From Siphonodentalium dalli (Eukaryota; Mollusca; Scaphopoda; Gadilida; Siphonodentaliidae), in the NCBI GenBank assembly GCA_032622095.1, contig CP136069.1, forward strand, positions 15,298,450 to 15,362,449: 64,000 bases of DNA, given 5' to 3'. A program made the position numbers and the translations under genes. Under the pieces are notes generated by a model that ran no database searches, was not told where the DNA came from, and saw only the letters and a program-made list of their open reading frames with translations. Of this stretch, positions 1 to 64,000 are shown piece after piece; position 1 is the stretch's first letter, and each line of letters begins with the position of its first letter.

Positions 1-256
1 TCTCCCGCGTTGAATGACACCGAGATCGCTTGTATACCAATTTCTTCTGGGTTGACCCCTTTTTTTGCGTACTACGACCACACTAATGCGGGATAGGGGC
101 ACTACATGTACATTCACCCTCTCAGGACCTCATTCTGCAAATGACAGACACACTAAATCCAGACTTGTATACTCGCCGCTCCCAATTGATTGTATCATGC
201 TGGATCGGTTCTGATCATCCACCATCTCATTTAATGTTCTTACCTTATTAATAGTT

Positions 257-361
257 AAAGTGCCTAATCAGTTCAGATTTACCCCTAATCCTGGTAGACT
301 GCCCTGTTAGCACATGCACATGTAAACCCAGAATATCAAGAAGTAATGCCCTAATTAATCG
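257..361. repeat. direct repeat, unit 1 (second at 620-733)
   Basis: TAAAGTGCCTAATCAGTTCA to CTAATTAATCGA, repeated on the other side of the 343-546 hairpin. Confidence 0.8.
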
Positions 362-546
362 ACTCTTTAACATGTGACAGCAGAATTATATAGGTAACTT
401 TTCAGGATTTAGTCGGAAATATGGCTTGTTGCCATTCATCGGAAAGCTTTCCGGTGAATGGCAACAAGCCATATGTCCGACTAAATCCTGAAAAGTTACC
501 CATAATTCTGCTGTGGTTAAGGGGTCGATTACTTAGGGCATTACTG
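343..546. mobile_element. near-perfect 200-bp hairpin MITE (TAATGCCC family), copy 1
   Basis: GTAATGCCCTAATTAATCGA to its reverse complement. The arms carry TTTTCAGGATTTAGTCGG and the loop GGAAAGCTTTCC. The family recurs at 13136, 15607, 16461, 18895, 19592 and 20256. Confidence 0.85.
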
Positions 547-1956
547 TATATCAGAGAAGTGTTTTGACCCGCGAAGCCAAAGAAATTGTAATTTGCGAGC
601 GTTAATTTGGATAATGCATCTTTAAAGTGCCTAATCAGTTCAGATTGACCCCTAATCCTGGTAGACTGCCCTAGCTATTAGCACATGTTCATGCAAACTC
701 AGAATACCAAGAAGTACTGCTCTAATTAATCGACCAGGTATTGCCGTGGTACATATACATGTACATGTACTCAACCACGTTCATGCGATCAACCGCAACC
801 AATTATACTGATGCCAACCACGGTAAATTCGGTAACACCTCCCAATCCCAGTTATACAGTATTCTTTATGCAATGTTTATAAGATTTAAAAAAAAATTTA
901 AGTCGGCATTGTAACCATGCAGTGTTTATTTCTGGCGTGGTGTCAGCTGCATTGTTGATGCAGTTGCAATGACGGTCGGTGACCAACTTTGTACGTTGAA
1001 TAAACCATAAAAGATTTCTCAACTGAAACAAATTGTACCGGTATATGAAGTATGTTTAGTTAACGGTAACTTGAAAATAAATATACTCCTGATGGTGTAG
1101 ATATCGTATTAGTGAATTAAAAACTTGGCGATTGAAAATGGCGCAGGTCAAGCGCCGACGTGTTTAATAATTTCTAGACTGAATTTGCTGTTATTGCGGT
1201 CGCAAAAAAAAATGGGGCAGTTATTTATTTGGTTATCGCAGTTCAAATCTATTACCGCTGTAAGACTACCGATGGTTAATACATGACAACAGCTAGCATT
1301 TCGTGGTGATACAATGCACCACTTGACTGTGGTTGACTGAAGGTTGACTGGAGATACATGTATAATGTACCGCATGACTACAACCATTACCGGCCTACAA
1401 CTGCGTTAAAGGGGTCAATTAATAGATCATACTAGTAGCTGCATGTACATGTACATGACAACATGTACATTATATCAGAGAAGTTGGTGGTTGTGGACTG
1501 GACAAACCAGGGCAGCTACTGTAGTTCATGCATCCACCCTGGTCCAATACTTGTTTTTGGCGTGCCAATAGTTTCTTGCAGAAGATAAACTAAAACTTTC
1601 GAGATTACCAATTATCTGTACTGTTTATATCGAATGGTGGTCATCATTATAGCATACATGTATATTGCTGTTTCACATTTTCAGATATTCATGTGTCCCC
1701 TCTGTGCAGATTTAAGCACATTTTACACATGTATCACATGTATCACATGTATCACACATTGTTTCAGCATTCTGATTCGCAAACCGAATCAAATATCGAA
1801 GCTTCACAGGGCCCTACTTAGAAAATAATAAACCGAATCAAAAAGCCACCTATGCGGGAGAAACTGTCTGTAACTTGACTGTGTCGTGCACTTGTTAGAA
1901 CTTAGTAACTAACGGTACCTGTATAGTTTGCATATACAATGCACTGTACATGTATG
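547..1956. other. no gene seen; palindrome-rich intergenic DNA
   Basis: ACATGTAC and related words recur (758, 1441, 1940). Short frames at 1148-1387 and 1634-1828 have no recognisable content. Confidence 0.6.
620..733. repeat. direct repeat, unit 2
   Basis: Matches 257-361 with a few changes, and includes the start of a TAATGCCC-like end (AGTACTGCTC). Confidence 0.8.
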
Positions 1957-2303
1957 TACCGCTATTCTCAAAGTAATTGACCAGAAAAACGGGGTGATAC
2001 CCCGGTCATGACCGCGGTGATACCGGTAATAAACGGTAGCGGTATCGCGATGGTCATGGCATGGAGTTACGGTATTGGGCGATAATGATACCGTGGTCTT
2101 TTAGCGGGCACCGCATTAATTTTGTTGAATACCGCGGTGATTTTCATGGAACTCTTTTAGGGGAGGTATTTACTCACACATACTTGTTCGCGTTAACAAG
2201 CGGTATCAGTACCGCGGTATTGGAGGATACCGCGGTATAGTACCGCCATATTAACGGGGTGACACCACATTATTGGTGGTCAATTACTTTAAGTATAGCG
2301 GTA
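1957..2303. mobile_element. TACCGCTA-family MITE, copy 1
   Basis: TACCGCTATTCTCAAAGTAA at the left pairs with TTACTTTAAGTATAGCGGTA at the right. The interior is full of ACCGCGGT palindromes. The same element recurs at 8610-8920 and 9755-10109. Confidence 0.85.
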
Positions 2304-4220
2304 GTCCATAACTGACAACAAAGTACATGTACATGCAGGGAGGCAAGTTCAGGCAATTGTATACCTGTAAGTACCGGTAGCTATTACCGGTAGTTCATAT
2401 ACAGTATGGTACTAGTACATGTACAAAAATTGCATTATTTCACAATTCACGGATGTCGTTGTACAGGTATCCATTTCAGCCACATTTAGAGAAAGTAACA
2501 CCTCTATCAGTCTATAGAATTAATCTGATTCCATTATCCTCCACTTGAGACAGGTTGATCAATTGTGTATACACTATACATTGTATAATAGTCATGTTTA
2601 CACAGTTACATGTACAGCAGTCCCTTTATTTTGAAAAAGTGCCCTTAGTTAAAGTAGCCCTCCCACACAATTACCAGTCCTTTGGTACGGTACCGGTAAT
2701 TCGTTAATTTTATGATAAATCTACAGTGATAGGATACAAGTACTAGTAAGAATTACCTGTACCGGTAGGTGTTATCGGAAATATAATCAAGGTGGAAATT
2801 CCATATATAAGATCATATGCACATTCACATGTACCGGTAACTCAATTATTTCAAAAAAACAAACAAGACAGTCAATGCCTGTAGGTCGCTCACCAGACTG
2901 TAAAGATGGAGAAGGCTGGGACTCTGAAGACTATCGGTACACTAGTCAGTACTTGTCTAATCACTTTAAAACAAGTACAGTAGTTCTAAACAGGGACACA
3001 GTGGGAGCGTTGAACGGTGGGAGGGGATATGGGGGTGTCTACCTTGAAATTTCTAACTGTCAGATAAGTTCTCATTTCATACACAGGAGACATTAGAGAG
3101 AATGGCAGGCATACAAGCTTTATATTGTTAGTGTCTCGGGATGTTGGATTCGTTACATTCGTAGCTTGCTTAGCTACCGGTATACATGTACATATTACAT
3201 GGAATACCAAATTGAAGTAATTTCAACCCACAGTTAAAATAACTCTACATGTATGGTATACGTTTGAGTAATGTAAAACATGTCAATTGCTGTATTTACA
3301 TGTACATGCATGTTAGCAAATTCAGTGCAGAATCTTCGAGCGCCCCGAGACAAATGGTGCCAGGACACCTCCCAAAAATTCCTTGCTCTGGCAAAAATAG
3401 GGGGCGCGTGCTGGGTGTGCCCCCATTTGATCTGCCCTTGCTTTATTGTTTCATTCTGAAGAAATTTCTGGCCCTGATTTTTATTAACAGAGTCTGCATG
3501 GCACACAACTCAGGCTTACATGTACCGTACATTTCAATAGCAAGTTATAATACGAAATAACGGCCATTGTTACTACAGTTACATGTACATGTAATCAGTC
3601 TTGAATGACAGGCTGATGAGCCAATTCTCAAATGATGAAGCTGTCACTTGTGGGCGTTCCAATGGTTCCTTCCCAAATAACCAGGTGTTACCAAATATAC
3701 ATATACTAGTACATGTACATGTAGTTAGGGCGCTTAATTGTTGTCAGTAACATCACACATCTGTGTCATACATGCATCTAATAATTGACAATGGTGACCT
3801 CTTCTAATCAGGATGGATTATGACTCCTAGATTTTACGACAGTGTATGACTTCTTCTTCCGATTACAGTCCACCATCATCAGGCTGATGATTATGACTAA
3901 TTTTATTTATGATGTTGACTACTTACCGTATACCTGTAAGATTATCACACCTTCGTTACCAGACAATAGATGGTCTGGCTGACGGTATTTAAACAAAGGG
4001 CTCAATCAAACTACATTTATTGTGCTATAATTAAAAATGGCACCTACAAATGTACACCGCCAAGGCTTGATTTAACAGGATTCGCATCACAATTTTATAT
4101 GCAATTTCCAATTTCTGCTAAGCAATTTACAATGAAAATACTATACAAATTAAAAAAAAAAAATCAACCTCTGTACACCGCGGCTGGACAGCATGCAAGT
4201 ATATTGCTGATGAATGGCAG
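2304..4220. other. no gene seen; ACATGTAC-rich intergenic DNA
   Basis: Scattered ACATGTAC and ACCGGTA words. A CACCTCCCAAAAATTCC...GGGGGCGCGTGCTGG stretch near 3365-3420 resembles degraded repeat. Frames under 105 residues carry no motif. Confidence 0.6.
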
Positions 4221-4229
4221 GTACACCAC

Positions 4230-4358
4230 TAGTCCAACAAATTAGACTTTCGGATTAAGATGAATTTTAATATTTTGACGTTTAGAAGGGTTAAGATAAT
4301 CGTAAATGTCCAAATATTAAAATATATCTTAAACCGAATAGTCTAATTTGTTGGACTA
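4230..4358. mobile_element. 129-bp palindromic MITE, 9-bp target duplication
   Basis: Starts TAGTCCAACAAATTAGAC and ends with its reverse complement. GTACACCAC lies at 4221-4229 and 4359-4367. The right duplication is shared with the neighbouring 2.9-kb element, so the two inserted at the same site. Confidence 0.75.
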
Positions 4359-5334
4359 GTACACCACGGGAACGGGACTACCCGCCCCTGAGACAACCCA
4401 CCCCTCAGCTATTTTGGGGGCGGGTTGTCCCGATAAATGAGGGCGGGTTGTCCCGAAATTGTTAATAGTGATTACATGTACCGTATGTTCTTTTATGTTC
4501 TTTGATGTTATATTATTAAAGATCTTGACCAACTAAACATGTGTTTATTCATTAATTATGCCAATGCGTGGTCTGGAGTAAAGAATGACACGATGTTTTG
4601 ACAACTGAACGGGGTGCTTTCAAAACAAACATTTGATACAAATGGTTCATTATCACAGTGTGTTACCACAACACTTATAGTGATCGGGAGTCATCTCACT
4701 GATGTAACTGGAGGTGAGTATACAAACAGCCTTTGAACGATGCCGACGGAACTGGGTATATTAACTCTTGAGTATGGGTTATCTTCATTCTGCAAGCATG
4801 TTTCCTTGCATTCACTGCGATGTAGAGGTCCGAACAAAGCAACATGCAGAAGCAGGCCCAGACGGTGACTACCCGAGTCACATCGGCAGATCTCTACACA
4901 GAATCCCGATCATCAACTTTCAACTTTTTTATTCAGTCTTATAACATTTTACAGACAACAGCAGCAGCAACAGCCCCAAATTAATCATTGTTCGTTTGTT
5001 AAACTTATTAAATTTTGTTTTTAATCTTCGTTCATATTCATTCATTCCGTTTTTAAATTTCGTTCATTAAACTTCGTAATAAATAAACATATTATCGTTG
5101 ATGCATTTTTGTGTTCATAAGTTATATTATATTACATGTGTATAAATTATTGTTGTCCATGTTGTTAAATCAAATAAAAATCTATAACGAGAGGCCGATC
5201 ACGATCGGCAGATGTTAACCCATACCTTGGCGATAAAATTTTATATGATCGGATAAATGAGAGTTTTGGTGTTGAATTATAGAGTATACTGTTATGTACT
5301 ATTATAGACAAATGAACATAACACAAATTATTGG

Positions 5335-5385
5335 AATTTATGGGTCAATGGCATTTATATATGAGAATGCACTGGTACAGGATCT
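5335..5385. repeat. fragment of a hairpin cassette
   Basis: ATATGAGAATGCACTGGTAC, then AGGATCTGTAATGCT, matches the right half of the diverged cassette at 15500-15545. Confidence 0.5.
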
Positions 5386-6119
5386 GTAATGCTAAACCAC
5401 CACAGCCAGCAAGCCCATGGGTTAAATGTGTAGGTGTGACCTGGACATGGAATACTTGGGTTAAGAGAGTCCAATTTAAATTTACAATAATAATGTGTCC
5501 TAGTATACAGATAAGCAACCTCACCACTGACCCATTAATATCAATTATATAGCAGAGCTGTCAAAATATCACAGGAATTGTTTATGTTGAACACTGACCT
5601 CTATTAAACCAATAACAATTATAATGATATCAGACCATCTGAAGATATAACTCTGCAGCAGAGATGTCTACTGTTAATATCATGTGATGTTTATTGTTGA
5701 ATCTTTATTTTAAATTAGATACCATAGCCTTCTTTATCAGATTATTTGCACATTGGCATAAGAGACATCAGAAAATAATATAGCCTTATCAATAGCTACA
5801 TGTAAGTTGTCCAAAGGCAATTGGTGAATTGGATTTAATGTTGCTCCAAACAGATTTACCAGTACATAACACAAGATTTTGGACCGATTTAATCAAATTT
5901 GGTGTGGTGATTCGGGGTACCCTGTAACCCTTGGCAGAGTTATAATGGTGTTAGTTTTTCAAATTTGTTTAACTTAAAAACTTTTTAATTATTTAAAAAA
6001 ATTAAAGGTCCACATTGGAAATCTTTTTATCAACTTTTATCATAATCATCAATAACTAAATGAAAACAAATGACATTTTTTTTATTATTATTATAAAAGT
6101 TAAAAGTAAATTTTTTTTT

Positions 6120-6430
6120 AAATCAATTTTTTTCTTCGAAAAAGGGTCATAACTCCTTTAAAATAAATCGGATCAAACCCATATTCGAACTCGATCTGTA
6201 TTTTGGGCTGTGAAACTAACAGACCAAATTTGGTTCCAATCAGATGAAAATGTTCGAGTTATGGCAAAATGCGTCAATTCTAAGTCGAAAAAGGGCCATA
6301 ACTCTGTAACAAAAACTCGAATCAAACCCAAATTCGAACTCGATCCGTATTTTGGGCTGAGAAACCCATATACAAAAGTTGGTTCCGATCGGATAGAAAA
6401 TGTTAGAGTTATCGCATTACTCGTAAAGTG
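6120..6430 (+). repeat. degenerate tandem repeat, about 120 bp, two units
   Basis: AAAAGGGTCATAACTC and AAAAAGGGCCATAACTC units each lead to TTCGAACTCGATC and a GTTCCRATCRGAT block. The array ends in a GGACAGACAGACGG-type tail. Such sequences are common noncoding repeats in invertebrates. The 109-residue frame across it is not a gene. Confidence 0.7.
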
Positions 6431-6950
6431 TCTACGGACAGACAGACGGACGGACGAACAAATGGGTAGATATGTGGCTCCGACCTATGTGGCTAGAAAT
6501 GGTAATGTGGCTTTAGTTTTTATGTGGCTTCTCAAGTAGCCATAAAATTTTATGTGGCTATCAAGTAGTAGATAGTGATAAAACTCCAGATTATGGATTC
6601 ATAACATGTTGGAATTATAGCAGAAGAAGCTGATTAAAACTCAAAATCTTGCAAACAGCAACTGGGACAGTGGAATAGGAGAAACTGACAGGTCCGTGAT
6701 TGGGTGGCTAGCCACATAAATGTCAGTCAGTGTCCAACATCTCCTATTGGCAGGTCATGGATGTCTAAATCGATGGACTTTTTGTTTCCAAATTTTGAGT
6801 GACTACAAAATTAAATAAGCTGATTAGGCCAAATAGATCATTTTTGAACGTCCATCTGAAAGCTGTTACGTGGCTAGCCACGCAACGGAAGTTATCCACA
6901 TAAATATCCATTTTACACAATCTTAGCCACATAAGTAGTCATTAGTAAAC

Positions 6951-7030
6951 ACGGACAGACAGACAAACAGACAGACGAACAGACAGACAAACAGACATAC
7001 GAACAGACAGACAGACGGACAGACAGACCA
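6951..7030. repeat. (ACAG)n-type microsatellite
   Basis: Imperfect GACAGACAAACAGACAGACG repeats. Confidence 0.9.
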
Positions 7031-7264
7031 ACGACGAGTGGTCAATCCGGGCAACGACACTATGTTTACCATACTATGGTATGGGTAAACATAAAAACAA
7101 TGCAGTTTCGTTAAACAAACATCTCATAATCCCCTCACACCTCCTAATTAGCCACTGATTACCGCTAATTGATTTTTGGGGGCGGGTTGTCCGGGGGCGG
7201 GTTGTCTCAGAGTGAAAGGGGGCGGGTTGTCTTGGGGGCGGGTAGTCACGGACCCGTACACCAC

Positions 7265-8321
7265 AGCCGAGCTGCAGGGACATGTACACTGTGGCCGAAA
7301 GGTATGTACACCGCGACCCAACTGCAATTAGCCAGTGGAACCGCTGTGTAGCTGCGATGACAATGCTAACCGCACCACGGTTAAGTAGACACATGTTGTG
7401 TCAACCAGGGTACCGCAAGGTGTACCGGTAAAGCAAACTTCAAGCACAGGTATTGGAATTTGTGTCAAAAATTGGTTTTTATGACAATTTACTCCTCTGA
7501 AGAGTATGTGCTTCAAGTGACTACAATAGTCTACATGTACTGGAAAACAACAACGTAACATGTAAAGCAAAACTCACCTTGAAAAAATGCAATAACATCC
7601 CCTGTTTGGCAAACTTTGCCGAAACTTAACATAAAAATTAAGATGACAGTTCTACAACTTTGCATGATTGCCTTTTGTTGAGAGCAACTAAACCAGGATG
7701 GTCTAATTCAGACTTTTTTCAACTTCCTGAAATTCGAGGCATGTTGTTGATCTTCACAGCCGCGACAATGCAAACGTTCGATTATTGCGCTCTGAAATCG
7801 TTGGAGTACATTCCACGATCATTCCGATATATTTCAACTCTCGTTGTTTGCATCAAAAATGTATTTCGAACGGAAAACTTCGCACGGAAAACAGACAATT
7901 TCGTCTGTCAAATTAGCGACGCTCGCTCAGTGGCTTTCATTTTATGACAATAATGAAGACTGCCCCAATGTCATTTTAAGGGGTGTCCACTTCTGACTTG
8001 TCAAATTCAAACAGACATTTAACGTCTAAAAGCCAATTAATGGTTGCATCAATTAATACTAATATTTAGCTATGGATAAAATAAGAGCATAAACCAAAAC
8101 TCATCAGTATAAGTTTGATACGCAGGTGTATTTATTTTGACAGTTGATAATTTACCTTATTTGGTATGGTCTGATCCATTCGCAGGTGCCCGCGACGAAG
8201 GAGGAATAACTCCATTTCGTCTGCTAATGCTATTCGGAAATTGTAAATTAAATGTCATGATCTCCAAAAACAAGTAACAAATACTGTTTTCAGACGATAT
8301 GTGAGCTTTCTACTTCTGGAT
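7265..8321. other. presumed NME6 upstream region
   Basis: No second gene is seen. The NME6 promoter and any noncoding first exon should lie here. I see no clear TATA box. TACTGTTTTCAG at 8282-8293 could be a 5'UTR acceptor. Confidence 0.5.
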
Positions 8322-8399
8322 ATGCATTTCAAGCGAAGTCTGCAGCTCACTCTGGCTATATTCAAGCCAGATCTCGTCGCTAGACCAGATTTTTTACAG
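8322..8399 (+). CDS. NME6: NME6 exon 1
   Basis: Encodes 26 codons ending ARPDFLQ, phase 0, with donor CAG|GTTTGA. It holds the first beta strand and the FKPD motif. In most NDP kinases this reads IKPDA; here it is FKPDL. Confidence 0.85.
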
Positions 8400-11300
8400 G
8401 TTTGAAACCAGTTCAATTACCAATTTTCGCGCTTGAAGAATAATGGTCACTAAATCCGGGACACACTAAAAGTTGTAGTCCGAGTTGGGGAAAACTTGTT
8501 GTTGGGGCTTTTCAATTTCCTTTATTGTTGTTAATATACACTAAAAAAAATTAGATTTTTGGTTTGTGATAACATACTAACTGTATGCCAATTATTATGG
8601 GAAGCCAAATACCGCTATTCTCAAAGTAATTGACCAGAAAAACGGGGTGATACCCCGGTCATGACCGCGGTGATACCGGTAATAAACGGTAGCGGTATCG
8701 AGACGGTCATGGCGTGGAGTTACGGTATTGGGCGATAATGATTGAATACCGCGGTGATTTTCATGGAACTCTTTTAGGGGAGGTATTTACTCACACATAC
8801 TTGTTCGCGTTAACAAGCGGTATCAGTACCGCGGTATTGGAGGATACCGCGGTATAGTACCGCCATATTAACGGGGTGACACCACGTTATTGGTGGTCAA
8901 TTACTTTAAGTATAACGGTAGACATTTAATAAATAATTGAGCATTGAATAAGGATTCTCTTTATAATAATATAAGGAATATTCTTATTGCACTTAAACGC
9001 AATTAGCTCTTATTGCGCTTAAGCGCAATAAAATATTCCTTAATATTGCGCTTAAACGCAATAAGCCAAATTACATAAACTCCCTGTTATTCATATAATG
9101 TCCATAGTGCGATGGATGGAGTTTTTTGGTGAGGTGATTGTCCACATGTAGCCTAATTCGGATTCTACAATTTGCAGAGGGGTGATCTCATGAGGGAGAT
9201 ATTAATTACACTTAAGCGCAATAAGGATGTAATTGTGCTTAAGTGCAATAAGGGATATCTGATTGTGCTTAAGCGCAATAAGAGAAGATCGCATTGCGCT
9301 TACTAGTAAGCACAATAAGGAATATCTAGTAGCGGTTAAGCGCAATAGGGAATATATTATTGCGCTTAAGTGCAATAAGGAGTCTCTAATTGCAATTAAG
9401 CGCAATAAGAAATATTCTTATTGCGCTTAAGCGCAATTAGAGATTCCTTATTGCGCTTAAGCTCAATTATTTATTAAATGTCAATTTGGCTTATCATAAA
9501 TTACAAATAAAATCAATTAAAATGATACTTTGATAGTTTATAAGTATTATATTTCAACTTTTATCTTCATTTTTCATTCCGAAATCCACGTTATGAACCG
9601 GGGGCCGACTCGGCTTGATCGGACTACAACTTGTTGTTGGATTCATAATGAAAAATGTCTAGACTACATGTACCGGGTATAAACCTCATAGTCATATAGT
9701 GTATAATTTATGCGCCGGAGCCTTTCAATTGTGTTTGAGGACTACATGTACATGTACCGCTATTCTCAAAGTAATTGACCAGAAAAACAGGGTGATACCC
9801 CGGTCATGACCGCGGTGATACCGGTAATAAACGGTAGCGGTATCGAGATGGTCATGGTGGTGGAGTTACGGTATTGGGCGATAATGATACCGCAGTCTTT
9901 TAGCGGGCACCGCATTAATTTTGTTGAATACCACGGTGATTTTCATGGAACTCTTTGAGGGGAGGTATTTACTCACACATACTTGTTCGCGTTAACAAGC
10001 GGTATCAGTACCGCGGTATTGGAGGATACCGCGGTACCGGTATAGTACCGCCATATTAACGGGGGTGACACCACGTTATTGGTGGTCAATTACTTTAAGT
10101 ATAGCGGTATGTTGTAATATTAGAGCATACATTATTTTCTAGGCTGTTCCATTCCTCAATGGTTCGAACATAAAGCAGTGTGACGATTTGCAGTAGGTTG
10201 ATCCCAGTTTGCAGACCTCAACTTGCATGCATAATTCGTGGGGGGGGGGGGTCACTCTAAATTGGCAAAACAACACCATCAAAGAAATGGTGTATATTGG
10301 CTAGTTGATACATGTACATATTTTGGATTGTCTTTGTACATGTATACATGTACCGGTATGTATAAATTCATGTTATATTCTGTTACAATACAATATACAT
10401 GTACATGCATTACAGTGATTACACCCAATTGTTGTTGGTGTTACTAATAGTTTAATTGTTGAAATATAAATACATTGTACATTAGCCCAAGGAATTTTCA
10501 AATTGCCCAAAAAATATTGAAAATGGCCCAAGTGTTGACCCATAACAGGGAAATTTCCAGGGCTGTTTTGATACCTGTTACAGGTATGGGTGCCCAAATT
10601 CCTAGTGGACAGTATTGAGTCAACCTGAATTTTCCAAGGTAACTCAACAATATGATACAGTAAAAAATCTGCAGTTGCAATATAGAGCCTTTATTTGCAT
10701 GTTTAATTTTGAAATCAGAAATATTATTTCATATTTTTAATACATGTATACATGTACATGTATGTGCATGTATTTGTGTTGGTTTGACGCAGAAGCCTTA
10801 TTAAGTTACAGGTATATGGGATTATACATGTACTAGTATGTATCCTCTGCTGGAAACAGGTGTCCCCAAATTATCTCTGGATTCTTCCCTGCATAAATTG
10901 TTAGCGCGAATACTGACCCTATTGGATTAAATTGGACATTGATGGTTCTCTCAAATTATAATTTCTTTCCATAGGCTACCAAAGATTTGGTGCTGAGTCA
11001 TGGTTTTTTCTTTGTGAAGCATAAACAAATGAGACTTACCACAGACGAAGCTATGCAGTTCTACAAAGAGCACACAGGTTTGTAGCCAAGAATGATTACT
11101 CCCTGGGTTTAACCCTTTCAGTGCCAGGTCTGATTTTTGTATCAACCCATATACATGTACCCTGTGCCAATGCATTCTCTTATATATGCGAGTCGACCAT
11201 AGGTCGCCTCGCATATATAAGAGAATGCATTGGCCTAACAATTTTTCATCATTTGTTATTATTTTTTACAATTTTAATAATTTTTTCTTATATTCTTTAA

Positions 11301-14300
11301 CAGACTTATTTTGTAGGTTTAGTGCCAGGGAATATTACGTTTTTCATGGGCATCAAAATTATTACTATGAATACTTGGTGATAGTTTTGAGTTATAACAT
11401 GCCCCTAAGGTTTTATCCAGTTTGTTTTTAAATTCGCTATAGCATGCTTAAGCATACCCAAAACAAATTCAACCCAAAAAAATCTATAAAAAAAAAAATA
11501 TTTAGGGCCGATTTTACAGACCGTAAATTAGGGCCGATGAGATCGGCCCCTGGCACTGAAGTGGTTAAATAACCATAATTGTGGAATAAGAGTACATGTA
11601 CATGGTGGGAAATTGTGTCAAACAAAATAAGGATTGCAATAAAAATTTGTGACTAGGCCTCAAAATATGGTAGGAGACATTCGCATAATGAGGTCTCCAG
11701 CAGGCGAATTTGGTGATGCTACTCCAGTGGAAAGTATCTTTATTATCAAGTTAAGAAGTTTTTTAGATTCTTTAGAAAGATTCTTTTTCTTTTTTAGTTT
11801 AGTTTCTCTATATCCCCAAACTGGAAGATGACACAATGCATAATCGAGGTGCCCAATGGGTACACATCACCATCTTCACCATCTGAGAACTTAAATCTGT
11901 GTCTTGGACTCCCATAGCAGATAAGGCCATGCAGAATGAGGTCCCCAGATGTTTGACAATGCTATTCTGCTGTGTGGGATAACATTAATAAATTGGGGAT
12001 CTCATTCTGCAAATGTCCAGCCTCATATTTTGAGGTCTGTTTGTGATGTTGCTCCAATCCTGTGTCCACGGTAAAGGTGATGTGTGTCCACGGTAAAGGT
12101 GATGTGTGTCCATGGTAAAGGTGATGTGTGTCCACGGTGAAGGTGATGTGTGTCCACGGTAAAGGTGATGTGTGTCCACGGTGAAGGTGATGTGTGTCCA
12201 CGGTGAAGATGATGTGTGTCCACGGTAAAGGTGATGTGTGTCCACGGTGAAGGTGATGTGTGTCCACGGTGAAGGTGATGTGTGTCCACGGTGAAGGTGA
12301 TGTGTGTCCACGGTGAAGATGTGTGTCCACGGTAAAGGTGATGTGTGTCCACGGTGAAGGTGATGTGTGTCCACGGTGAAGGTGATGTGTGTCCACAGTA
12401 AAGGTGATGTGTGTCCACGGTGAAGGTGATGTGTGTCCACGGTGAAGATGATGTGTGTCCACGGTGAAGATGATGTGTGTCCACGGTGAAGGTGATGTGT
12501 GTCCATGGTGAAGGTGATGTGTGTCCACGGTGAAGATGATGTGTGTCCACGGTAAAGGTGATGTGTGTCCACGGTGAAGGTGATGTGTGTCCACGGTGAA
12601 GGTGATGTGTGTCCACAGTAAAGGTGATGTGTGTCCACGGTGAAGGTGATGTGTGTCCACGGTGAAGATGATGTGTGTCCACGGTGAAGATGATGTGTGT
12701 CCACGGTGAAGATGATGTGTGTCCACGGTGAAGGTGATGTGTGTCCACGGTGAAGGTGATGTGTCCACAGTGAAGGTGATGTGTGTCCACGGTGAAGGTG
12801 ATGTCTGGGGGCCATTGAAAATAGCTACAGAATGCCCATAAATAAACAAAAACAAAAAAACAATCCTGTGTCCACGGTGAAGGTGATGTCTGTCCACGGT
12901 GAAGGTGATGACTGTCCACGGTGAAGGTGATGTCTGTCCACGGTGAAGGTGATGACTGTCCACGGTAAAGGTGATGTGTGTCCACGGTGAAGGTGATGTG
13001 TGTCCACGGTAAAGGTGATGTGTGTCCACGGTGAAGATGATGTGCGTCCACGGTGAAGATGATGTGTGTCCACGGTGAAGATGATGTGTGTCCACTGTGA
13101 AGGTGATGTCTGGGGGCCATTGAAAATAGCTACAGAATGCCCATAAATAATCGACTCCTTAACCACAGCAGAATTATGGGTAACTTTTCAGGATTTAGTC
13201 GGAAAAATTCTGCTGTGGTTAAGGAGTTGGTTATTTAGGGCATTTCAGTAGCTAAGGCATTTTATTTTGTATTAGTTGGTTCTTTTTCATCTACCGGTAT
13301 CATTATTTATCTTCCAAATACAAAAAATATATTGTCTGTGCAAGTGGGCATTGGAAAGGCATAACCATAGATGATACAATGGTTTGGTTTAGACAATGAG
13401 ATTATACTATACAGCAAATATTTTATTTCCCCCAAACATTTTTATATATAAAAAAAAATTATAGCTGCTTTATTTTTATTATTTTTTCCTCCCACCTCCC
13501 CTACCTTTGAGCCAAAATAATCCGTAAACCAAGTAATATAAAATAAAATCGTGAACAAGGAATTTTTTGCGACATCAAAAACTAGATACATGTACAGTAT
13601 GTGAGCACTATATCAAACCATGTTTCTTAATCAGATTCATTATTCTCCTATCGTATCATTCTAGAAATCTGAATATGTTTCTAAAAAGCCAGGGGTTTGC
13701 CCCGGTACAGGGGCGCCCGAAGAGGGGGGGGCAGAGGGGGCAGCTGACCCCCTGCCCTTGACCAAGGGGGGCGAGCGGGGGCAGGACTTGCCCTTTTTCT
13801 GGAGACAGAAAATGCTTTTTGTGTGTTTATCTCGTGTTTTTATAGCAAAATGTGACTTTTTTGGTCCAAATACCACCAATTTCACAAGGAATATTAATTT
13901 TTTGTCAATTTTGCCACAATGAATTTGTGGTTATTTTCCCGAGTTTGCGGAGAAAATGCCCTTTTTGCGGAAAGTGCCTTTTTTGTAGGCTCTGCCCTTA
14001 TATGCTTCCGGCGCCCCTGCCCCGGTAGATAACACAATGAATCCAAACCATGGCATGAACCTTTCTTACATGTACATGTAGCTACTAAATGTTGATCTAA
14101 GCGCACAAAGTGAATAGAATGCGTGAACATGGTCCGGTGGTCACACAAACCATCCTATCTGGCTATTGATTCTCACATAAATGCACCTTGTCATGTAGCA
14201 TATTATGCACTGAACTGTTGTTTGGAAACAATTTTGTGTGATTGACTGAAAATGTTAATTGCGATTGCTTATTGAAGGTTACAATTCAACCCCAGTAACA

Positions 14301-17300
14301 TAATTACCATTGGGTTTGTTATTTAAGTCGATTAATATAGGTGGCAAGTCCAATATAAAAAAGTCATTATTGTATTGCATTTATTGATTTGGTTTTGATT
14401 ATTTTTTGTCTGTCATTATTTCGGCCGCTGAGGCATAACACGATGTTCCGAGTTTTCTATATCGTAGGAAAGAGTTAATTTTACTGGGAAATCCCTCCTT
14501 TGTAGAAAACATTGACCTTCACGATGCGATGTGAATCGCGATTTTGCTATCACGATACGATACGCATCAAGATGCAATTTTTTGGCAACTGACTGCTGTG
14601 AAAACTAGATGAACCACTTAATCATTTTTAGTATGTATATTCTCATCAGTGTTCACCTCAGCATATTCATTGAAGTAAACTTATTTACAAGACCTACATG
14701 TAACTAAAATGACCAAAATACATGGCCAGGTATTACAAGTAGACTATAATAACTAATACAGTCCCCAGATCTGCCCAGATGGGAAGTTTTTAGTAGAAAA
14801 GTTTAGATCTCTGACTATTGATAACTCTGCAGACATGTACATGTACATGACTTTTTTTTGCATCCCAATATGATGAATTGCATCGTGAACTTTAAATCGG
14901 AATCGCAATGAATCATTATGGCCCTGATAAACAACTAACAAACTTGGCCAGATACATAAATCAGGTTATACTGACTATCACCTTACTGACTGAGCCACCA
15001 GGGATCCAATCATGTTCTCTGCATTATCAGATCTACTCTGCTAATATTAACCCTTTTTATTCTAAATGGATTCTCCCATTTAGTTATAAAGGTATACATT
15101 GGAATGGTCTATTATTCCATTGGAGGGGTGTTCATAATAAATTAGCAGATGACAGTAAGATGAAAATATAAAGCAAGTGTTGAAGGATAATTCAAGGATT
15201 CATGTTTATTGGAGGGAATTGTTCAGATAATAAGTTCAACAAAGTTGAACTTATTATCTGAACATTTCCTATGGGAACTACTCGTCAATGAATATTTAGT
15301 ATAGAAAGGGTTAAACCTGCACTAGACGGTGTGTCTCTTGTTCCCTGTACCAGTGCATTCTCTTTTTATGCTAGTCTCCCATAGGTAGGGAGCCTCACAT
15401 ATATAAGAGAATACATTGGCCTAACATTATTTACATTGACCCCCTTGTACATGTAAGCCAGTGCATTCTCTCATATGCAAGGCTACCTATGGGAGACTCG
15501 CATATATAAGAGAATGCACTGGCACAGGATCTTTAATGCTGCACTAGCTTGGCTCCCATCATGAAAGAGTTAACTGAAGCTTGTTGGAATGCCAATAATG
15601 ATAATTCAGTAATGCCCAAAGTAATCGACTCCTTAACCACACCAGAATTATGGGTAACTTTTCAGGATTTAGTTGGAAATATGGCTTGTTGCCATTCATC
15701 GGAAAGCTCTCGGGGTTTTCCAACTAAATCCTGAAAAGTTACCCATAATTATGTTGTGGTTATGGAGTCGATTATTTAGGACATTACTGTAGCTCCTTTG
15801 CATTCAATGAGAGTCTAGATATTGAAGTTGTACTGTGACTAAAATTTCTAATCATTTGTTTGTTTTTCTCAACAGGGAAGTTCTTCTTCACCAGGCTTGT
15901 GAGCTACATGACGAGGTACCGTATGATTAACTGTCTGAAAATTCAAAGATACTTAATCCTTTCATAGCAGGAGCTTCCTGAATTTTTGCGAAATCCTGTG
16001 CCGATCAATTTTCTTACCATAGGTCGCCTCGCATATATAAGAGAATGCATTGGCCTAACAAATTTTATATTGTTAAAGAATTAAAGAACAATTGAGAAAA
16101 TCTATTTTTAATTGTTGAAAAATGTAAGAAATAATGACTAAAAATGATAACAATTGTTAAAGAATGTAAGAAAAAATGATAAAAATTGATAAAGAAAAAA
16201 ATATTAAAATTTATCAAAAGTTGTTAAAGAATCAGAAAGAATGTAAGAAAAATGATAAAAATTGTTAAAGATCGTAAGAAAAATTGTTAAAAAAATGATA
16301 AAAAATTGTTAGGCCAATGCATTAACTTATATATGCGAGGCGACCTATGGTGAAACTCGCATAAATAAGAGAATGCATTGGCACAGGGTCTTTAATGTTA
16401 TGCCAGCACAGCTCCTCTCAAGAAAGGGTTAATGTTTCTAGTGGGTAAAAATTAAATATAATAATGCCCTAATTAATCGACTCCATAACCACAGTAGAAT
16501 TATGGGTAATTTAGCAGGATTTAGTCGGAAATATGGCTTGTTGCTCGTAATCTGATTTTGGCTCGTAATCTGATTTTGGCAACAATCCATATTTCCGACT
16601 AAATCCTGAAAAATTACCCATAATTATGCTGTGGTTATGGAGTCGATTAATTAGGGCATTACTGTATAGTCGACATTAGAATCATGGGACCAAGTTTTTT
16701 TCAACTCATCCAGGCAGTGACCTCTCTTCATTTTATACTCCAACCTATAGGCTAGACAAAATTCCCTTCATCCAGTCCAGCTTGATACTGTACATGTATA
16801 TGACTGCATATAGTCATATTGTTTGTGTCATATATTCTGTGCTTAATTTTCCACAGGAATATCAGAAACGACTCGCATAAAGATTCATGTGACAAACACT
16901 GGCGAGAATCAAAATTGATTCACACAATTGGCAGCATCTGATTGGTGTAAAAAAAAACTATTTATCGTGGAAAAATATAGCAGCAATTCAGCTGAAACAG
17001 TGATAGATGTACATTTAGGTTGAAGGAAGTCGTGTTAATTGCAAAAAAAAAGTGCAGTATGGGAATCCATGCATTACCAGCTTCTGTACCCACACTCGCT
17101 CGGGGCTGTGGCTCTCGTAATCTGATTTTGTCACATCATGCTGATAATTTAATTAATAACTACCGAAATGATTTTGATTCTCCTCACTTCCAACAGATTT
17201 TAAGCCCTGATATTAACAGCTTACATATATTAATTTAACAATGTTAGTACATGTATTGCAATTAACCCTTTACCCAACAGAAGGGCCCTGTGCCAATGCA

Positions 17301-20300
17301 TTCTCTTATATATGCGAGTCGACCATAGGTCGCCTCGCATATATAAGAGAATGCATTGGCTTAACACATTAAAAATTATAAAATTGTTAAAGAATATAAG
17401 AAAAAATGGTAAAAAGTGTTAAAAAAAGTTTTTTTTTAGGCCAATGCATTCTCTTATATATGCGAGGCGACCTATGGTCGACTCGCATATATAAGAGAAT
17501 GCATTGGCACAGGGCATAACTGTAACTATCACAATGTGGTCAAGGAGCCGGTTCCAATGATATCCATATTTGTATGGTTCTATTGAGACAGACCGAAGAT
17601 ATTTTAGGCTGTTGAAGCTTTATTTGGCCGGTTTTGGCCGGTTTGTTGGGTAAAGGGTTAAGGTCTTTTTAAGATGGTGTGCAAAGTGAGCGAATTGTGT
17701 GATTCCTGTGGAAGGGATTTCAAGTTTCTGTGTTTTGTATCTAGAGTTTCCAATCCAGCTGTCTGTGAAATTAAGTTGTTATTCATTCACCAGATGAAAT
17801 AATTGTTCTCCATGGTAGGATCTTTAATGTGCGCACATTGTTGCAAACAGGACAGCCATTTAGCATTGGCTCCCGATCCGACAGTATTCCCAATCTAATG
17901 TAATCCCTGGTCATGTCGTTACGAGAGGAGCGGATGTACGAAATTCACACAGTACGTGTTTTTCAAATTTTGTCTGACATTCTTTTGCTTCCGGAATCGT
18001 TCTCAGAGCACTTGTTGTAGCATGGATTGTTGATTTGTGATGCCCATTGTAGTGGGAATGCAGATGGCAACATAAAGTACGACCGACAATCGGATTTTGA
18101 AACTTCAACTGGTGTCGAAGGTGTAGCTCAGTCAGCCCACAAACCAACTGAGCTATCTGCTCCTCCTAATTGTTATGCCATATCTTTGATTGTTTAGTTG
18201 AAAGATATTTCTTGGTTACTCTTTGTTTTTCCCTCACTCTGAGTCACTCAGTCATAAGAATCATGCAAATCACACAGAAAAATTACAAGCTAAGTCTGTG
18301 TCTCATAGTTACCAAATTAATTGATTTAACCCTTTACCCAACAAAATGGCCAAAAACGCCCAAATAAAGCTTCAACAGCCTAAAATAACTTCGGTCTGTC
18401 TCAATAACACCATACAAATATGGATATCATTGGAACCGGTTCATTGACCACATTGTGATGGTTACAGTTATGCCCTGTGTCAATGCATTCTCTTATATAT
18501 GCGAGTCGACCATAGGTCGCCTCGCATATATAAGAGAATGCATTGGCCTAAAAAAATTCTTTTTTAACACTTTTTACATTTTTCTTACTTTCTTTAACAA
18601 TTTTATAATTTTTTCTTACATTTCTTACATGTTAAGCCAATGCATTCTCTTATATATGCGAGGCGACCTATGGTCGACTCGCATATATAAGAGAATGCAT
18701 TGGCACAGGGTTGTTCTGTTGGGTAAAGGGTTAACATAGAGCACGACATATTAAGTGTTTATTGTCACATTTAAGATCTTTTTCAATATTTATTTGCAGT
18801 GGGTATGTGATTGTCAAGATTCTAGCTAAAGAGAATGCCATTCAAGATTGGAGGAAACTAATGGGACCAACCAAGGTTTTAAGGTAGATACTACAGTAAT
18901 ACCCTAAATAATCGACTCCTTAACCACAGCAGAATTATGGGTAACTTTTCAGGATTTTTAGTCGGAAATATGGCTTGTTGCCTTTCATCGGAAAGGTCTC
19001 ACTGGGAATGAGGTACCCAGATGGTGAATTTAGTGACGCTAAATCACATAGCAGGCTAGCATCACTAAATTCACCCTCTTGGGACCTCATTCTGCATGTC
19101 CTTATCTGCTATGAGAGACATAGACTCCGATTGAGGTTCCCAAATGGTGAATATTGTGATGTACACCCATTAGGAACCTTGATTATGCAATGTGTCGTCT
19201 GCCAATTTGGGGATATAGAGAAACTAAACTAAAAAGAAATAGAATCTATGTGAAGAAGGTTCTATAGAAACTTTCCTGAGAAGATGAGGCCTAAGCAGAA
19301 TGAGGTCCCCAGAGTGTGAATTTAGTGAATCTATCCACCTACATGTCGCTAAATTCACCCTCTGGGGACCTCATTCTGCAAATGACAGGCACACTAAACT
19401 CAGACTTGAATGACCATGCCATTCAGTAATATTAAGATTGCCCTTGAAAATGTTCTCATGTGGCATGTCTTATTTGTTTTCTGCAGTCTCGTTATTTTAC
19501 TTTATAGGACAGTGTTTGAAGAACCTGACAGTATAAGAGGGAGATATGGGCTTACAGACACCCGGAACTGCACCCATGGATCAGGTAGCTACAGTAATGC
19601 CCTAAATAATCGACTCCTTAACCACATCAGAATTATTGGTAATTTTGCAGGATTTAGTCGGAATTATGGCTTGTTGCCATTCTTCGGAAAGCTCTCAGTG
19701 AGAGCTTTCTGATTAATTGCAACAAGCCATATTTCTGACTAAATCTTGAAAAATAACCTATAATTCTGCTGTTTATTTCTTGATTTTGTTATTCGACTCG
19801 GCCACAAAATCAACAACCCACCACTCTACATTCAAGCATGGTTATATATAGTGTGTCTGACAGTTGCAGAATGGGGTCCCCAGAGGGTGAATTTAGTGAT
19901 ACCATGCTGCACAGCAGGCTAGCATCACCAAATTCACCATCTGGGACCTCATTCTGCTTAGGCATCATCTTCTGGGAAATATATATATATATAGTCTCAA
20001 ATTAACATTGTTTTTAGTTACTTTTTCACACTGAGAATGGGAAGCAGATTGAGACATTATATTTCCGAATGCACTTTATAAGCATACATGTACATATCTA
20101 ATTAGATTTACATGGCATTGATATAGTTATTAATATATGATAATGTTGAGTACATGGATCTGGTATATGAAATATGTTAATGATGAATTAATACATGTGT
20201 TAGGAGCATTTGGCTGCACAGACCAGTTTATATTCATCAGGAAGGCTTGAATGTACAGTAATTCCTGAAGTGTATGACCCTTTAACCACAGTAGAATTAT

Positions 20301-23300
20301 GGGAAATTATTCAGTATTTAGTCGAAAATATGGCTTGTTGTCATTCATCGGAAAGCTCACACCGAGCTCTCGATGAGAGCTTTCCGATGAATGTCAACAA
20401 GCTTAGCCATATTTCCAACTAAATCCTGAAACATTTCCCATAATTCTGCTGTGGTTAAAGGGTTTAGGGGTCGATTATTTAGGACATTACACTATGCACA
20501 GTTAACTCTTGAATAATTGGAATGAAGTAGTGTGAAGAATTTATAACGAACCAAAGCCAGACGCTTTGGGTCGTATATAGACTATATCTGATTTTATGAC
20601 GTCACCAATTATTATTTAATACGACACTCATGTTTTGAATTTTTGCGAGCACTTTTGTCGCACAGTAGATTGGTGGGCTTAAAGCATTAATGTCGTAATC
20701 TGAAATAAACGTCTGCGTCTTTCAATGGCTGCCATTCCAAAATGAGAGGAGTTACTATCGGAATTATGCACTGTGAAGTTCATTCGTAGCCGCGGTTTAC
20801 ATTTTATTGAGACCATAATTATTATACAGTTATCGCCCATGATTGAGTGAGACACAGGGATTTGTCGCCTGCTCGAGACCTGGAATGTCACCCGAGGGCC
20901 GCTAGGCCCGAGGGTAACATTCCAGGTCGAGAGCGGCGACAAATCCCCGTGTCTCACGAAAACAAGGGTGATAACTGTTTTGTTATCTGACAAAGGAGTA
21001 CGCACGAACCTCCTTAATAGCAGGCTTAAGTGCGTGCGTATATTCTTTAATCCAGTTCGAAGAGTTAATTTTATGTTGGAATCCTCGCATTTCAGAAAAT
21101 AAAACATTCACATTCTGGATCAATTAACACACCCATCATTTGCGCAGCTATTCTCCGGTCAGATTGCTGGTCGCATGGTGGGGATCGGTTCACGGAAAGA
21201 GGAGTAAAGCAATTTTGAAGTTGAGTAGCCATGCAGCGAAATGTTCGGTTTCATTCAAATGAGCGTAAAGACGCAGGCACACGTGTTAATTTCCAGAACG
21301 CTAAAATGTGAAACTAACACGTCGTAGTTGTGCAAAACGAAATTGACATATGTTACAGATTGTTACGCAACATAAGTGTATTCTTAAGTCTGAGGAATGT
21401 ATTGCCGAAAAGAAATAGTCAATTGATAAACAGTAAAGAGTGGCTATTTGATCTTTAGAGCTTATACATAAACGTATTTGTAATGTATGCACATCGTATG
21501 TGCAATTGTCTGCAGCACATACCAACTGCCTAATAAGGTTTATCTATTTGTCCCACGGTATTTATTATTGATACAAAAAGGTCCAATAGGAACATTACAC
21601 CTTATAACAGATTTGTGTCCGTGATAACACCATTTATTCTTAGCGTGCTTTAATTGCAAATTAAAAACACACAATTATGCAATTAACAAACACCACAGTT
21701 TGCGGTTGTTATGAAACAGTGGGGTTTATAAAAACAGTGTTTTCGGAAAGTATCAGAGAGCTGTGAGAGAATCTCTGCGCGTTGAGTTCTTAGTAGTTCT
21801 ATGTTTACTGGTAACAGCTGAGTGGTCAATAACTGAGAAAATGTTACCCTCGAGGGTAATAAGTGATTTACGGCCTGCCATGTGACGCACTCTCAGCCAA
21901 TCAGAAGAGAGGAAAATGGGATGAAGGATAACAAAACATATTATGGACTGTCAAATATTTGCATTGGAGTGGCCTAAAATATAAATGTTGCAATGGGAAA
22001 ATCTCAATCACTCTGGCTGGGCTGGAGACAATACTGGAATTGAAATCGAAATTCGTGATGCAAGTAAACATTATTATATCGCGTTTAAATTATCCTAATA
22101 TTACATAGTACATACGTGAATATGATAATCCTCAGATATCCTTCTATTTTCACGAATGAACAAACAGAAGATACATTCAGGTTATAAAAAATTTGGTCGA
22201 TGGTGAAAGCTATATGATGACGTTGTTCATCGAGTTTTGTTGAAATCGACATGATGACATTTTATGAATGATGAAATCGACAAGCTTCTTCGTGTAGTAC
22301 ACAGATCTCAATCGGATTGTGCACAAAGCGTCAATAATATAATGGTTAATTTCAGTAAAATACTCCCCTCTAGACAACAACCAACAGTCTTGACTTTTGA
22401 ATACTTTCAGTTTGATGTTGGTAATTTATATTCTATAATAATTTGTACAAAAGGAATGGCTTTTAAAGTTTTTTATTTAAGTTTTAAGTCCCGAGTCGGT
22501 GAGCTCGTAGTCTGTTTGCATTGTGAATCTCTGATTTCTCGCATGCCTTGATGATATGATTGACCTAATTTATACACAAAATTGCTATACGACCCACTCT
22601 GTCGATGAACCCTTGTGTATGTCTGGAGTGTAATATATCATAATCACACCACGATATAAGTCCTAAGTTAATCTTATTTGATTTGAATATGCTTCTATGA
22701 AGTTAATTTATAAGATTAACCCTTTACCCAACAGAACGGCCCTGTGCCAATGCATTCTCTTATATATGCGAGTCGACCATAGGTCGCCTCGCATATATAA
22801 GAGAATGCATTGGCTTAACACATATTAAAAATGATAAAATTGTCAAAGAATGTAGAAAAATATTATAAAAAATGTTAAAAAATGTAAGAAAAAATTATAA
22901 AATTGTTAAAGAATGTAAGAAAAAGTGTTAAAAAAGTTTTTTTTTAGGCCAATGCATTCTCTTATATATGCGAGGCGACCTATGGTCGACTCGCATATAT
23001 AAGAGAATGCATTGGCACAGGGCATAACAATAACCATCACAATGTGGTCAATGAACCGGTTCCAATGATATCCATATTTCTATGGTGTTATTGAGACAGA
23101 CCGAAGATATTTTAGGCTGTTGAAGCTTTATTTGGGCGTTTTTGGCCGGTTTGTTGGGTAAAGGGTTAAAAAAGACAGATATTCCTACTGAGCTTATGCA
23201 TGTGTTTTAGCTATGGTTCCTTAATTACGCTAGCGTATGGTCAACTTAGAATGCCTGTCCATTTTTTCCCTTCCAACAATATAAAAATTAGTTTCTTATC

Positions 23301-24091
23301 TAAAACAGGTCAGGTACATCCTGAAATCCACTATTATAGTGGTATATAACCATTACCATTTTATGAATTTGATCAAAGAGCGATAATCCAAAATCATATT
23401 TCACCCAAATTATTCAAAATCAGTGTCGCACTAATTCGGTAACACACATATATTTTGTCCAGTATGATGATTAATCATGATGGCATCATGGCACATGATA
23501 AGCAACTCAATTAGCATTCAATTAGTTTAAATGTTGTTATGAAGGAGCAATTGAGTCATCCTGTTATTGTCATTTAGAAAGGCATATATTAGTAATATTA
23601 TTGAATAACAAAGCTGGTGCAAATGATTTCAAAACAAATTTTATCGGAAGTGCTGCGCTAGTGTTAAGAGTGCAATTTGGATGTGCACTGGTATGCACCA
23701 TCTTCTATTCCCGATACAAATATAAAAGGACAGATGAATATGTTATGATCTTATACCACTATTATAGTGGAATTCAGGATGTGCTTGACCTGTAAAAGGG
23801 TACCAAGTCTTGATTGGTCAGAAACATGTTAATGGGGCCTTCATTCTGCATATGTCAGACACGCATACATTTCCAAAGAAACTGTTCACAAATGTATTGT
23901 TGAATTTTTCAAAAAACATTCACCTTCCAGATTCTGAGCAGACAGCAGAAAGAGAAATAAAGTTTTTCTTTCCACAATTCAATGCGCAGGAATGGTTAGA
24001 CAACGAAGCTAAGCTGTTCGAGAGAGGACAAGTTGACTTTGATGAGATTGCAGGAATACATAAGTCAGTGGATGTTGTTGATCCGGGATGA
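8322..24091 (+). CDS. NME6: NME6-like nucleoside diphosphate kinase, six-exon gene (span)
   Basis: Six exons join in phase into 180 codons plus stop: 8322-8399, 10975-11077, 15876-15915, 18800-18883, 19508-19584 and 23931-24091. Every intron is GT..AG. The product opens with QLTLAIFKPD (kinase strand 1, Lys as in the family KPD motif), continues through FYKEHTGKFFFTRLVSY and WRKLMGPTKV, and reaches DSIRGRYGLTDTRNCTHGSD, whose His125 is the expected phospho-histidine. The tail REIKFFFPQF and the PDSIRG..GLTDTRN context match NME6 better than NME1/2 or NME7. The length also fits NME6, which is under 200 residues. Family members transfer phosphate from NTP to NDP. Vertebrate NME6 is mitochondrial and is weak or inactive alone. 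No clear targeting peptide is visible. The ATG at 8322 starts 13 codons before the KPD motif. An upstream 5'UTR exon is possible because TTTTCAG precedes position 8294. Introns are filled with short transposons. Confidence 0.9.
8602..9492. mobile_element. element made of CTTAAG-centred palindromes
   Basis: Once the nested MITE is removed, the left end AAGCCAAAT.GACATTTAAT matches the reverse complement of the right end (AAGCCAAATTGACATTTAAT) over 31 bp. Inside are about 12 copies of a palindrome close to ATTGCGCTTAAGCGCAAT, spaced roughly 30 bp apart in two clusters (8970-9065 and 9205-9470). No coding capacity. Confidence 0.8.
8610..8920. mobile_element. TACCGCTA-family MITE, copy 2, nested in another element
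   Basis: Same ends and interior as the 1957-2303 copy, with a deletion of about 36 bp. It sits inside the left terminal repeat of the 8602-9492 element. Confidence 0.85.
9755..10109. mobile_element. TACCGCTA-family MITE, copy 3
   Basis: Full-length copy ending ATAGCGGTA. An extra ACCGGT-containing stretch near 10035 distinguishes it. Confidence 0.85.
10975..11077 (+). CDS. NME6: NME6 exon 2
   Basis: Acceptor TTTCTTTCCATAG|GCTACC, donor CACACAG|GTTTGT, ends in phase 1. It encodes the helix and strand around GFFFVKHKQMRLTTDEAM and FYKEHTG, aligning with the family block NKFLIVRMREL...FYREHEG. Confidence 0.9.
11109..11568. mobile_element. TTAACCCTTTCAGTGCC element carrying one hairpin cassette
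   Basis: Ends TTAACCCTTTCAGTGCCAG / CTGGCACTGAAGTGGTTAA. One hairpin cassette at 11159-11236. Begins 32 bp after NME6 exon 2. Confidence 0.8.
11655..12034. mobile_element. AATGAGGTC-family element, long form
   Basis: GCCTCAAAATATGG with ATAATGAGGTCTCC at the left pairs with GGGGATCTCATTCTGC and CATATTTTGAGG at the right. The interior resembles 19130-19290 in reverse. Noncoding. Confidence 0.7.
12061..13106. repeat. 22-bp minisatellite in two blocks
   Basis: About 34 units at 12061-12804 and about 11 at 12867-13106 of a 22-bp unit containing GTCCACGGTGAAGGTGAT (variants TAAAGG, GAAGAT). The same GGGGGCCATTGAAAATAGCT flank follows each block, so block plus flank was duplicated. Lies in NME6 intron 2. 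Confidence 0.97.
13136..13246. mobile_element. TAATGCCC-family hairpin, short copy
   Basis: Retains the outer arms (CGACTCCTTAACCACAGCAG), with the inner arms deleted after TTTAGTCGG. Confidence 0.75.
13708..14019. mobile_element. hAT-type nonautonomous element, 8-bp target duplication
   Basis: CAGGGGCGCCCGAAG at the left pairs with CTTCCGGCGCCCCTG at the right. CCCCGGTA flanks both sides (13700-13707 and 14020-14027). A CAGGGGCG start and an 8-bp duplication are typical of hAT elements. The 312-bp interior is noncoding. Confidence 0.85.
15310..15573. mobile_element. hairpin-cassette element, diverged, TTAA-bounded
   Basis: Two cassettes (15350-15420 and 15462-15525) with CAGTGCATTC ends and a CTCCCATAGGTAG centre. 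The right end is GAAAGAGTTAA. Confidence 0.65.
15607..15789. mobile_element. TAATGCCC-family hairpin in NME6 intron 2
   Basis: Both arms present, loop GGAAAGCTCTC. It ends 86 bp before NME6 exon 3. Confidence 0.8.
15876..15915 (+). CDS. NME6: NME6 exon 3 (40-nt micro-exon)
   Basis: Acceptor TTTTTCTCAACAG|GGAAG. It encodes KFFFTRLVSYMT plus two bases of a Ser codon. The donor is ACGAG|GTACCG, a weak match at positions +4 to +6. Both phases (in 1, out 2) agree with the neighbouring exons. Confidence 0.88.
15953..16432. mobile_element. hairpin-cassette element, TTAA-bounded
   Basis: Left end TTAATCCTTTCAT, right end AGAAAGGGTTAA. The left hairpin is half deleted (16018-16055) and the right one complete (16305-16385). 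The spacer is a run of decayed GTTAAAGAATGTAAG repeats. Confidence 0.7.
16461..16664. mobile_element. TAATGCCC-family hairpin in NME6 intron 3
   Basis: Complete arms. The apex is a tandem duplicate of CTCGTAATCTGATTTTGG, unlike the other copies. The same word also occurs at 17115. Confidence 0.8.
17262..17661. mobile_element. TTAACCCTTTACCCAACA element with twin hairpin cassettes, copy 1
   Basis: The ends are an 18-bp inverted repeat starting TTAACCCTTTACCC. Terminal TTAA plus CCC is reminiscent of piggyBac-type elements. Inside, two roughly 70-bp hairpins (17285-17360 and 17440-17508) in mirror orientation are separated by AT-rich sequence. Confidence 0.85.
18326..18734. mobile_element. TTAACCCTTTACCCAACA element, copy 2 (inverted)
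   Basis: Same 18-bp ends and twin hairpins, opposite orientation. Lies 66 bp before NME6 exon 4. Confidence 0.85.
18800..18883 (+). CDS. NME6: NME6 exon 4
   Basis: Acceptor TTATTTGCAG|TGGGTAT, donor TTTTAAG|GTAGAT. It encodes GYVIVKILAKENAIQDW and RKLMGPTKVL, matching the conserved NDP-kinase block ending in LMGPT. It enters and leaves in phase 2. Confidence 0.92.
18895..19003. mobile_element. TAATGCCC-family half hairpin fused to another element
   Basis: Only the left arm is present. It runs directly into a GGAATGAGGTACCCAG element at 19003. It begins 11 bp after NME6 exon 4. Confidence 0.75.
19003..19400. mobile_element. AATGAGGTC-family elements, tandem or long form
   Basis: Two hairpins (19010-19105 and 19290-19385) of the form CAGAATGAGGTCCCCAGAG...CTGGGGACCTCATTCTG are joined by about 180 bp, which is also found inverted in the 11655-12034 copy. 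Confidence 0.7.
19508..19584 (+). CDS. NME6: NME6 exon 5 with active-site His
   Basis: Acceptor ACTTTATAG|GACAG, donor GGATCAG|GTAGCT. It encodes PDSIRGRYGLTDTRNCTHGS. The His in NCTHGSD is the phosphate-accepting residue of the family. An upstream CTGCAG at 19480-19485 could be mistaken for the acceptor but would break the frame. Confidence 0.93.
19592..19772. mobile_element. TAATGCCC-family hairpin in NME6 intron 5
   Basis: Left arm complete, right arm frayed after CTGCTG. It starts 7 bp after the exon 5 donor. Confidence 0.75.
19845..19975. mobile_element. AATGAGGTC-family hairpin
   Basis: GCAGAATGGGGTCCCCAGAG...GGGACCTCATTCTGC in NME6 intron 5. Confidence 0.7.
20256..20490. mobile_element. 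TAATGCCC-family hairpin, diverged copy
   Basis: Both arms present, with loop GAGCTCTCGATGAGAGC. The terminal repeat is diverged (CAGTAATTCC). Confidence 0.75.
20491..22715. other. NME6 intron 5, mostly unassigned
   Basis: Apart from the hairpin at 20830-20975 and a partial relative near 21840-21900 (ATGTTACCCTCGAGGGTAAT), nothing is identified. Confidence 0.5.
20830..20975. repeat. hairpin in NME6 intron 5
   Basis: GAGACACAGGGATTTGTCGC pairs with GCGACAAATCCCCGTGTCTC around CGAGGGCCGCTAGGCCCGAG. The outer words TTATCGCCC and AGGGTGATAA extend it. Confidence 0.85.
22716..23169. mobile_element. TTAACCCTTTACCCAACA element, copy 3
   Basis: Same structure, with an inter-hairpin spacer about 55 bp longer through a local duplication of TAAAATTGT..GAATGTA. 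Confidence 0.85.
23306..23793. mobile_element. 488-bp element with about 45-bp inverted ends
   Basis: ACAGGTCAGGTACATCCTGA / TCAGGATGTGCTTGACCTGT ends, followed inward by CCACTATTATAGTGG palindromes. In NME6 intron 5. Confidence 0.75.
23931..24091 (+). CDS. NME6: NME6 terminal exon
   Basis: Acceptor CACCTTCCAG|ATTCTG. It completes HGSD, then reads SEQTAEREIKFFFPQFNAQE and an acidic tail to TGA at 24091. The REI..FFP.F signature matches vertebrate NME6. An open frame continues upstream of the acceptor but is intronic. No canonical AATAAA is obvious in the first 150 bases after the stop. Confidence 0.9.
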
Positions 24092-25556
24092 TGCAGTCAT
24101 TATGAAAATACTTGCAACAGGCTGTGGATTGATAATATGGGCCTCCTTCTGTGTAGCAGTATAGCCAGAAATCATAGATGTTATTCAGGTCCAGCTGTGA
24201 TCGACCACGTTTCCCTGTCTAAAACAGCATGTGATATAGATTGAGTTAGAAGTTTTGAACCTAGTTGGACTCTTGTCTATAAATAGAGTAGGGTGTTAAT
24301 GGAAGGAATCTAAAATGATGCTGCTACACATACCACCAAATATATAATTTAAATGCAGGTACTGTCTTGGGATTAGTTTATGAAACGACGGGGGCCAGAA
24401 ATGGAAAATACTAAGGTTTATTAAACAAATAACTCTTGTTTCGATTAAGGTTATGCAGTTATAACTGAAAAGTTTGAAGATAAATTCTATAATTCAAAAA
24501 CTTATTATCAGAAAACCTATTTGATGAGTGATCACACACGTCTGTTAACGCACTTTAAATCTATAACCACAGTTACTGGACATAAAGTCCCAAGAATAAG
24601 GTTTTAATCGAATTTATAAATTGGTTTCGTTGTCGCTTTGTCCCGCTTCCAGAATTTTGACGTAAATTGTATAAAATATGTTCAGTATAACGTAAAATCC
24701 ATAAAAAAAATGACCATATTGAGAAAATCGACACAACCCCATGAGGTCACAGAAGTAAATTTTCCCTCTGACGACTATCTAGACACCACTAGATGAACTC
24801 TGCAATTTTACCAATGCATTGGTAAACGTTAACACGATTATATGCAATATAATTTAGGTAATAATTCATTTGTTTGTACAGACGAAGACATCCGGCTAAC
24901 AGCTTTGCACCAATGAGCGATAAGTTCCCATTATTTGTATAATTCTGTCCTAGGGCAATTGATACTGACAAACATGACTTAATTGGTAGTTTGGCTCATC
25001 AGTAACGGTCAATCTTTGGAGCCAGTGTTTAAATTATGATAGTCACTCGTATATTTTGCACTGTACGACGCAACAGCTAACAGGGTGGCAACAGTCTCTT
25101 TAAAAAGCTGACCCCTCCATTTCATTGGAGAATGTTGAAGCACGCGGGTGATTTCATTGGTTTATGGCATAACACATCGCTTCAAAGATCAGAGGTCAAT
25201 GACGTGTTGACAAGTTTCCCACGCATTGTCAAACTCAACTCTAATTGTTGGAAAACTGAATACAGGCGATGTATCTATAACTCATTTTACTCATCGCACT
25301 ATAGGCAACATCATCTTCGAGTTTTTATCAGTCGACGATATTCGTGACTGATTATTCTTTCGCATCTTGTTGTATTTATAACTATATCTAAAATACTACA
25401 ATTCTCACAAACATTTACTGTGCCAGGAATGCACTCCATATTTGGAAATGGTTTATTACGTCATGTTGGAAATGCCTCGTCATTGTAGAAATGAAATTTA
25501 GTGGACACATATAGAGACGTTTATCCATCAGGATTATCGTCGTCTTTTTAAAGAGA
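24092..25556. other. NME6 3' flank, nothing identified
   Basis: AT-rich, without motifs or repeats that I can name. Confidence 0.5.
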
Positions 25557-25700
25557 TTGGGTGGAGAATCACGTGATTTCGAGTTTGGTGAGTACCACGC
25601 ATTCAAAATGTGCAAACGCACAAGCACATACTAAATGAGGAACTGACACAAAACATAACATTTTGACTAACGATCATATCCTAATTTATTTTAAAAACAA

Positions 25701-25986
25701 GTTGATACTTATTTGTTCTGAAATACGCTGAAATACGCAGTAGATTTCTTTAACATTTGAACCAAAGTTGCGAGGCGGAGGTTCGTGGAATACACAAGTC
25801 CATACATCTAGAAGAATCCCTCGACTGCCAACTGTGGTCAGAAGTTGATACTTATTTGTTCGGAAATACGCTGAAATACGCAGTAGATTTCTTTAACATT
25901 TGAACCAAAGTTGCGAGGCGGAGGTTCGTGGAATACACAAGTCCATACATCTAGAAGAATCCCTCGACTGCCAACTGTGGTCAGAA
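25701..25986. repeat. 143-bp perfect-looking tandem duplication
   Basis: GTTGATACTTATTTGTTC begins both units (25701 and 25844). One difference is visible (TTCTG against TTCGG). Confidence 0.9.
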
Positions 25987-26166
25987 TGTTCAAACAACTG
26001 AGTTTGGACACAACTGAGGCATCAGTATGTTTGAAAAATAATATAGCATATGTTCGTAGCAGCCAAATTACTGTGCAATATATTATTATCCTATAGTCTA
26101 TTACCTTTTCCCTCGTTTCTGGTCGCGTTTGAGATCACCTCGGCCATTTTGAAAACATGATACTCA

Positions 26167-26317
26167 AACCTTGAAATAGTGTGTCTGTCATTTGCAGAAT
26201 GAGGTTCCCAGAGGGTGAATTTAGTGATGCTACCCCACATAGTGGGCTAGCATCACCAAATTCACCCTCTGGGAACTTCATTCTGCAAATGACAGGCACA
26301 TTATTTCAAGGCTTGAT
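26167..26317. mobile_element. AATGAGGTC-family MITE, 8-bp target duplication
   Basis: A 151-bp hairpin flanked by GATACTCA at 26159-26166 and 26318-26326. The empty site is readable in the related host element at 39137-39634, where GATACTCATCAACTCG is continuous. This fixes the duplication and suggests a hAT-type mechanism. Confidence 0.85.
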
Positions 26318-26479
26318 GATACTCATCAAGTCGAAACCACGTGATTCCCCACCATGAGCGAGTTTCAATATTTTTAGGGGGATCTTCCATTTGAATACAT
26401 GTCACCCAACTTGTTAATAAATTAGTAAAACTGACACATAATTTCTTTTATTACAGTCAACAAAATATCAACTTCTGTG

Positions 26480-26712
26480 CTTTAACCCATTCTTTACTAA
26501 ATAGTCATTGACGAGTAGTTACATTAGGAATGTTCAGATAATAAGTTAACCCTATCTCTACTAAATAGTCATTGACGAGTAGTTACATTAGGAATGTTCA
26601 GATAATAAGTTAACCCTATCTACTAAATTCTCATTGACGAGTAGTTACATTAGGAATGTTCAGATAATAAGTTAACCCTATCTCTACTAAATAGTCATTG
26701 ACGAGTAGTTAC
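26480..26712. repeat. about 64-bp tandem repeat, four units
   Basis: Units of CTACTAAATAGTCATTGACG, then AGTAGTTACATTAGG and TTCAGATAATAAGTTAACC. An inverted relative lies at 15228-15310 (TTCAGATAATAAGTTCAAC). Confidence 0.9.
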
Positions 26713-26985
26713 AATGTTCTCGAAAATGGTCCATACCCCATTTTCACCCCCTCGGGGTGGCACCCCCGGGGGTGATGGGTGGGGTCATGGTGTTTATAGG
26801 TGGTATTTGGGGCGGGCCACCCACCCATGCCGTCAAATCGGCCGAAATCCTTACCGTTCTCGAAATTTCTCCATACCCCATTTTCACCCCCGGGGGTGAT
26901 GGGTGGGGTCGGGGTGTTTCTAGGGGGTATTTGGGGCCGGCCACCCACCCATGCCGTCAAATCGTTCGAAAGCGACATTTTTGAA
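26713..26985. repeat. about 156-bp GC-rich tandem duplication
   Basis: Two units, each with CCATACCCCATTTTCACCC, a CCCGGGGG palindrome, GATGGGTGGGG and CACCCACCCATGCCGTCAAA. All frames are open on both strands, which yields five spurious ORFs. Confidence 0.85.
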
Positions 26986-27142
26986 AATAAGGAATAAGGA
27001 ATAGGGAATAAGTTCCAACTGTCATGTTCGTGAACAACTTAAGGTTACTCGAACATATATTTTATATTGATACACGCATTCTCCGCCGTTTGCGGCGGAC
27101 ACTTATGCCTCAAACGAACTACCTAACGTAAAAGAGTGTCTA

Positions 27143-28083
27143 CACACCGTATTACCGATCCGGATTACCACCGGTCACGATGCGGATCACTACCGGCTGT
27201 TTTGACAAAAGCGTGCCACGTGGCATCATTGTAGTTGGATCATTTTCGCCCTACATTTTGTGGAAGGTGTGAATTTTTTGTCCCTTCGTGTATTGGAGTA
27301 ACTGGGCTAGCGGAGGACGCCGCTAAATCTGATAAGTATACAATATATGTCACTTATTCTTATATTTGTAACGCATGTTTACCATTGTGTTTCATTATTT
27401 CTAGCAGTAGCTGATATGGATGGTTCATGTTTTATTTCTTTATGCGGTATTCTCGTGGTACGAAAAGATAGACCATTTACTAAGTCATTCGCCTAATGTA
27501 CACGTTTGTATGTTCGATTTGTGGCCATCTGGGACGTTTTGAACATAGATACCCATGAAATGAACGGGTACGGATCTGTACCGGCAGGTGATGCGGATGT
27601 GTACCGGCAGCACACATTGGGGTGATTCGGAATAGTGAACGGTGCCGATCCGCATCCTGTTTTTTGGAACCCATGAGTATGGAAATCGATACTACGCGTT
27701 TAATTTACATTCAACTTGACAAACCATATTGCCATTTTGTACAGTTATGGACATTCTTGTATACGCAACAGAAATAAGAGAAAATTCCATGCATTTGCAT
27801 CATGTATTGTGCCAATGAAGATAAATAATGGGCCACGTGCAACTAGATCCTAGTAACATATGCTACCTCTAAGGTTATCGTAGGCGATTATTTTATATTT
27901 TCTTGGCGTGGCCATTTTCTAATGTATGTAAGAAAGACGGCGGCAACAAACTTTGTGTGGGTTACATTCAGATATATAATATAATTAACGTTTTAGTCGA
28001 CTTACCGTTACATAAATTGCCACTTTCAGCCGGTAGTGATCCGCATCGTGACCGGTGGTAATCCGGATCGGTAATACGGTGTG
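27143..28083. mobile_element. 941-bp element with perfect 57-bp terminal inverted repeats
   Basis: 27143-27199 is the exact reverse complement of 28027-28083, starting CACACCGTATTACCGATCCG. A subterminal repeat GTACCGGCAG..GATGCGGATG sits at 27570-27615. No transposase frame. The target duplication is unclear. Confidence 0.85.
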
Positions 28084-28772
28084 AGGTCTAGTATATATTA
28101 TGAGCCGGAATTTCAGTTAAATGTAGCGGGATGAGAGCAAGCTATGGTTGCTATAACATTGAGGGAACATTACGCTTTACGAAATTATGTTTTGAATAGT
28201 GGATATCATCATTCAACTGGGCGATAAATACATTCATCTGAGGGAAACCGCATGGTCCGGCCGGTTTGGTGATACCTTCCGTGTTGGTGATACCAGGTAT
28301 ACGTTCATATACGTGGTCACTTCAAACAAAGCACATCAATTTAACGATTATATATACCACCTTCGTCATTACAAAATGTACAAAACAGTTCAATACACAC
28401 GGATGATGGGCCGACGATGTGGTAAGCACCATAGATGGAACTGAAAACAGTCCTTCTACCGCAATGGCTCATATCAATAATACACAATCAATGTGTATTG
28501 TCTGTTGTGGTCAAAGCATATCCAGTAAACAAGATCCTTGAACCTAGAAAGACACACTCAATATTACCTTGATCGATTATTAGCCGCACTTTACGGCAGT
28601 CACAAGTAGTGTTATTAAAGTGGATATCCCACTATAATGGCGCTACACGTATGTACTAGGTACCCTCCAAACTTAGCCCTGGAAATATCAACTAAATTCG
28701 ATCATTTTGGCGGAACTATATGAATTTGAACAAGTTGGGAGAGACTAGCAACAACAACATCATACACTTTAA

Positions 28773-30213
28773 TCTATTATATATTTTTGGAAGATCTGTG
28801 TGTGTGTGTGAGGGTGTCTGTCTGTGTGTTCGCGATGGACTCGAAAACGGCCGAGCCGATTTCGACGAAACTTGGTATGTGGGGGTACTTTCGGCCGGGA
28901 AATGGTATGGGCCTATTAATTTGCCCGTGCGACGTGATCTTGACCTTGAAATCGGGTCATTTCAAGGTCAAACGCCCAAATATCACTGGATTTCGATGAA
29001 ACTTGGTATGTGGGGGTACTTTCAGCCGGGGAGTGGCATATGCCTATTAATTTGCCGTGACCTTGAAATGTTCGGGCGTGTTCGGGATGTCGGCATGGCG
29101 ATATTGGTTGTTATTGGTTTAAACATATTTATTCGCCATATATGCATATAAATACGTACATTCGGCAATGGGATTGAAGAACAAGTGCGGGCCACTTATA
29201 TGATACTTCTCTCCAGATCACCAGACACTCAAGTGAAAAAAAATGTACATGGCATTGAACAATTATATATAGTACTAGCAGGTGGACCCGACGTCGACCG
29301 GGCTGTTTCCCCTCTGCTTTTCGGCGAATTGCGCGATTTGACCTTGAATTGTCCATTTTGAAGGTCAAGGTCAGGTGGGGTCACGATTTTGACCCGCCCA
29401 AAACACTGCCCGGACAAAAGTACCCGTCGAAATCCATCCGGTTTTACCCGATTTGACCTTGAATTGATCATTTTGAAGGATTGACCTCGAATTGATCATT
29501 TTGAAGGTCAATGTCAGGTCGGGGTCACGATTTGACCCGTCCAAAACACTTAGTGGACAAAAGTAACACAAATTAATAGGCCCATGCCAATCCCCGGCAT
29601 TGCGCGATTTGACCTTGAATTGTCCATTTTGAAGGTCAAGGTCAGGTGGGGTCACGATTTGACCCGTCCAAAACACTGCCCGGACAAAAGTACCTGTCGA
29701 AATCGATCCGGTTTTACCCGATTTGACCTCGAATTGATCATCTTGACGGTCAAGGTCAGGTCGGGGTCACGACTCGACCCGTCCAAAACACTCAGTGGAC
29801 AAAAGTAACCCCACGTATCAAATTTCGTCGAAATCCCATCAAAATTCGCGATTTGACCTTGAATTGACCCGATTTCAAGTTCACGTCGCACGGGCAAACG
29901 AATAGGCTTACGACAGTCTCCATACGAAAGTATCCCCAGACACTAATTTTCATCGAAATCCCGTGATACTCGGGCGTTTGACCCGATTTTAAGGTCAAGG
30001 TCACGTCGCACGGGCAAATTAATAGGCCTATGCCATTCCCCGGCCGAAAGTATCCCCACATACCAAGTTTCATCGAAATCCCGTGATATTCCGGCCGAAA
30101 GCACCCCCACATACCAAGTTTCATCGAAATCGGCTCGGCCGTTTTCGAGTCCATCGCGAACACACACACCCTCACCCTCACACACACACTGATCTTCCAA
30201 AATATATAATAGA
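28773..30213. mobile_element. 1.4-kb foldback with GAAATCGGCTCGGCCGTTTT arms
   Basis: The left arm (28773-29115) and right arm (29815-30213) are inverted copies, including TATTATATATTTTTGGAAGA and the GCGATGGACTCGAAAACGGC block. The centre is a tandem array of GCGATTTGACCTTGAATTG units of about 125 bp. The 143- and 131-residue frames in the arms are mirror images and not genes. Confidence 0.8.
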
Positions 30214-30231
30214 TATGCCATATTATATACC

Positions 30232-30610
30232 ATCGAACCCCCAGATCACATTATATAAAATATATGCCATATTATATACCATTTGAAAGAGGAAGCTCCA
30301 AAACATTGTATTTTCAAGTATTCCGATGTAAAAAAAACTGTGAACATGTTGTTTTTATTGCGATACCGACGTCTGTTCTGTGCTAAGGTTCGGCACAAAA
30401 TCGATTATTTTCAATGGAAGGGGAATAACTATGTATTTTACCTATTTTTCTATTAATCTATGGGCACCCTCTGATACACAGACGTTCCAAATGATGATGA
30501 ACTATAGTATTTTAATCATATTTTATGGCATAGATTCTTATTAAAACTGTATATTTAATAAGGCACAACAAAAAGATAATCGGTGACTCGAAAATTAAGT
30601 GGGCCTTTAA
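30232..30610. mobile_element. TTAAAGGCCCACTTAATTTT element, left end missing
   Basis: Matches 42060-42419 from TCGAACCCCCAGATCACA to AAATTAAGTGGGCCTTTAA. The left end abuts the 28773-30213 element. Confidence 0.7.
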
Positions 30611-30955
30611 GTCTATTCGGAGTGGTGGGTAATTGTATCCAATGGGATTATGGATCATATGTTATTAACGCCACCGGTGTATACTGCTGGGCAAATTATA
30701 AAAATATGTAGATCATTTGAGAAGCTTTATTGTTTTAGGATATTGTAGAAAGGCTAATATGGCCGTGTCAAATTGAGCTATAGCGATGGGATATCTCGCA
30801 GGACAACACTTTTCTGGTTTCCTCGGGGTGTGTATTCGCTGGATGTCTTATAGTTGCGGTATATATGTAACTATTATGACCGCGTTAATTGCGTTCGATG
30901 TTTAGGTATGAACAATGGCTGGGCCATGCACACTTGAAGATTTTATGGCGGGAAC

Positions 30956-32038
30956 AGGGGGGAGGGGTCGTGAGAAAATTTACACATACAGGGCCCAAAA
31001 AAAAATTTGCAGCCCTTAATTTTGCTACCCACCCACCCTTTTTGTGCAAAAAAAATATTTTTTTCCGCCTGATTTTTTTGGACCCACCCCCTAAAATAAG
31101 AAAAAAATCATTTTAAATCTATTCAAGACCAAATCAAACAGAATCAAAGGTAAGTTTTAAATTGGTCCGTTTCTGGCAGATTCCAAGTGTTCAAACAATT
31201 GAAAAACTATCAACGGTTATGATGTTGTTTTCGACATTGAAAAATACATTTTGAAATAAAAAGTGTTTTATTCTACAGTATGCACATATATTGTGAGGTA
31301 ATATTTATAGTGCCAATAAGCCAACATTGTGTTTAATTTTTACATAAATAGTCCAGTTACTAATTAATGACTTCTTCACTGTTGTTCCCAAAAAGGTGCC
31401 ACCAACCACCATATCAGAACACATTATAGCCATACCTGCAATGCCAGTTATATAGTATATAAGTATCACTCTTTGGAGCCAAATAAACAGGCTGGCATGT
31501 TTATTTTTTAATTTGAGGTATTTTGTTAGCCAGCACTCTGCAGCACTAGTATTATTTGGTCATTAGACATGCCAGAGTGAAAATGCCAGCACTATCAGGC
31601 ACTATTCAATATTAATTTGAGGTGAAATGCAAACCAGCACTCCTATATCAGTCATCACTTTTACTTGGCACCAGAGAGTGCTTTATCTTATACCCACATA
31701 TGTTCTTAAGTGTTGGTTAAGGTCATAATCTATGTTAGAACACATTTATTAGTGAAAACAACTTAAAACAATGTCCATAATGTGGGTTGAAAAAATATTT
31801 CACCAACAATTTTTTTCAGGCCTCTGAGATGCACCCACCCCGCCCGGTATAGGTATGTTTTTGGAAGATCTCCCCTGTATTACTTATATCTTATACCTAC
31901 CCTGTTCATAAGTGTCTGTAAAGGCCATAACCTGCCTTAGAACACAATTATTAATGAATATATTTGAAAACAACTTAAAACAAGGACAAAAATGTGAAAA
32001 CAAACTCATTTTTTCGGGCCTCTTCGGACCCTCCCCTG
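30956..32038. mobile_element. possible hAT-type element, about 1.1 kb
   Basis: The left end AGGGGGGAGGGGTCG pairs loosely with the right end CCGGACCCTCCCCTG-like sequence. The flanks GCGGGAAC and GTGGGAAC differ by one base, as an aged 8-bp duplication would. The interior carries a duplicated block of about 190 bp (31680-31790 and 31880-31985). Confidence 0.4.
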
Positions 32039-32255
32039 GTGGGAACCCAATTTTGTATCCGCATTTAGAAGCTTTCTGGTTTGGTGAATGAGAAACCTGC
32101 AGTAGTAAGCCGTAGTTTTTTTTTTATAATTTGAAGGATTAGTTGTTTTAACGGAATTCTGAGGCGGTGCATTCATCATGTAACCAATATATTTTATATT
32201 ATAATTTATATTTATGGCTAATAATATGATCTTGAGGGCGTTACCATTTCTGATT

Positions 32256-32410
32256 ATGGTTTTCTTGTATTTTATGGCATAGATTCTTATTAAAACTGTA
32301 TATTAAGGCACTACAAAAAGATAATCGGTGACTTGAAAATTAAGTGCGCCTTTAAGTCTATTCGGAGTGGTGGGTAATTGTATCCAATGGGATTTTGGAT
32401 CATATGTTAT
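32256..32410. repeat. duplicate of 30510-30670
   Basis: ATTTTATGGCATAGATTCTT to GGATCATATGTTAT, near identical to 30510-30670, including sequence past the element's TTAA end. It is therefore a segmental copy rather than a clean insertion. Confidence 0.75.
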
Positions 32411-32775
32411 AAGTTACAGGCGAGTTGTTGCCGTGTCACATGATGCGAAGTGAGATTATTATCGGTCGAGGCAACTGGCGCGAAAACGGATGCAGTTAAA
32501 AGGCGCACCCATTGCAGTATGGACCAGTCACTAATGATTATTAGCATTTCATTACAATCTCCTAATTATGCTTAGATACACCCTACTAACTATCACCAGA
32601 CAACCTACCTGGCTTATATCATACAATGAACCAATATGTTCTGAGCATAGCTATAATGCATGGTCGTCGGCCAGTCTGAAAGCGCGGGAAACTTAACTTT
32701 CTAGGACTTAAGACTGTTTTATGAAACGAGTTCGTGGAAATTCCCATTCAGAATTGGTCAAACTTGACCTCCCCC

Positions 32776-33150
32776 TTAAAGTGATGTGAAACACTCCGGT
32801 ATGGTGATCAAATAGAAGTGGAGAATAATCTTGTTAAAAGTAGTGATTTATATACATATTTTATCGGTATTGATAACGCACACCGTCTTTCTTATATATT
32901 AATTAAATGCAGTGGCTGCCGATTGCGAAATCGTTTTCGTTAGTTTATCGCCGATAGAAGCGTCCCGATTCGAGTAGTAAATATTTACAAGTTAGCGTAG
33001 TTCAGAAAATGTTTCTATGGAGTGCTACGGTCGATTTGCTTGAGATTTTCGGTGATGTTAGTAGAATGCTACATTCCTCCAGTCGTGATAACACATGAAT
33101 ACTATCTTATCAGTTTTACGCACCCGAACAAGTACATACTATGTCTTTAA
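32776..33150. mobile_element. TTAAAGTGATGTGAAACACT repeat, copy 1
   Basis: Starts TTAAAGTGATGTGAAACACT and ends TATGTCTTTAA, 375 bp. Noncoding. Confidence 0.75.
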
Positions 33151-33764
33151 AACAATGTTTTATTTATTTTGAATCACATGTGCATGAGCTGTTATTATTT
33201 GAATCAGTCTAACTTTTGTGACATCGAAGTCCATATTTGTCATGAACATTCTACAGTCTAACATCTGTCACTCCGTCACCAGATACACGAATAAAACTCA
33301 TATAAAATCCCTTTTATTAGAGGCTGAATGTCAAAATGTGTGCTTGAAACAATCGCACATGCAGTACAGTTGCAATTTTATGCCCTCAGAATCAGGATGA
33401 TTTGTGATTTCTCTTAGAAGGTTCCCACGTGACTCATGTTCGAGAGATGTACACGGCCATTGAATCTGCATAGCCCATTGTCTCCGGTTCTGAAAAATAC
33501 AGAAACTATTTTAGAATATCGGACAGAAGAATCGGTTCAGAATTTCCAAACCAATACTTTTACTCTTATTTAAATTCGCGCAGTACTATTTTTATGAAAA
33601 AATACACATCACTCAGAAATGAAAACGCTCTTTATTATCTTCCGCCTTTACAAGTGTGGACGCTCTTTATATGATGCGATAATTGGAACGTTTTCTAGGC
33701 TGACAACACTTTAAAAGTGCATAATCCGAATAAACGCGCCCAAATTACTATTTATTTGGTTTCT

Positions 33765-33860
33765 GGGATAAAACAAATATTTGATTTGAGTCGAGGAATC
33801 CAACCATCAAAGCTCAGAGTGATCAAATATCGATTTTTAAAATTTGTTATTTTTCGAGAT
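33765..33860. repeat. fragment of the TTAAAGGTACTCAA family
   Basis: TTTGATTTGAGTCGAGGAAT, then CATCAAAGCTCAGAGTGATC, without terminal repeats. Confidence 0.6.
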
Positions 33861-34299
33861 ATGTACTTATTTGTGGCCTGGAAAAAAATCGGCAAAGCGA
33901 CTGTCTCGGACAAAATTGCGAGCGACACATCGCTTATATTTATTATTCCAAAAGTGATAGAAAACTTTTACCATGCACAAGCCAGTGGAATGGCGATATA
34001 AACCTTTTGTATACTTTGAAGTGATAGAATTGTCACCTAATACGCACACGTTTGACTACCAAAATATAGTCAATCGGGGTTCACGATATGATGGATATTG
34101 GCATATAATCGCGACCACGGGAGGCACGCGTGGTTTCGATTGGTGAAATATAAGTCAAATTCTTCTATTGTGTGGGTGGGCTTGGGGGATGTTTGGGATA
34201 CGCTCTTTAAAACACTTCTTCAAATATGTCCGTTATTTCGTAAACAAAAAAAACTGCTTCAAATATCTCGGTTATTTCGTTTATAAAAATAATTTCATA

Positions 34300-34430
34300 T
34301 TTCTATATTTCGTTCTATATTTCACTCTATTTCGCTATTTCGCTGTATTTTCCTATTTCGCTCTATTTCGCTGTATTTTCCTATTTCGCCTTTTCGTTGT
34401 ATTTCATATTTCGATAATTCGCTATATTTG
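34300..34430. repeat. TATTTCGC low-complexity repeat
   Basis: Irregular units of CTATTTCGCT and GTATTTTCCTATTTCG. Confidence 0.85.
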
Positions 34431-34534
34431 ACATATTATGGGATATGGGATTATATTAATCCAACATTCTGATATTCAATCGAACATCACGTGCCACATG
34501 TGCTCGCGATTTGATGCACTAGCCATCTAATCGT

Positions 34535-34800
34535 GAACCCCGACGCGTCATGGGCGTTGAACGTCAACGCATTGAGTCAATGGCTAATTACCAGAAGTAG
34601 GACAACTTGTTGAGTTTGATATTTAATTTATGAGTCTTTGCAATTCCTCAAATATATCGCATGCAGGTTTTGGTACATGGTACTATGTCTTTAAATTCAC
34701 AGAAAATTATTTCCGACAGATATCGCCTTTCTTGGCGCCAAAATACACCAAAATTATTTCCGAGGCGACTGAGTTTCTGAAAAAACAAGATGGCAGATAA
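34535..34800. repeat. direct repeat, unit 1 (second at 35145-35405)
   Basis: TGGGCGTTGAACGTCAACGC to the AAACAAGATGG block, repeated about 605 bp later with about 10% change. Confidence 0.85.
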
Positions 34801-34859
34801 GCACCTAATATTGCTTCCATATTAGGTCACCGACACTATATATCGACGCTGATTGGCTA

Positions 34860-35030
34860 AGAGCAAGAGCTGACATAATAATATAAGTTACGGGACGCTT
34901 AGTAGTCGGATATGGTGTCAAGCGAGGCGAAGTGAGAACAATATGGCCGAGCCTAATATTGATTTCGCTGAGCTTCACGTGACACCATATCCGACCAGTG
35001 GCGACCACTAAGCACCCCGTAACGTATTTG
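34860..35030. repeat. imperfect hairpin, GTCGGATATGGTGTCA arms
   Basis: GTTACGGG..CGCTTAGTAGTC and GGATATGGTGTCA pair with TGACACCATATCC and CACTAAGCACCCCGTAAC. Confidence 0.7.
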
Positions 35031-35144
35031 TTATGTCAGTAGACAAAATCCAGCATATCCCTTTAATTAATCGTCAATGTAATTTATTTTAATTGGGTAA
35101 GTTAAATGTGTCGTCTATGGCTATTAACTTACGTAACGTCACAT

Positions 35145-35405
35145 GACGCGCCATGCATGGGCGTTGAACGTCAACGCATTGAGTCAATGGCTTATAACCA
35201 GAAGTAGGGCAACACATTCAGTTTGATTGTCAATTTATGAGTCTTTAGAATTCCTAAAATATATCGCATGCAGGTTTTGGTACATGGTACGATGTCTTTA
35301 AATTTGCAGAAAATTATTTCAGACAGATGTCCCTTTTTTGGCGCTAAAGTACACCAAAAATATCCCCGAGGCGAGTTTTTAACGAAAAACAAGATGGTGG
35401 AGAAG
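35145..35405. repeat. direct repeat, unit 2
   Basis: See 34535-34800. The shared block includes GCATGCAGGTTTTGGTACAT and TTTTTGGCGC. Confidence 0.85.
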
Positions 35406-36089
35406 CACCTAATTATTAATTTCGTATGGGGGTCATTGACCTACTATGGGTTCATACGCCGTCATTCTTTGTCGACACTGATTGGCTATTCGCAAAAACT
35501 GACATAATAAAGGTGTTATCAGACCCATAGCTCTTGATAAACGATAAAAAAAATTGTCTCAACATCCAACAACTTGTTTCCATCTCTACACGGTTCGTCC
35601 ATTGTGATATTTCCAGCATCAGATTCAAATGAAAATATTTTGTAACATCGAAACCGCCAATTTTCACAGGTGTGATTCTGTATATATAGTCTCGAATAAA
35701 CAATGAAAATTATATTATTATCCATCCCTTAACTAACAACATTTCCGATTGGGCAAAAGCCGCCACGTGATAGTCCAGGAAAAAGTCATATTGTACTCCC
35801 GAATGTCATATTGGACTCCCAAGTGTGCAATATCACTTTTTAATAGGGACTCTGTGACGTCACGAATTAACTATTGCGAAATGAAGCGGTGAAATTTTTA
35901 TGCGCGCGTAACATTGGTGGATTTAGCAGACATTTCACGTCCGCAATGAGTTTTTTTCATTTCCGTGTTTACTGTTCCAAATCATGCATTCTGATGATCA
36001 GATACAGGTTTTTATAGAGTTTAGTGCCGACAAATACCAAAAATAACCACAAAAGTTTTATTCCCAAAATTTGGGTAAAAATACAGATG

Positions 36090-36235
36090 GATAACAAAAA
36101 TGTCATTATACAATGTTGCGTACAGTATGAGTTTTTCTTGTACTCGTCCAGTACACTGCGTGTCTCGTCCAATATGACTTTTCGCCACAACCTGGACTCG
36201 TACAAGAAAAACTCATACTGTACACAACATCGTAT
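36090..36235. repeat. hairpin, ACAGTATGAGTTTTTCTTGT arms
   Basis: ACAGTATGAGTTTTTCTTGT and its complement at 36198-36225 form a stem of about 45 bp. Confidence 0.8.
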
Positions 36236-36699
36236 GATAACTTTATAGTTTAGCAGAGCTGACGAATTTCGGTTGCATCTACACTCCTCAGTAGATATTT
36301 TCCTCTCATCTGAGTTCCATGATACCAAACAAACTGAAATACGTCAGCCATGGTCATTGGTTTATGAATGCAAAATGAAGAGCGGAAGCTACACCGAGAT
36401 GCAAATATAATGAATAGAGTGTACATTATAGATGCATTTTACAAACAATCCATTATTTTTACTAACGGACGATCATGCAATACCCAACTAACTGGACAGT
36501 CATTTCAATGGGAACTATTTAATTTTATATGACTTGCATGTATGGTACCATAATGTATGCATGTATCCATACTATATTCAAGTAAAATGGTGCTAAAACC
36601 TAACAGAAAGTATATGCATTATACATTCTAGAATATAATAATCCGTTTCCGGGTGGCAGGTTGTAACATCCCTGCGGCGGCCTCGGTCGACCCATTCGC

Positions 36700-37187
36700 T
36701 TAAAGGTACTCAACCCGATAAAACTCCTCTCAATTACTATTTCATTGGCTTCGGGGGTCAAAAATATTTGATTCGAGTCGAGGAAGTCACCCATCAAAGC
36801 TCAGATTTGTTAGATATCGATTTTAGAAATCTATTATTTTTCATTATCGGGAATTCTTTCTGGCCCAGAAGATAGTAAAAAATTCGTTATTATTACCCAC
36901 TTGATTATAGAGTTATCCATCCTTGTCTGTTTGAATAGAATTTTGGCGTAAAATCTCGAGCATGTTACCAAATTGACGGCAGTTATAAGTACTCATCTCG
37001 AGAACATAAGAATTTTCAAAAATCAATATCTAATGACTCTGAGCTTTGTTTGATGGGTTCCTCGACTCGAATCAAATATTTTTTACCCCCAAAGCCAAAG
37101 AAATAGTAATATAGGACCCTCTGATCGGATTGTTGTTGTTGGAATCTGTTGAGATGGGGACCCTCTTTACGGGTTGAGTACCTTTAA
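36700..37187. mobile_element. TTAAAGGTACTCAACCCG element, copy 1
   Basis: TTAAAGGTACTCAACCCG / CGGGTTGAGTACCTTTAA ends. Long inner inverted repeats around TTTGATTCGAGTCGAGGAA. Also at 40965-41397 and 48307-48752, with a fragment at 33765-33860. Confidence 0.85.
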
Positions 37188-37214
37188 AAATGTACAGTTT
37201 TCAGCCATTAGCAT

Positions 37215-37395
37215 ATATATAAACGACTATAGTGTGCCTATACATAAACGACTACAGTGTGCCTATACATAAACGACTATAGTGTGCCTATACATAAACG
37301 ACTATAGTGTGCCTATACATAAACGAATATAGTGTGCCTATACATAAACGACTATAGTGTGCCTATACATAAACGACTATAGTGTGCCTATACAA
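37215..37395. repeat. 25-bp minisatellite, about seven units
   Basis: Units of CATAAACGACTATAGTGTGC plus CTATA, with single-base variants. Confidence 0.95.
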
Positions 37396-37574
37396 GAAAA
37401 TCATTTACTCAAGTCAGTTGTGTCTGTTTTTTATTCAGAAAAAAAACCCTGTTTGTATAGTTTTAATCGGGTTTTATTAAAAAAAATATGTTCATAGATT
37501 TGTGTCTCGGAGGAGATACACTATCAAAAACGGTTATGTGAGGGGTTATCAAATCTCATTACATGTACCTACGA

Positions 37575-37768
37575 TTAACCCTTTCAGTGCCAAGTCCGAT
37601 TTTTGTATCAACCCGTATTTCCTTGACCATTTTTCAAATGTATCGATTATAATAATGTAGCCCTAAGCTTTCCATCAATGTATCACATTATTATAATCAA
37701 TACATTTGAAAAATGATCAAGGAAATATGGGTCGATACAAAAATCGGACTTGGCACTGAAAGGGTTAA
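37575..37768. mobile_element. TTAACCCTTTCAGTGCC hairpin element, short form
   Basis: A 194-bp almost perfect palindrome from TTAACCCTTTCAGTGCCAAG to its reverse complement, without the hairpin cassette. It shows the ends can exist alone. Confidence 0.85.
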
Positions 37769-37844
37769 TTAAACACAGTCAATCTATTCACAACGAATCA
37801 TAATCTGTTCACAATGCGTCAGTGTGAGCTTTTTGAAAACATAC

Positions 37845-37959
37845 TGGCGTCAAATAATGAGCTGTGTTCGCTTTTGAGTAAGTGAACTGTGGTACGGTCA
37901 ACCATCTCGACCAATCGAATGTGCTGTTTATGACAATAACTACTGGTATTTCATGTGTC
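37845..37959 (-). pseudogene. decayed or alternative 3' copy of PAN-protein exon 4
   Basis: The minus strand encodes INSTFDWSRWLTVPQFTYSK, like exon 4's CDWSKNLTTPQFAYSK, followed by a potential donor CCA|GTATGT. That donor gives phase 0, whereas exon 4 leaves in phase 1. The 5' part is replaced by a retroposon at 37970, so it is probably dead. Confidence 0.55.
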
Positions 37960-37969
37960 AGTCTCACGG

Positions 37970-39134
37970 CAGCGGGTGGAGCGAACAAGTCAGATTTCAT
38001 TTGGCTTAATTAGTTCCTCGTTTGCTAGAGCGTCGGTACGAGTGATTTGAGCGGTCTGTAACCTTTATTGGAAGCAACCGCCCTCGTGCCGATGCCGGCG
38101 AGTGAGACTGTTTTGGATTAGTCTTAGCGCGACGGACAATGGAGCTAATCCCTGACGCCGCGTTGGCAGCAATAGAGAGATCTCAAATTGCGGACATTGT
38201 TAGCTGGAATCTGCAGTCTAACAGGGGCTATTTGACTCTGTGTTGAATTCCGGACGGAGGATGCTGGTACCCAGAAATCTTCTACCCGGAGCAGGAAAGC
38301 CAAGACCAGCCGTACAATGAAAGAGGAGCCTCCTAAGAGAAAGACGCCAGCTCGAAGGAGAAGGGACGCAGCCAGACGGGCTAAATGGAAGAAGCAGAAG
38401 GGGGTGACTGTAGATCGGCCAGTCGCCCCTCCCGTGTGGTTCAGCCATCCAGTGTCACAGCCGGTAGGCCGGAGTTGTCTGAGAGACGCACAGACGACCC
38501 GGCCTGCATGGAGACAGGTGACATTAGACCAGCTAGCAGGGACTCTGTAGATCTGCCGGAGGTCCCTGCTGTCGGCACAGAGACGAGCGGAGACAGGGAC
38601 GCGGATACCACCCCCGATGTTTCTGCCGCCAGTTTCGACGTGGAGATGGAAACACCACCCAGCCATTCTCCACCAGGGGCGGAATCTACCAACGCCGAGG
38701 TATGAAGAGAAGCCGGCGACGTCCATCACCAAAGAACAGATGGAAAAACAACGCGACAAAATCAAGTTAGCGATTGTGACACACCACGCAGCAGGAACGA
38801 CGTACCATCTCACCAAATACGAATTCTTCCTGCTGCGGGATCGCCAGGTCTACTGGCATCAAGACAAAGATGAGAGAACCTCTGGCACAGTTAAAGCAAT
38901 TCAAACACCGACATATGGCCAATACACACTAGAATATTCAAAGCGTCCACGACCACCAGAAAAAAGAAAATGAACACTACCAAAGAATCTATAAATTGCT
39001 ATCTTTTTTCATTTCCCCCCCCTTATTCTCTAATAAAATCAAAATCATGAGGGATTAAGGAAAGGGCCCTTCGGCCCTTTCGACAATCCCGGGGCTAGCT
39101 ACCCCCAAACCACCCATGAAAAAAAAGAAAAAAA
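37970..39134 (+). mobile_element. retroposon with A-rich tail and 10-bp target duplication
   Basis: AGTCTCACGG occurs at 37960-37969 and again at 39135-39144. The intervening 1165 bp is more GC-rich than its surroundings, contains a broken reading frame, has AATAAAA near 39031 and ends in GAAAAAAAAGAAAAAAAA. These are the marks of poly(A)-primed target-site retrotransposition. It interrupts an exon-4-like copy of the PAN gene. Confidence 0.7.
38139..38973 (+). pseudogene. broken gag/ORF1-like reading frame inside the retroposon
   Basis: ATG at 38139 begins MELIPDAALAAIERSQ. After a shift near 38240 it reads on into a strongly basic block, KRKTPARRRRDAARRAKWKK (38330-38400). It then shifts to an acidic Ser/Pro-rich linker (to 38705), and shifts again to KEQMEKQRDKIKLAIV...PRPPEKRK, ending at 38973. 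At least three frame changes are needed, so it is not translated as one protein. A basic nucleic-acid-binding N-terminal protein of a retroelement is the best guess. I do not recognise the family. Confidence 0.5.
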
Positions 39135-39136
39135 AG

Positions 39137-39634
39137 TCTCACGGTGGGGAATCACGTGGTTTCGAGTTGATGAGTATCACGCATTCAAAATGGCCGAGGC
39201 GATCTAAAACGCGACCAGAAGCGAGGAAAAGGTTAATAAACTAAGATATGACATATTACATAGTATTTTGACAGTTACGAGCAGATGCTATACTATCTTT
39301 CAAACAAGCTGATAACTCATTTATGTCCAAATTCACATTTGGTTGCTCTAACATTCTGTCCAAAGTTGACAGTCGAAGGATTTCTCAAAATGTATGGACT
39401 GGTGTATTCCACGCACCTCCGACTGCCAACTTTGGTCAGAATGTTATAGCAAACCACTAAGTATTTCCGAACAAATAAGGTATCAACTTGTTTAAAAAAT
39501 AAACCAGCATATGCTCGTAACAGTCAAACTGCTATGTTTTGTGTCAGTTCCTCGTATATTATGATTGTGTGCGTTTGCACATTTTGAATGCGTGGTACTC
39601 ACCAGCCACGAAACCACGTGATTCCCCACCATGA
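39137..39634. mobile_element. GGTGGGGAATCACGTGGTTT element, copy 1
   Basis: CTCACGGTGGGGAATCACGT / ACGTGATTCCCCACCATGAG ends, about 498 bp, ending about 20 bp from the PAN exon 4 donor. GTCT on both sides may be the duplication. Confidence 0.8.
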
Positions 39635-39656
39635 GTCTGAATCGGTGGACACTTAC

Positions 39657-39826
39657 CGGCTTCAAAGAATGCTGCAGTTTTCATTTTTGAGTAAGCGAAC
39701 TGTGGTGTGGTCAAGTTTTTCGACCAATCGCAATTGTGGAAACGATCCAATGAGCAAATCCAGTGCTGTCTATTATCGCAATCGGCGTTACCAGCTTTTC
39801 TCATCTCGAATCTCCTCTCACTTGAT
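39657..39826 (-). CDS. PAN-protein exon 4
   Basis: Acceptor CCCTTTTCAG|ATCAAG. Its first base completes GCA (Ala) after exon 3. It encodes SSERRFEMRKAG, then HNCDWSKNLTTPQFAYSK. Donor GAAGCCG|GTAAGT, leaving phase 1. A terminal-inverted-repeat element ends about 20 bp below the donor. Confidence 0.8.
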
Positions 39827-42800
39827 CTGAAAAGGGAAAACAATATACACAAATATATCGTGTGAAACTATCAGGTATTATTAAAAAATATACACAAGAA
39901 AATCATAGTCAGAAATGGTAACGCGCTCAAGATCATATATTATATACCCATGATTGTAATTATGGAATATAAAATATACTGGTTTCGCGAATGACCAACT
40001 CAGAATTCCGTTAAAATAACAATAACAACCAGCACCTAATTACGAACCGGCGGCCGACTCGACCATCGCCGACCACAACCATCGAACTACGCGACCAGGA
40101 GGCCGAGTCCGGTAAAAGGTGTAGTTGGGAATTTCAATTCCGTTTATTGTCCTTTACATTATTATGTCAATAATGTTGATTTTTGGTTTGTGACAAGCTA
40201 TGTCAATTACCCATAAAAGGAATTTAAAAGATAATTTGTAAGTCTTATATTTCTACTTTTATAGATATTTTTCGTTCTGCAGCCCACTGATGGTTGTGGT
40301 CGGAGACGGTCGAGTCGGCCGCCGATTCGTTAATTAGGTGATGGTTGTTATTGTTATTTTAACGGAATTCTGAGTTGATCATTCGCAAAACCAATATATT
40401 TTATATTCTATAATTACAATCATGTGTATATAATATATGATCCTGAGCGCGTTACCATTTCTGACTATGATTTTCTTGTTTCTTATCTGTTTCTCATTGC
40501 AGTCGGTATTGATGCTTTATTGATAATTCAATCGTACTATTATGCACAAAATATAGAGTTATGTAACATATTTACAGTGTATGTACATAAAGTGACATTT
40601 GGCCTTCGAATTCGAGGTCATTTGTTTGTGTAATCATCATCATCATCATCGTCGTCATCGTCATCATCATCATCATCATCATCATCATCGTCGTCATCGT
40701 CATCATCTTCATCGTCCACATTGTTATCGCCATCGTCATTATAGTCGGTATCAACGTCGTCATCACCGCCCATCATAGTCTTTGTCGTCAACATCGTCAT
40801 CTTCGTCGCCTCATCGTCATCATAATCATCGTTATTGCCATATACCTGTCGGCCCAACATTTCATCTTCGTCACCCTAATCGTCGTGATTTCCAGAAAAT
40901 CCAACATCGTTGTCGTCCTCGTCTTCTTTATCGTATTCGTCATCAATGAACTTATAGTATTATCTTAAAGGTACTCAATCCGATTAGATGGTCCCCATAT
41001 CACCAGATTCCAACAACAACATTTTTTCAGTTGTTATCAGAATCGATTAATTGCTAAAAAATAATGCTAACCACAGTCAACTTTAGTATAAAATACAAAT
41101 ACCTGTTATTTATCAATATTTGTTCAACGAAATTTTGCCGGTTTGCCAAATATCTGACACAAAAAAAAGCCAATTGATTTTAGAGTTATCTATCTTCATC
41201 CGCAAGACAGTCTTCTCGTCGACTTTTACTGGGCCACTATATATTCCAGGTTGTGAAAAATAATAGATTTAAAAAATCGATATCTGATCACTCTGAGCTT
41301 TGATGGGTGGGTTCCTCGACTCGAATGAAATATCTTTTACCCCCGAAGCCAAATAAATAGTAATTGAGGGGCGCTTAATCGGATTGAGTAACTTTAATCG
41401 TCGCCTCTACTATCCATCATAGGTATTTCTGCTAACCTAATTTGATAAAAATCGCAAATTTCTTCAAAATATATTCATTTTCCTCATTAAAGTGATGTGA
41501 AACACTCCGGTAGGGTGATCAAATATAAATGGAGAATAATCTTGTTCAAAGTAGTAATTTTTACAAATAGTATATCCAAATTGACAACACACACCGTCAT
41601 TCTTATATAGTAATTAAATGCAGTGACTCTCGGTGGCGAAATCGTTTTCGTTAGTTTATTGCCGATAGATGCGTCCCGAATAGAGTAGTAAATATTTACA
41701 ATTGAGCGTAGTTCAGACGATGTTTTCTATGGAGTGGTACAGTCGATTTGCTTCATATTTTGGGCGATGTTAGTAGAATCCTACATCCCTCCAGTTGGCA
41801 TAGCACTTGGATACTAACTGATCAGTTTCTCGCACCCAATCAAGTGCATATAATTTGTCATTAGTTGGGAATACTTCCCTGGCAAATATTTGCATCTTAA
41901 AAATCTGAATTCATGGCAAACTATTATGAACTGGTATTCATCACCAGTTTGCGATATACATAATTGACACACTTTTGAATCAGCTGTTTTGCCTGACCGG
42001 CTTTTCTTATCTCGAATATCCTCTTACTAGATCTGAAAAGTTAAAGGCCCACTTAATTTTCGAACCCCATATCACATATATAAAATATGTTCCATATTAT
42101 ATACCGACGTGTTTTTCTGGATTTTGGTGCAAAGTGTATTATTTCCAGTGGAGGGGATAACCCATATATTCTAAAGATATAGTTATTTCACTTCCATTGA
42201 AAATACATTTTTAGTTTGAATTATGTTGCATTCTGGGAACACTAACGGGGGTGGGTGGAATATTTCAATGATTTTAGCTGTTTTCTATTTCTCTGGGCAT
42301 CTTCTGAGACACTGGTGATGAAATATAGTATTTTAATCATATTTTATGCATAGATTATTATTAAAACCGTATATCAAGGCACTATAACAAATATAATAGA
42401 AAATTAAGTGGGCATTTAAACAATATACACACATATATCATGTCAGTCAAACTATATATCCGGTAATATTATATCTCACGTGACTTTCTTGCATTCTGAT
42501 TGGCTGCACACTGCTATACTATTTTACGATACTACTTTTCTTTTCTATTTATAGTAACAAACTCATTTCGCGAAATCTGGTTGCCGCCTGAAGTTACGGC
42601 CAATCTTAAACTATACCTTGTTCGATAACTGTTGCAATATTGGTATATCAATAGATTTATTAGTGAATTATAATGATCATACAAATGCCCGAGCATTGCT
42701 ATTCAGTGTATCTAATAGTTTGTCCGTTTAGTTGGCAAGCGGCAAGTCTGCAAGTCCTAATTTTGTAATGCCAGTGGACGTTATTTCCGTTTTAATCGAA

Positions 42801-44645
42801 GTTAAGCAAGTTAACTTCTAAAATTTCGTCAAAATGTCTGCTAAAGACGTATTTATAGAAATAAATGCATGAATGACGAAGAGATGATGTTAGATGTAAC
42901 TAATAACATAATTATGCTCCCCTGCTATCGTCAAAAGACTGCCGTAAAATGTAAAATCTGAGACTGATTTCCAATATTCATGGTAAATAAAATTGTGACA
43001 AATCAGACAGAAATTGTGTGAGAATTAGCACCAATGTTCGATATAATAAATAATGAATGTCTTGTCGTTGACTATGACAAAATAGTGGTACTCGAGGAGG
43101 AATAGTCCTCTCGCCTGCGGCTCGTGGACTATTCCTACTCTCGGACCACTATTTTGGCATAGTCAACTCCAAGCCATTCATTATCTACGTATATAGTATT
43201 TCCTGTATGAATATGCCACCAACAGGGATGGGTCCATTTCTTACAATTACTTAAAAAACTCTCAGATGCAGTTACAATTACTTTCAAATAGTAAAGTAAT
43301 TAATGAAAATGACTTAGAGAAAGTAATTAATAACTTTTCAATTACTTTAATGGAACTTTCAATGTTGTTTCATGTGTCAATGTGAACAGTTTTGTGAACC
43401 AAATTTCGACACACTACATACCAGAACTTTGGGGTTCACCAAAAACAAAATTAAAGAACATAATTCTGTTGAATTAGCTTTGCGGTTCTGTGTATTTGCG
43501 CATTCAAAATAAATAACTTCCACATTGGGAGGCACAAGACAAAAAAATGCCCAAATTTATTTCGATTTTAAGTCATCTTGACAAAGTAAAGTTTGAGCTA
43601 TTACCATGGGTTGTCGCCCGTGTGTGCGTCAGTGCGTCTGTGCTTGTATTCGTGTGTGAGTCCGTCAACAATTTCCGTTAGTACACCCTACATATCACAT
43701 CATTCATCCGCTCGTCACCAAACGTCCTACAGATCTTCGGGTGCCCTCTAACTGCGGGCCATCAACTTTTTCCGAACTTCGTTAAAACTTGGTCATGCAC
43801 TAGCAGCCATATTGGATTTCATATTTGAATCCATCGACACACCATGCAGCCCCAATTTATTGGATAATTATTTTTTGAAATATAGTAGGCATCTGTAGAA
43901 TCACATATAGATGGAAGCTTTCAAATTTGAACGATTTTCGGTGAAAAACCAATTTATGATTTTACTCTTTGCATCACTAAATCAGTTGACCGGTAGAGTA
44001 GTGTATAAATCAGTTGACCGGTCCAGTAGTGTATCTTTGCAGATGATATACCACAAACGGTCAGACCGATTGGTAAAATAAATAATGAGATAAAACGTGT
44101 TTCACAAATTGTGTACACGTGTTTTCCGTTACCACCCCAATCGCGGACGCATCTGAGAGCAAAACAGAAGCAAGAGACACATTCGGCCGAGGAGTTCCGC
44201 CGGCTTTTGGCTGGTGTCAGAGGAATACAGTTACATCTCTATTGACGCTACCATTAGAAGCATTGTAAATATGTGGGATATAATAAATCCCCAACCCTTT
44301 TATCACTGTATGAGGCTTTCTGAAATTTGCGAAAACACACACACACACACACACACCCTTGTTTGTATTACATACGTTGTGGGGACATTTCTTTAGAAAT
44401 TCAAACAATACCGTAGTTGTGAGGACCTCGTTATTTCGTAAATATTACAAACTCGGAGGGTACCTTTAACGAAATAACGGCAATCTTTGTAACGCATGCG
44501 TAGTATCATTTCCGCCTAGTGCGGACGAAAAAATATCAAAAATTTCTAAAAATACAAATTTCCGTCGCCTTAAGGGAAAAAACTGTTAACATTGTGAGGA
44601 CATTGTTTTACTATATGAATGTCCTCACAGAGATGGGTTAACACA

Positions 44646-44722
<77 letters not shown>

Positions 44723-44826
44723 AGCGTAGTTCAGACGATGTTTTCTATGGAGTGGTACAGTCGATTTGCTTCATATTTTGGGCGATGTTAGTAGAATCCT
44801 ACATCCCTCCAGTTGGCATAGCACTT

Positions 44827-44896
<70 letters not shown>

Positions 44897-47706
44897 AAAG
44901 TGTGGAGAGCGCGGGCACAGGTCGGAATCCGATTTCTTATGTAATTATTTCTATGGAACTAGCTAAATTTTGTTAGGTTGTGTCGGAAATTGACATAAAT
45001 TTTGTTAGGTTGTGTCAGAAATTGACATAAATTTTGTTAGGTTGTGTCGGAAATTGACATTGAATAATTTGTTGAGCATTGTTGCCATTCAAAGATAGAA
45101 CTAGCTAAATTTGTTTGGGTTGTGTCGGAAATTGACATAAAATATTGTGTTGAGCACAAACTAAGGATAATGGTGTTGACATAAGCTAAAAGCTAATTGA
45201 ACTGCGTGTTAATCAAGGTCTGAGTCTAGATCGAACGAGCATATCTCTCAAACTGGGATTTTTCTTGTAGGCAATAATAACCCGTTTGTCGAGAGGCTCG
45301 GTCAATTTAGTGTTTAATAATGCAAAGTTTTTTCTGAAAATGTTTGCGATTTCAACATTTCTACGATTGTAGATCAGAGGAAAGCACAAGAAATTTCGAG
45401 AAACACCTTTGTAGTCAATGTTAAGTCCGAACGGAAGATATGTTTTAAGTACGCCCATCCAATGATTTTCGCGTTCTAGGCGTATTGAATCGGTTTGGTC
45501 TTCGTCGGCTAGAATTGGTGTCTGTTCTATTGGCTGAAAGCTGAAATGGGATTTAATGTCATGATTAGATGAGTTGAAATGATCGGAAATTTGCATGTCG
45601 AGTTTTTTTGCGATGAGCCAATTTGGAAATCCAATGTTTTAAAATTCAATCTCATTCTCAAAAGCTTGCTGGACCAGGACGTTTTAAAGAAAAAACATGT
45701 TCAGTATCTAATTGCAAAACCTGAATCCAATAATAGGACATTTTATTTGCTACCTAAAATACACAAACCTTTGAGCTGTTGGACTAATCCATACACACCA
45801 CCCGGTCGCCCCATCATCAGCGACGTGGCTTCGGAGTCGTACCACATTTCGGAGTTTATTGATTTCTATTTGAAACCAATTGCTACCCGCCATCCGAGCT
45901 ATCTAAAAGACACGGAGGACTTCCTCATTAAATTGTCGAAAATTGAAGTTCCATCTTCTGCTTACCTAATTAGTCTCGACGTGGAATCTATGTATACAAA
46001 TATTGGAATCGATGCCGGATTAAAGTCAATTAAGAATGCATTTGATTTCCACCATGATCCTCATAGACCTGGAGATGAACTACTTCAATTATTAGAACTT
46101 TCTCTTAAAGGGAATGACTTTGAATTTAATGGACGATATTATTTACAGGTCTCCGGCTGCAGTATGGGCAAGAAGTTTAGTCCTAATTTTGCCTCAATTT
46201 TTGTTGCAGAGTGGGAGAAAGGCGCCCTGGCCAAATCTGATAAACAACCATTAGCCTATTATAGATTCTTGGACGACATATTTATCATTTGGACTCATGG
46301 TCTGGATGAGTTTAGGGTGTTCTTGGACATCTTGAACAGTCATGACGAATCAATCAAACTCAAAGAATCAATATCGCAAACCAGCATTGATTTCCTTGAT
46401 TTAACAATATTTAAGGGCCCACAATTTACATCATGCAACATTTTAGATACAAAACTTTTTACGAAACCAACGGATTCTCACCAGCTACTTCATCGTAAAT
46501 CTTTCCATCCGCCAAAACTTTTCAATGGATTGATTAAATCTCAAATCATTCGATATCACCGGAACTGCACGAACAGAAGCGACCTAAATCAAGCTTGTTC
46601 AGTGCTTTTCCAGGCTTTACGACCGCGCGGCTACTCTAGTAGATTACTGCGCCAAGTAAAGTCCGAAACTCTCAGAGAATTGAACTCGTCACGCCATGAC
46701 CCAACATCGACTGAACCAACAAGGATACGGCACAACCGGCCGGTGTTGGGTAATGGTTCAGCCTCATTTTGTCACAAAAAACGATGTTACATCAATACAA
46801 TAGGATATATCAATACTAGTAACACTTTCACCAGCGAACAAACACGCATATCGTATCAAATGCATAGCGAACTTAATTGTGATTCTAAAAATGTAATTTA
46901 CTTAATCACATGCAAAAGATGCCGTATACAATATGTTGGACAAACAAAAACCTCTCTCAAAGTTAGAATGTCTAATCATCTTTCCAGTGTTCGCAAAAAA
47001 CTCGACATGCAAATTTCCGATCATTTCAACTCATCTAATCATGACATTAAATCCCATTTCAGCTTTCAGCCAATAGAACAGACACCAATTCTAGCCGACG
47101 AAGACCAAACCGATTCAATACGCCTAGAACGCGAAAATCATTGGATGGGCGTACTTAAAACATATCTTCCGTTCGGACTTAACATTGACTACAAAGGTGT
47201 TTCTCGAAATTTCTTGTGCTTTCCTCTGATCTACAATCGTAGAAATGTTGAAATCGCAAACATTTTCAGAAAAAACTTTGCATTATTAAACACTAAATTG
47301 ACCGAGCCTCTCGACAAACGGGTTATTATTGCCTACAAGAAAAATCCCAGTTTGAGAGATATGCTCGTTCGATCTAGACTCAGACCTTGATTAACACGCA
47401 GTTCAATTAGCTTTTAGCTTATGTCAACACCATTATCCTTAGTTTGTGCTCAACACAATATTTTATGTCAATTTCCGACACAACCCAAACAAATTTAGCT
47501 AGTTCTATCTTTGAATGGCAACAATGCTCAACAAATTATTCAATGTCAATTTCCGACACAACCTAACAAAATTTATGTCAATTTCTGACACAACCTAACA
47601 AAATTTATGTCAATTTCCGACACAACCTAACAAAATTTAGCTAGTTCCATAGAAATAATTACATAAGAAATCGGATTCCGACCTGTGCCCGCGCTCTCCA
47701 CACTTT

Positions 47707-47737
<31 letters not shown>

Positions 47738-47738
47738 G

Positions 47739-47821
<83 letters not shown>

Positions 47822-47871
47822 AATGTAAATATTGGCACAGGGTTTATATGCTAGGCTCTACATGGGAGACT

Positions 47872-47943
<72 letters not shown>

Positions 47944-50900
47944 AGTCTCCCATGTAGAGCCTAGCATATATAGAGAATACATTGTCCTAACAATACTTAC
48001 CTTGACAATGTAAGCCAGTACATTCTCTTATATATATACGCGAAGTTCCATATAGGAGACTCGCATATATAAGAGAATGCTCTGGCACATGATATTTAAC
48101 AACGCACCACCAGCCAAGCTCCCGTCATGAAAGGGTTACAAATTAATTTTAATATTGTTTTTCAATTGCGTCACAATCATTTTGGACGGATATTCCTCTA
48201 GTTATTAAACATCTTATTTACATAATATTCAAACAACTAGGTTGAGGCAATTTTTTTAGCAAACTATGAAGCCCTCTGCCGATATAATATGATATCACAC
48301 ATGTTATTAAAGGTACTTAATCCGAATTAGCGCTCGCAAATTACTATTTCCTTGGCTTCGGGGGGTAACAAATATTTGATTCGAGTCGAGTAACCCACCC
48401 ATCAAAGCTAGGAGTGATCAGATATCGATGTTTGAAATATATTTGTTTAATTGTAAATGGCCCAGTAAACTGTCGACGAGAAGAACTTATCTGACCAGAT
48501 AGCTGATGAAGATCGATAACTCTAAAATCCAGTGGCTATTTTGCGTCAGATATTTGACAACTGGCAAAATTTCTTTGAACAAAACGTTGATAAATAACAG
48601 ATTTTGGGCAACTTTATACTATATTTGACTGTGGTTAGCATTATTTTTGGGCAATTAATCGATTCTGATAACTGAAGCGTATTTTGAAGAAATGTTGTTG
48701 TTGTTGTATCTTGATGATATGGGAACCCTCTGATCGGATTGAGTACCTTTAATATGACGATATACACGTATTTACAGGATGATAAATTTTGAAATATAAA
48801 ATATGAATTTCCTTTCTTTTTCTTTCTTTAAAAAAAAAAAATTTAAATTCGAAATCTTAAAATTGTTCAAAAAAATAATTTAAAACAAAAATAATTTTTA
48901 AAAACTTTAAAGTTATGTTAAACACTCTGGTAGGGTGATCAAATAGAAATGGAGAATACCTTCAAAGTAGTTATTGTTAGACATGTTATCTCCAAATTGA
49001 CAACACACAATTTCATTAATATTTATCCAGTAAATCACAGTAATAGTGACTCTTGGTTGCGTCCCGAATCAAGAAATAAATATGTACAATTGAGTATAAG
49101 TTCGGACGATGTTTCTATAGAGTGGTACGGTTGATTTCTTGAGATTTTCGGCGATGTTAGTAGAATGCCACGATCATCCAGATGACACAGCTCATGAATA
49201 CTAACTTGTCAGTTTCACACAATCGAACAAGTCCATACTATGTCTTTAAAAACAACTTCCAATTTTAAAAATTCATTTTTTTAAATAAACTTAAAAAAAT
49301 GATTTATTATTTTGTTATTGTAAAATAGGCTTACGCGAGAAGATTGACTTGATAGATTGTTGGACCCGGTAGATCACTGTAGCTGCTTGCCAGTATTTTC
49401 GCTATTTTGAACCAACTCAGACGGTCCGTGCCTACTCCGTCAAATTCAATCCAAGCCACTGATTTCTCATTCACGTACATCTCAACCACGACCTGCAATT
49501 GAAGAAAATATGTGAAGTGGCACATAGCTTTGCAATTCAAACTACTGCATGTTAAGAGGGAGGTAAAGTGGCAACATTTGAATGGGGAATTCAGTGTTAA
49601 AGACATATTTATTATATATGGATTTGTTCGGGTGTGTGCCAATAACAAGTTAGTATTCATGTGCTGTGTCAACTGTAGGATCGTGGCATTCTACTAACAT
49701 CGCCGAAAATCTCAAGCAAATCGACCGTAACACTCCATAGAAAACATCGTCCGAACTATACTCAATTGTACTTATTTACTTCTTCGGGACGCAATTATTA
49801 GCGATAAACTAACGAAAATGATTTCGCCACCAAGAGTCACTGTATTACTGTCATTTACTGGATATATAAGAATGAAATTGTGTGTTGTCAACTTGGAGAT
49901 AACATGTCTAACAATAACTACTTTGAACAAGGTTATTCTCCATTTCTATTTGATCACCATACCAGAGTGTTTCACATCAATTTAATTTTTTAGAAAAGAT
50001 TGATCAAACCTTACAAAGCGCAGGTGACCATATCATACCTTTTTGGAAAGTTTGAAGACTTATGTAGTGACAACACGAAGCGGAATTATGATTTTCATCC
50101 CACGTTGGACATTATTTGACATTATTTCTCTTGTCTATTCAGCGAAATCTCAACATCTGCGGGTCAAATTTCACGTGCGACCGTGTCATTGATCTTGATC
50201 TTGACCTCGCTCATATACGCTCATATAAGCATGTTTCTGGACCGATCGAAAAATAGTTGGTCAAGACGGTGTATCTTCTACCCAGACGGAGGCGATCACA
50301 AAGAAACCCCTAAATATCGAGACGAAGTCGGGCACATCAGTCATATCAAATCTAGTCGTAAGTCGGGATTGTTTTTACCCTGTGCCAATGCATTCTCTTA
50401 TATATGCGAGTCGACCATAGGTCGCCTCGCATATATAAGAGAATGCATTGGCCTAACAATTTTTTACAATTTTAATAATTTTTTCTTGTAATCTTTAACA
50501 CTTTTATTATTTCACCCATACAGAGCCCCAGACAAACATGAGCAGACGACTCTCTTCTATATGCTTCTATATGTGTGTGGGGCTCCCTGCAGGGTAATGG
50601 ATGTTTTTTATTTTATGTCCTAAAAATTGTAAGAAACATTTATTTAAAAAAAATTGTTAGGCCAATGCATTCTCTTATATATGCGAGGCGACCTATGGTC
50701 GACTCGCATATATAAGAGAATGCATTGGCACAGGGTAAAAAAAATCCCGTCTTACGACTAGATTTGATATGGCTAGTAATTGGTTACTTTTATTATGTTT
50801 GTAAAACATATTAAAAGATTTAATTTTCTCGGAGTAACTATTAATCATTTCGGCCAATTTGGCCGGTTACTTCATGTGAGTTTTTCATCTGACGTGTGTG

Positions 50901-53900
50901 TCGGAATAATGATGTGGAGGATTTATGTAAATGTTAGCCCAAACTACATTTCCAAGTAACGATGGTTTTGTTGTTTATTTTGAGGAATAATACCGCGTCA
51001 GATGAATTCAGCCCAAATATGTTAACAGTTGTCGTCTAAAACATTCGGCAGTAAGTTAGCGTTATTTAGTATTTGTGGATGTCCTTTAACATGGGGAAAA
51101 TAGACTACTGCGCTTGTACGAGCATGTGAATTGTCGTTTTTAATGTATAGCAACTTTATAATCAATAACAGAGGCATTCTCTGTCAAATAAGGTCGCTCT
51201 ATTTACGATACCAATTGGGGAACTTTGTAAATTAAATTACGCGTAAACTTAACCTGCTGCAAATAGAAAAGGTGTCGGAATCGGCGTACTCGCACCAGGG
51301 CTAACTCGCCCAATCGGCGCGTGCCAACTCGGAATAAAAGCCCAACTCGGAATAAAAGATGCATACGGGGTGTTATATGGCGTTTTGTCCGTTGTTTCTC
51401 AATGAATATTATTGAAATTTGGTGTATATGTCCGGGCTGGGACATGGAATACAACAACGTTTGAATTGTTTTTAAATTTACAAATTTGTTGATTTTATTC
51501 ATTTTTGTTTCGTTCTGAAACACACTATAAAGTGTATATAATATAATAACGAACACGAGACATACATAATTTATGAACTGTTAACAAAAGATATCAAACT
51601 CAATACATGACAAAGATGACTCAGTGGAGTTTATAAAGTGAACATAAAAACATTGAGGTAAGAATCTTTTTAAGGAATTCAACTTTATGTAATGATAATA
51701 AACACATAAATTAAAATAACAAACATGAGACATACATGATTTATAAACTGTTAACAAAAGATATCAAACTCAATACATGACAAAGATGACTCAGTGAAGT
51801 TTATAAAGTGAACATAAAAATATTAAGGTAAAAATCTTTTTAAGCATTACTAAACCGTTTAGCACAGCCCACTTCACTCATCCGATCATCACTAAACTTC
51901 ATATTTATCTTGATATTGATCTATCAGATGAGAGCTATCAAATATTTGTTTAATTTTATAGGAAAAAATGGTCGCCAGCGGCCATATTGCATTTACGTTA
52001 TATGTTATCGCGTCATGTCGATATCTAGTATTACTTAGAAATTTCACCTTTCCAGATTCATAATTTCTCCATTGACTGTAACAGATGGAATTATTCCCCT
52101 CTTCGGATAGAGTGTCACTGAAACTTTATTTTGTCAGATTGTCTGTATAGTCACTGATTATATATGGCAATAATCTGTAATAAGATGTAGCACTATTTTA
52201 TTTTATATTTACATGCAGTGCTGTTTTTATACAACAATTATAATCCCCCCCCCCCCCAGATCATCATGTGATCGACCATACATCGCGCGAGGACCTGGTT
52301 GAATTAAGGGGGGTTTTTATGGATAACTTCTGTCCTCAAGCTAGATTATACTTATGACATTTAATGGCATGTTTCTAACATGGAGGGTTAGATATGCGTG
52401 AGACACCACCACTCTTCAATTCACACCAAGTTATCAGCTGTCATATTCGGATATTAGAACCCATAGCCATGATATATGGTTTATTTTGTGTATACTAGTA
52501 ATATTGTTATTTTCAGTACCTTTATATACCAGTACTGTGTATAACAATGCACATACATTAATCCATGTATACATGTATATTGATTCAACGGATTCAGTGG
52601 TTTTGTCCATCAGTCTATCAAATTTGCGGGGAAAACATGGCCACAAGCAGTACACCCTGTTAAATTTCGAATTTGAATCAATTGGCGCACCCTACAGCCA
52701 GCTTTTATTGGAGAACTTTTTCTCATGTGGATAGTTTGGGTCACCGCTAGATGTGAGCCATGTTTTGTTCTCAAGCTGTCCTTGTGAAGACATCACTGCC
52801 AGCGGTGATCTTGAATTTTACTATTTTTATGGCTAAATAATTTGGTTGATCCTACAGACGACACCCCTTGTCCGATCGTCACCAGATTCCACAATGATCT
52901 TCTGGATAACCAGGGGGAGAGTAATTTAATTTTCCCGAATTTCGTTAAAAAACATTACCACAGGCAGCAATTTGGTATCTTACTGTTTGATCCTCTTTTG
53001 CGTGACTGAATTGTTTAGCAACTGTACAGTCATATCCCTCATCTGATAGTCACCACACTTTATATTGATCTTCGGGCTGACAACTAGATGGGAGCTATCG
53101 AATGCTTTGAATTTTTTTTGAAAACATTGTCGCCAGCAGTCATCTTCTATTTTTGTTTTTATATACATGTATATCTCTTCATTCGGATAGCCAGTATTAC
53201 GTAGGTACTTCAACTTTCCGCATTCCTGTCATCATTTGAAATATAAAAATTTACCTGATACCATGCACCCTTCAAAATTTGTTTCGTCGTATCTATTTTA
53301 ATGACCCGTATGGAAATATTGATACAGATATATTTGTCAAACATTTCTTTGTACAATAGACAGGTATTTAGTTTGTAACTAAATCTAGAAATATATAATA
53401 GTAGCTGGTGGACCCTACTTCGTCCGGGATGTTCCCCTCTGATTTTCGGAGAATTGCGCGATTTAACCTTGAATTGACCATTTTAAAGGTGAACGTCATG
53501 TCGGGTCACGATTTGACCCGCCCAAAACACTCCCCGGACAAAAGTCACGACAAAAGTACCCGTCGAAATCCGCCCGGCTTTACCCGATTTGACCTTGAAT
53601 TGACAATTTTGAATGTCAAGATCAGGTCAGGGTCATAATTTGACCCACCCGAAACACTCCTGGGACAAAAGTAACAGTAGGTATTATATTTCGTTGAAAT
53701 ACTTCGTTTTACCAGATTTGACCTTGAATTGATCTTTTTGAATGTCAAAGTCAGGTCGGGATCAAGATTTGACCCGTCCAAATAGTCCAGAAACATGCCT
53801 ACATCAGCACGTTCGAGAACATGGTCCCACGTGAAATTGGACCCGTCAATATTGCTCCCGGGATCGAAGTAGTCCTACACACAAAGTTTTAGTCGGATCG

Positions 53901-56900
53901 GTCAAGGTCCAGAAACATGCCTATGAGCGAGGTCAAGTTGACACGTTAAATACCAAATCCGAGTCGGATCAGTCGAGCAGTGTTAGAGTCTATAACACAT
54001 ACACACATGCATTCATGCATACACACATACATACAGACAGGTGTTCCAAAATGTATAATCGATAGCTACAACAATTCTATGGTAGATAGTTCACGGCCGA
54101 CCTGATGCATGCATCTTAGTTTTCTTGTCTGTATTGGCGTTCATTTGTCCTACAAATAAAGTAATTATGCTTGATTTTGGCAGTTTAACATGCCTTCGCC
54201 TATATGTCTTCGTATCCCAATAAATAATTCATATGGCCTAATTCATTCTTCGTTCATGCGCCACAATACGCATGCCGCACAATAGCCTGGCAATTAATAA
54301 CACGTAATGAGTTGTTCTCTTCTTACCATGGGTCGACATGCAGACGCGGTTATTTCATACTGAATTGACTTTTACTGACGACTGGTCGAACTATATGGAG
54401 TTCGACGTATCAATAACTTTATTTTTACCCGCCCACCCCATATCTCCCACATAATTTAGGATTTTATTCCAATTATTTGTCCTAATACATACTACAGGGG
54501 CCTGTTTAGCCAAAAATTCAATATAAATTGAACGGTATACATGTACATGTTATACTTTTCCAATTCTCTTCCATTATTGTATTCTCATACGTGGAAATCT
54601 TGATACTATTTACTGTAAACCAATTAACTGAAAATAATAGTACTTGGATTGAGATTTTGTAATAATTTATTATCATTAATATGTTATATAGACATGTGTA
54701 TATTGGGGAGCTAGTTATTACGCTCCCCAATATAATTTGGCAAATAAATATATATAAATCTATCACGTTGAAAGAGTTCTCCATTGGGAAAATTTATAAT
54801 TACACCAAACAAGAATCTCACACAATAACGTATTGTCTTCGCTTTGTGAATTGGAGCTTCATTTGTATATTGTTTAATTACACGATATTACATCACACAT
54901 CATATTTTACATTACAAGGAAGATTAAAGTGGCCACAAATATTTGAGACCAATGAACAGAAACTGTCATATGTTATCTGGACCACTTAAAGAGGGAGAAA
55001 TCAACTACAAATTGATCACAGTATTAGAGATATGGTGGTATGCTAGGATTTGGCAGTAGGCCTATGATCTAGAAATCATCTCAGCCTAAGATTTCATTGA
55101 TCAACAGGCACGACATAAAAAAATCGCAAATATGCCTTTATTAGTTGTATTTATAAGTAAAAATAATGATGAAATTTCTTGTATCAAGAAAAAATAAGTT
55201 CCCACGTGATCTTCAAATATTATATCATGGATATATAAACTGCTCGCACGAACAGTTCTTGGCACCTGAAAACCGGTATTGGATTTAAAATATAATTATA
55301 ATCATAAAATACTAGAATGCGAAATTTCCATTTCCAACTGATTGACCGTCCTTAGATTGTGGCCATATTGATCCAAAGAGAAATTCCAGACAGATTATGA
55401 GAACAGTAAGCTAGAAATAGCAAGAGTTGTAGGCAGGTTACCTATATATACATACCTTGTTTATGTTTGCTTCAGTCCAGTTTGTCAGAACTGAACTCCT
55501 GTACATGTCTCCACAGTCTGGGTTTCCCGGGCAAAGATATGTATCATCGGTCCACGTAGGGCCCATTTTCCTGCCCATCGCTTTCTTTGCAGAGAATATA
55601 CCGATCCAATATTCTGAAATAATAGCAATCATGGTCGATCTGAGATGCACTGTCAGATTTGGCAGTAGTACACATTATCCGAAGTTAATTTAGCAAAATG
55701 AAAATGAAAAATACTCACCATCGTCAGAATGGCAATAGCATCTACATGTAATCCGACAGCAGAAGGGGTGAACCCTGACATTTTGGTCGCAAAGATAATT
55801 ATTGTTGACTATCTGAAACATACTCGGGAGCCTTTGTTCATTGTCGGAGGGGGCCTGCCTCCAATTTGTTCGTTATGGTATACGGCACTAATTTTATTTT
55901 ATTTCTTACATAAACCTTTTTTTATTTTAGATTGAACGCCTTGCTCCATTTAACAAATAACTGTATTTTCAATTTGTTTAATTACATCAAAATTTTGAAA
56001 AAAAACTGACGCCGTTATAACATTCGCCATGGTACCTGAGTCAACACACCACATTTGGTTGAAATCGGTTCAGGAATCTTGGAGAAAAATCTCACTGTGA
56101 CAGTCATCTGCCAATGTATAAACGTAAATTCACGACCAGAGTGTACATGTACAGTACATTTCGTTTAACCCTTCCCCAACAGAACGGCCCTGTGCCAATG
56201 CATTCTCTTATATATGCGAGTCGACAATAGGTCGCCTCGCATATATAAGAGAATGCATTGGCTTAACACATTAAAAATTATAAAATTGTTAAAGAATGTA
56301 AGAAAAAATGGTAAAAAGTGTTAAAAAAAGGTTTTTTTTAGGCCAATGCATTCTCTTATATATGCGAGGCGACCTATGGTCGACTCGCATATATAAGAGA
56401 ATGCATTGGCACAGGGCATAACTGTAACTATCACAATGTGGTCAAGGAGCCGGTTCCAATGATATCCATATTTGTATGGTTCTATTGAGACAGACCGAAG
56501 ATAATTTAGGCTGTTGCAGCTTTATTTGGCCGTTTTTGACCGGTTTGTTGGGTAAAGGGTTAAACATTGTCGATTTATCCACCAAATATATAATTATGTT
56601 ACATACATAAGATAGATTGAAAATGGAAATACATAAAGAATTGTTATATGAGTTGTCTATCCATGTATCACCTATGTTTACGAGGGTCCCTTTGTTAGCA
56701 GAGAATATCACGCCCCAGTATTATGAAATTATAGAGAAAAAGTTCCCCGGTTCGTGTGAGAGGTTACTGCCTGTGGACTTTGCCGTGAACACAACACAAT
56801 ACCATACGGTAAAACTTTGTTTAAGAAATAAATACACTGCGCATCGGCATGTATATATTGTAGACTTTGACCACAAAGAAACTGATTGTAGGACGACGCG

Positions 56901-59900
56901 AAGCGGGGTCCTACAATCAGTTTCTGTGGTCAAATTATACTACATACGCCGATGCGCAGTGTATTTATTTCTTTTGTAATTCGACTGTATGTTTTGATCG
57001 AGACTCTAATGACATACGTTCAACCTGATATGTAATAGCCCAGGTTCTAGCTCTGCGTGGTATGATTTTCCATCAAACAGTTCTGCTCTTAGAATTGTAA
57101 CGTCAAACATGTGTGAGATAACTACCCATTATAATCTCACAACTTGATTCAAACTATACGAATGTCCCAATATATAAAACCCCAAACTCAGATATTCGTG
57201 TTCGGTTCTCGAAACCTCACACGTCTTACTCTCAGCGAAGATATACACACAATGAAGATGGCTCCCAAATATGGTCAAGGGAAATGACCATAACGAAGGA
57301 ACCAATCCCGATGTGTATTGCCAAACGCATCATCTAATATGCGTCCCAAATAGTATATAAGAGACAACCACATCCCATCACCTCATGCTTTCATTAGACT
57401 CATCTCATCTCGAGGTTATCTCCAGGCATCACCCACACCAGGCATCACCCATTCGGGGACCTCACTTCGCGGCGACTCTTGATCATGATATTTGTACACA
57501 CTGCATATCTTATTCACAACATAATAAAGACTTGTACCTGCTATATCTATGTGTTCTTTACCTCACATAGTATTAATGGTACCGTGAACAGTTCTACGTC
57601 TCACCACACAACTTGAAGTCTCGGCCACTAAACGATCACTACAGAGCAGAAACAATCTCAAACCGCTACTCAACCACGGGGATACAGCCTTACACACCAG
57701 CCACGGAGAGACAGCCTCACACACTAGACCCCTGCATCAGTCAACCATAACTCAACCTTTCGGACACACAGGAACCCTTCGGACACACAGGACCGCACAC
57801 CAACCCTTCGGACACACAGGACCGCATACCATACTCATCTGATATAGACGAATCAACCTATTGTTCTCATACAACCAGCTCACATCGTGTATCCAGCTAA
57901 AAACATTACTCACGCCTCTTGCAGCCCAGATCCAGCTATATATAAACATTAACATATGATTTCGACACCCTTCTGTTTCCAACAAACACTACAAGAACAT
58001 TCTGTACATCATTCATCATCACAGACTCGTGCACATTATTCTTCTTGGAAATTGGTGAGTGACCATCTTTTCTTTCCCATTTGCTGTCAAATTGCACACT
58101 CCCTATTTTTTAGTATTTTTTTTACTCACAATGGAGTCACCACCTCAGCAGAGCAGCGATTATTTTCATCCAAGCCAATGTTACCGGGAAACGGACCGAA
58201 CAACCGCAAAACCCCCCGCCCCACACATACATTACTAATGAAATGGGCAAAGATACTCAAAACTTGCTATTGTCACGGCTTACCCATGAAATTAGCCATT
58301 TCACTAGTTCTATCCGCGATCAGACAAATAGTTTAAAAACACAAACAACAATAACGGCACTGTTGGGTATGAATTCCATTATTGAACCTTGCGCTAAAAT
58401 CTTACACGGGTGGGGGGACATATGTGAGATAACTACCCATTATAATCTCACAACTTGATTCAAACTATACGAATGTCCCAATATATAAAACCCCAAACTC
58501 AGATATTCGTGTTCGGTTCTCGAAACCTCACACGTCTTACTCTCAGCGAAGATATACACACAATGAAGATGGCTCCCAAATATGGTCAAGGGAAATGACC
58601 ATAACGAAGGAACCAATCCCGATGTGTATTGCCAAACGCATCATCTAATATGCGTCCCAAATAGTATATAAGAGACAACCACATCCCATCACCTCATGCT
58701 TTCATTAGACTCATCTCATCTCGAGGTTATCTCCAGGCATCACCCACACCAGGCATCACCCATTCGGGGACCTCACTTCGCGGCGACTCTTGATCATGAT
58801 ATTTGTACACACTGCATATCTTATTCACAACATAATAAAGACTTGTACCTACTATATCTATGTGTTCATTACCTCACACATGACGTCACTATTGAACGGC
58901 GACCCCTTTTATTGCCTTTTTGGCAAAAAACAAAAATCAGTTAAGACTTATTTTTGTTCTATCTTAAATAAAATTCAGTATAATACAGTAGGTAGTCATT
59001 ACATGTCTCTTTCTTCAGTCTACAACATGACATGAACACATGCTCGTGTTGTTTGACTTCTGAAAGTTTGAGGCGTTGACAGCATTTCACTGATTGTATC
59101 GACGGTCGTGTCTCCATGGGAATACATGATACTAACCTATCAGAATGAGCCTTGTATGTAGGTTTTGGCAAGGTCGTATTACAATTAAAATTAGACGTCG
59201 GTGTACGCAAACACGATTCAATATTTGTTTTGGGTGACCATAGCGTAGAATATATACGTCATATATATACTGTCGACGCAATTCAATCTGCTCATTGTGC
59301 ATACAGAAACTGTTGGGGAGATGGACGTTCTAGATTATGAATGTCGACTTGCGGTACAAAGCGTGAACGTTCTAGATTATGAATGTCGACTTGCGGTACA
59401 AAGCGTGAACGTTCTAGATTATGAATGTCGACTTGCGGTACAAAGCATGGTAAAATTGCCCATTCAGAGAAGGTCGAGCTAGAACAACAGAGCTGGGTTT
59501 TAAATTACAAAAAGCTACCCCGGACCAGACTGCCTGAAGACAATTTGAATTATGTATTATATTGTGTCGTAATGCATTTAAAGATACGGGCGGCGTTGGC
59601 GATGGGTATGCTGTTAAAATAATCAGCTCCGTCAAAAATCGCCATAAACAGAAAGAATAGTAAAATATGTGTTCTTATACCAATCAGAAAGATGGCATAA
59701 ACAGTATGTTATTGTCAAATATTTTTGCTTTGTTGTGTAAACGGAGCAAAACACGTTACAGAACCTGGCTTTTATTTAGATCCGGATATGGTAAACATAA
59801 ATAACGTTATTTGTTACTGTTTTCCTGATATGGAAATAATAAAGAGCGTTTATATCAATTGTGTGTGATTAACCAATAGAATCGCGCTGTGTTATGTAAG

Positions 59901-60437
59901 CAGAATCAAAACTTCTGTAACACGTCGAGCAGGTTCTTGTTTACGTCCACCTTCGTTCGTCTTGACGACAATATACTATTTACGCGCTGATTATGTTTGG
60001 CATATGAGCAAAACTATATATATTTTAATATTCCTTCTGTTGATGGCGATTTGAACAAACATGAATATTTCTGCAATGAACGCCGCCCGTGCCTTGAACA
60101 TGCGTCAGTGTAGGAGGCCCCTTATAAGCAACCTACCGTTTGTATGGAACACATCGTACTCAGCATCAAAAACGACATCCCCGCCTGTTATGTTATACGG
60201 AGCGTTCCTCAGGATGCAGAGTTTGTTGGTTTTGCCGTAAGCCACCCCGGCACAGTCACGTCTTCCATTGCACGCAGTCAAACATTGTCCCACGAGCGGG
60301 TATTCTCCCGTTAATTCCAAGTTACCAGACGATGCAGCCCAATTTCTGTTAATCTCGGCTATATACCGTTTTGTTTTGACATTCTCGGCTACTGAAAATC
60401 CCAACTGTAGCCAAAAAAACAATTGCAGTAAATACAT
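39657..60437 (-). CDS. secreted PAN/apple-domain protein, at least four exons (span, 3' end not found)
   Basis: Exons 60437-60137, 55613-55456, 49492-49335 and 39826-39657 join in frame on the minus strand into about 262 codons with no stop. Residues 1-18 (MYLLQLFFWLQLGFSVAE) look like a signal peptide. Cys52, 56, 62 and 74, with DCAGVAYG between, form a PAN/apple-like module. Residues 101-153 (YWIGIFSAKK...PTWTDD...NWTEANI) faintly resemble a C-type-lectin-like edge. Residues 154-262 follow a pattern I recall from predicted lophotrochozoan secreted proteins: F.G.G.D..SWF, then a Cys-poor strand block ending CDW...PQFAYSK. The exact family name is not known to me. The product is probably extracellular, and binding of sugar or protein is only a guess. 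Introns are 4.5, 6.0 and 9.5 kb and carry many transposons. The final exon, probably short, should lie below 39.6 kb in phase 1. Confidence 0.8.
39896..40490. mobile_element. 595-bp foldback, AAGAAAATCATAGTCAGAAA arms
   Basis: Arms 39896-40062 and 40325-40490 are inverted copies (CAGAAATGGTAACGCGCTCA). The centre resembles the sequence around 8470-8600 and 9490-9660. A single arm occurs at 32140-32275. Confidence 0.8.
40632..40840. repeat. (TCA)n trinucleotide tract
   Basis: TCATCATCATCGTCG runs. The Asp- and Met-rich antisense frames are products of the repeat. Confidence 0.95.
40965..41397. mobile_element. TTAAAGGTACTCAATCCG element, copy 2
   Basis: Same ends (TTAAAGGTACTCAATCCG) and inner repeat GATGGGTGGGTTCCTCGACT. 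Confidence 0.85.
41487..41865. mobile_element. TTAAAGTGATGTGAAACACT repeat, copy 2
   Basis: Same start, 3' end frayed. Source-identical to the 110-bp block inside the microsatellite at 44721-44830. Confidence 0.75.
41996..42032 (-). pseudogene. 5' fragment of a third PAN-protein exon 4 copy
   Basis: The minus strand shows acceptor CTTTTCAG|ATCTAGT, then codons for SSKRIFEIRKAG, matching SSERRFEMRKAG of exon 4. Similarity ends after 37 bases. The duplicated upstream intron resumes at 42420 after a 379-bp transposon insertion at TTAA. Confidence 0.6.
42041..42419. mobile_element. TTAAAGGCCCACTTAATTTT element with readable empty site
   Basis: TTAAAGGCCCACTTAATTTT / AAATTAAGTGGGCATTTAA ends. 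The flanks GAAAAG and ACAATATACAC are continuous in the parent copy at 39831-39850, so it inserted at TTAA. Confidence 0.8.
42420..44336. other. PAN-gene intron 3 sequence, mostly unassigned
   Basis: 42420-42490 continues the duplicated intron of exon 4. The rest has the 43067-43170 hairpin and repeat debris near 43690-43830. Confidence 0.5.
43067..43170. repeat. hairpin, TTGACTATG arms
   Basis: TTGACTATGACAAAATAGTGG pairs imperfectly with CCACTATTTTGGCATAGTCAA. Confidence 0.8.
44337..44358. repeat. (AC)n microsatellite
   Basis: AC dinucleotide run of about 10 units. Confidence 0.9.
44641..44891. repeat. (CA)n(TA)n microsatellite interrupted by a 110-bp repeat fragment
   Basis: CA repeats run from about 44645 to 44680 and TA repeats from about 44681 to 44720. 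A unique 110-bp block follows at 44721-44830, then TA repeats to 44891. The block is identical to 41703-41812. The (CA)(TA) order mirrors the (AT)(GT) on the far side of the Penelope element. Confidence 0.9.
44892..47709 (+). mobile_element. Penelope-like element with inverted self-copy at its 5' end
   Basis: The unit runs from the (AT)n at 44891 to the (AT)n at 47710. Bases 44892-45614 are the reverse complement of 46998-47709. They carry an antisense frame (45596-45213) whose 127 residues are identical to the last 127 of the RT frame. Both arms include the 3'UTR with three 32-bp-spaced copies of a GTTAGGTTGTGTC motif. Inverted 5'-truncated partners are typical of this class. The arms look almost identical, so the event is recent. 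Confidence 0.9.
45579..47390 (+). CDS. Penelope-like element reverse transcriptase with GIY-YIG endonuclease (5'-truncated)
   Basis: A 603-codon open frame. Reverse-transcriptase blocks are FYLLPKIHKP (55-64), GRPIISDV (76-83), motif A YLISLDVESMY with Asp134, motif B GCSMGKKFSPNFA (193-205), motif C YYRFLDDIF with Asp232/233, and TSIDFLDLTIF (268-278). A Cys-bearing linker (C398, C403, C434) leads to the GIY-YIG nuclease: VIYLITCKRCRIQYVGQT (439-456), Arg463, and Glu517/519 in RLERENHW. The RT plus GIY-YIG order defines endonuclease-bearing Penelope-like elements, which copy RNA into nicked chromosomal DNA. The frame lacks the usual N-terminal region. Its first 12 or so codons come from an inverted copy of the element's own 3' part, so the ATG at 45579 is an accident of rearrangement. 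The catalytic residues appear intact, but the copy cannot encode the full protein. Confidence 0.93.
   Translation: MIGNLHVEFFCDEPIWKSNVLKFNLILKSLLDQDVLKKKHVQYLIAKPESNNRTFYLLPKIHKPLSCWTNPYTPPGRPIISDVASESYHISEFIDFYLKPIATRHPSYLKDTEDFLIKLSKIEVPSSAYLISLDVESMYTNIGIDAGLKSIKNAFDFHHDPHRPGDELLQLLELSLKGNDFEFNGRYYLQVSGCSMGKKFSPNFASIFVAEWEKGALAKSDKQPLAYYRFLDDIFIIWTHGLDEFRVFLDILNSHDESIKLKESISQTSIDFLDLTIFKGPQFTSCNILDTKLFTKPTDSHQLLHRKSFHPPKLFNGLIKSQIIRYHRNCTNRSDLNQACSVLFQALRPRGYSSRLLRQVKSETLRELNSSRHDPTSTEPTRIRHNRPVLGNGSASFCHKKRCYINTIGYINTSNTFTSEQTRISYQMHSELNCDSKNVIYLITCKRCRIQYVGQTKTSLKVRMSNHLSSVRKKLDMQISDHFNSSNHDIKSHFSFQPIEQTPILADEDQTDSIRLERENHWMGVLKTYLPFGLNIDYKGVSRNFLCFPLIYNRRNVEIANIFRKNFALLNTKLTEPLDKRVIIAYKKNPSLRDMLVRSRLRP
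47708..47818. repeat. (AT)n(GT)n microsatellite 3' of the Penelope element
   Basis: An AT run with an AGCT interruption near 47738 is followed by GT repeats to about 47818. Confidence 0.95.
47830..48137. mobile_element. hairpin-cassette element split by an AT microsatellite
   Basis: CACAGGGTTTATATGC and CCCATGTAGAGCC arms surround a 65-bp (AT)n. A second cassette (48010-48095) follows, and the right end is ATGAAAGGGTTA. Confidence 0.65.
48307..48752. mobile_element. TTAAAGGTACTTAATCCG element, copy 3
   Basis: Same ends, opposite orientation to copy 2. Confidence 0.85.
48907..49249. mobile_element. TTAAAGTGATGTGAAACACT repeat, copy 3, below PAN exon 3
   Basis: TTAAAGTTATGTTAAACACT start and CTATGTCTTTAA end. 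It shares variants with the inverted copy at 49597-49985 that copies 1 and 2 lack (for example GCCACGATCATCC). Confidence 0.8.
49335..49492 (-). CDS. PAN-protein exon 3, between two opposed repeats
   Basis: Acceptor TCTTCAATTGCAG|GTCGTG, donor CTTCTCGC|GTAAGC, phase 0 in and phase 2 out. It encodes VVVEMYVNEKSVAWIEFDG then TDRLSWFKIAKILASSYSD. The exon sits between two copies of one TTAA-bounded repeat in opposite orientation (48907-49249 and 49597-49985). Confidence 0.78.
49597..49985. mobile_element. TTAAAGTGATGTGAAACACT repeat, copy 4, inverted
   Basis: TTAAAGACATATTTATT start and TTTCACATCAATTTAA end, opposite to copy 3. Together they enclose PAN exon 3. Confidence 0.8.
50110..50335 (-). 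repeat. fragment related to the 53395-54065 element
   Basis: TCTTGACCTCGCTCATA and CATGTTTCTGGACCGATC are the inverted counterparts of 53905-53945. Confidence 0.55.
50342..50769. mobile_element. hairpin-cassette element with a different terminal repeat
   Basis: Outer repeats CAAATCTAGTCGTAAG(T/A)CGGG at both ends, then TTTTACCCTGTGCC and the same twin cassettes (50388-50455 and 50660-50732). A CTCTTCTATATGC-containing insertion lies in the spacer. Confidence 0.8.
51548..51850. repeat. 170-bp tandem duplication
   Basis: GAGACATACATAATTTAT (51557) and GAGACATACATGATTTAT (51727) head two units sharing AAAGATGACTCAGTG. Confidence 0.9.
51880..53170. repeat. degenerate tandem repeat, several units
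   Basis: Diverged blocks with CCGATCRTCAC, GATCTT and a GCCAGCRG..CAT..T core at 51895, 52790, 52870 and 53040. A relative lies at 43690-43830. Confidence 0.55.
53395..54065. mobile_element. related GATTTGACCTTGAATTG repeat element
   Basis: Starts GTAGCTGGTGGACCCTAC, like 29271 (ACTAGCAGGTGGACCCGAC). It carries three TTTGACCTTGAATTGA units and ends near GTGTTCCAAAATGTATAATC. Confidence 0.75.
54066..55455. other. PAN-gene intron 2, nothing identified
   Basis: A small perfect inverted repeat (TATTGGGGAGC / GCTCCCCAATA, 54703-54735) is the only structure seen. Confidence 0.5.
55456..55613 (-). CDS. PAN-protein exon 2
   Basis: Acceptor CTATTATTTCAG|AATATTGG, donor AACAAG|GTATGT. With the single G left by exon 1, the first codon is GAA and the frame reads EYWIGIFSAKKAMG and later LCPGNPDCGD and NWTEANINK. 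It leaves in phase 0. Confidence 0.82.
56165..56563. mobile_element. TTAACCCTTTACCCAACA element, copy 4
   Basis: Same structure, in the intron 1 region of the PAN gene. The left repeat has lost one T and one A (TTAACCCTTCCCCAACA). Confidence 0.85.
56640..56722 (-). pseudogene. decayed second copy of PAN-protein exon 2
   Basis: The minus strand reads AATACTGGGGCGTGATATTC, then TCTGCTAACAAAG, aligning with exon 2 (AATATTGGATCGGTATATTC). It encodes IFSANKG and DTWIDN, like IFSAKKA and PTWTDD. The acceptor position is TTTCAT instead of TTTCAG, and no donor is evident, so it is probably not spliced in. It lies between exon 1 and exon 2. Confidence 0.6.
56825..56977. repeat. hairpin, AAATAAATACACTGCGCATC arms
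   Basis: AAATAAATACACTGCGCATC with GACCACAAAGAAACTGATTG pairs with its complement around GACGCGAAGCGGG. It abuts the decayed exon 2 copy. Confidence 0.85.
57112..57567 (+). repeat. 5' LTR
   Basis: TG...CA ends, 456 bp. TATATAA at 57354-57360 and AATAAA at 57523-57528 mark the probable start and end of the transcript (U3-R-U5 order). Confidence 0.92.
57354..57360 (+). promoter_or_regulatory. LTR TATA box
   Basis: TATATAA, about 160 bp before the AATAAA signal. Expected pol II promoter of the LTR element. Confidence 0.6.
57577..57589 (+). other. candidate primer binding site
   Basis: TGGTACCGTGAAC starts nine bases after the 5' LTR. It begins with TGG, as expected for pairing with a tRNA CCA end. 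The tRNA is not identified. Confidence 0.4.
58131..58422 (+). pseudogene. short gag-like frame of the LTR element, one frameshift
   Basis: ATG at 58131 opens MESPPQQSSDYFHPSQ and stops at 58236. A +1 shift at the C-rich run 58209-58222 lets it continue as ITNEMGKDTQNLLLSRL through to the polypurine tract, about 97 residues in all. The mostly polar, helix-prone content fits the N-terminus of a Gag, but no diagnostic motif is present. A base miscount in the C run could explain the shift. Confidence 0.45.
58408..58420 (+). other. polypurine tract of the LTR element
   Basis: GGGTGGGGGGACA lies two bases before the 3' LTR, where plus-strand priming occurs in LTR elements. Confidence 0.7.
58423..58878 (+). 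repeat. 3' LTR
   Basis: Same 456-bp sequence as the 5' LTR apart from G to A and T to A changes near its 3' end. AATAAA at 58834-58839. Confidence 0.92.
59325..59450 (+). repeat. 42-bp tandem repeat, three units
   Basis: GTTCTAGATTATGAATGTCG followed by ACTTGCGGTACAAAGCG and a TGAAC link, repeated three times. 42 is a multiple of 3, so the frame keeps a 14-residue repeat (VLDYECRLAVQSVN). The 62-residue frame has no other support as a gene. Confidence 0.9.
60137..60437 (-). CDS. PAN-protein exon 1: signal peptide and apple module
   Basis: ATG at 60437 is followed by a hydrophobic leader and the four-cysteine segment CLTACNGRRDCAGVAYG...LC. The frame runs on past a perfect donor, AAACG|GTAGGT, at 60136, leaving phase 1. 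The open frame beyond the donor is intronic and stops at 60105. Confidence 0.82.
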
Positions 60438-61670
60438 TGTCTTGCTAGTTGGATGTAAAAGTGTTGAAAAATACTGTTGGAAAATTCTCTGCGAAAATAA
60501 ATTCCAACCGCATTCAGAAGAACAACAATGGCAACAGCAACATCATCTTATTAATGGGGCACAACACTGTTTAGAAATACACCGTCACGTGCTTTTAAAT
60601 GTCTCGTCACGTGCAAGGCGTCGTATATTACTCTGCGCCAAGCGGCATTGTGATTCGAATATATACGTTTGAAGTATTCTGAATTAAGACATTGTATGTT
60701 GCCTAGCGATTTCGTCCAAACAAAATTCTAACTACATGTTGATATTCATCGATCGCGTTTTTTTCGTTTGTGTGATGGTCTGAGCATTATTCTGTACGGC
60801 ATTTAATGACATTGTGAGTGCTATGAAAGACACTTTGTTCATAATAACGGCAATACCTCAAAATAGAGCCATGTCCTCAGCTGAAACCATCGAGCGGTCG
60901 GAAACAATTAACTCCATTAGGGAGCGACCCATTCAAGACAGAGCGGATCCTTTCAACATATTTCAACGACGACCCAACAATTGTTAAATTAAACTGGTCA
61001 CTGGGAGCCCATTATATATAGAGAATCTCTAATGTGTCGCCTTTCTATTCGAAATTTATGAACCGAGTGCACTAAATTCGATTCGAATCGAGCTATGTGG
61101 GCGAGGTTATTAAATGTCGTACGGAATTGCGACATATTTGATCCATTTTATCACATAATCACATTTTAGCAAGGGAAAACTACCTCGGCTGGGGTTAAAC
61201 AAAATTAGTATTGATTTCCTTATCACAACCAAAGAGGAAGTAACGACGCCTTCAAGAAAAATTATAGTTCCATTTTAAGTGTGTCTTTTCGTGATGACTA
61301 AATTGTTCAAGCACCCTTATCACCCATGTTTATTTCACAGTCAACACCAATTAATATCAAATAACCCAACACAAATCGAATGCCATAATTATATTCTAAT
61401 TTTGAATGATAACAAAGTCCCGGCATTGACATCGACATCATTGCGCTAAGCTCTTACTTCACCGCGCGTGCCGATAATACACGTGTGTCTTACTAACACA
61501 TATGAGGCGGGTTGATGGGCTGATTATGTGATAAAATCATATAGGGTAAACATAACTTGTGAGCTCGATTTTCATTGTTATGATGTTATTGAATGATTTG
61601 GCAAAAAATATTTTAAACGGGACATAAGATAATGTTTTTACCAACAGTTTTATCAGTTTGGTTAAAGAGG
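60438..61670. other. PAN-gene upstream region
   Basis: Contains the presumed promoter. No clear core element or other gene is seen. The 134-residue plus-strand frame at 60268-60672 is antisense to exon 1. Confidence 0.5.
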
Positions 61671-61769
61671 TACTATACACTAAATTCGGCCATGTATGCG
61701 ACCATCTCCTTTTATACTCAACAGAATATCTGCAACAAATGAATGAATTTGAGCCACAGGGGCATGAAC

Positions 61770-61925
61770 GCTATCTCAATCATACATGTAATGTTATATT
61801 ACAGGGGTGGCAGGAAGACGGCCTGTACTGGCCATGCCACCCCTGCACATGTAAATATGTATACATATAATTATATAACACTGTATTGTATAAATGTGCA
61901 AATAAACATTCAAACATTCAAACAT
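61770..61925 (+). mobile_element. short retroposon with ATTCAAAC tail
   Basis: GGTGGCAGGAAGACGGCCTG to TGTGCAAATAAACATTC, then three ACATTCAA tail repeats. Absent from the mirror arm of the surrounding foldback, which identifies it as an insertion. Confidence 0.6.
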
Positions 61926-63164
61926 TCAAACACGCTCCGCTGTCCGCCCCCTATTGCGCTGCCCATATACGCTGCTTCTATATACGCGCCTGCTTCACGT
62001 TAATGGTAGTATTATAGAGACAATTAAAGTGAACTGTAGAAATTCACCTTTTTACCATTGCGCAGCAATCGGACAGATTTAGCCCATTTACCGCAGTAAT
62101 GCTAACGATATAGCCACGGTGTATCGGCGAAGAATTCATATTTCAATCAATACCACAAACTCCCATCAGAACCATTCATATACATAGCATTTGATAAATG
62201 TTTAACCACTGAATATTGTCTCCGAAGAGTGTAAATTTTCGGATTGATCCGGCTCAAAAAACAATGGCCGATATGTTCCTCTAAACTCACACCCGCACGG
62301 CTTACTATAATTAAAACTCGGTCATACGATCAACTAAACATCTAGCGCTCAGGGATTTGTTGTCGGCTAATAATTGATTTACTCATACAAATCAACACAT
62401 CGTCAGTAAACAATTTCTATAGAGGAGAAATCTGTTGATAATTCCAACTTTTTTTCCATTTTTTGTTTACGAATCACGCAGCGTCTCATTTTAATATTCA
62501 TTATGACCTGACCTTTCCATGACTGCAATATTAGAAACAGCCAATCACCGCTCAGTATTAGAATCGAGGACAGGTCATAATGAATATTAAAATTGGGAGA
62601 TGCGTGGATCGTAAAAAAATAATAAAAACAAAATTAGAATTATCGACAGATTTCGCCTCTATAAAAATTGTTTACTGCCGATGTTTTGATTTATATGAGT
62701 AAATAAACTCTTAGCCGACAAGAAATCACTGAGCTCCAGATGTTTAGTTGATCGTTTGGCCGAGTTTTAATTATAGTAAACCGTGCGGGTGTGAATTTAG
62801 AGGAACATATCAGCCATTGTTTTTTGAGCCGGATCAATCCGAAAATGTACGCTCTTCGGAGACAATATTCGGTGGTTAAACATTTATCAAATGCTATGTA
62901 TATGAATGGTTCTGATGGGAGTGTGTGGTATTGATACACCTTTTATACCTCCGATACACCCGTAGCTATATCGTTAGCATTAATGGGGTGAATGGGCTAA
63001 ATTTGTCCGATTGCCGAGCGATGGTAAAAAGGTGAATTTCTACAGTTCCCCTTGTCTCTATAATACTACCATTAACGTGAAGCATGCGCGTATATAGAAG
63101 CGGCGTATATGGGCAGTGCAAAAGGGGGCGGACAGCGGAGCGCGTTACACGCCCCTGTGATTTG

Positions 63165-63335
63165 AGCCACGAATTAGTGCAAAATACACTCATGTGCTCT
63201 ATGAACAATGCAAACAACATGGTAATTATAATGGAAATGAATAAATTCTTAAATTCATTTTTATTGTAATTGCGGTGTTGTTTGCATCATTCATAGAGGA
63301 AATGAATGTATTTTCCATTAGTCCATGACTCAAAT
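63165..63335. repeat. palindromic insertion in the foldback's right arm
   Basis: AACAATGCAAACAACATGG pairs with GTGTTGTTTGCATCATTC. Absent from the opposite arm. Confidence 0.65.
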
Positions 63336-63410
63336 TCATCCATCTGTTGCATATATTATGTTGAGTATAAAGGAGATAGTCCCAAAAATTGTCGGATTTA
63401 GTGTACAGTC

Positions 63411-64000
63411 CCCCATAAACAGTGTCCGGTAGTGCATAAAATAGATAGTATAGCTATAGTTTGATATGTTCCCGGATCTAGGATAAACTTCCTTTCCCCA
63501 GTGATTGTAATAGCTAAGGTTAAATGTATATAAGTACAATGCGTGGGAGATATAAATTATATAGTAAAAGAACATACAAGCATAATTAACAAGATCATGC
63601 TCTTAATTGGTTATGACTGGTAGTAGCCATTGTATAATCGATGAATGATCAAATCGGTATCATCCTATAGTAAACAATAGTATGATACACGTCATAGACA
63701 AGGGTTTCATGATATCTCAGACCTTATTTTGGCCGCATGACACCCAAACTCTTGGAATATCTACTTGTGTATAAAACCATCAATAATATTCTTCAATTGA
63801 AAAAATAGATCAGCTTTTTATTGGATACTAACTGGGGTACTTAATTATTAGTGCCTCATCAAGTAATTTAAATTAGTTATTAGTCTCCTGAGGTGAACAT
63901 CACATCACCTATCCTGAGGTTGGAAATAATGTGATTTAATTGCACGAGGATATGTTGCATGCTACAATGTCATTTGAAAACACACCCACAGCTTCATTCT
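63411..64000. other. nothing identified
   Basis: AT-rich end of the window with no recognisable gene or repeat. Confidence 0.5.

Follow-up and report, generated by a model that had tools for sequence, protein, structure and literature searches.

A single unit, made up of CCCTGTG, a 69-bp hairpin, an AT-rich spacer, the same hairpin inverted and CACAGGG, was found inside short elements with four kinds of ends, and its boundary was the same in all four. Three of these four end types were TTAACCCTTT elements, and the cassette was therefore read as an exchangeable internal core of short non-autonomous, mostly TTAA-flanked MITEs of piggyBac type, an interpretation to which a probability of about 0.5 was assigned. 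All counts given below refer to one window, i.e., the whole 64-kb stretch of DNA that was analysed.

Structure of the hairpin cassette

With up to three mismatches allowed, CCAATGCATTCTCTTATA occurred 32 times in the 64-kb window, against 0.12 occurrences expected from shuffles, and the core GTCGACCATAGGTCGCC occurred 13 times, against 0.06 expected. A fuzzy scan of the window with a 27-base half-arm returned 31 half-arms within 8 mismatches. The intact stem was 69 bp in length, its arms of 33 bases differing by one T/C mismatch and enclosing the loop ATA; in the intact cassette it was followed by AT-rich DNA and then by the inverted stem, between the bounds CCCTGTG and CACAGGG, so that the pattern for edge and stem together read CCCTGTGCC followed by the 69-bp stem. 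Since both stems of a mirror pair are inverted copies, the whole unit at 17286–17514 can fold into one giant hairpin, for which the folding energy as DNA was -102 kcal/mol (-20 for shuffles).

The sequence-only reading had listed the palindrome at 17 places, and it was present at all 17. Two copies were incomplete; at 16.02 kb most of the outer arm was gone, while the copy at 47.9 kb was rearranged around an (AT)n run. An 18th copy, decayed and absent from that list, lay at 5350–5376. The palindrome had also been described as usually paired in mirror image around an AT-rich spacer. This was true of eight pairs, at 17.3, 18.5, 22.7, 50.4, 56.2, 15.35, 16.0 and 47.9/48.0 kb (the last two having one stem damaged each), but not of the 11.16-kb copy, which lacked the second stem and half of the spacer.

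Two ages of stem could be distinguished. D15 and D48 (elements are listed in Table 1) carried an older stem (CCAG..., with the centre GTCTCC...) and a short spacer, while the stems of A, B and C were of a modern type. D16 was close to modern, having a modern inner arm (GGTCGCC) and an outer arm (GTTTCACC) unmatched to it. The D type was thus the most varied, and would on that ground be the likeliest source of the cassette.

Enclosing elements and the cassette boundary

Four end types enclosed the cassette: A, with TTAACCCTTTACCCAACA ends (four elements); B, with TTAACCCTTTCAGTGCC (one element); C, with ATATCAAATCTAGTCGTAAG (one element); and D, with TTAACCCTTTC.TGA.(G)GGAGC (three elements, at 15.3, 16.0 and 48.1 kb, plus a remnant). 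The first three had been named from the letters, and all exist; the fourth had been overlooked. The further statement that TTAACCCTTTCAGTGCC ends occur without the cassette was borne out by the relative of family B in Table 1.

Table 1. Elements carrying the hairpin cassette, and a cassette-free relative, by position in the window
Element	Position	Strand	Cassette, stems and remarks
Family A (TTAACCCTTTACCCAACA ends)	17262–17661	+	cassette 17286–17514; stems 17292–17360, 17440–17508
Family A, reverse orientation	18326–18734	-	cassette 18473–18710; stems 18479–18547, 18636–18704
Family A (A22)	22716–23169	+	cassette 22740–23022; stems 22746–22814, 22948–23016
Family A (A56)	56165–56563	+	cassette 56188–56416; stems 56194–56262, 56342–56410
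Family B (TTAACCCTTTCAGTGCC left end, TTAACCACTTCAGTGCC right end)	11109–11568	+	half cassette from 11160; single stem 11166–11234
Cassette-free relative of family B, palindromic MITE	37575–37768		41/44 end bases match the left end of B
Family C (C50; ATATCAAATCTAGTCGTAAG inverted ends, no TTAA)	50343–50770		cassette 50378–50735; stems 50384–50452, 50661–50729; spacer at ~50513–50620 looks like a later insert
Family D, D15, old-type cassette	15311–15573		cassette 15343–15529; stems 15349–15420, 15457–15523
Family D, D16, modern-like cassette	15953–16432		partial left stem 16016–16054; right stem 16313–16382
Family D, D48, old-type cassette	47825–48139		right stem 48014–48086; left stem rearranged to an (AT)n-centred 130-bp palindrome, 47843–47972
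Decayed remnant, D-type half element	5350–5420	-	outer arm and right flank

TTAA was present at both ends of all four A elements, of B, and of D15 and D16. Element C had none, and in D48 the right end was mutated (GGGTTAC) and the left end was not traceable. In family A, a TIR starting CC[C/T]T extended 14 bp past TTAA at both ends, with a slight change at one end of A56. The left end of B fitted this pattern and its right end (TTAACCACTT) departed from it; D16 had TTAACCC at one end and TTAATCC at the other, and the left end of D15 (TTAAACC) did not match its right end. Element C had no TIR of this kind. All eight cassettes for which both outer ends were traceable (four A, B, C, D15 and D16) lay within a short TTAA- or inverted-ended element, and the half-arm scan detected no free-standing cassette in the 64-kb window. 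The window also contained a Penelope-type reverse-transcriptase ORF, whose listed relatives carried RVT_1 (PF00078), many of them with GIY-YIG (PF01541) in addition; together with the abundance of MITEs, this ORF would point to an animal genome.

Seventeen junctions were aligned at CCCTGTG, and eight representatives were compared in 28 pairs. The main figures came from seven junctions of six flank types, which gave 21 pairs. The 7 pairs involving the damaged left junction of D16 at 16.0 kb, which keeps only CCTGTGCC, were set aside (inside agreement 5–6/20, with the register off by one base). Inside the boundary, 18–20 of 20 bases agreed in 21/21 pairs. Outside it, agreement fell to 1–8/20 in 20 of the same 21 pairs, these values being raw counts with no shuffle control; the exception was the pairing of D16R and D15R, two type-D right ends with a common flank (14/20). 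Across all 28 pairs, mean agreement was 78% inside and 26% outside. High agreement inside is built into the method, the cassette itself having served to align the junctions; what is informative is the abrupt fall beyond it. The proposal that a sharp-ended cassette is common to elements with unrelated termini was upheld. Variants of the boundary were seen, i.e., TCCTGTG at D15R and in the remnant, and TCATGTG at D48R, instead of CCCTGTG.

Conservation of stems, spacers and flanks

Among the 11 stems of A, B and C, nine were identical to the reference (69/69); of the other two, one scored 68/69 and one had a single change near its end. Within family A, for four copies, with sites taken as independent and regions picked after the finding had been read, the stems plus CCCTGT had 2 variable sites among 150 ungapped sites, compared with 16/147 in the long flank (p = 4.6e-4) and 15/76 in the spacer, after 67 gapped columns were dropped (Fisher p = 2e-6). 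The short flank was variable at 7/23 sites, a value raised by the offset alignment of one copy. Spacer and flank did not differ (p = 0.10). The deficit in stems concerned both singletons (2/150 vs 10/147 in the long flank, p = 0.019) and non-singleton variants (0/150 vs 6/147, p = 0.014). CpG was denser in the stems (4 per 69, compared with 4 per 147 in the flank), which, if these sites are methylated in this genome, would speed up change in the stems rather than slow it down. The statement that stems are better conserved than spacers thus held good for family A only.

Twenty spacer comparisons were made, in pairs chosen by the authors. Eleven gave z values from 2.6 to 8.6 (e.g., B–C50L, 8.6; A22R–D16R, 7.6; B–D16R, 5.7; A22R–C50L, 4.2; A22R–B, 3.8), of which the moderate values need caution, modern spacers being AT-rich repeats. 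In the other nine, z was below 2 (A22L–A22R, A22L–B, B–C50R, B–D16L, C50L–D16L, A22L–D16L, D15L–B, D48L–B and D15L–A22L). These values indicate that the modern spacers are partly related, and the short old-type spacers showed no relation to them.

Of the 15 stems that were intact or nearly so, 11 were used to evaluate pairing between the arms; the other four merely repeated rows already included. The outer/inner arm mismatch, T28 and C42, was invariant in 11/11 aligned stems, old and new. Across the seven distinct stems, 92.8% of cells paired; the shuffled mean was 90.9%, and 17 of 500 shuffles reached the observed value. Two-sided changes affected 3 pairs and 6 cells; shuffles reached the pair count in 249/500 cases and the cell count in 18/500. 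Such covariation is weak, and suggestive at most of selection on stem pairing.

Origin of the cassette and comparison with known systems

As the exchangeable core of piggyBac-type MITEs, the cassette would spread passively, a piggyBac-family transposase moving the enclosing element in trans by its TTAA ends. It may have originated in D-type elements, which hold both older and newer-like versions, and passed from there to A, B and C ends. That passage could have gone through the giant hairpin, if repair involved a break or a template switch at its base; all junctions would then fall at the first base pair, with no duplication of the target. Retention of the stems might be due to a cis effect on mobilisation, of which a binding site and cruciform extrusion would be examples. 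Against this interpretation stand the small number of independent events, about 4–5 in one window, the nine spacer pairs with z below 2 and the weak support for paired changes in the stem. Element C, having no TTAA, is not covered by a piggyBac-only group. Stems also lie at varying distances from the element ends (in family A, 30 bp on one side and 153 on the other), and this is a poor fit with a positioned transposase site.

A single family with decayed ends, the outcome that the sequence-only reading had set against itself, is hardly credible; TTAACCCTTT is indeed common to A, B and D, but B and C have identical stems (69/69), a spacer block matching at 38/40 (z 8.6) and adjoining 20-base flanks matching at 5/20. 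With identical stems, related spacers and unrelated ends, a uniformly decaying single family was excluded for B versus C in the window. The cassette could conceivably be an independent transposon, with terminal repeats CCCTGTGCCAATGC..., that inserted into several MITEs and was amplified with them, and although this is doubtful, it is favoured by termini that are inverted and constant wherever A, B and C junctions are intact, and by TA on both sides of the C cassette and at the left of B. However, when the positions beside CCCTGTG...CACAGGG were compared in seven cassettes, there was no consistent target-site duplication: none of the four A copies (which probably derive from one ancestral event) had one, D15 and D16 matched by one base only, and the TA of C lies within a palindrome, where it is inseparable from symmetry and so uninformative. 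Nor was a solo copy found in 64 kb. Less probable still, the cassette would parasitise MITEs, as a DNA hairpin that moves in folded form, is cut and rejoined at its base without duplication, settles in other terminal-repeat elements and is spread by their transposases, whether of piggyBac type or not. Insertion into palindromes, which had been offered as one route, did not prove to be the rule; only in C was the cassette centred in the element's own inverted repeat, A and D being asymmetric and B having half a cassette. The wider proposal, that the cassette replicates itself as a hairpin, is conjectural.

The sameness of the stems could come from conversion rather than function. Homogenisation, either by quasipalindrome correction (hairpin-templated repair) or by conversion between copies, is possible, if tentative, and is compatible with the other readings. 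Scarcity of stem singletons as well as of shared variants is consistent with it, and D16, with its modern inner arm and unmatched outer arm, looks intermediate; yet the T28/C42 mismatch is kept throughout, where intra-stem conversion would be expected to remove it, and the old D copies have no modern sequence. It is very unlikely that the stem acts in RNA, through read-through transcripts that fold into 33-bp hairpins and yield small RNAs or protection from decay. A single stem does give a near-perfect RNA fold (-54.3 kcal/mol, z -14), but any DNA palindrome would fold likewise, no Rfam family reached its gathering threshold, and small RNA directed against itself would be of no benefit to a selfish element. 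A putative transposase-binding role for the stem is possible. It is made thinkable by piggyBac, both ends of which have identical 19-bp palindromic sequences, and in whose left end the dimer binds the palindrome through its two cysteine-rich domains (PMC11707139). The likeness to piggyBac and piggyBat is that of TTAA elements with palindromes near their ends; the difference is that the piggyBac palindromes are of 19 bp (PMC11707139), while the cassette stem is of 69 bp and at a variable distance from the end.

Two cassette patterns had 0 exact matches in IMG/VR. In prokaryote genomes, a 17-base pattern gave 26 matches, not above the ~60 expected under equal base use, and with 4/26 extending to 18 bases these were attributed to chance. 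A protein search with the ORF crossing both stems, in which spurious ORFs in other genomes were sought, produced no candidate. In the open-licence PMC literature, no paper was found with a 21-base stem piece or the family A end in print, and no report of a nested-hairpin cassette was recognised. Helitrons and Spy elements were considered and dropped, the flanks being neither constant A/T, for the former, nor AAA/TTT, for the latter. Foldback elements and other long-inverted-repeat MITEs have very long inverted repeats that are able to form cruciforms, and resemble the cassette in this respect; they differ in that each arm of the cassette forms a hairpin of its own, and in that the cassette is nested within other elements, where no consistent target duplication accompanies it.

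The closest arrangement is that of the CMITE group of Acropora corals, which comprises MITE families with TTAA, starts in CCC and differing terminal repeats (PMC2872659). The common internal region of these families is more conserved than their ends, and its origin is left unexplained by the authors, who call it a mystery (PMC2872659). The cassette is likewise an internal core common to families with different ends, and the start of CMITE family VI, CCCTTTCACTGCCA, is one base off the CCCTTTCAGTGCCA of family B (PMC2872659). The CMITE core is of ~75 bp, and the parts of the text examined report no hairpin structure for it (PMC2872659), while the core described here is a nested inverted repeat that occurs also in the non-TTAA element C. 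The 60-bp CMITE internal consensus had no match in any cassette at E up to 5; its best matches in the window, of 12 bp (E 0.36), lay outside the cassettes and are a weak lead only. The cassette is therefore described as CMITE-like in arrangement and was not classed as a CMITE.

These observations bear on how MITE families come to have new ends, and on the longer persistence of some internal regions. With its exact boundary, two recognisable ages and several kinds of end, one of them without TTAA, such a core makes this issue testable in one genome, and would reveal whether cores are swapped by hairpin repair and whether mobilisation needs the stem. Non-autonomous TTAA elements with an internal region common to different ends are already known from corals (PMC2872659). 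What is distinctive here is a core of nested hairpins that ends sharply at the base of a giant hairpin, has no consistent target duplication around it, and occurs even in an element without TTAA.

Loop-free palindrome and neighbouring retroelement

The left stem of the family D element at 47825..48139 (D48) was rearranged into a 130-bp palindrome, in which two facing centres of the older stem version were separated by an (AT)n run; it looks as though it were the product of a template switch. The cassette of this element adjoined a Penelope-like element, whose ORF (45573-47390) had relatives with RT and GIY-YIG domains (54-55% identity for the best two among the relatives listed). Part of this element was present as a perfectly inverted 780-bp copy (arms at 44829-45608 and 46995-47774), and its outer ends on both sides fell within (AC)n(AT)n runs.

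Repeat features in the window
Feature	Position	Basis
Palindrome, 130 bp, no loop, at most 2 mismatches	47843-47972	
Penelope-like element	44640-47820	ORF relatives
Hairpin-like repeats, loop small or absent	393-500, 15589-16682, 19590-19679, 20333-20402, 26204-26276	
Large nested inverted repeats without cassette	48961-49927, 61929-63146	
Differing stretch of element C spacer	50513-50620	
Minisatellite, 22-bp unit TGTGTCCACGGTGAAGGTGATG, 48 copies	12061-13109	
Tandem array, 64-bp unit TTAACCCTATCTCTACTAAATAGTCATTGACGAGTAG...	26482-26713	
Lone relative of 64-bp unit	15248-15314	
GGCCGAT..ATCGGCC-like palindrome immediately inside TTAA, right end of element B	11531-11549	
Same, second site	5193-5209	

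Other repeats

Arms of the GGTAACTTTTCAGGATTTAGT type or the GGCTTGTTG.CATTCATCGGAAAGC type were common to some of the five hairpin-like regions. Within element C, the spacer stretch that differed from other spacers carried facing GAGCCCC/GGGGCTC sequences. The minus strand of the minisatellite had long open frames.

Possible likeness to known TTAA elements

Both the 64-bp array and its lone relative contained CATTGACGAGTA, a 12-base piece of the core of CMITEs, the coral TTAA MITE group; in the single copy this lay 24 bases inward of TTAA. Since the match had an E of 0.36 in the window, the possible link between these repeats and the CMITE core is treated as a lead only. Coral CMITEs (PMC2872659) also form tandem arrays. 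The palindromes immediately inside TTAA, in turn, recall the subterminal palindromes of piggyBac.
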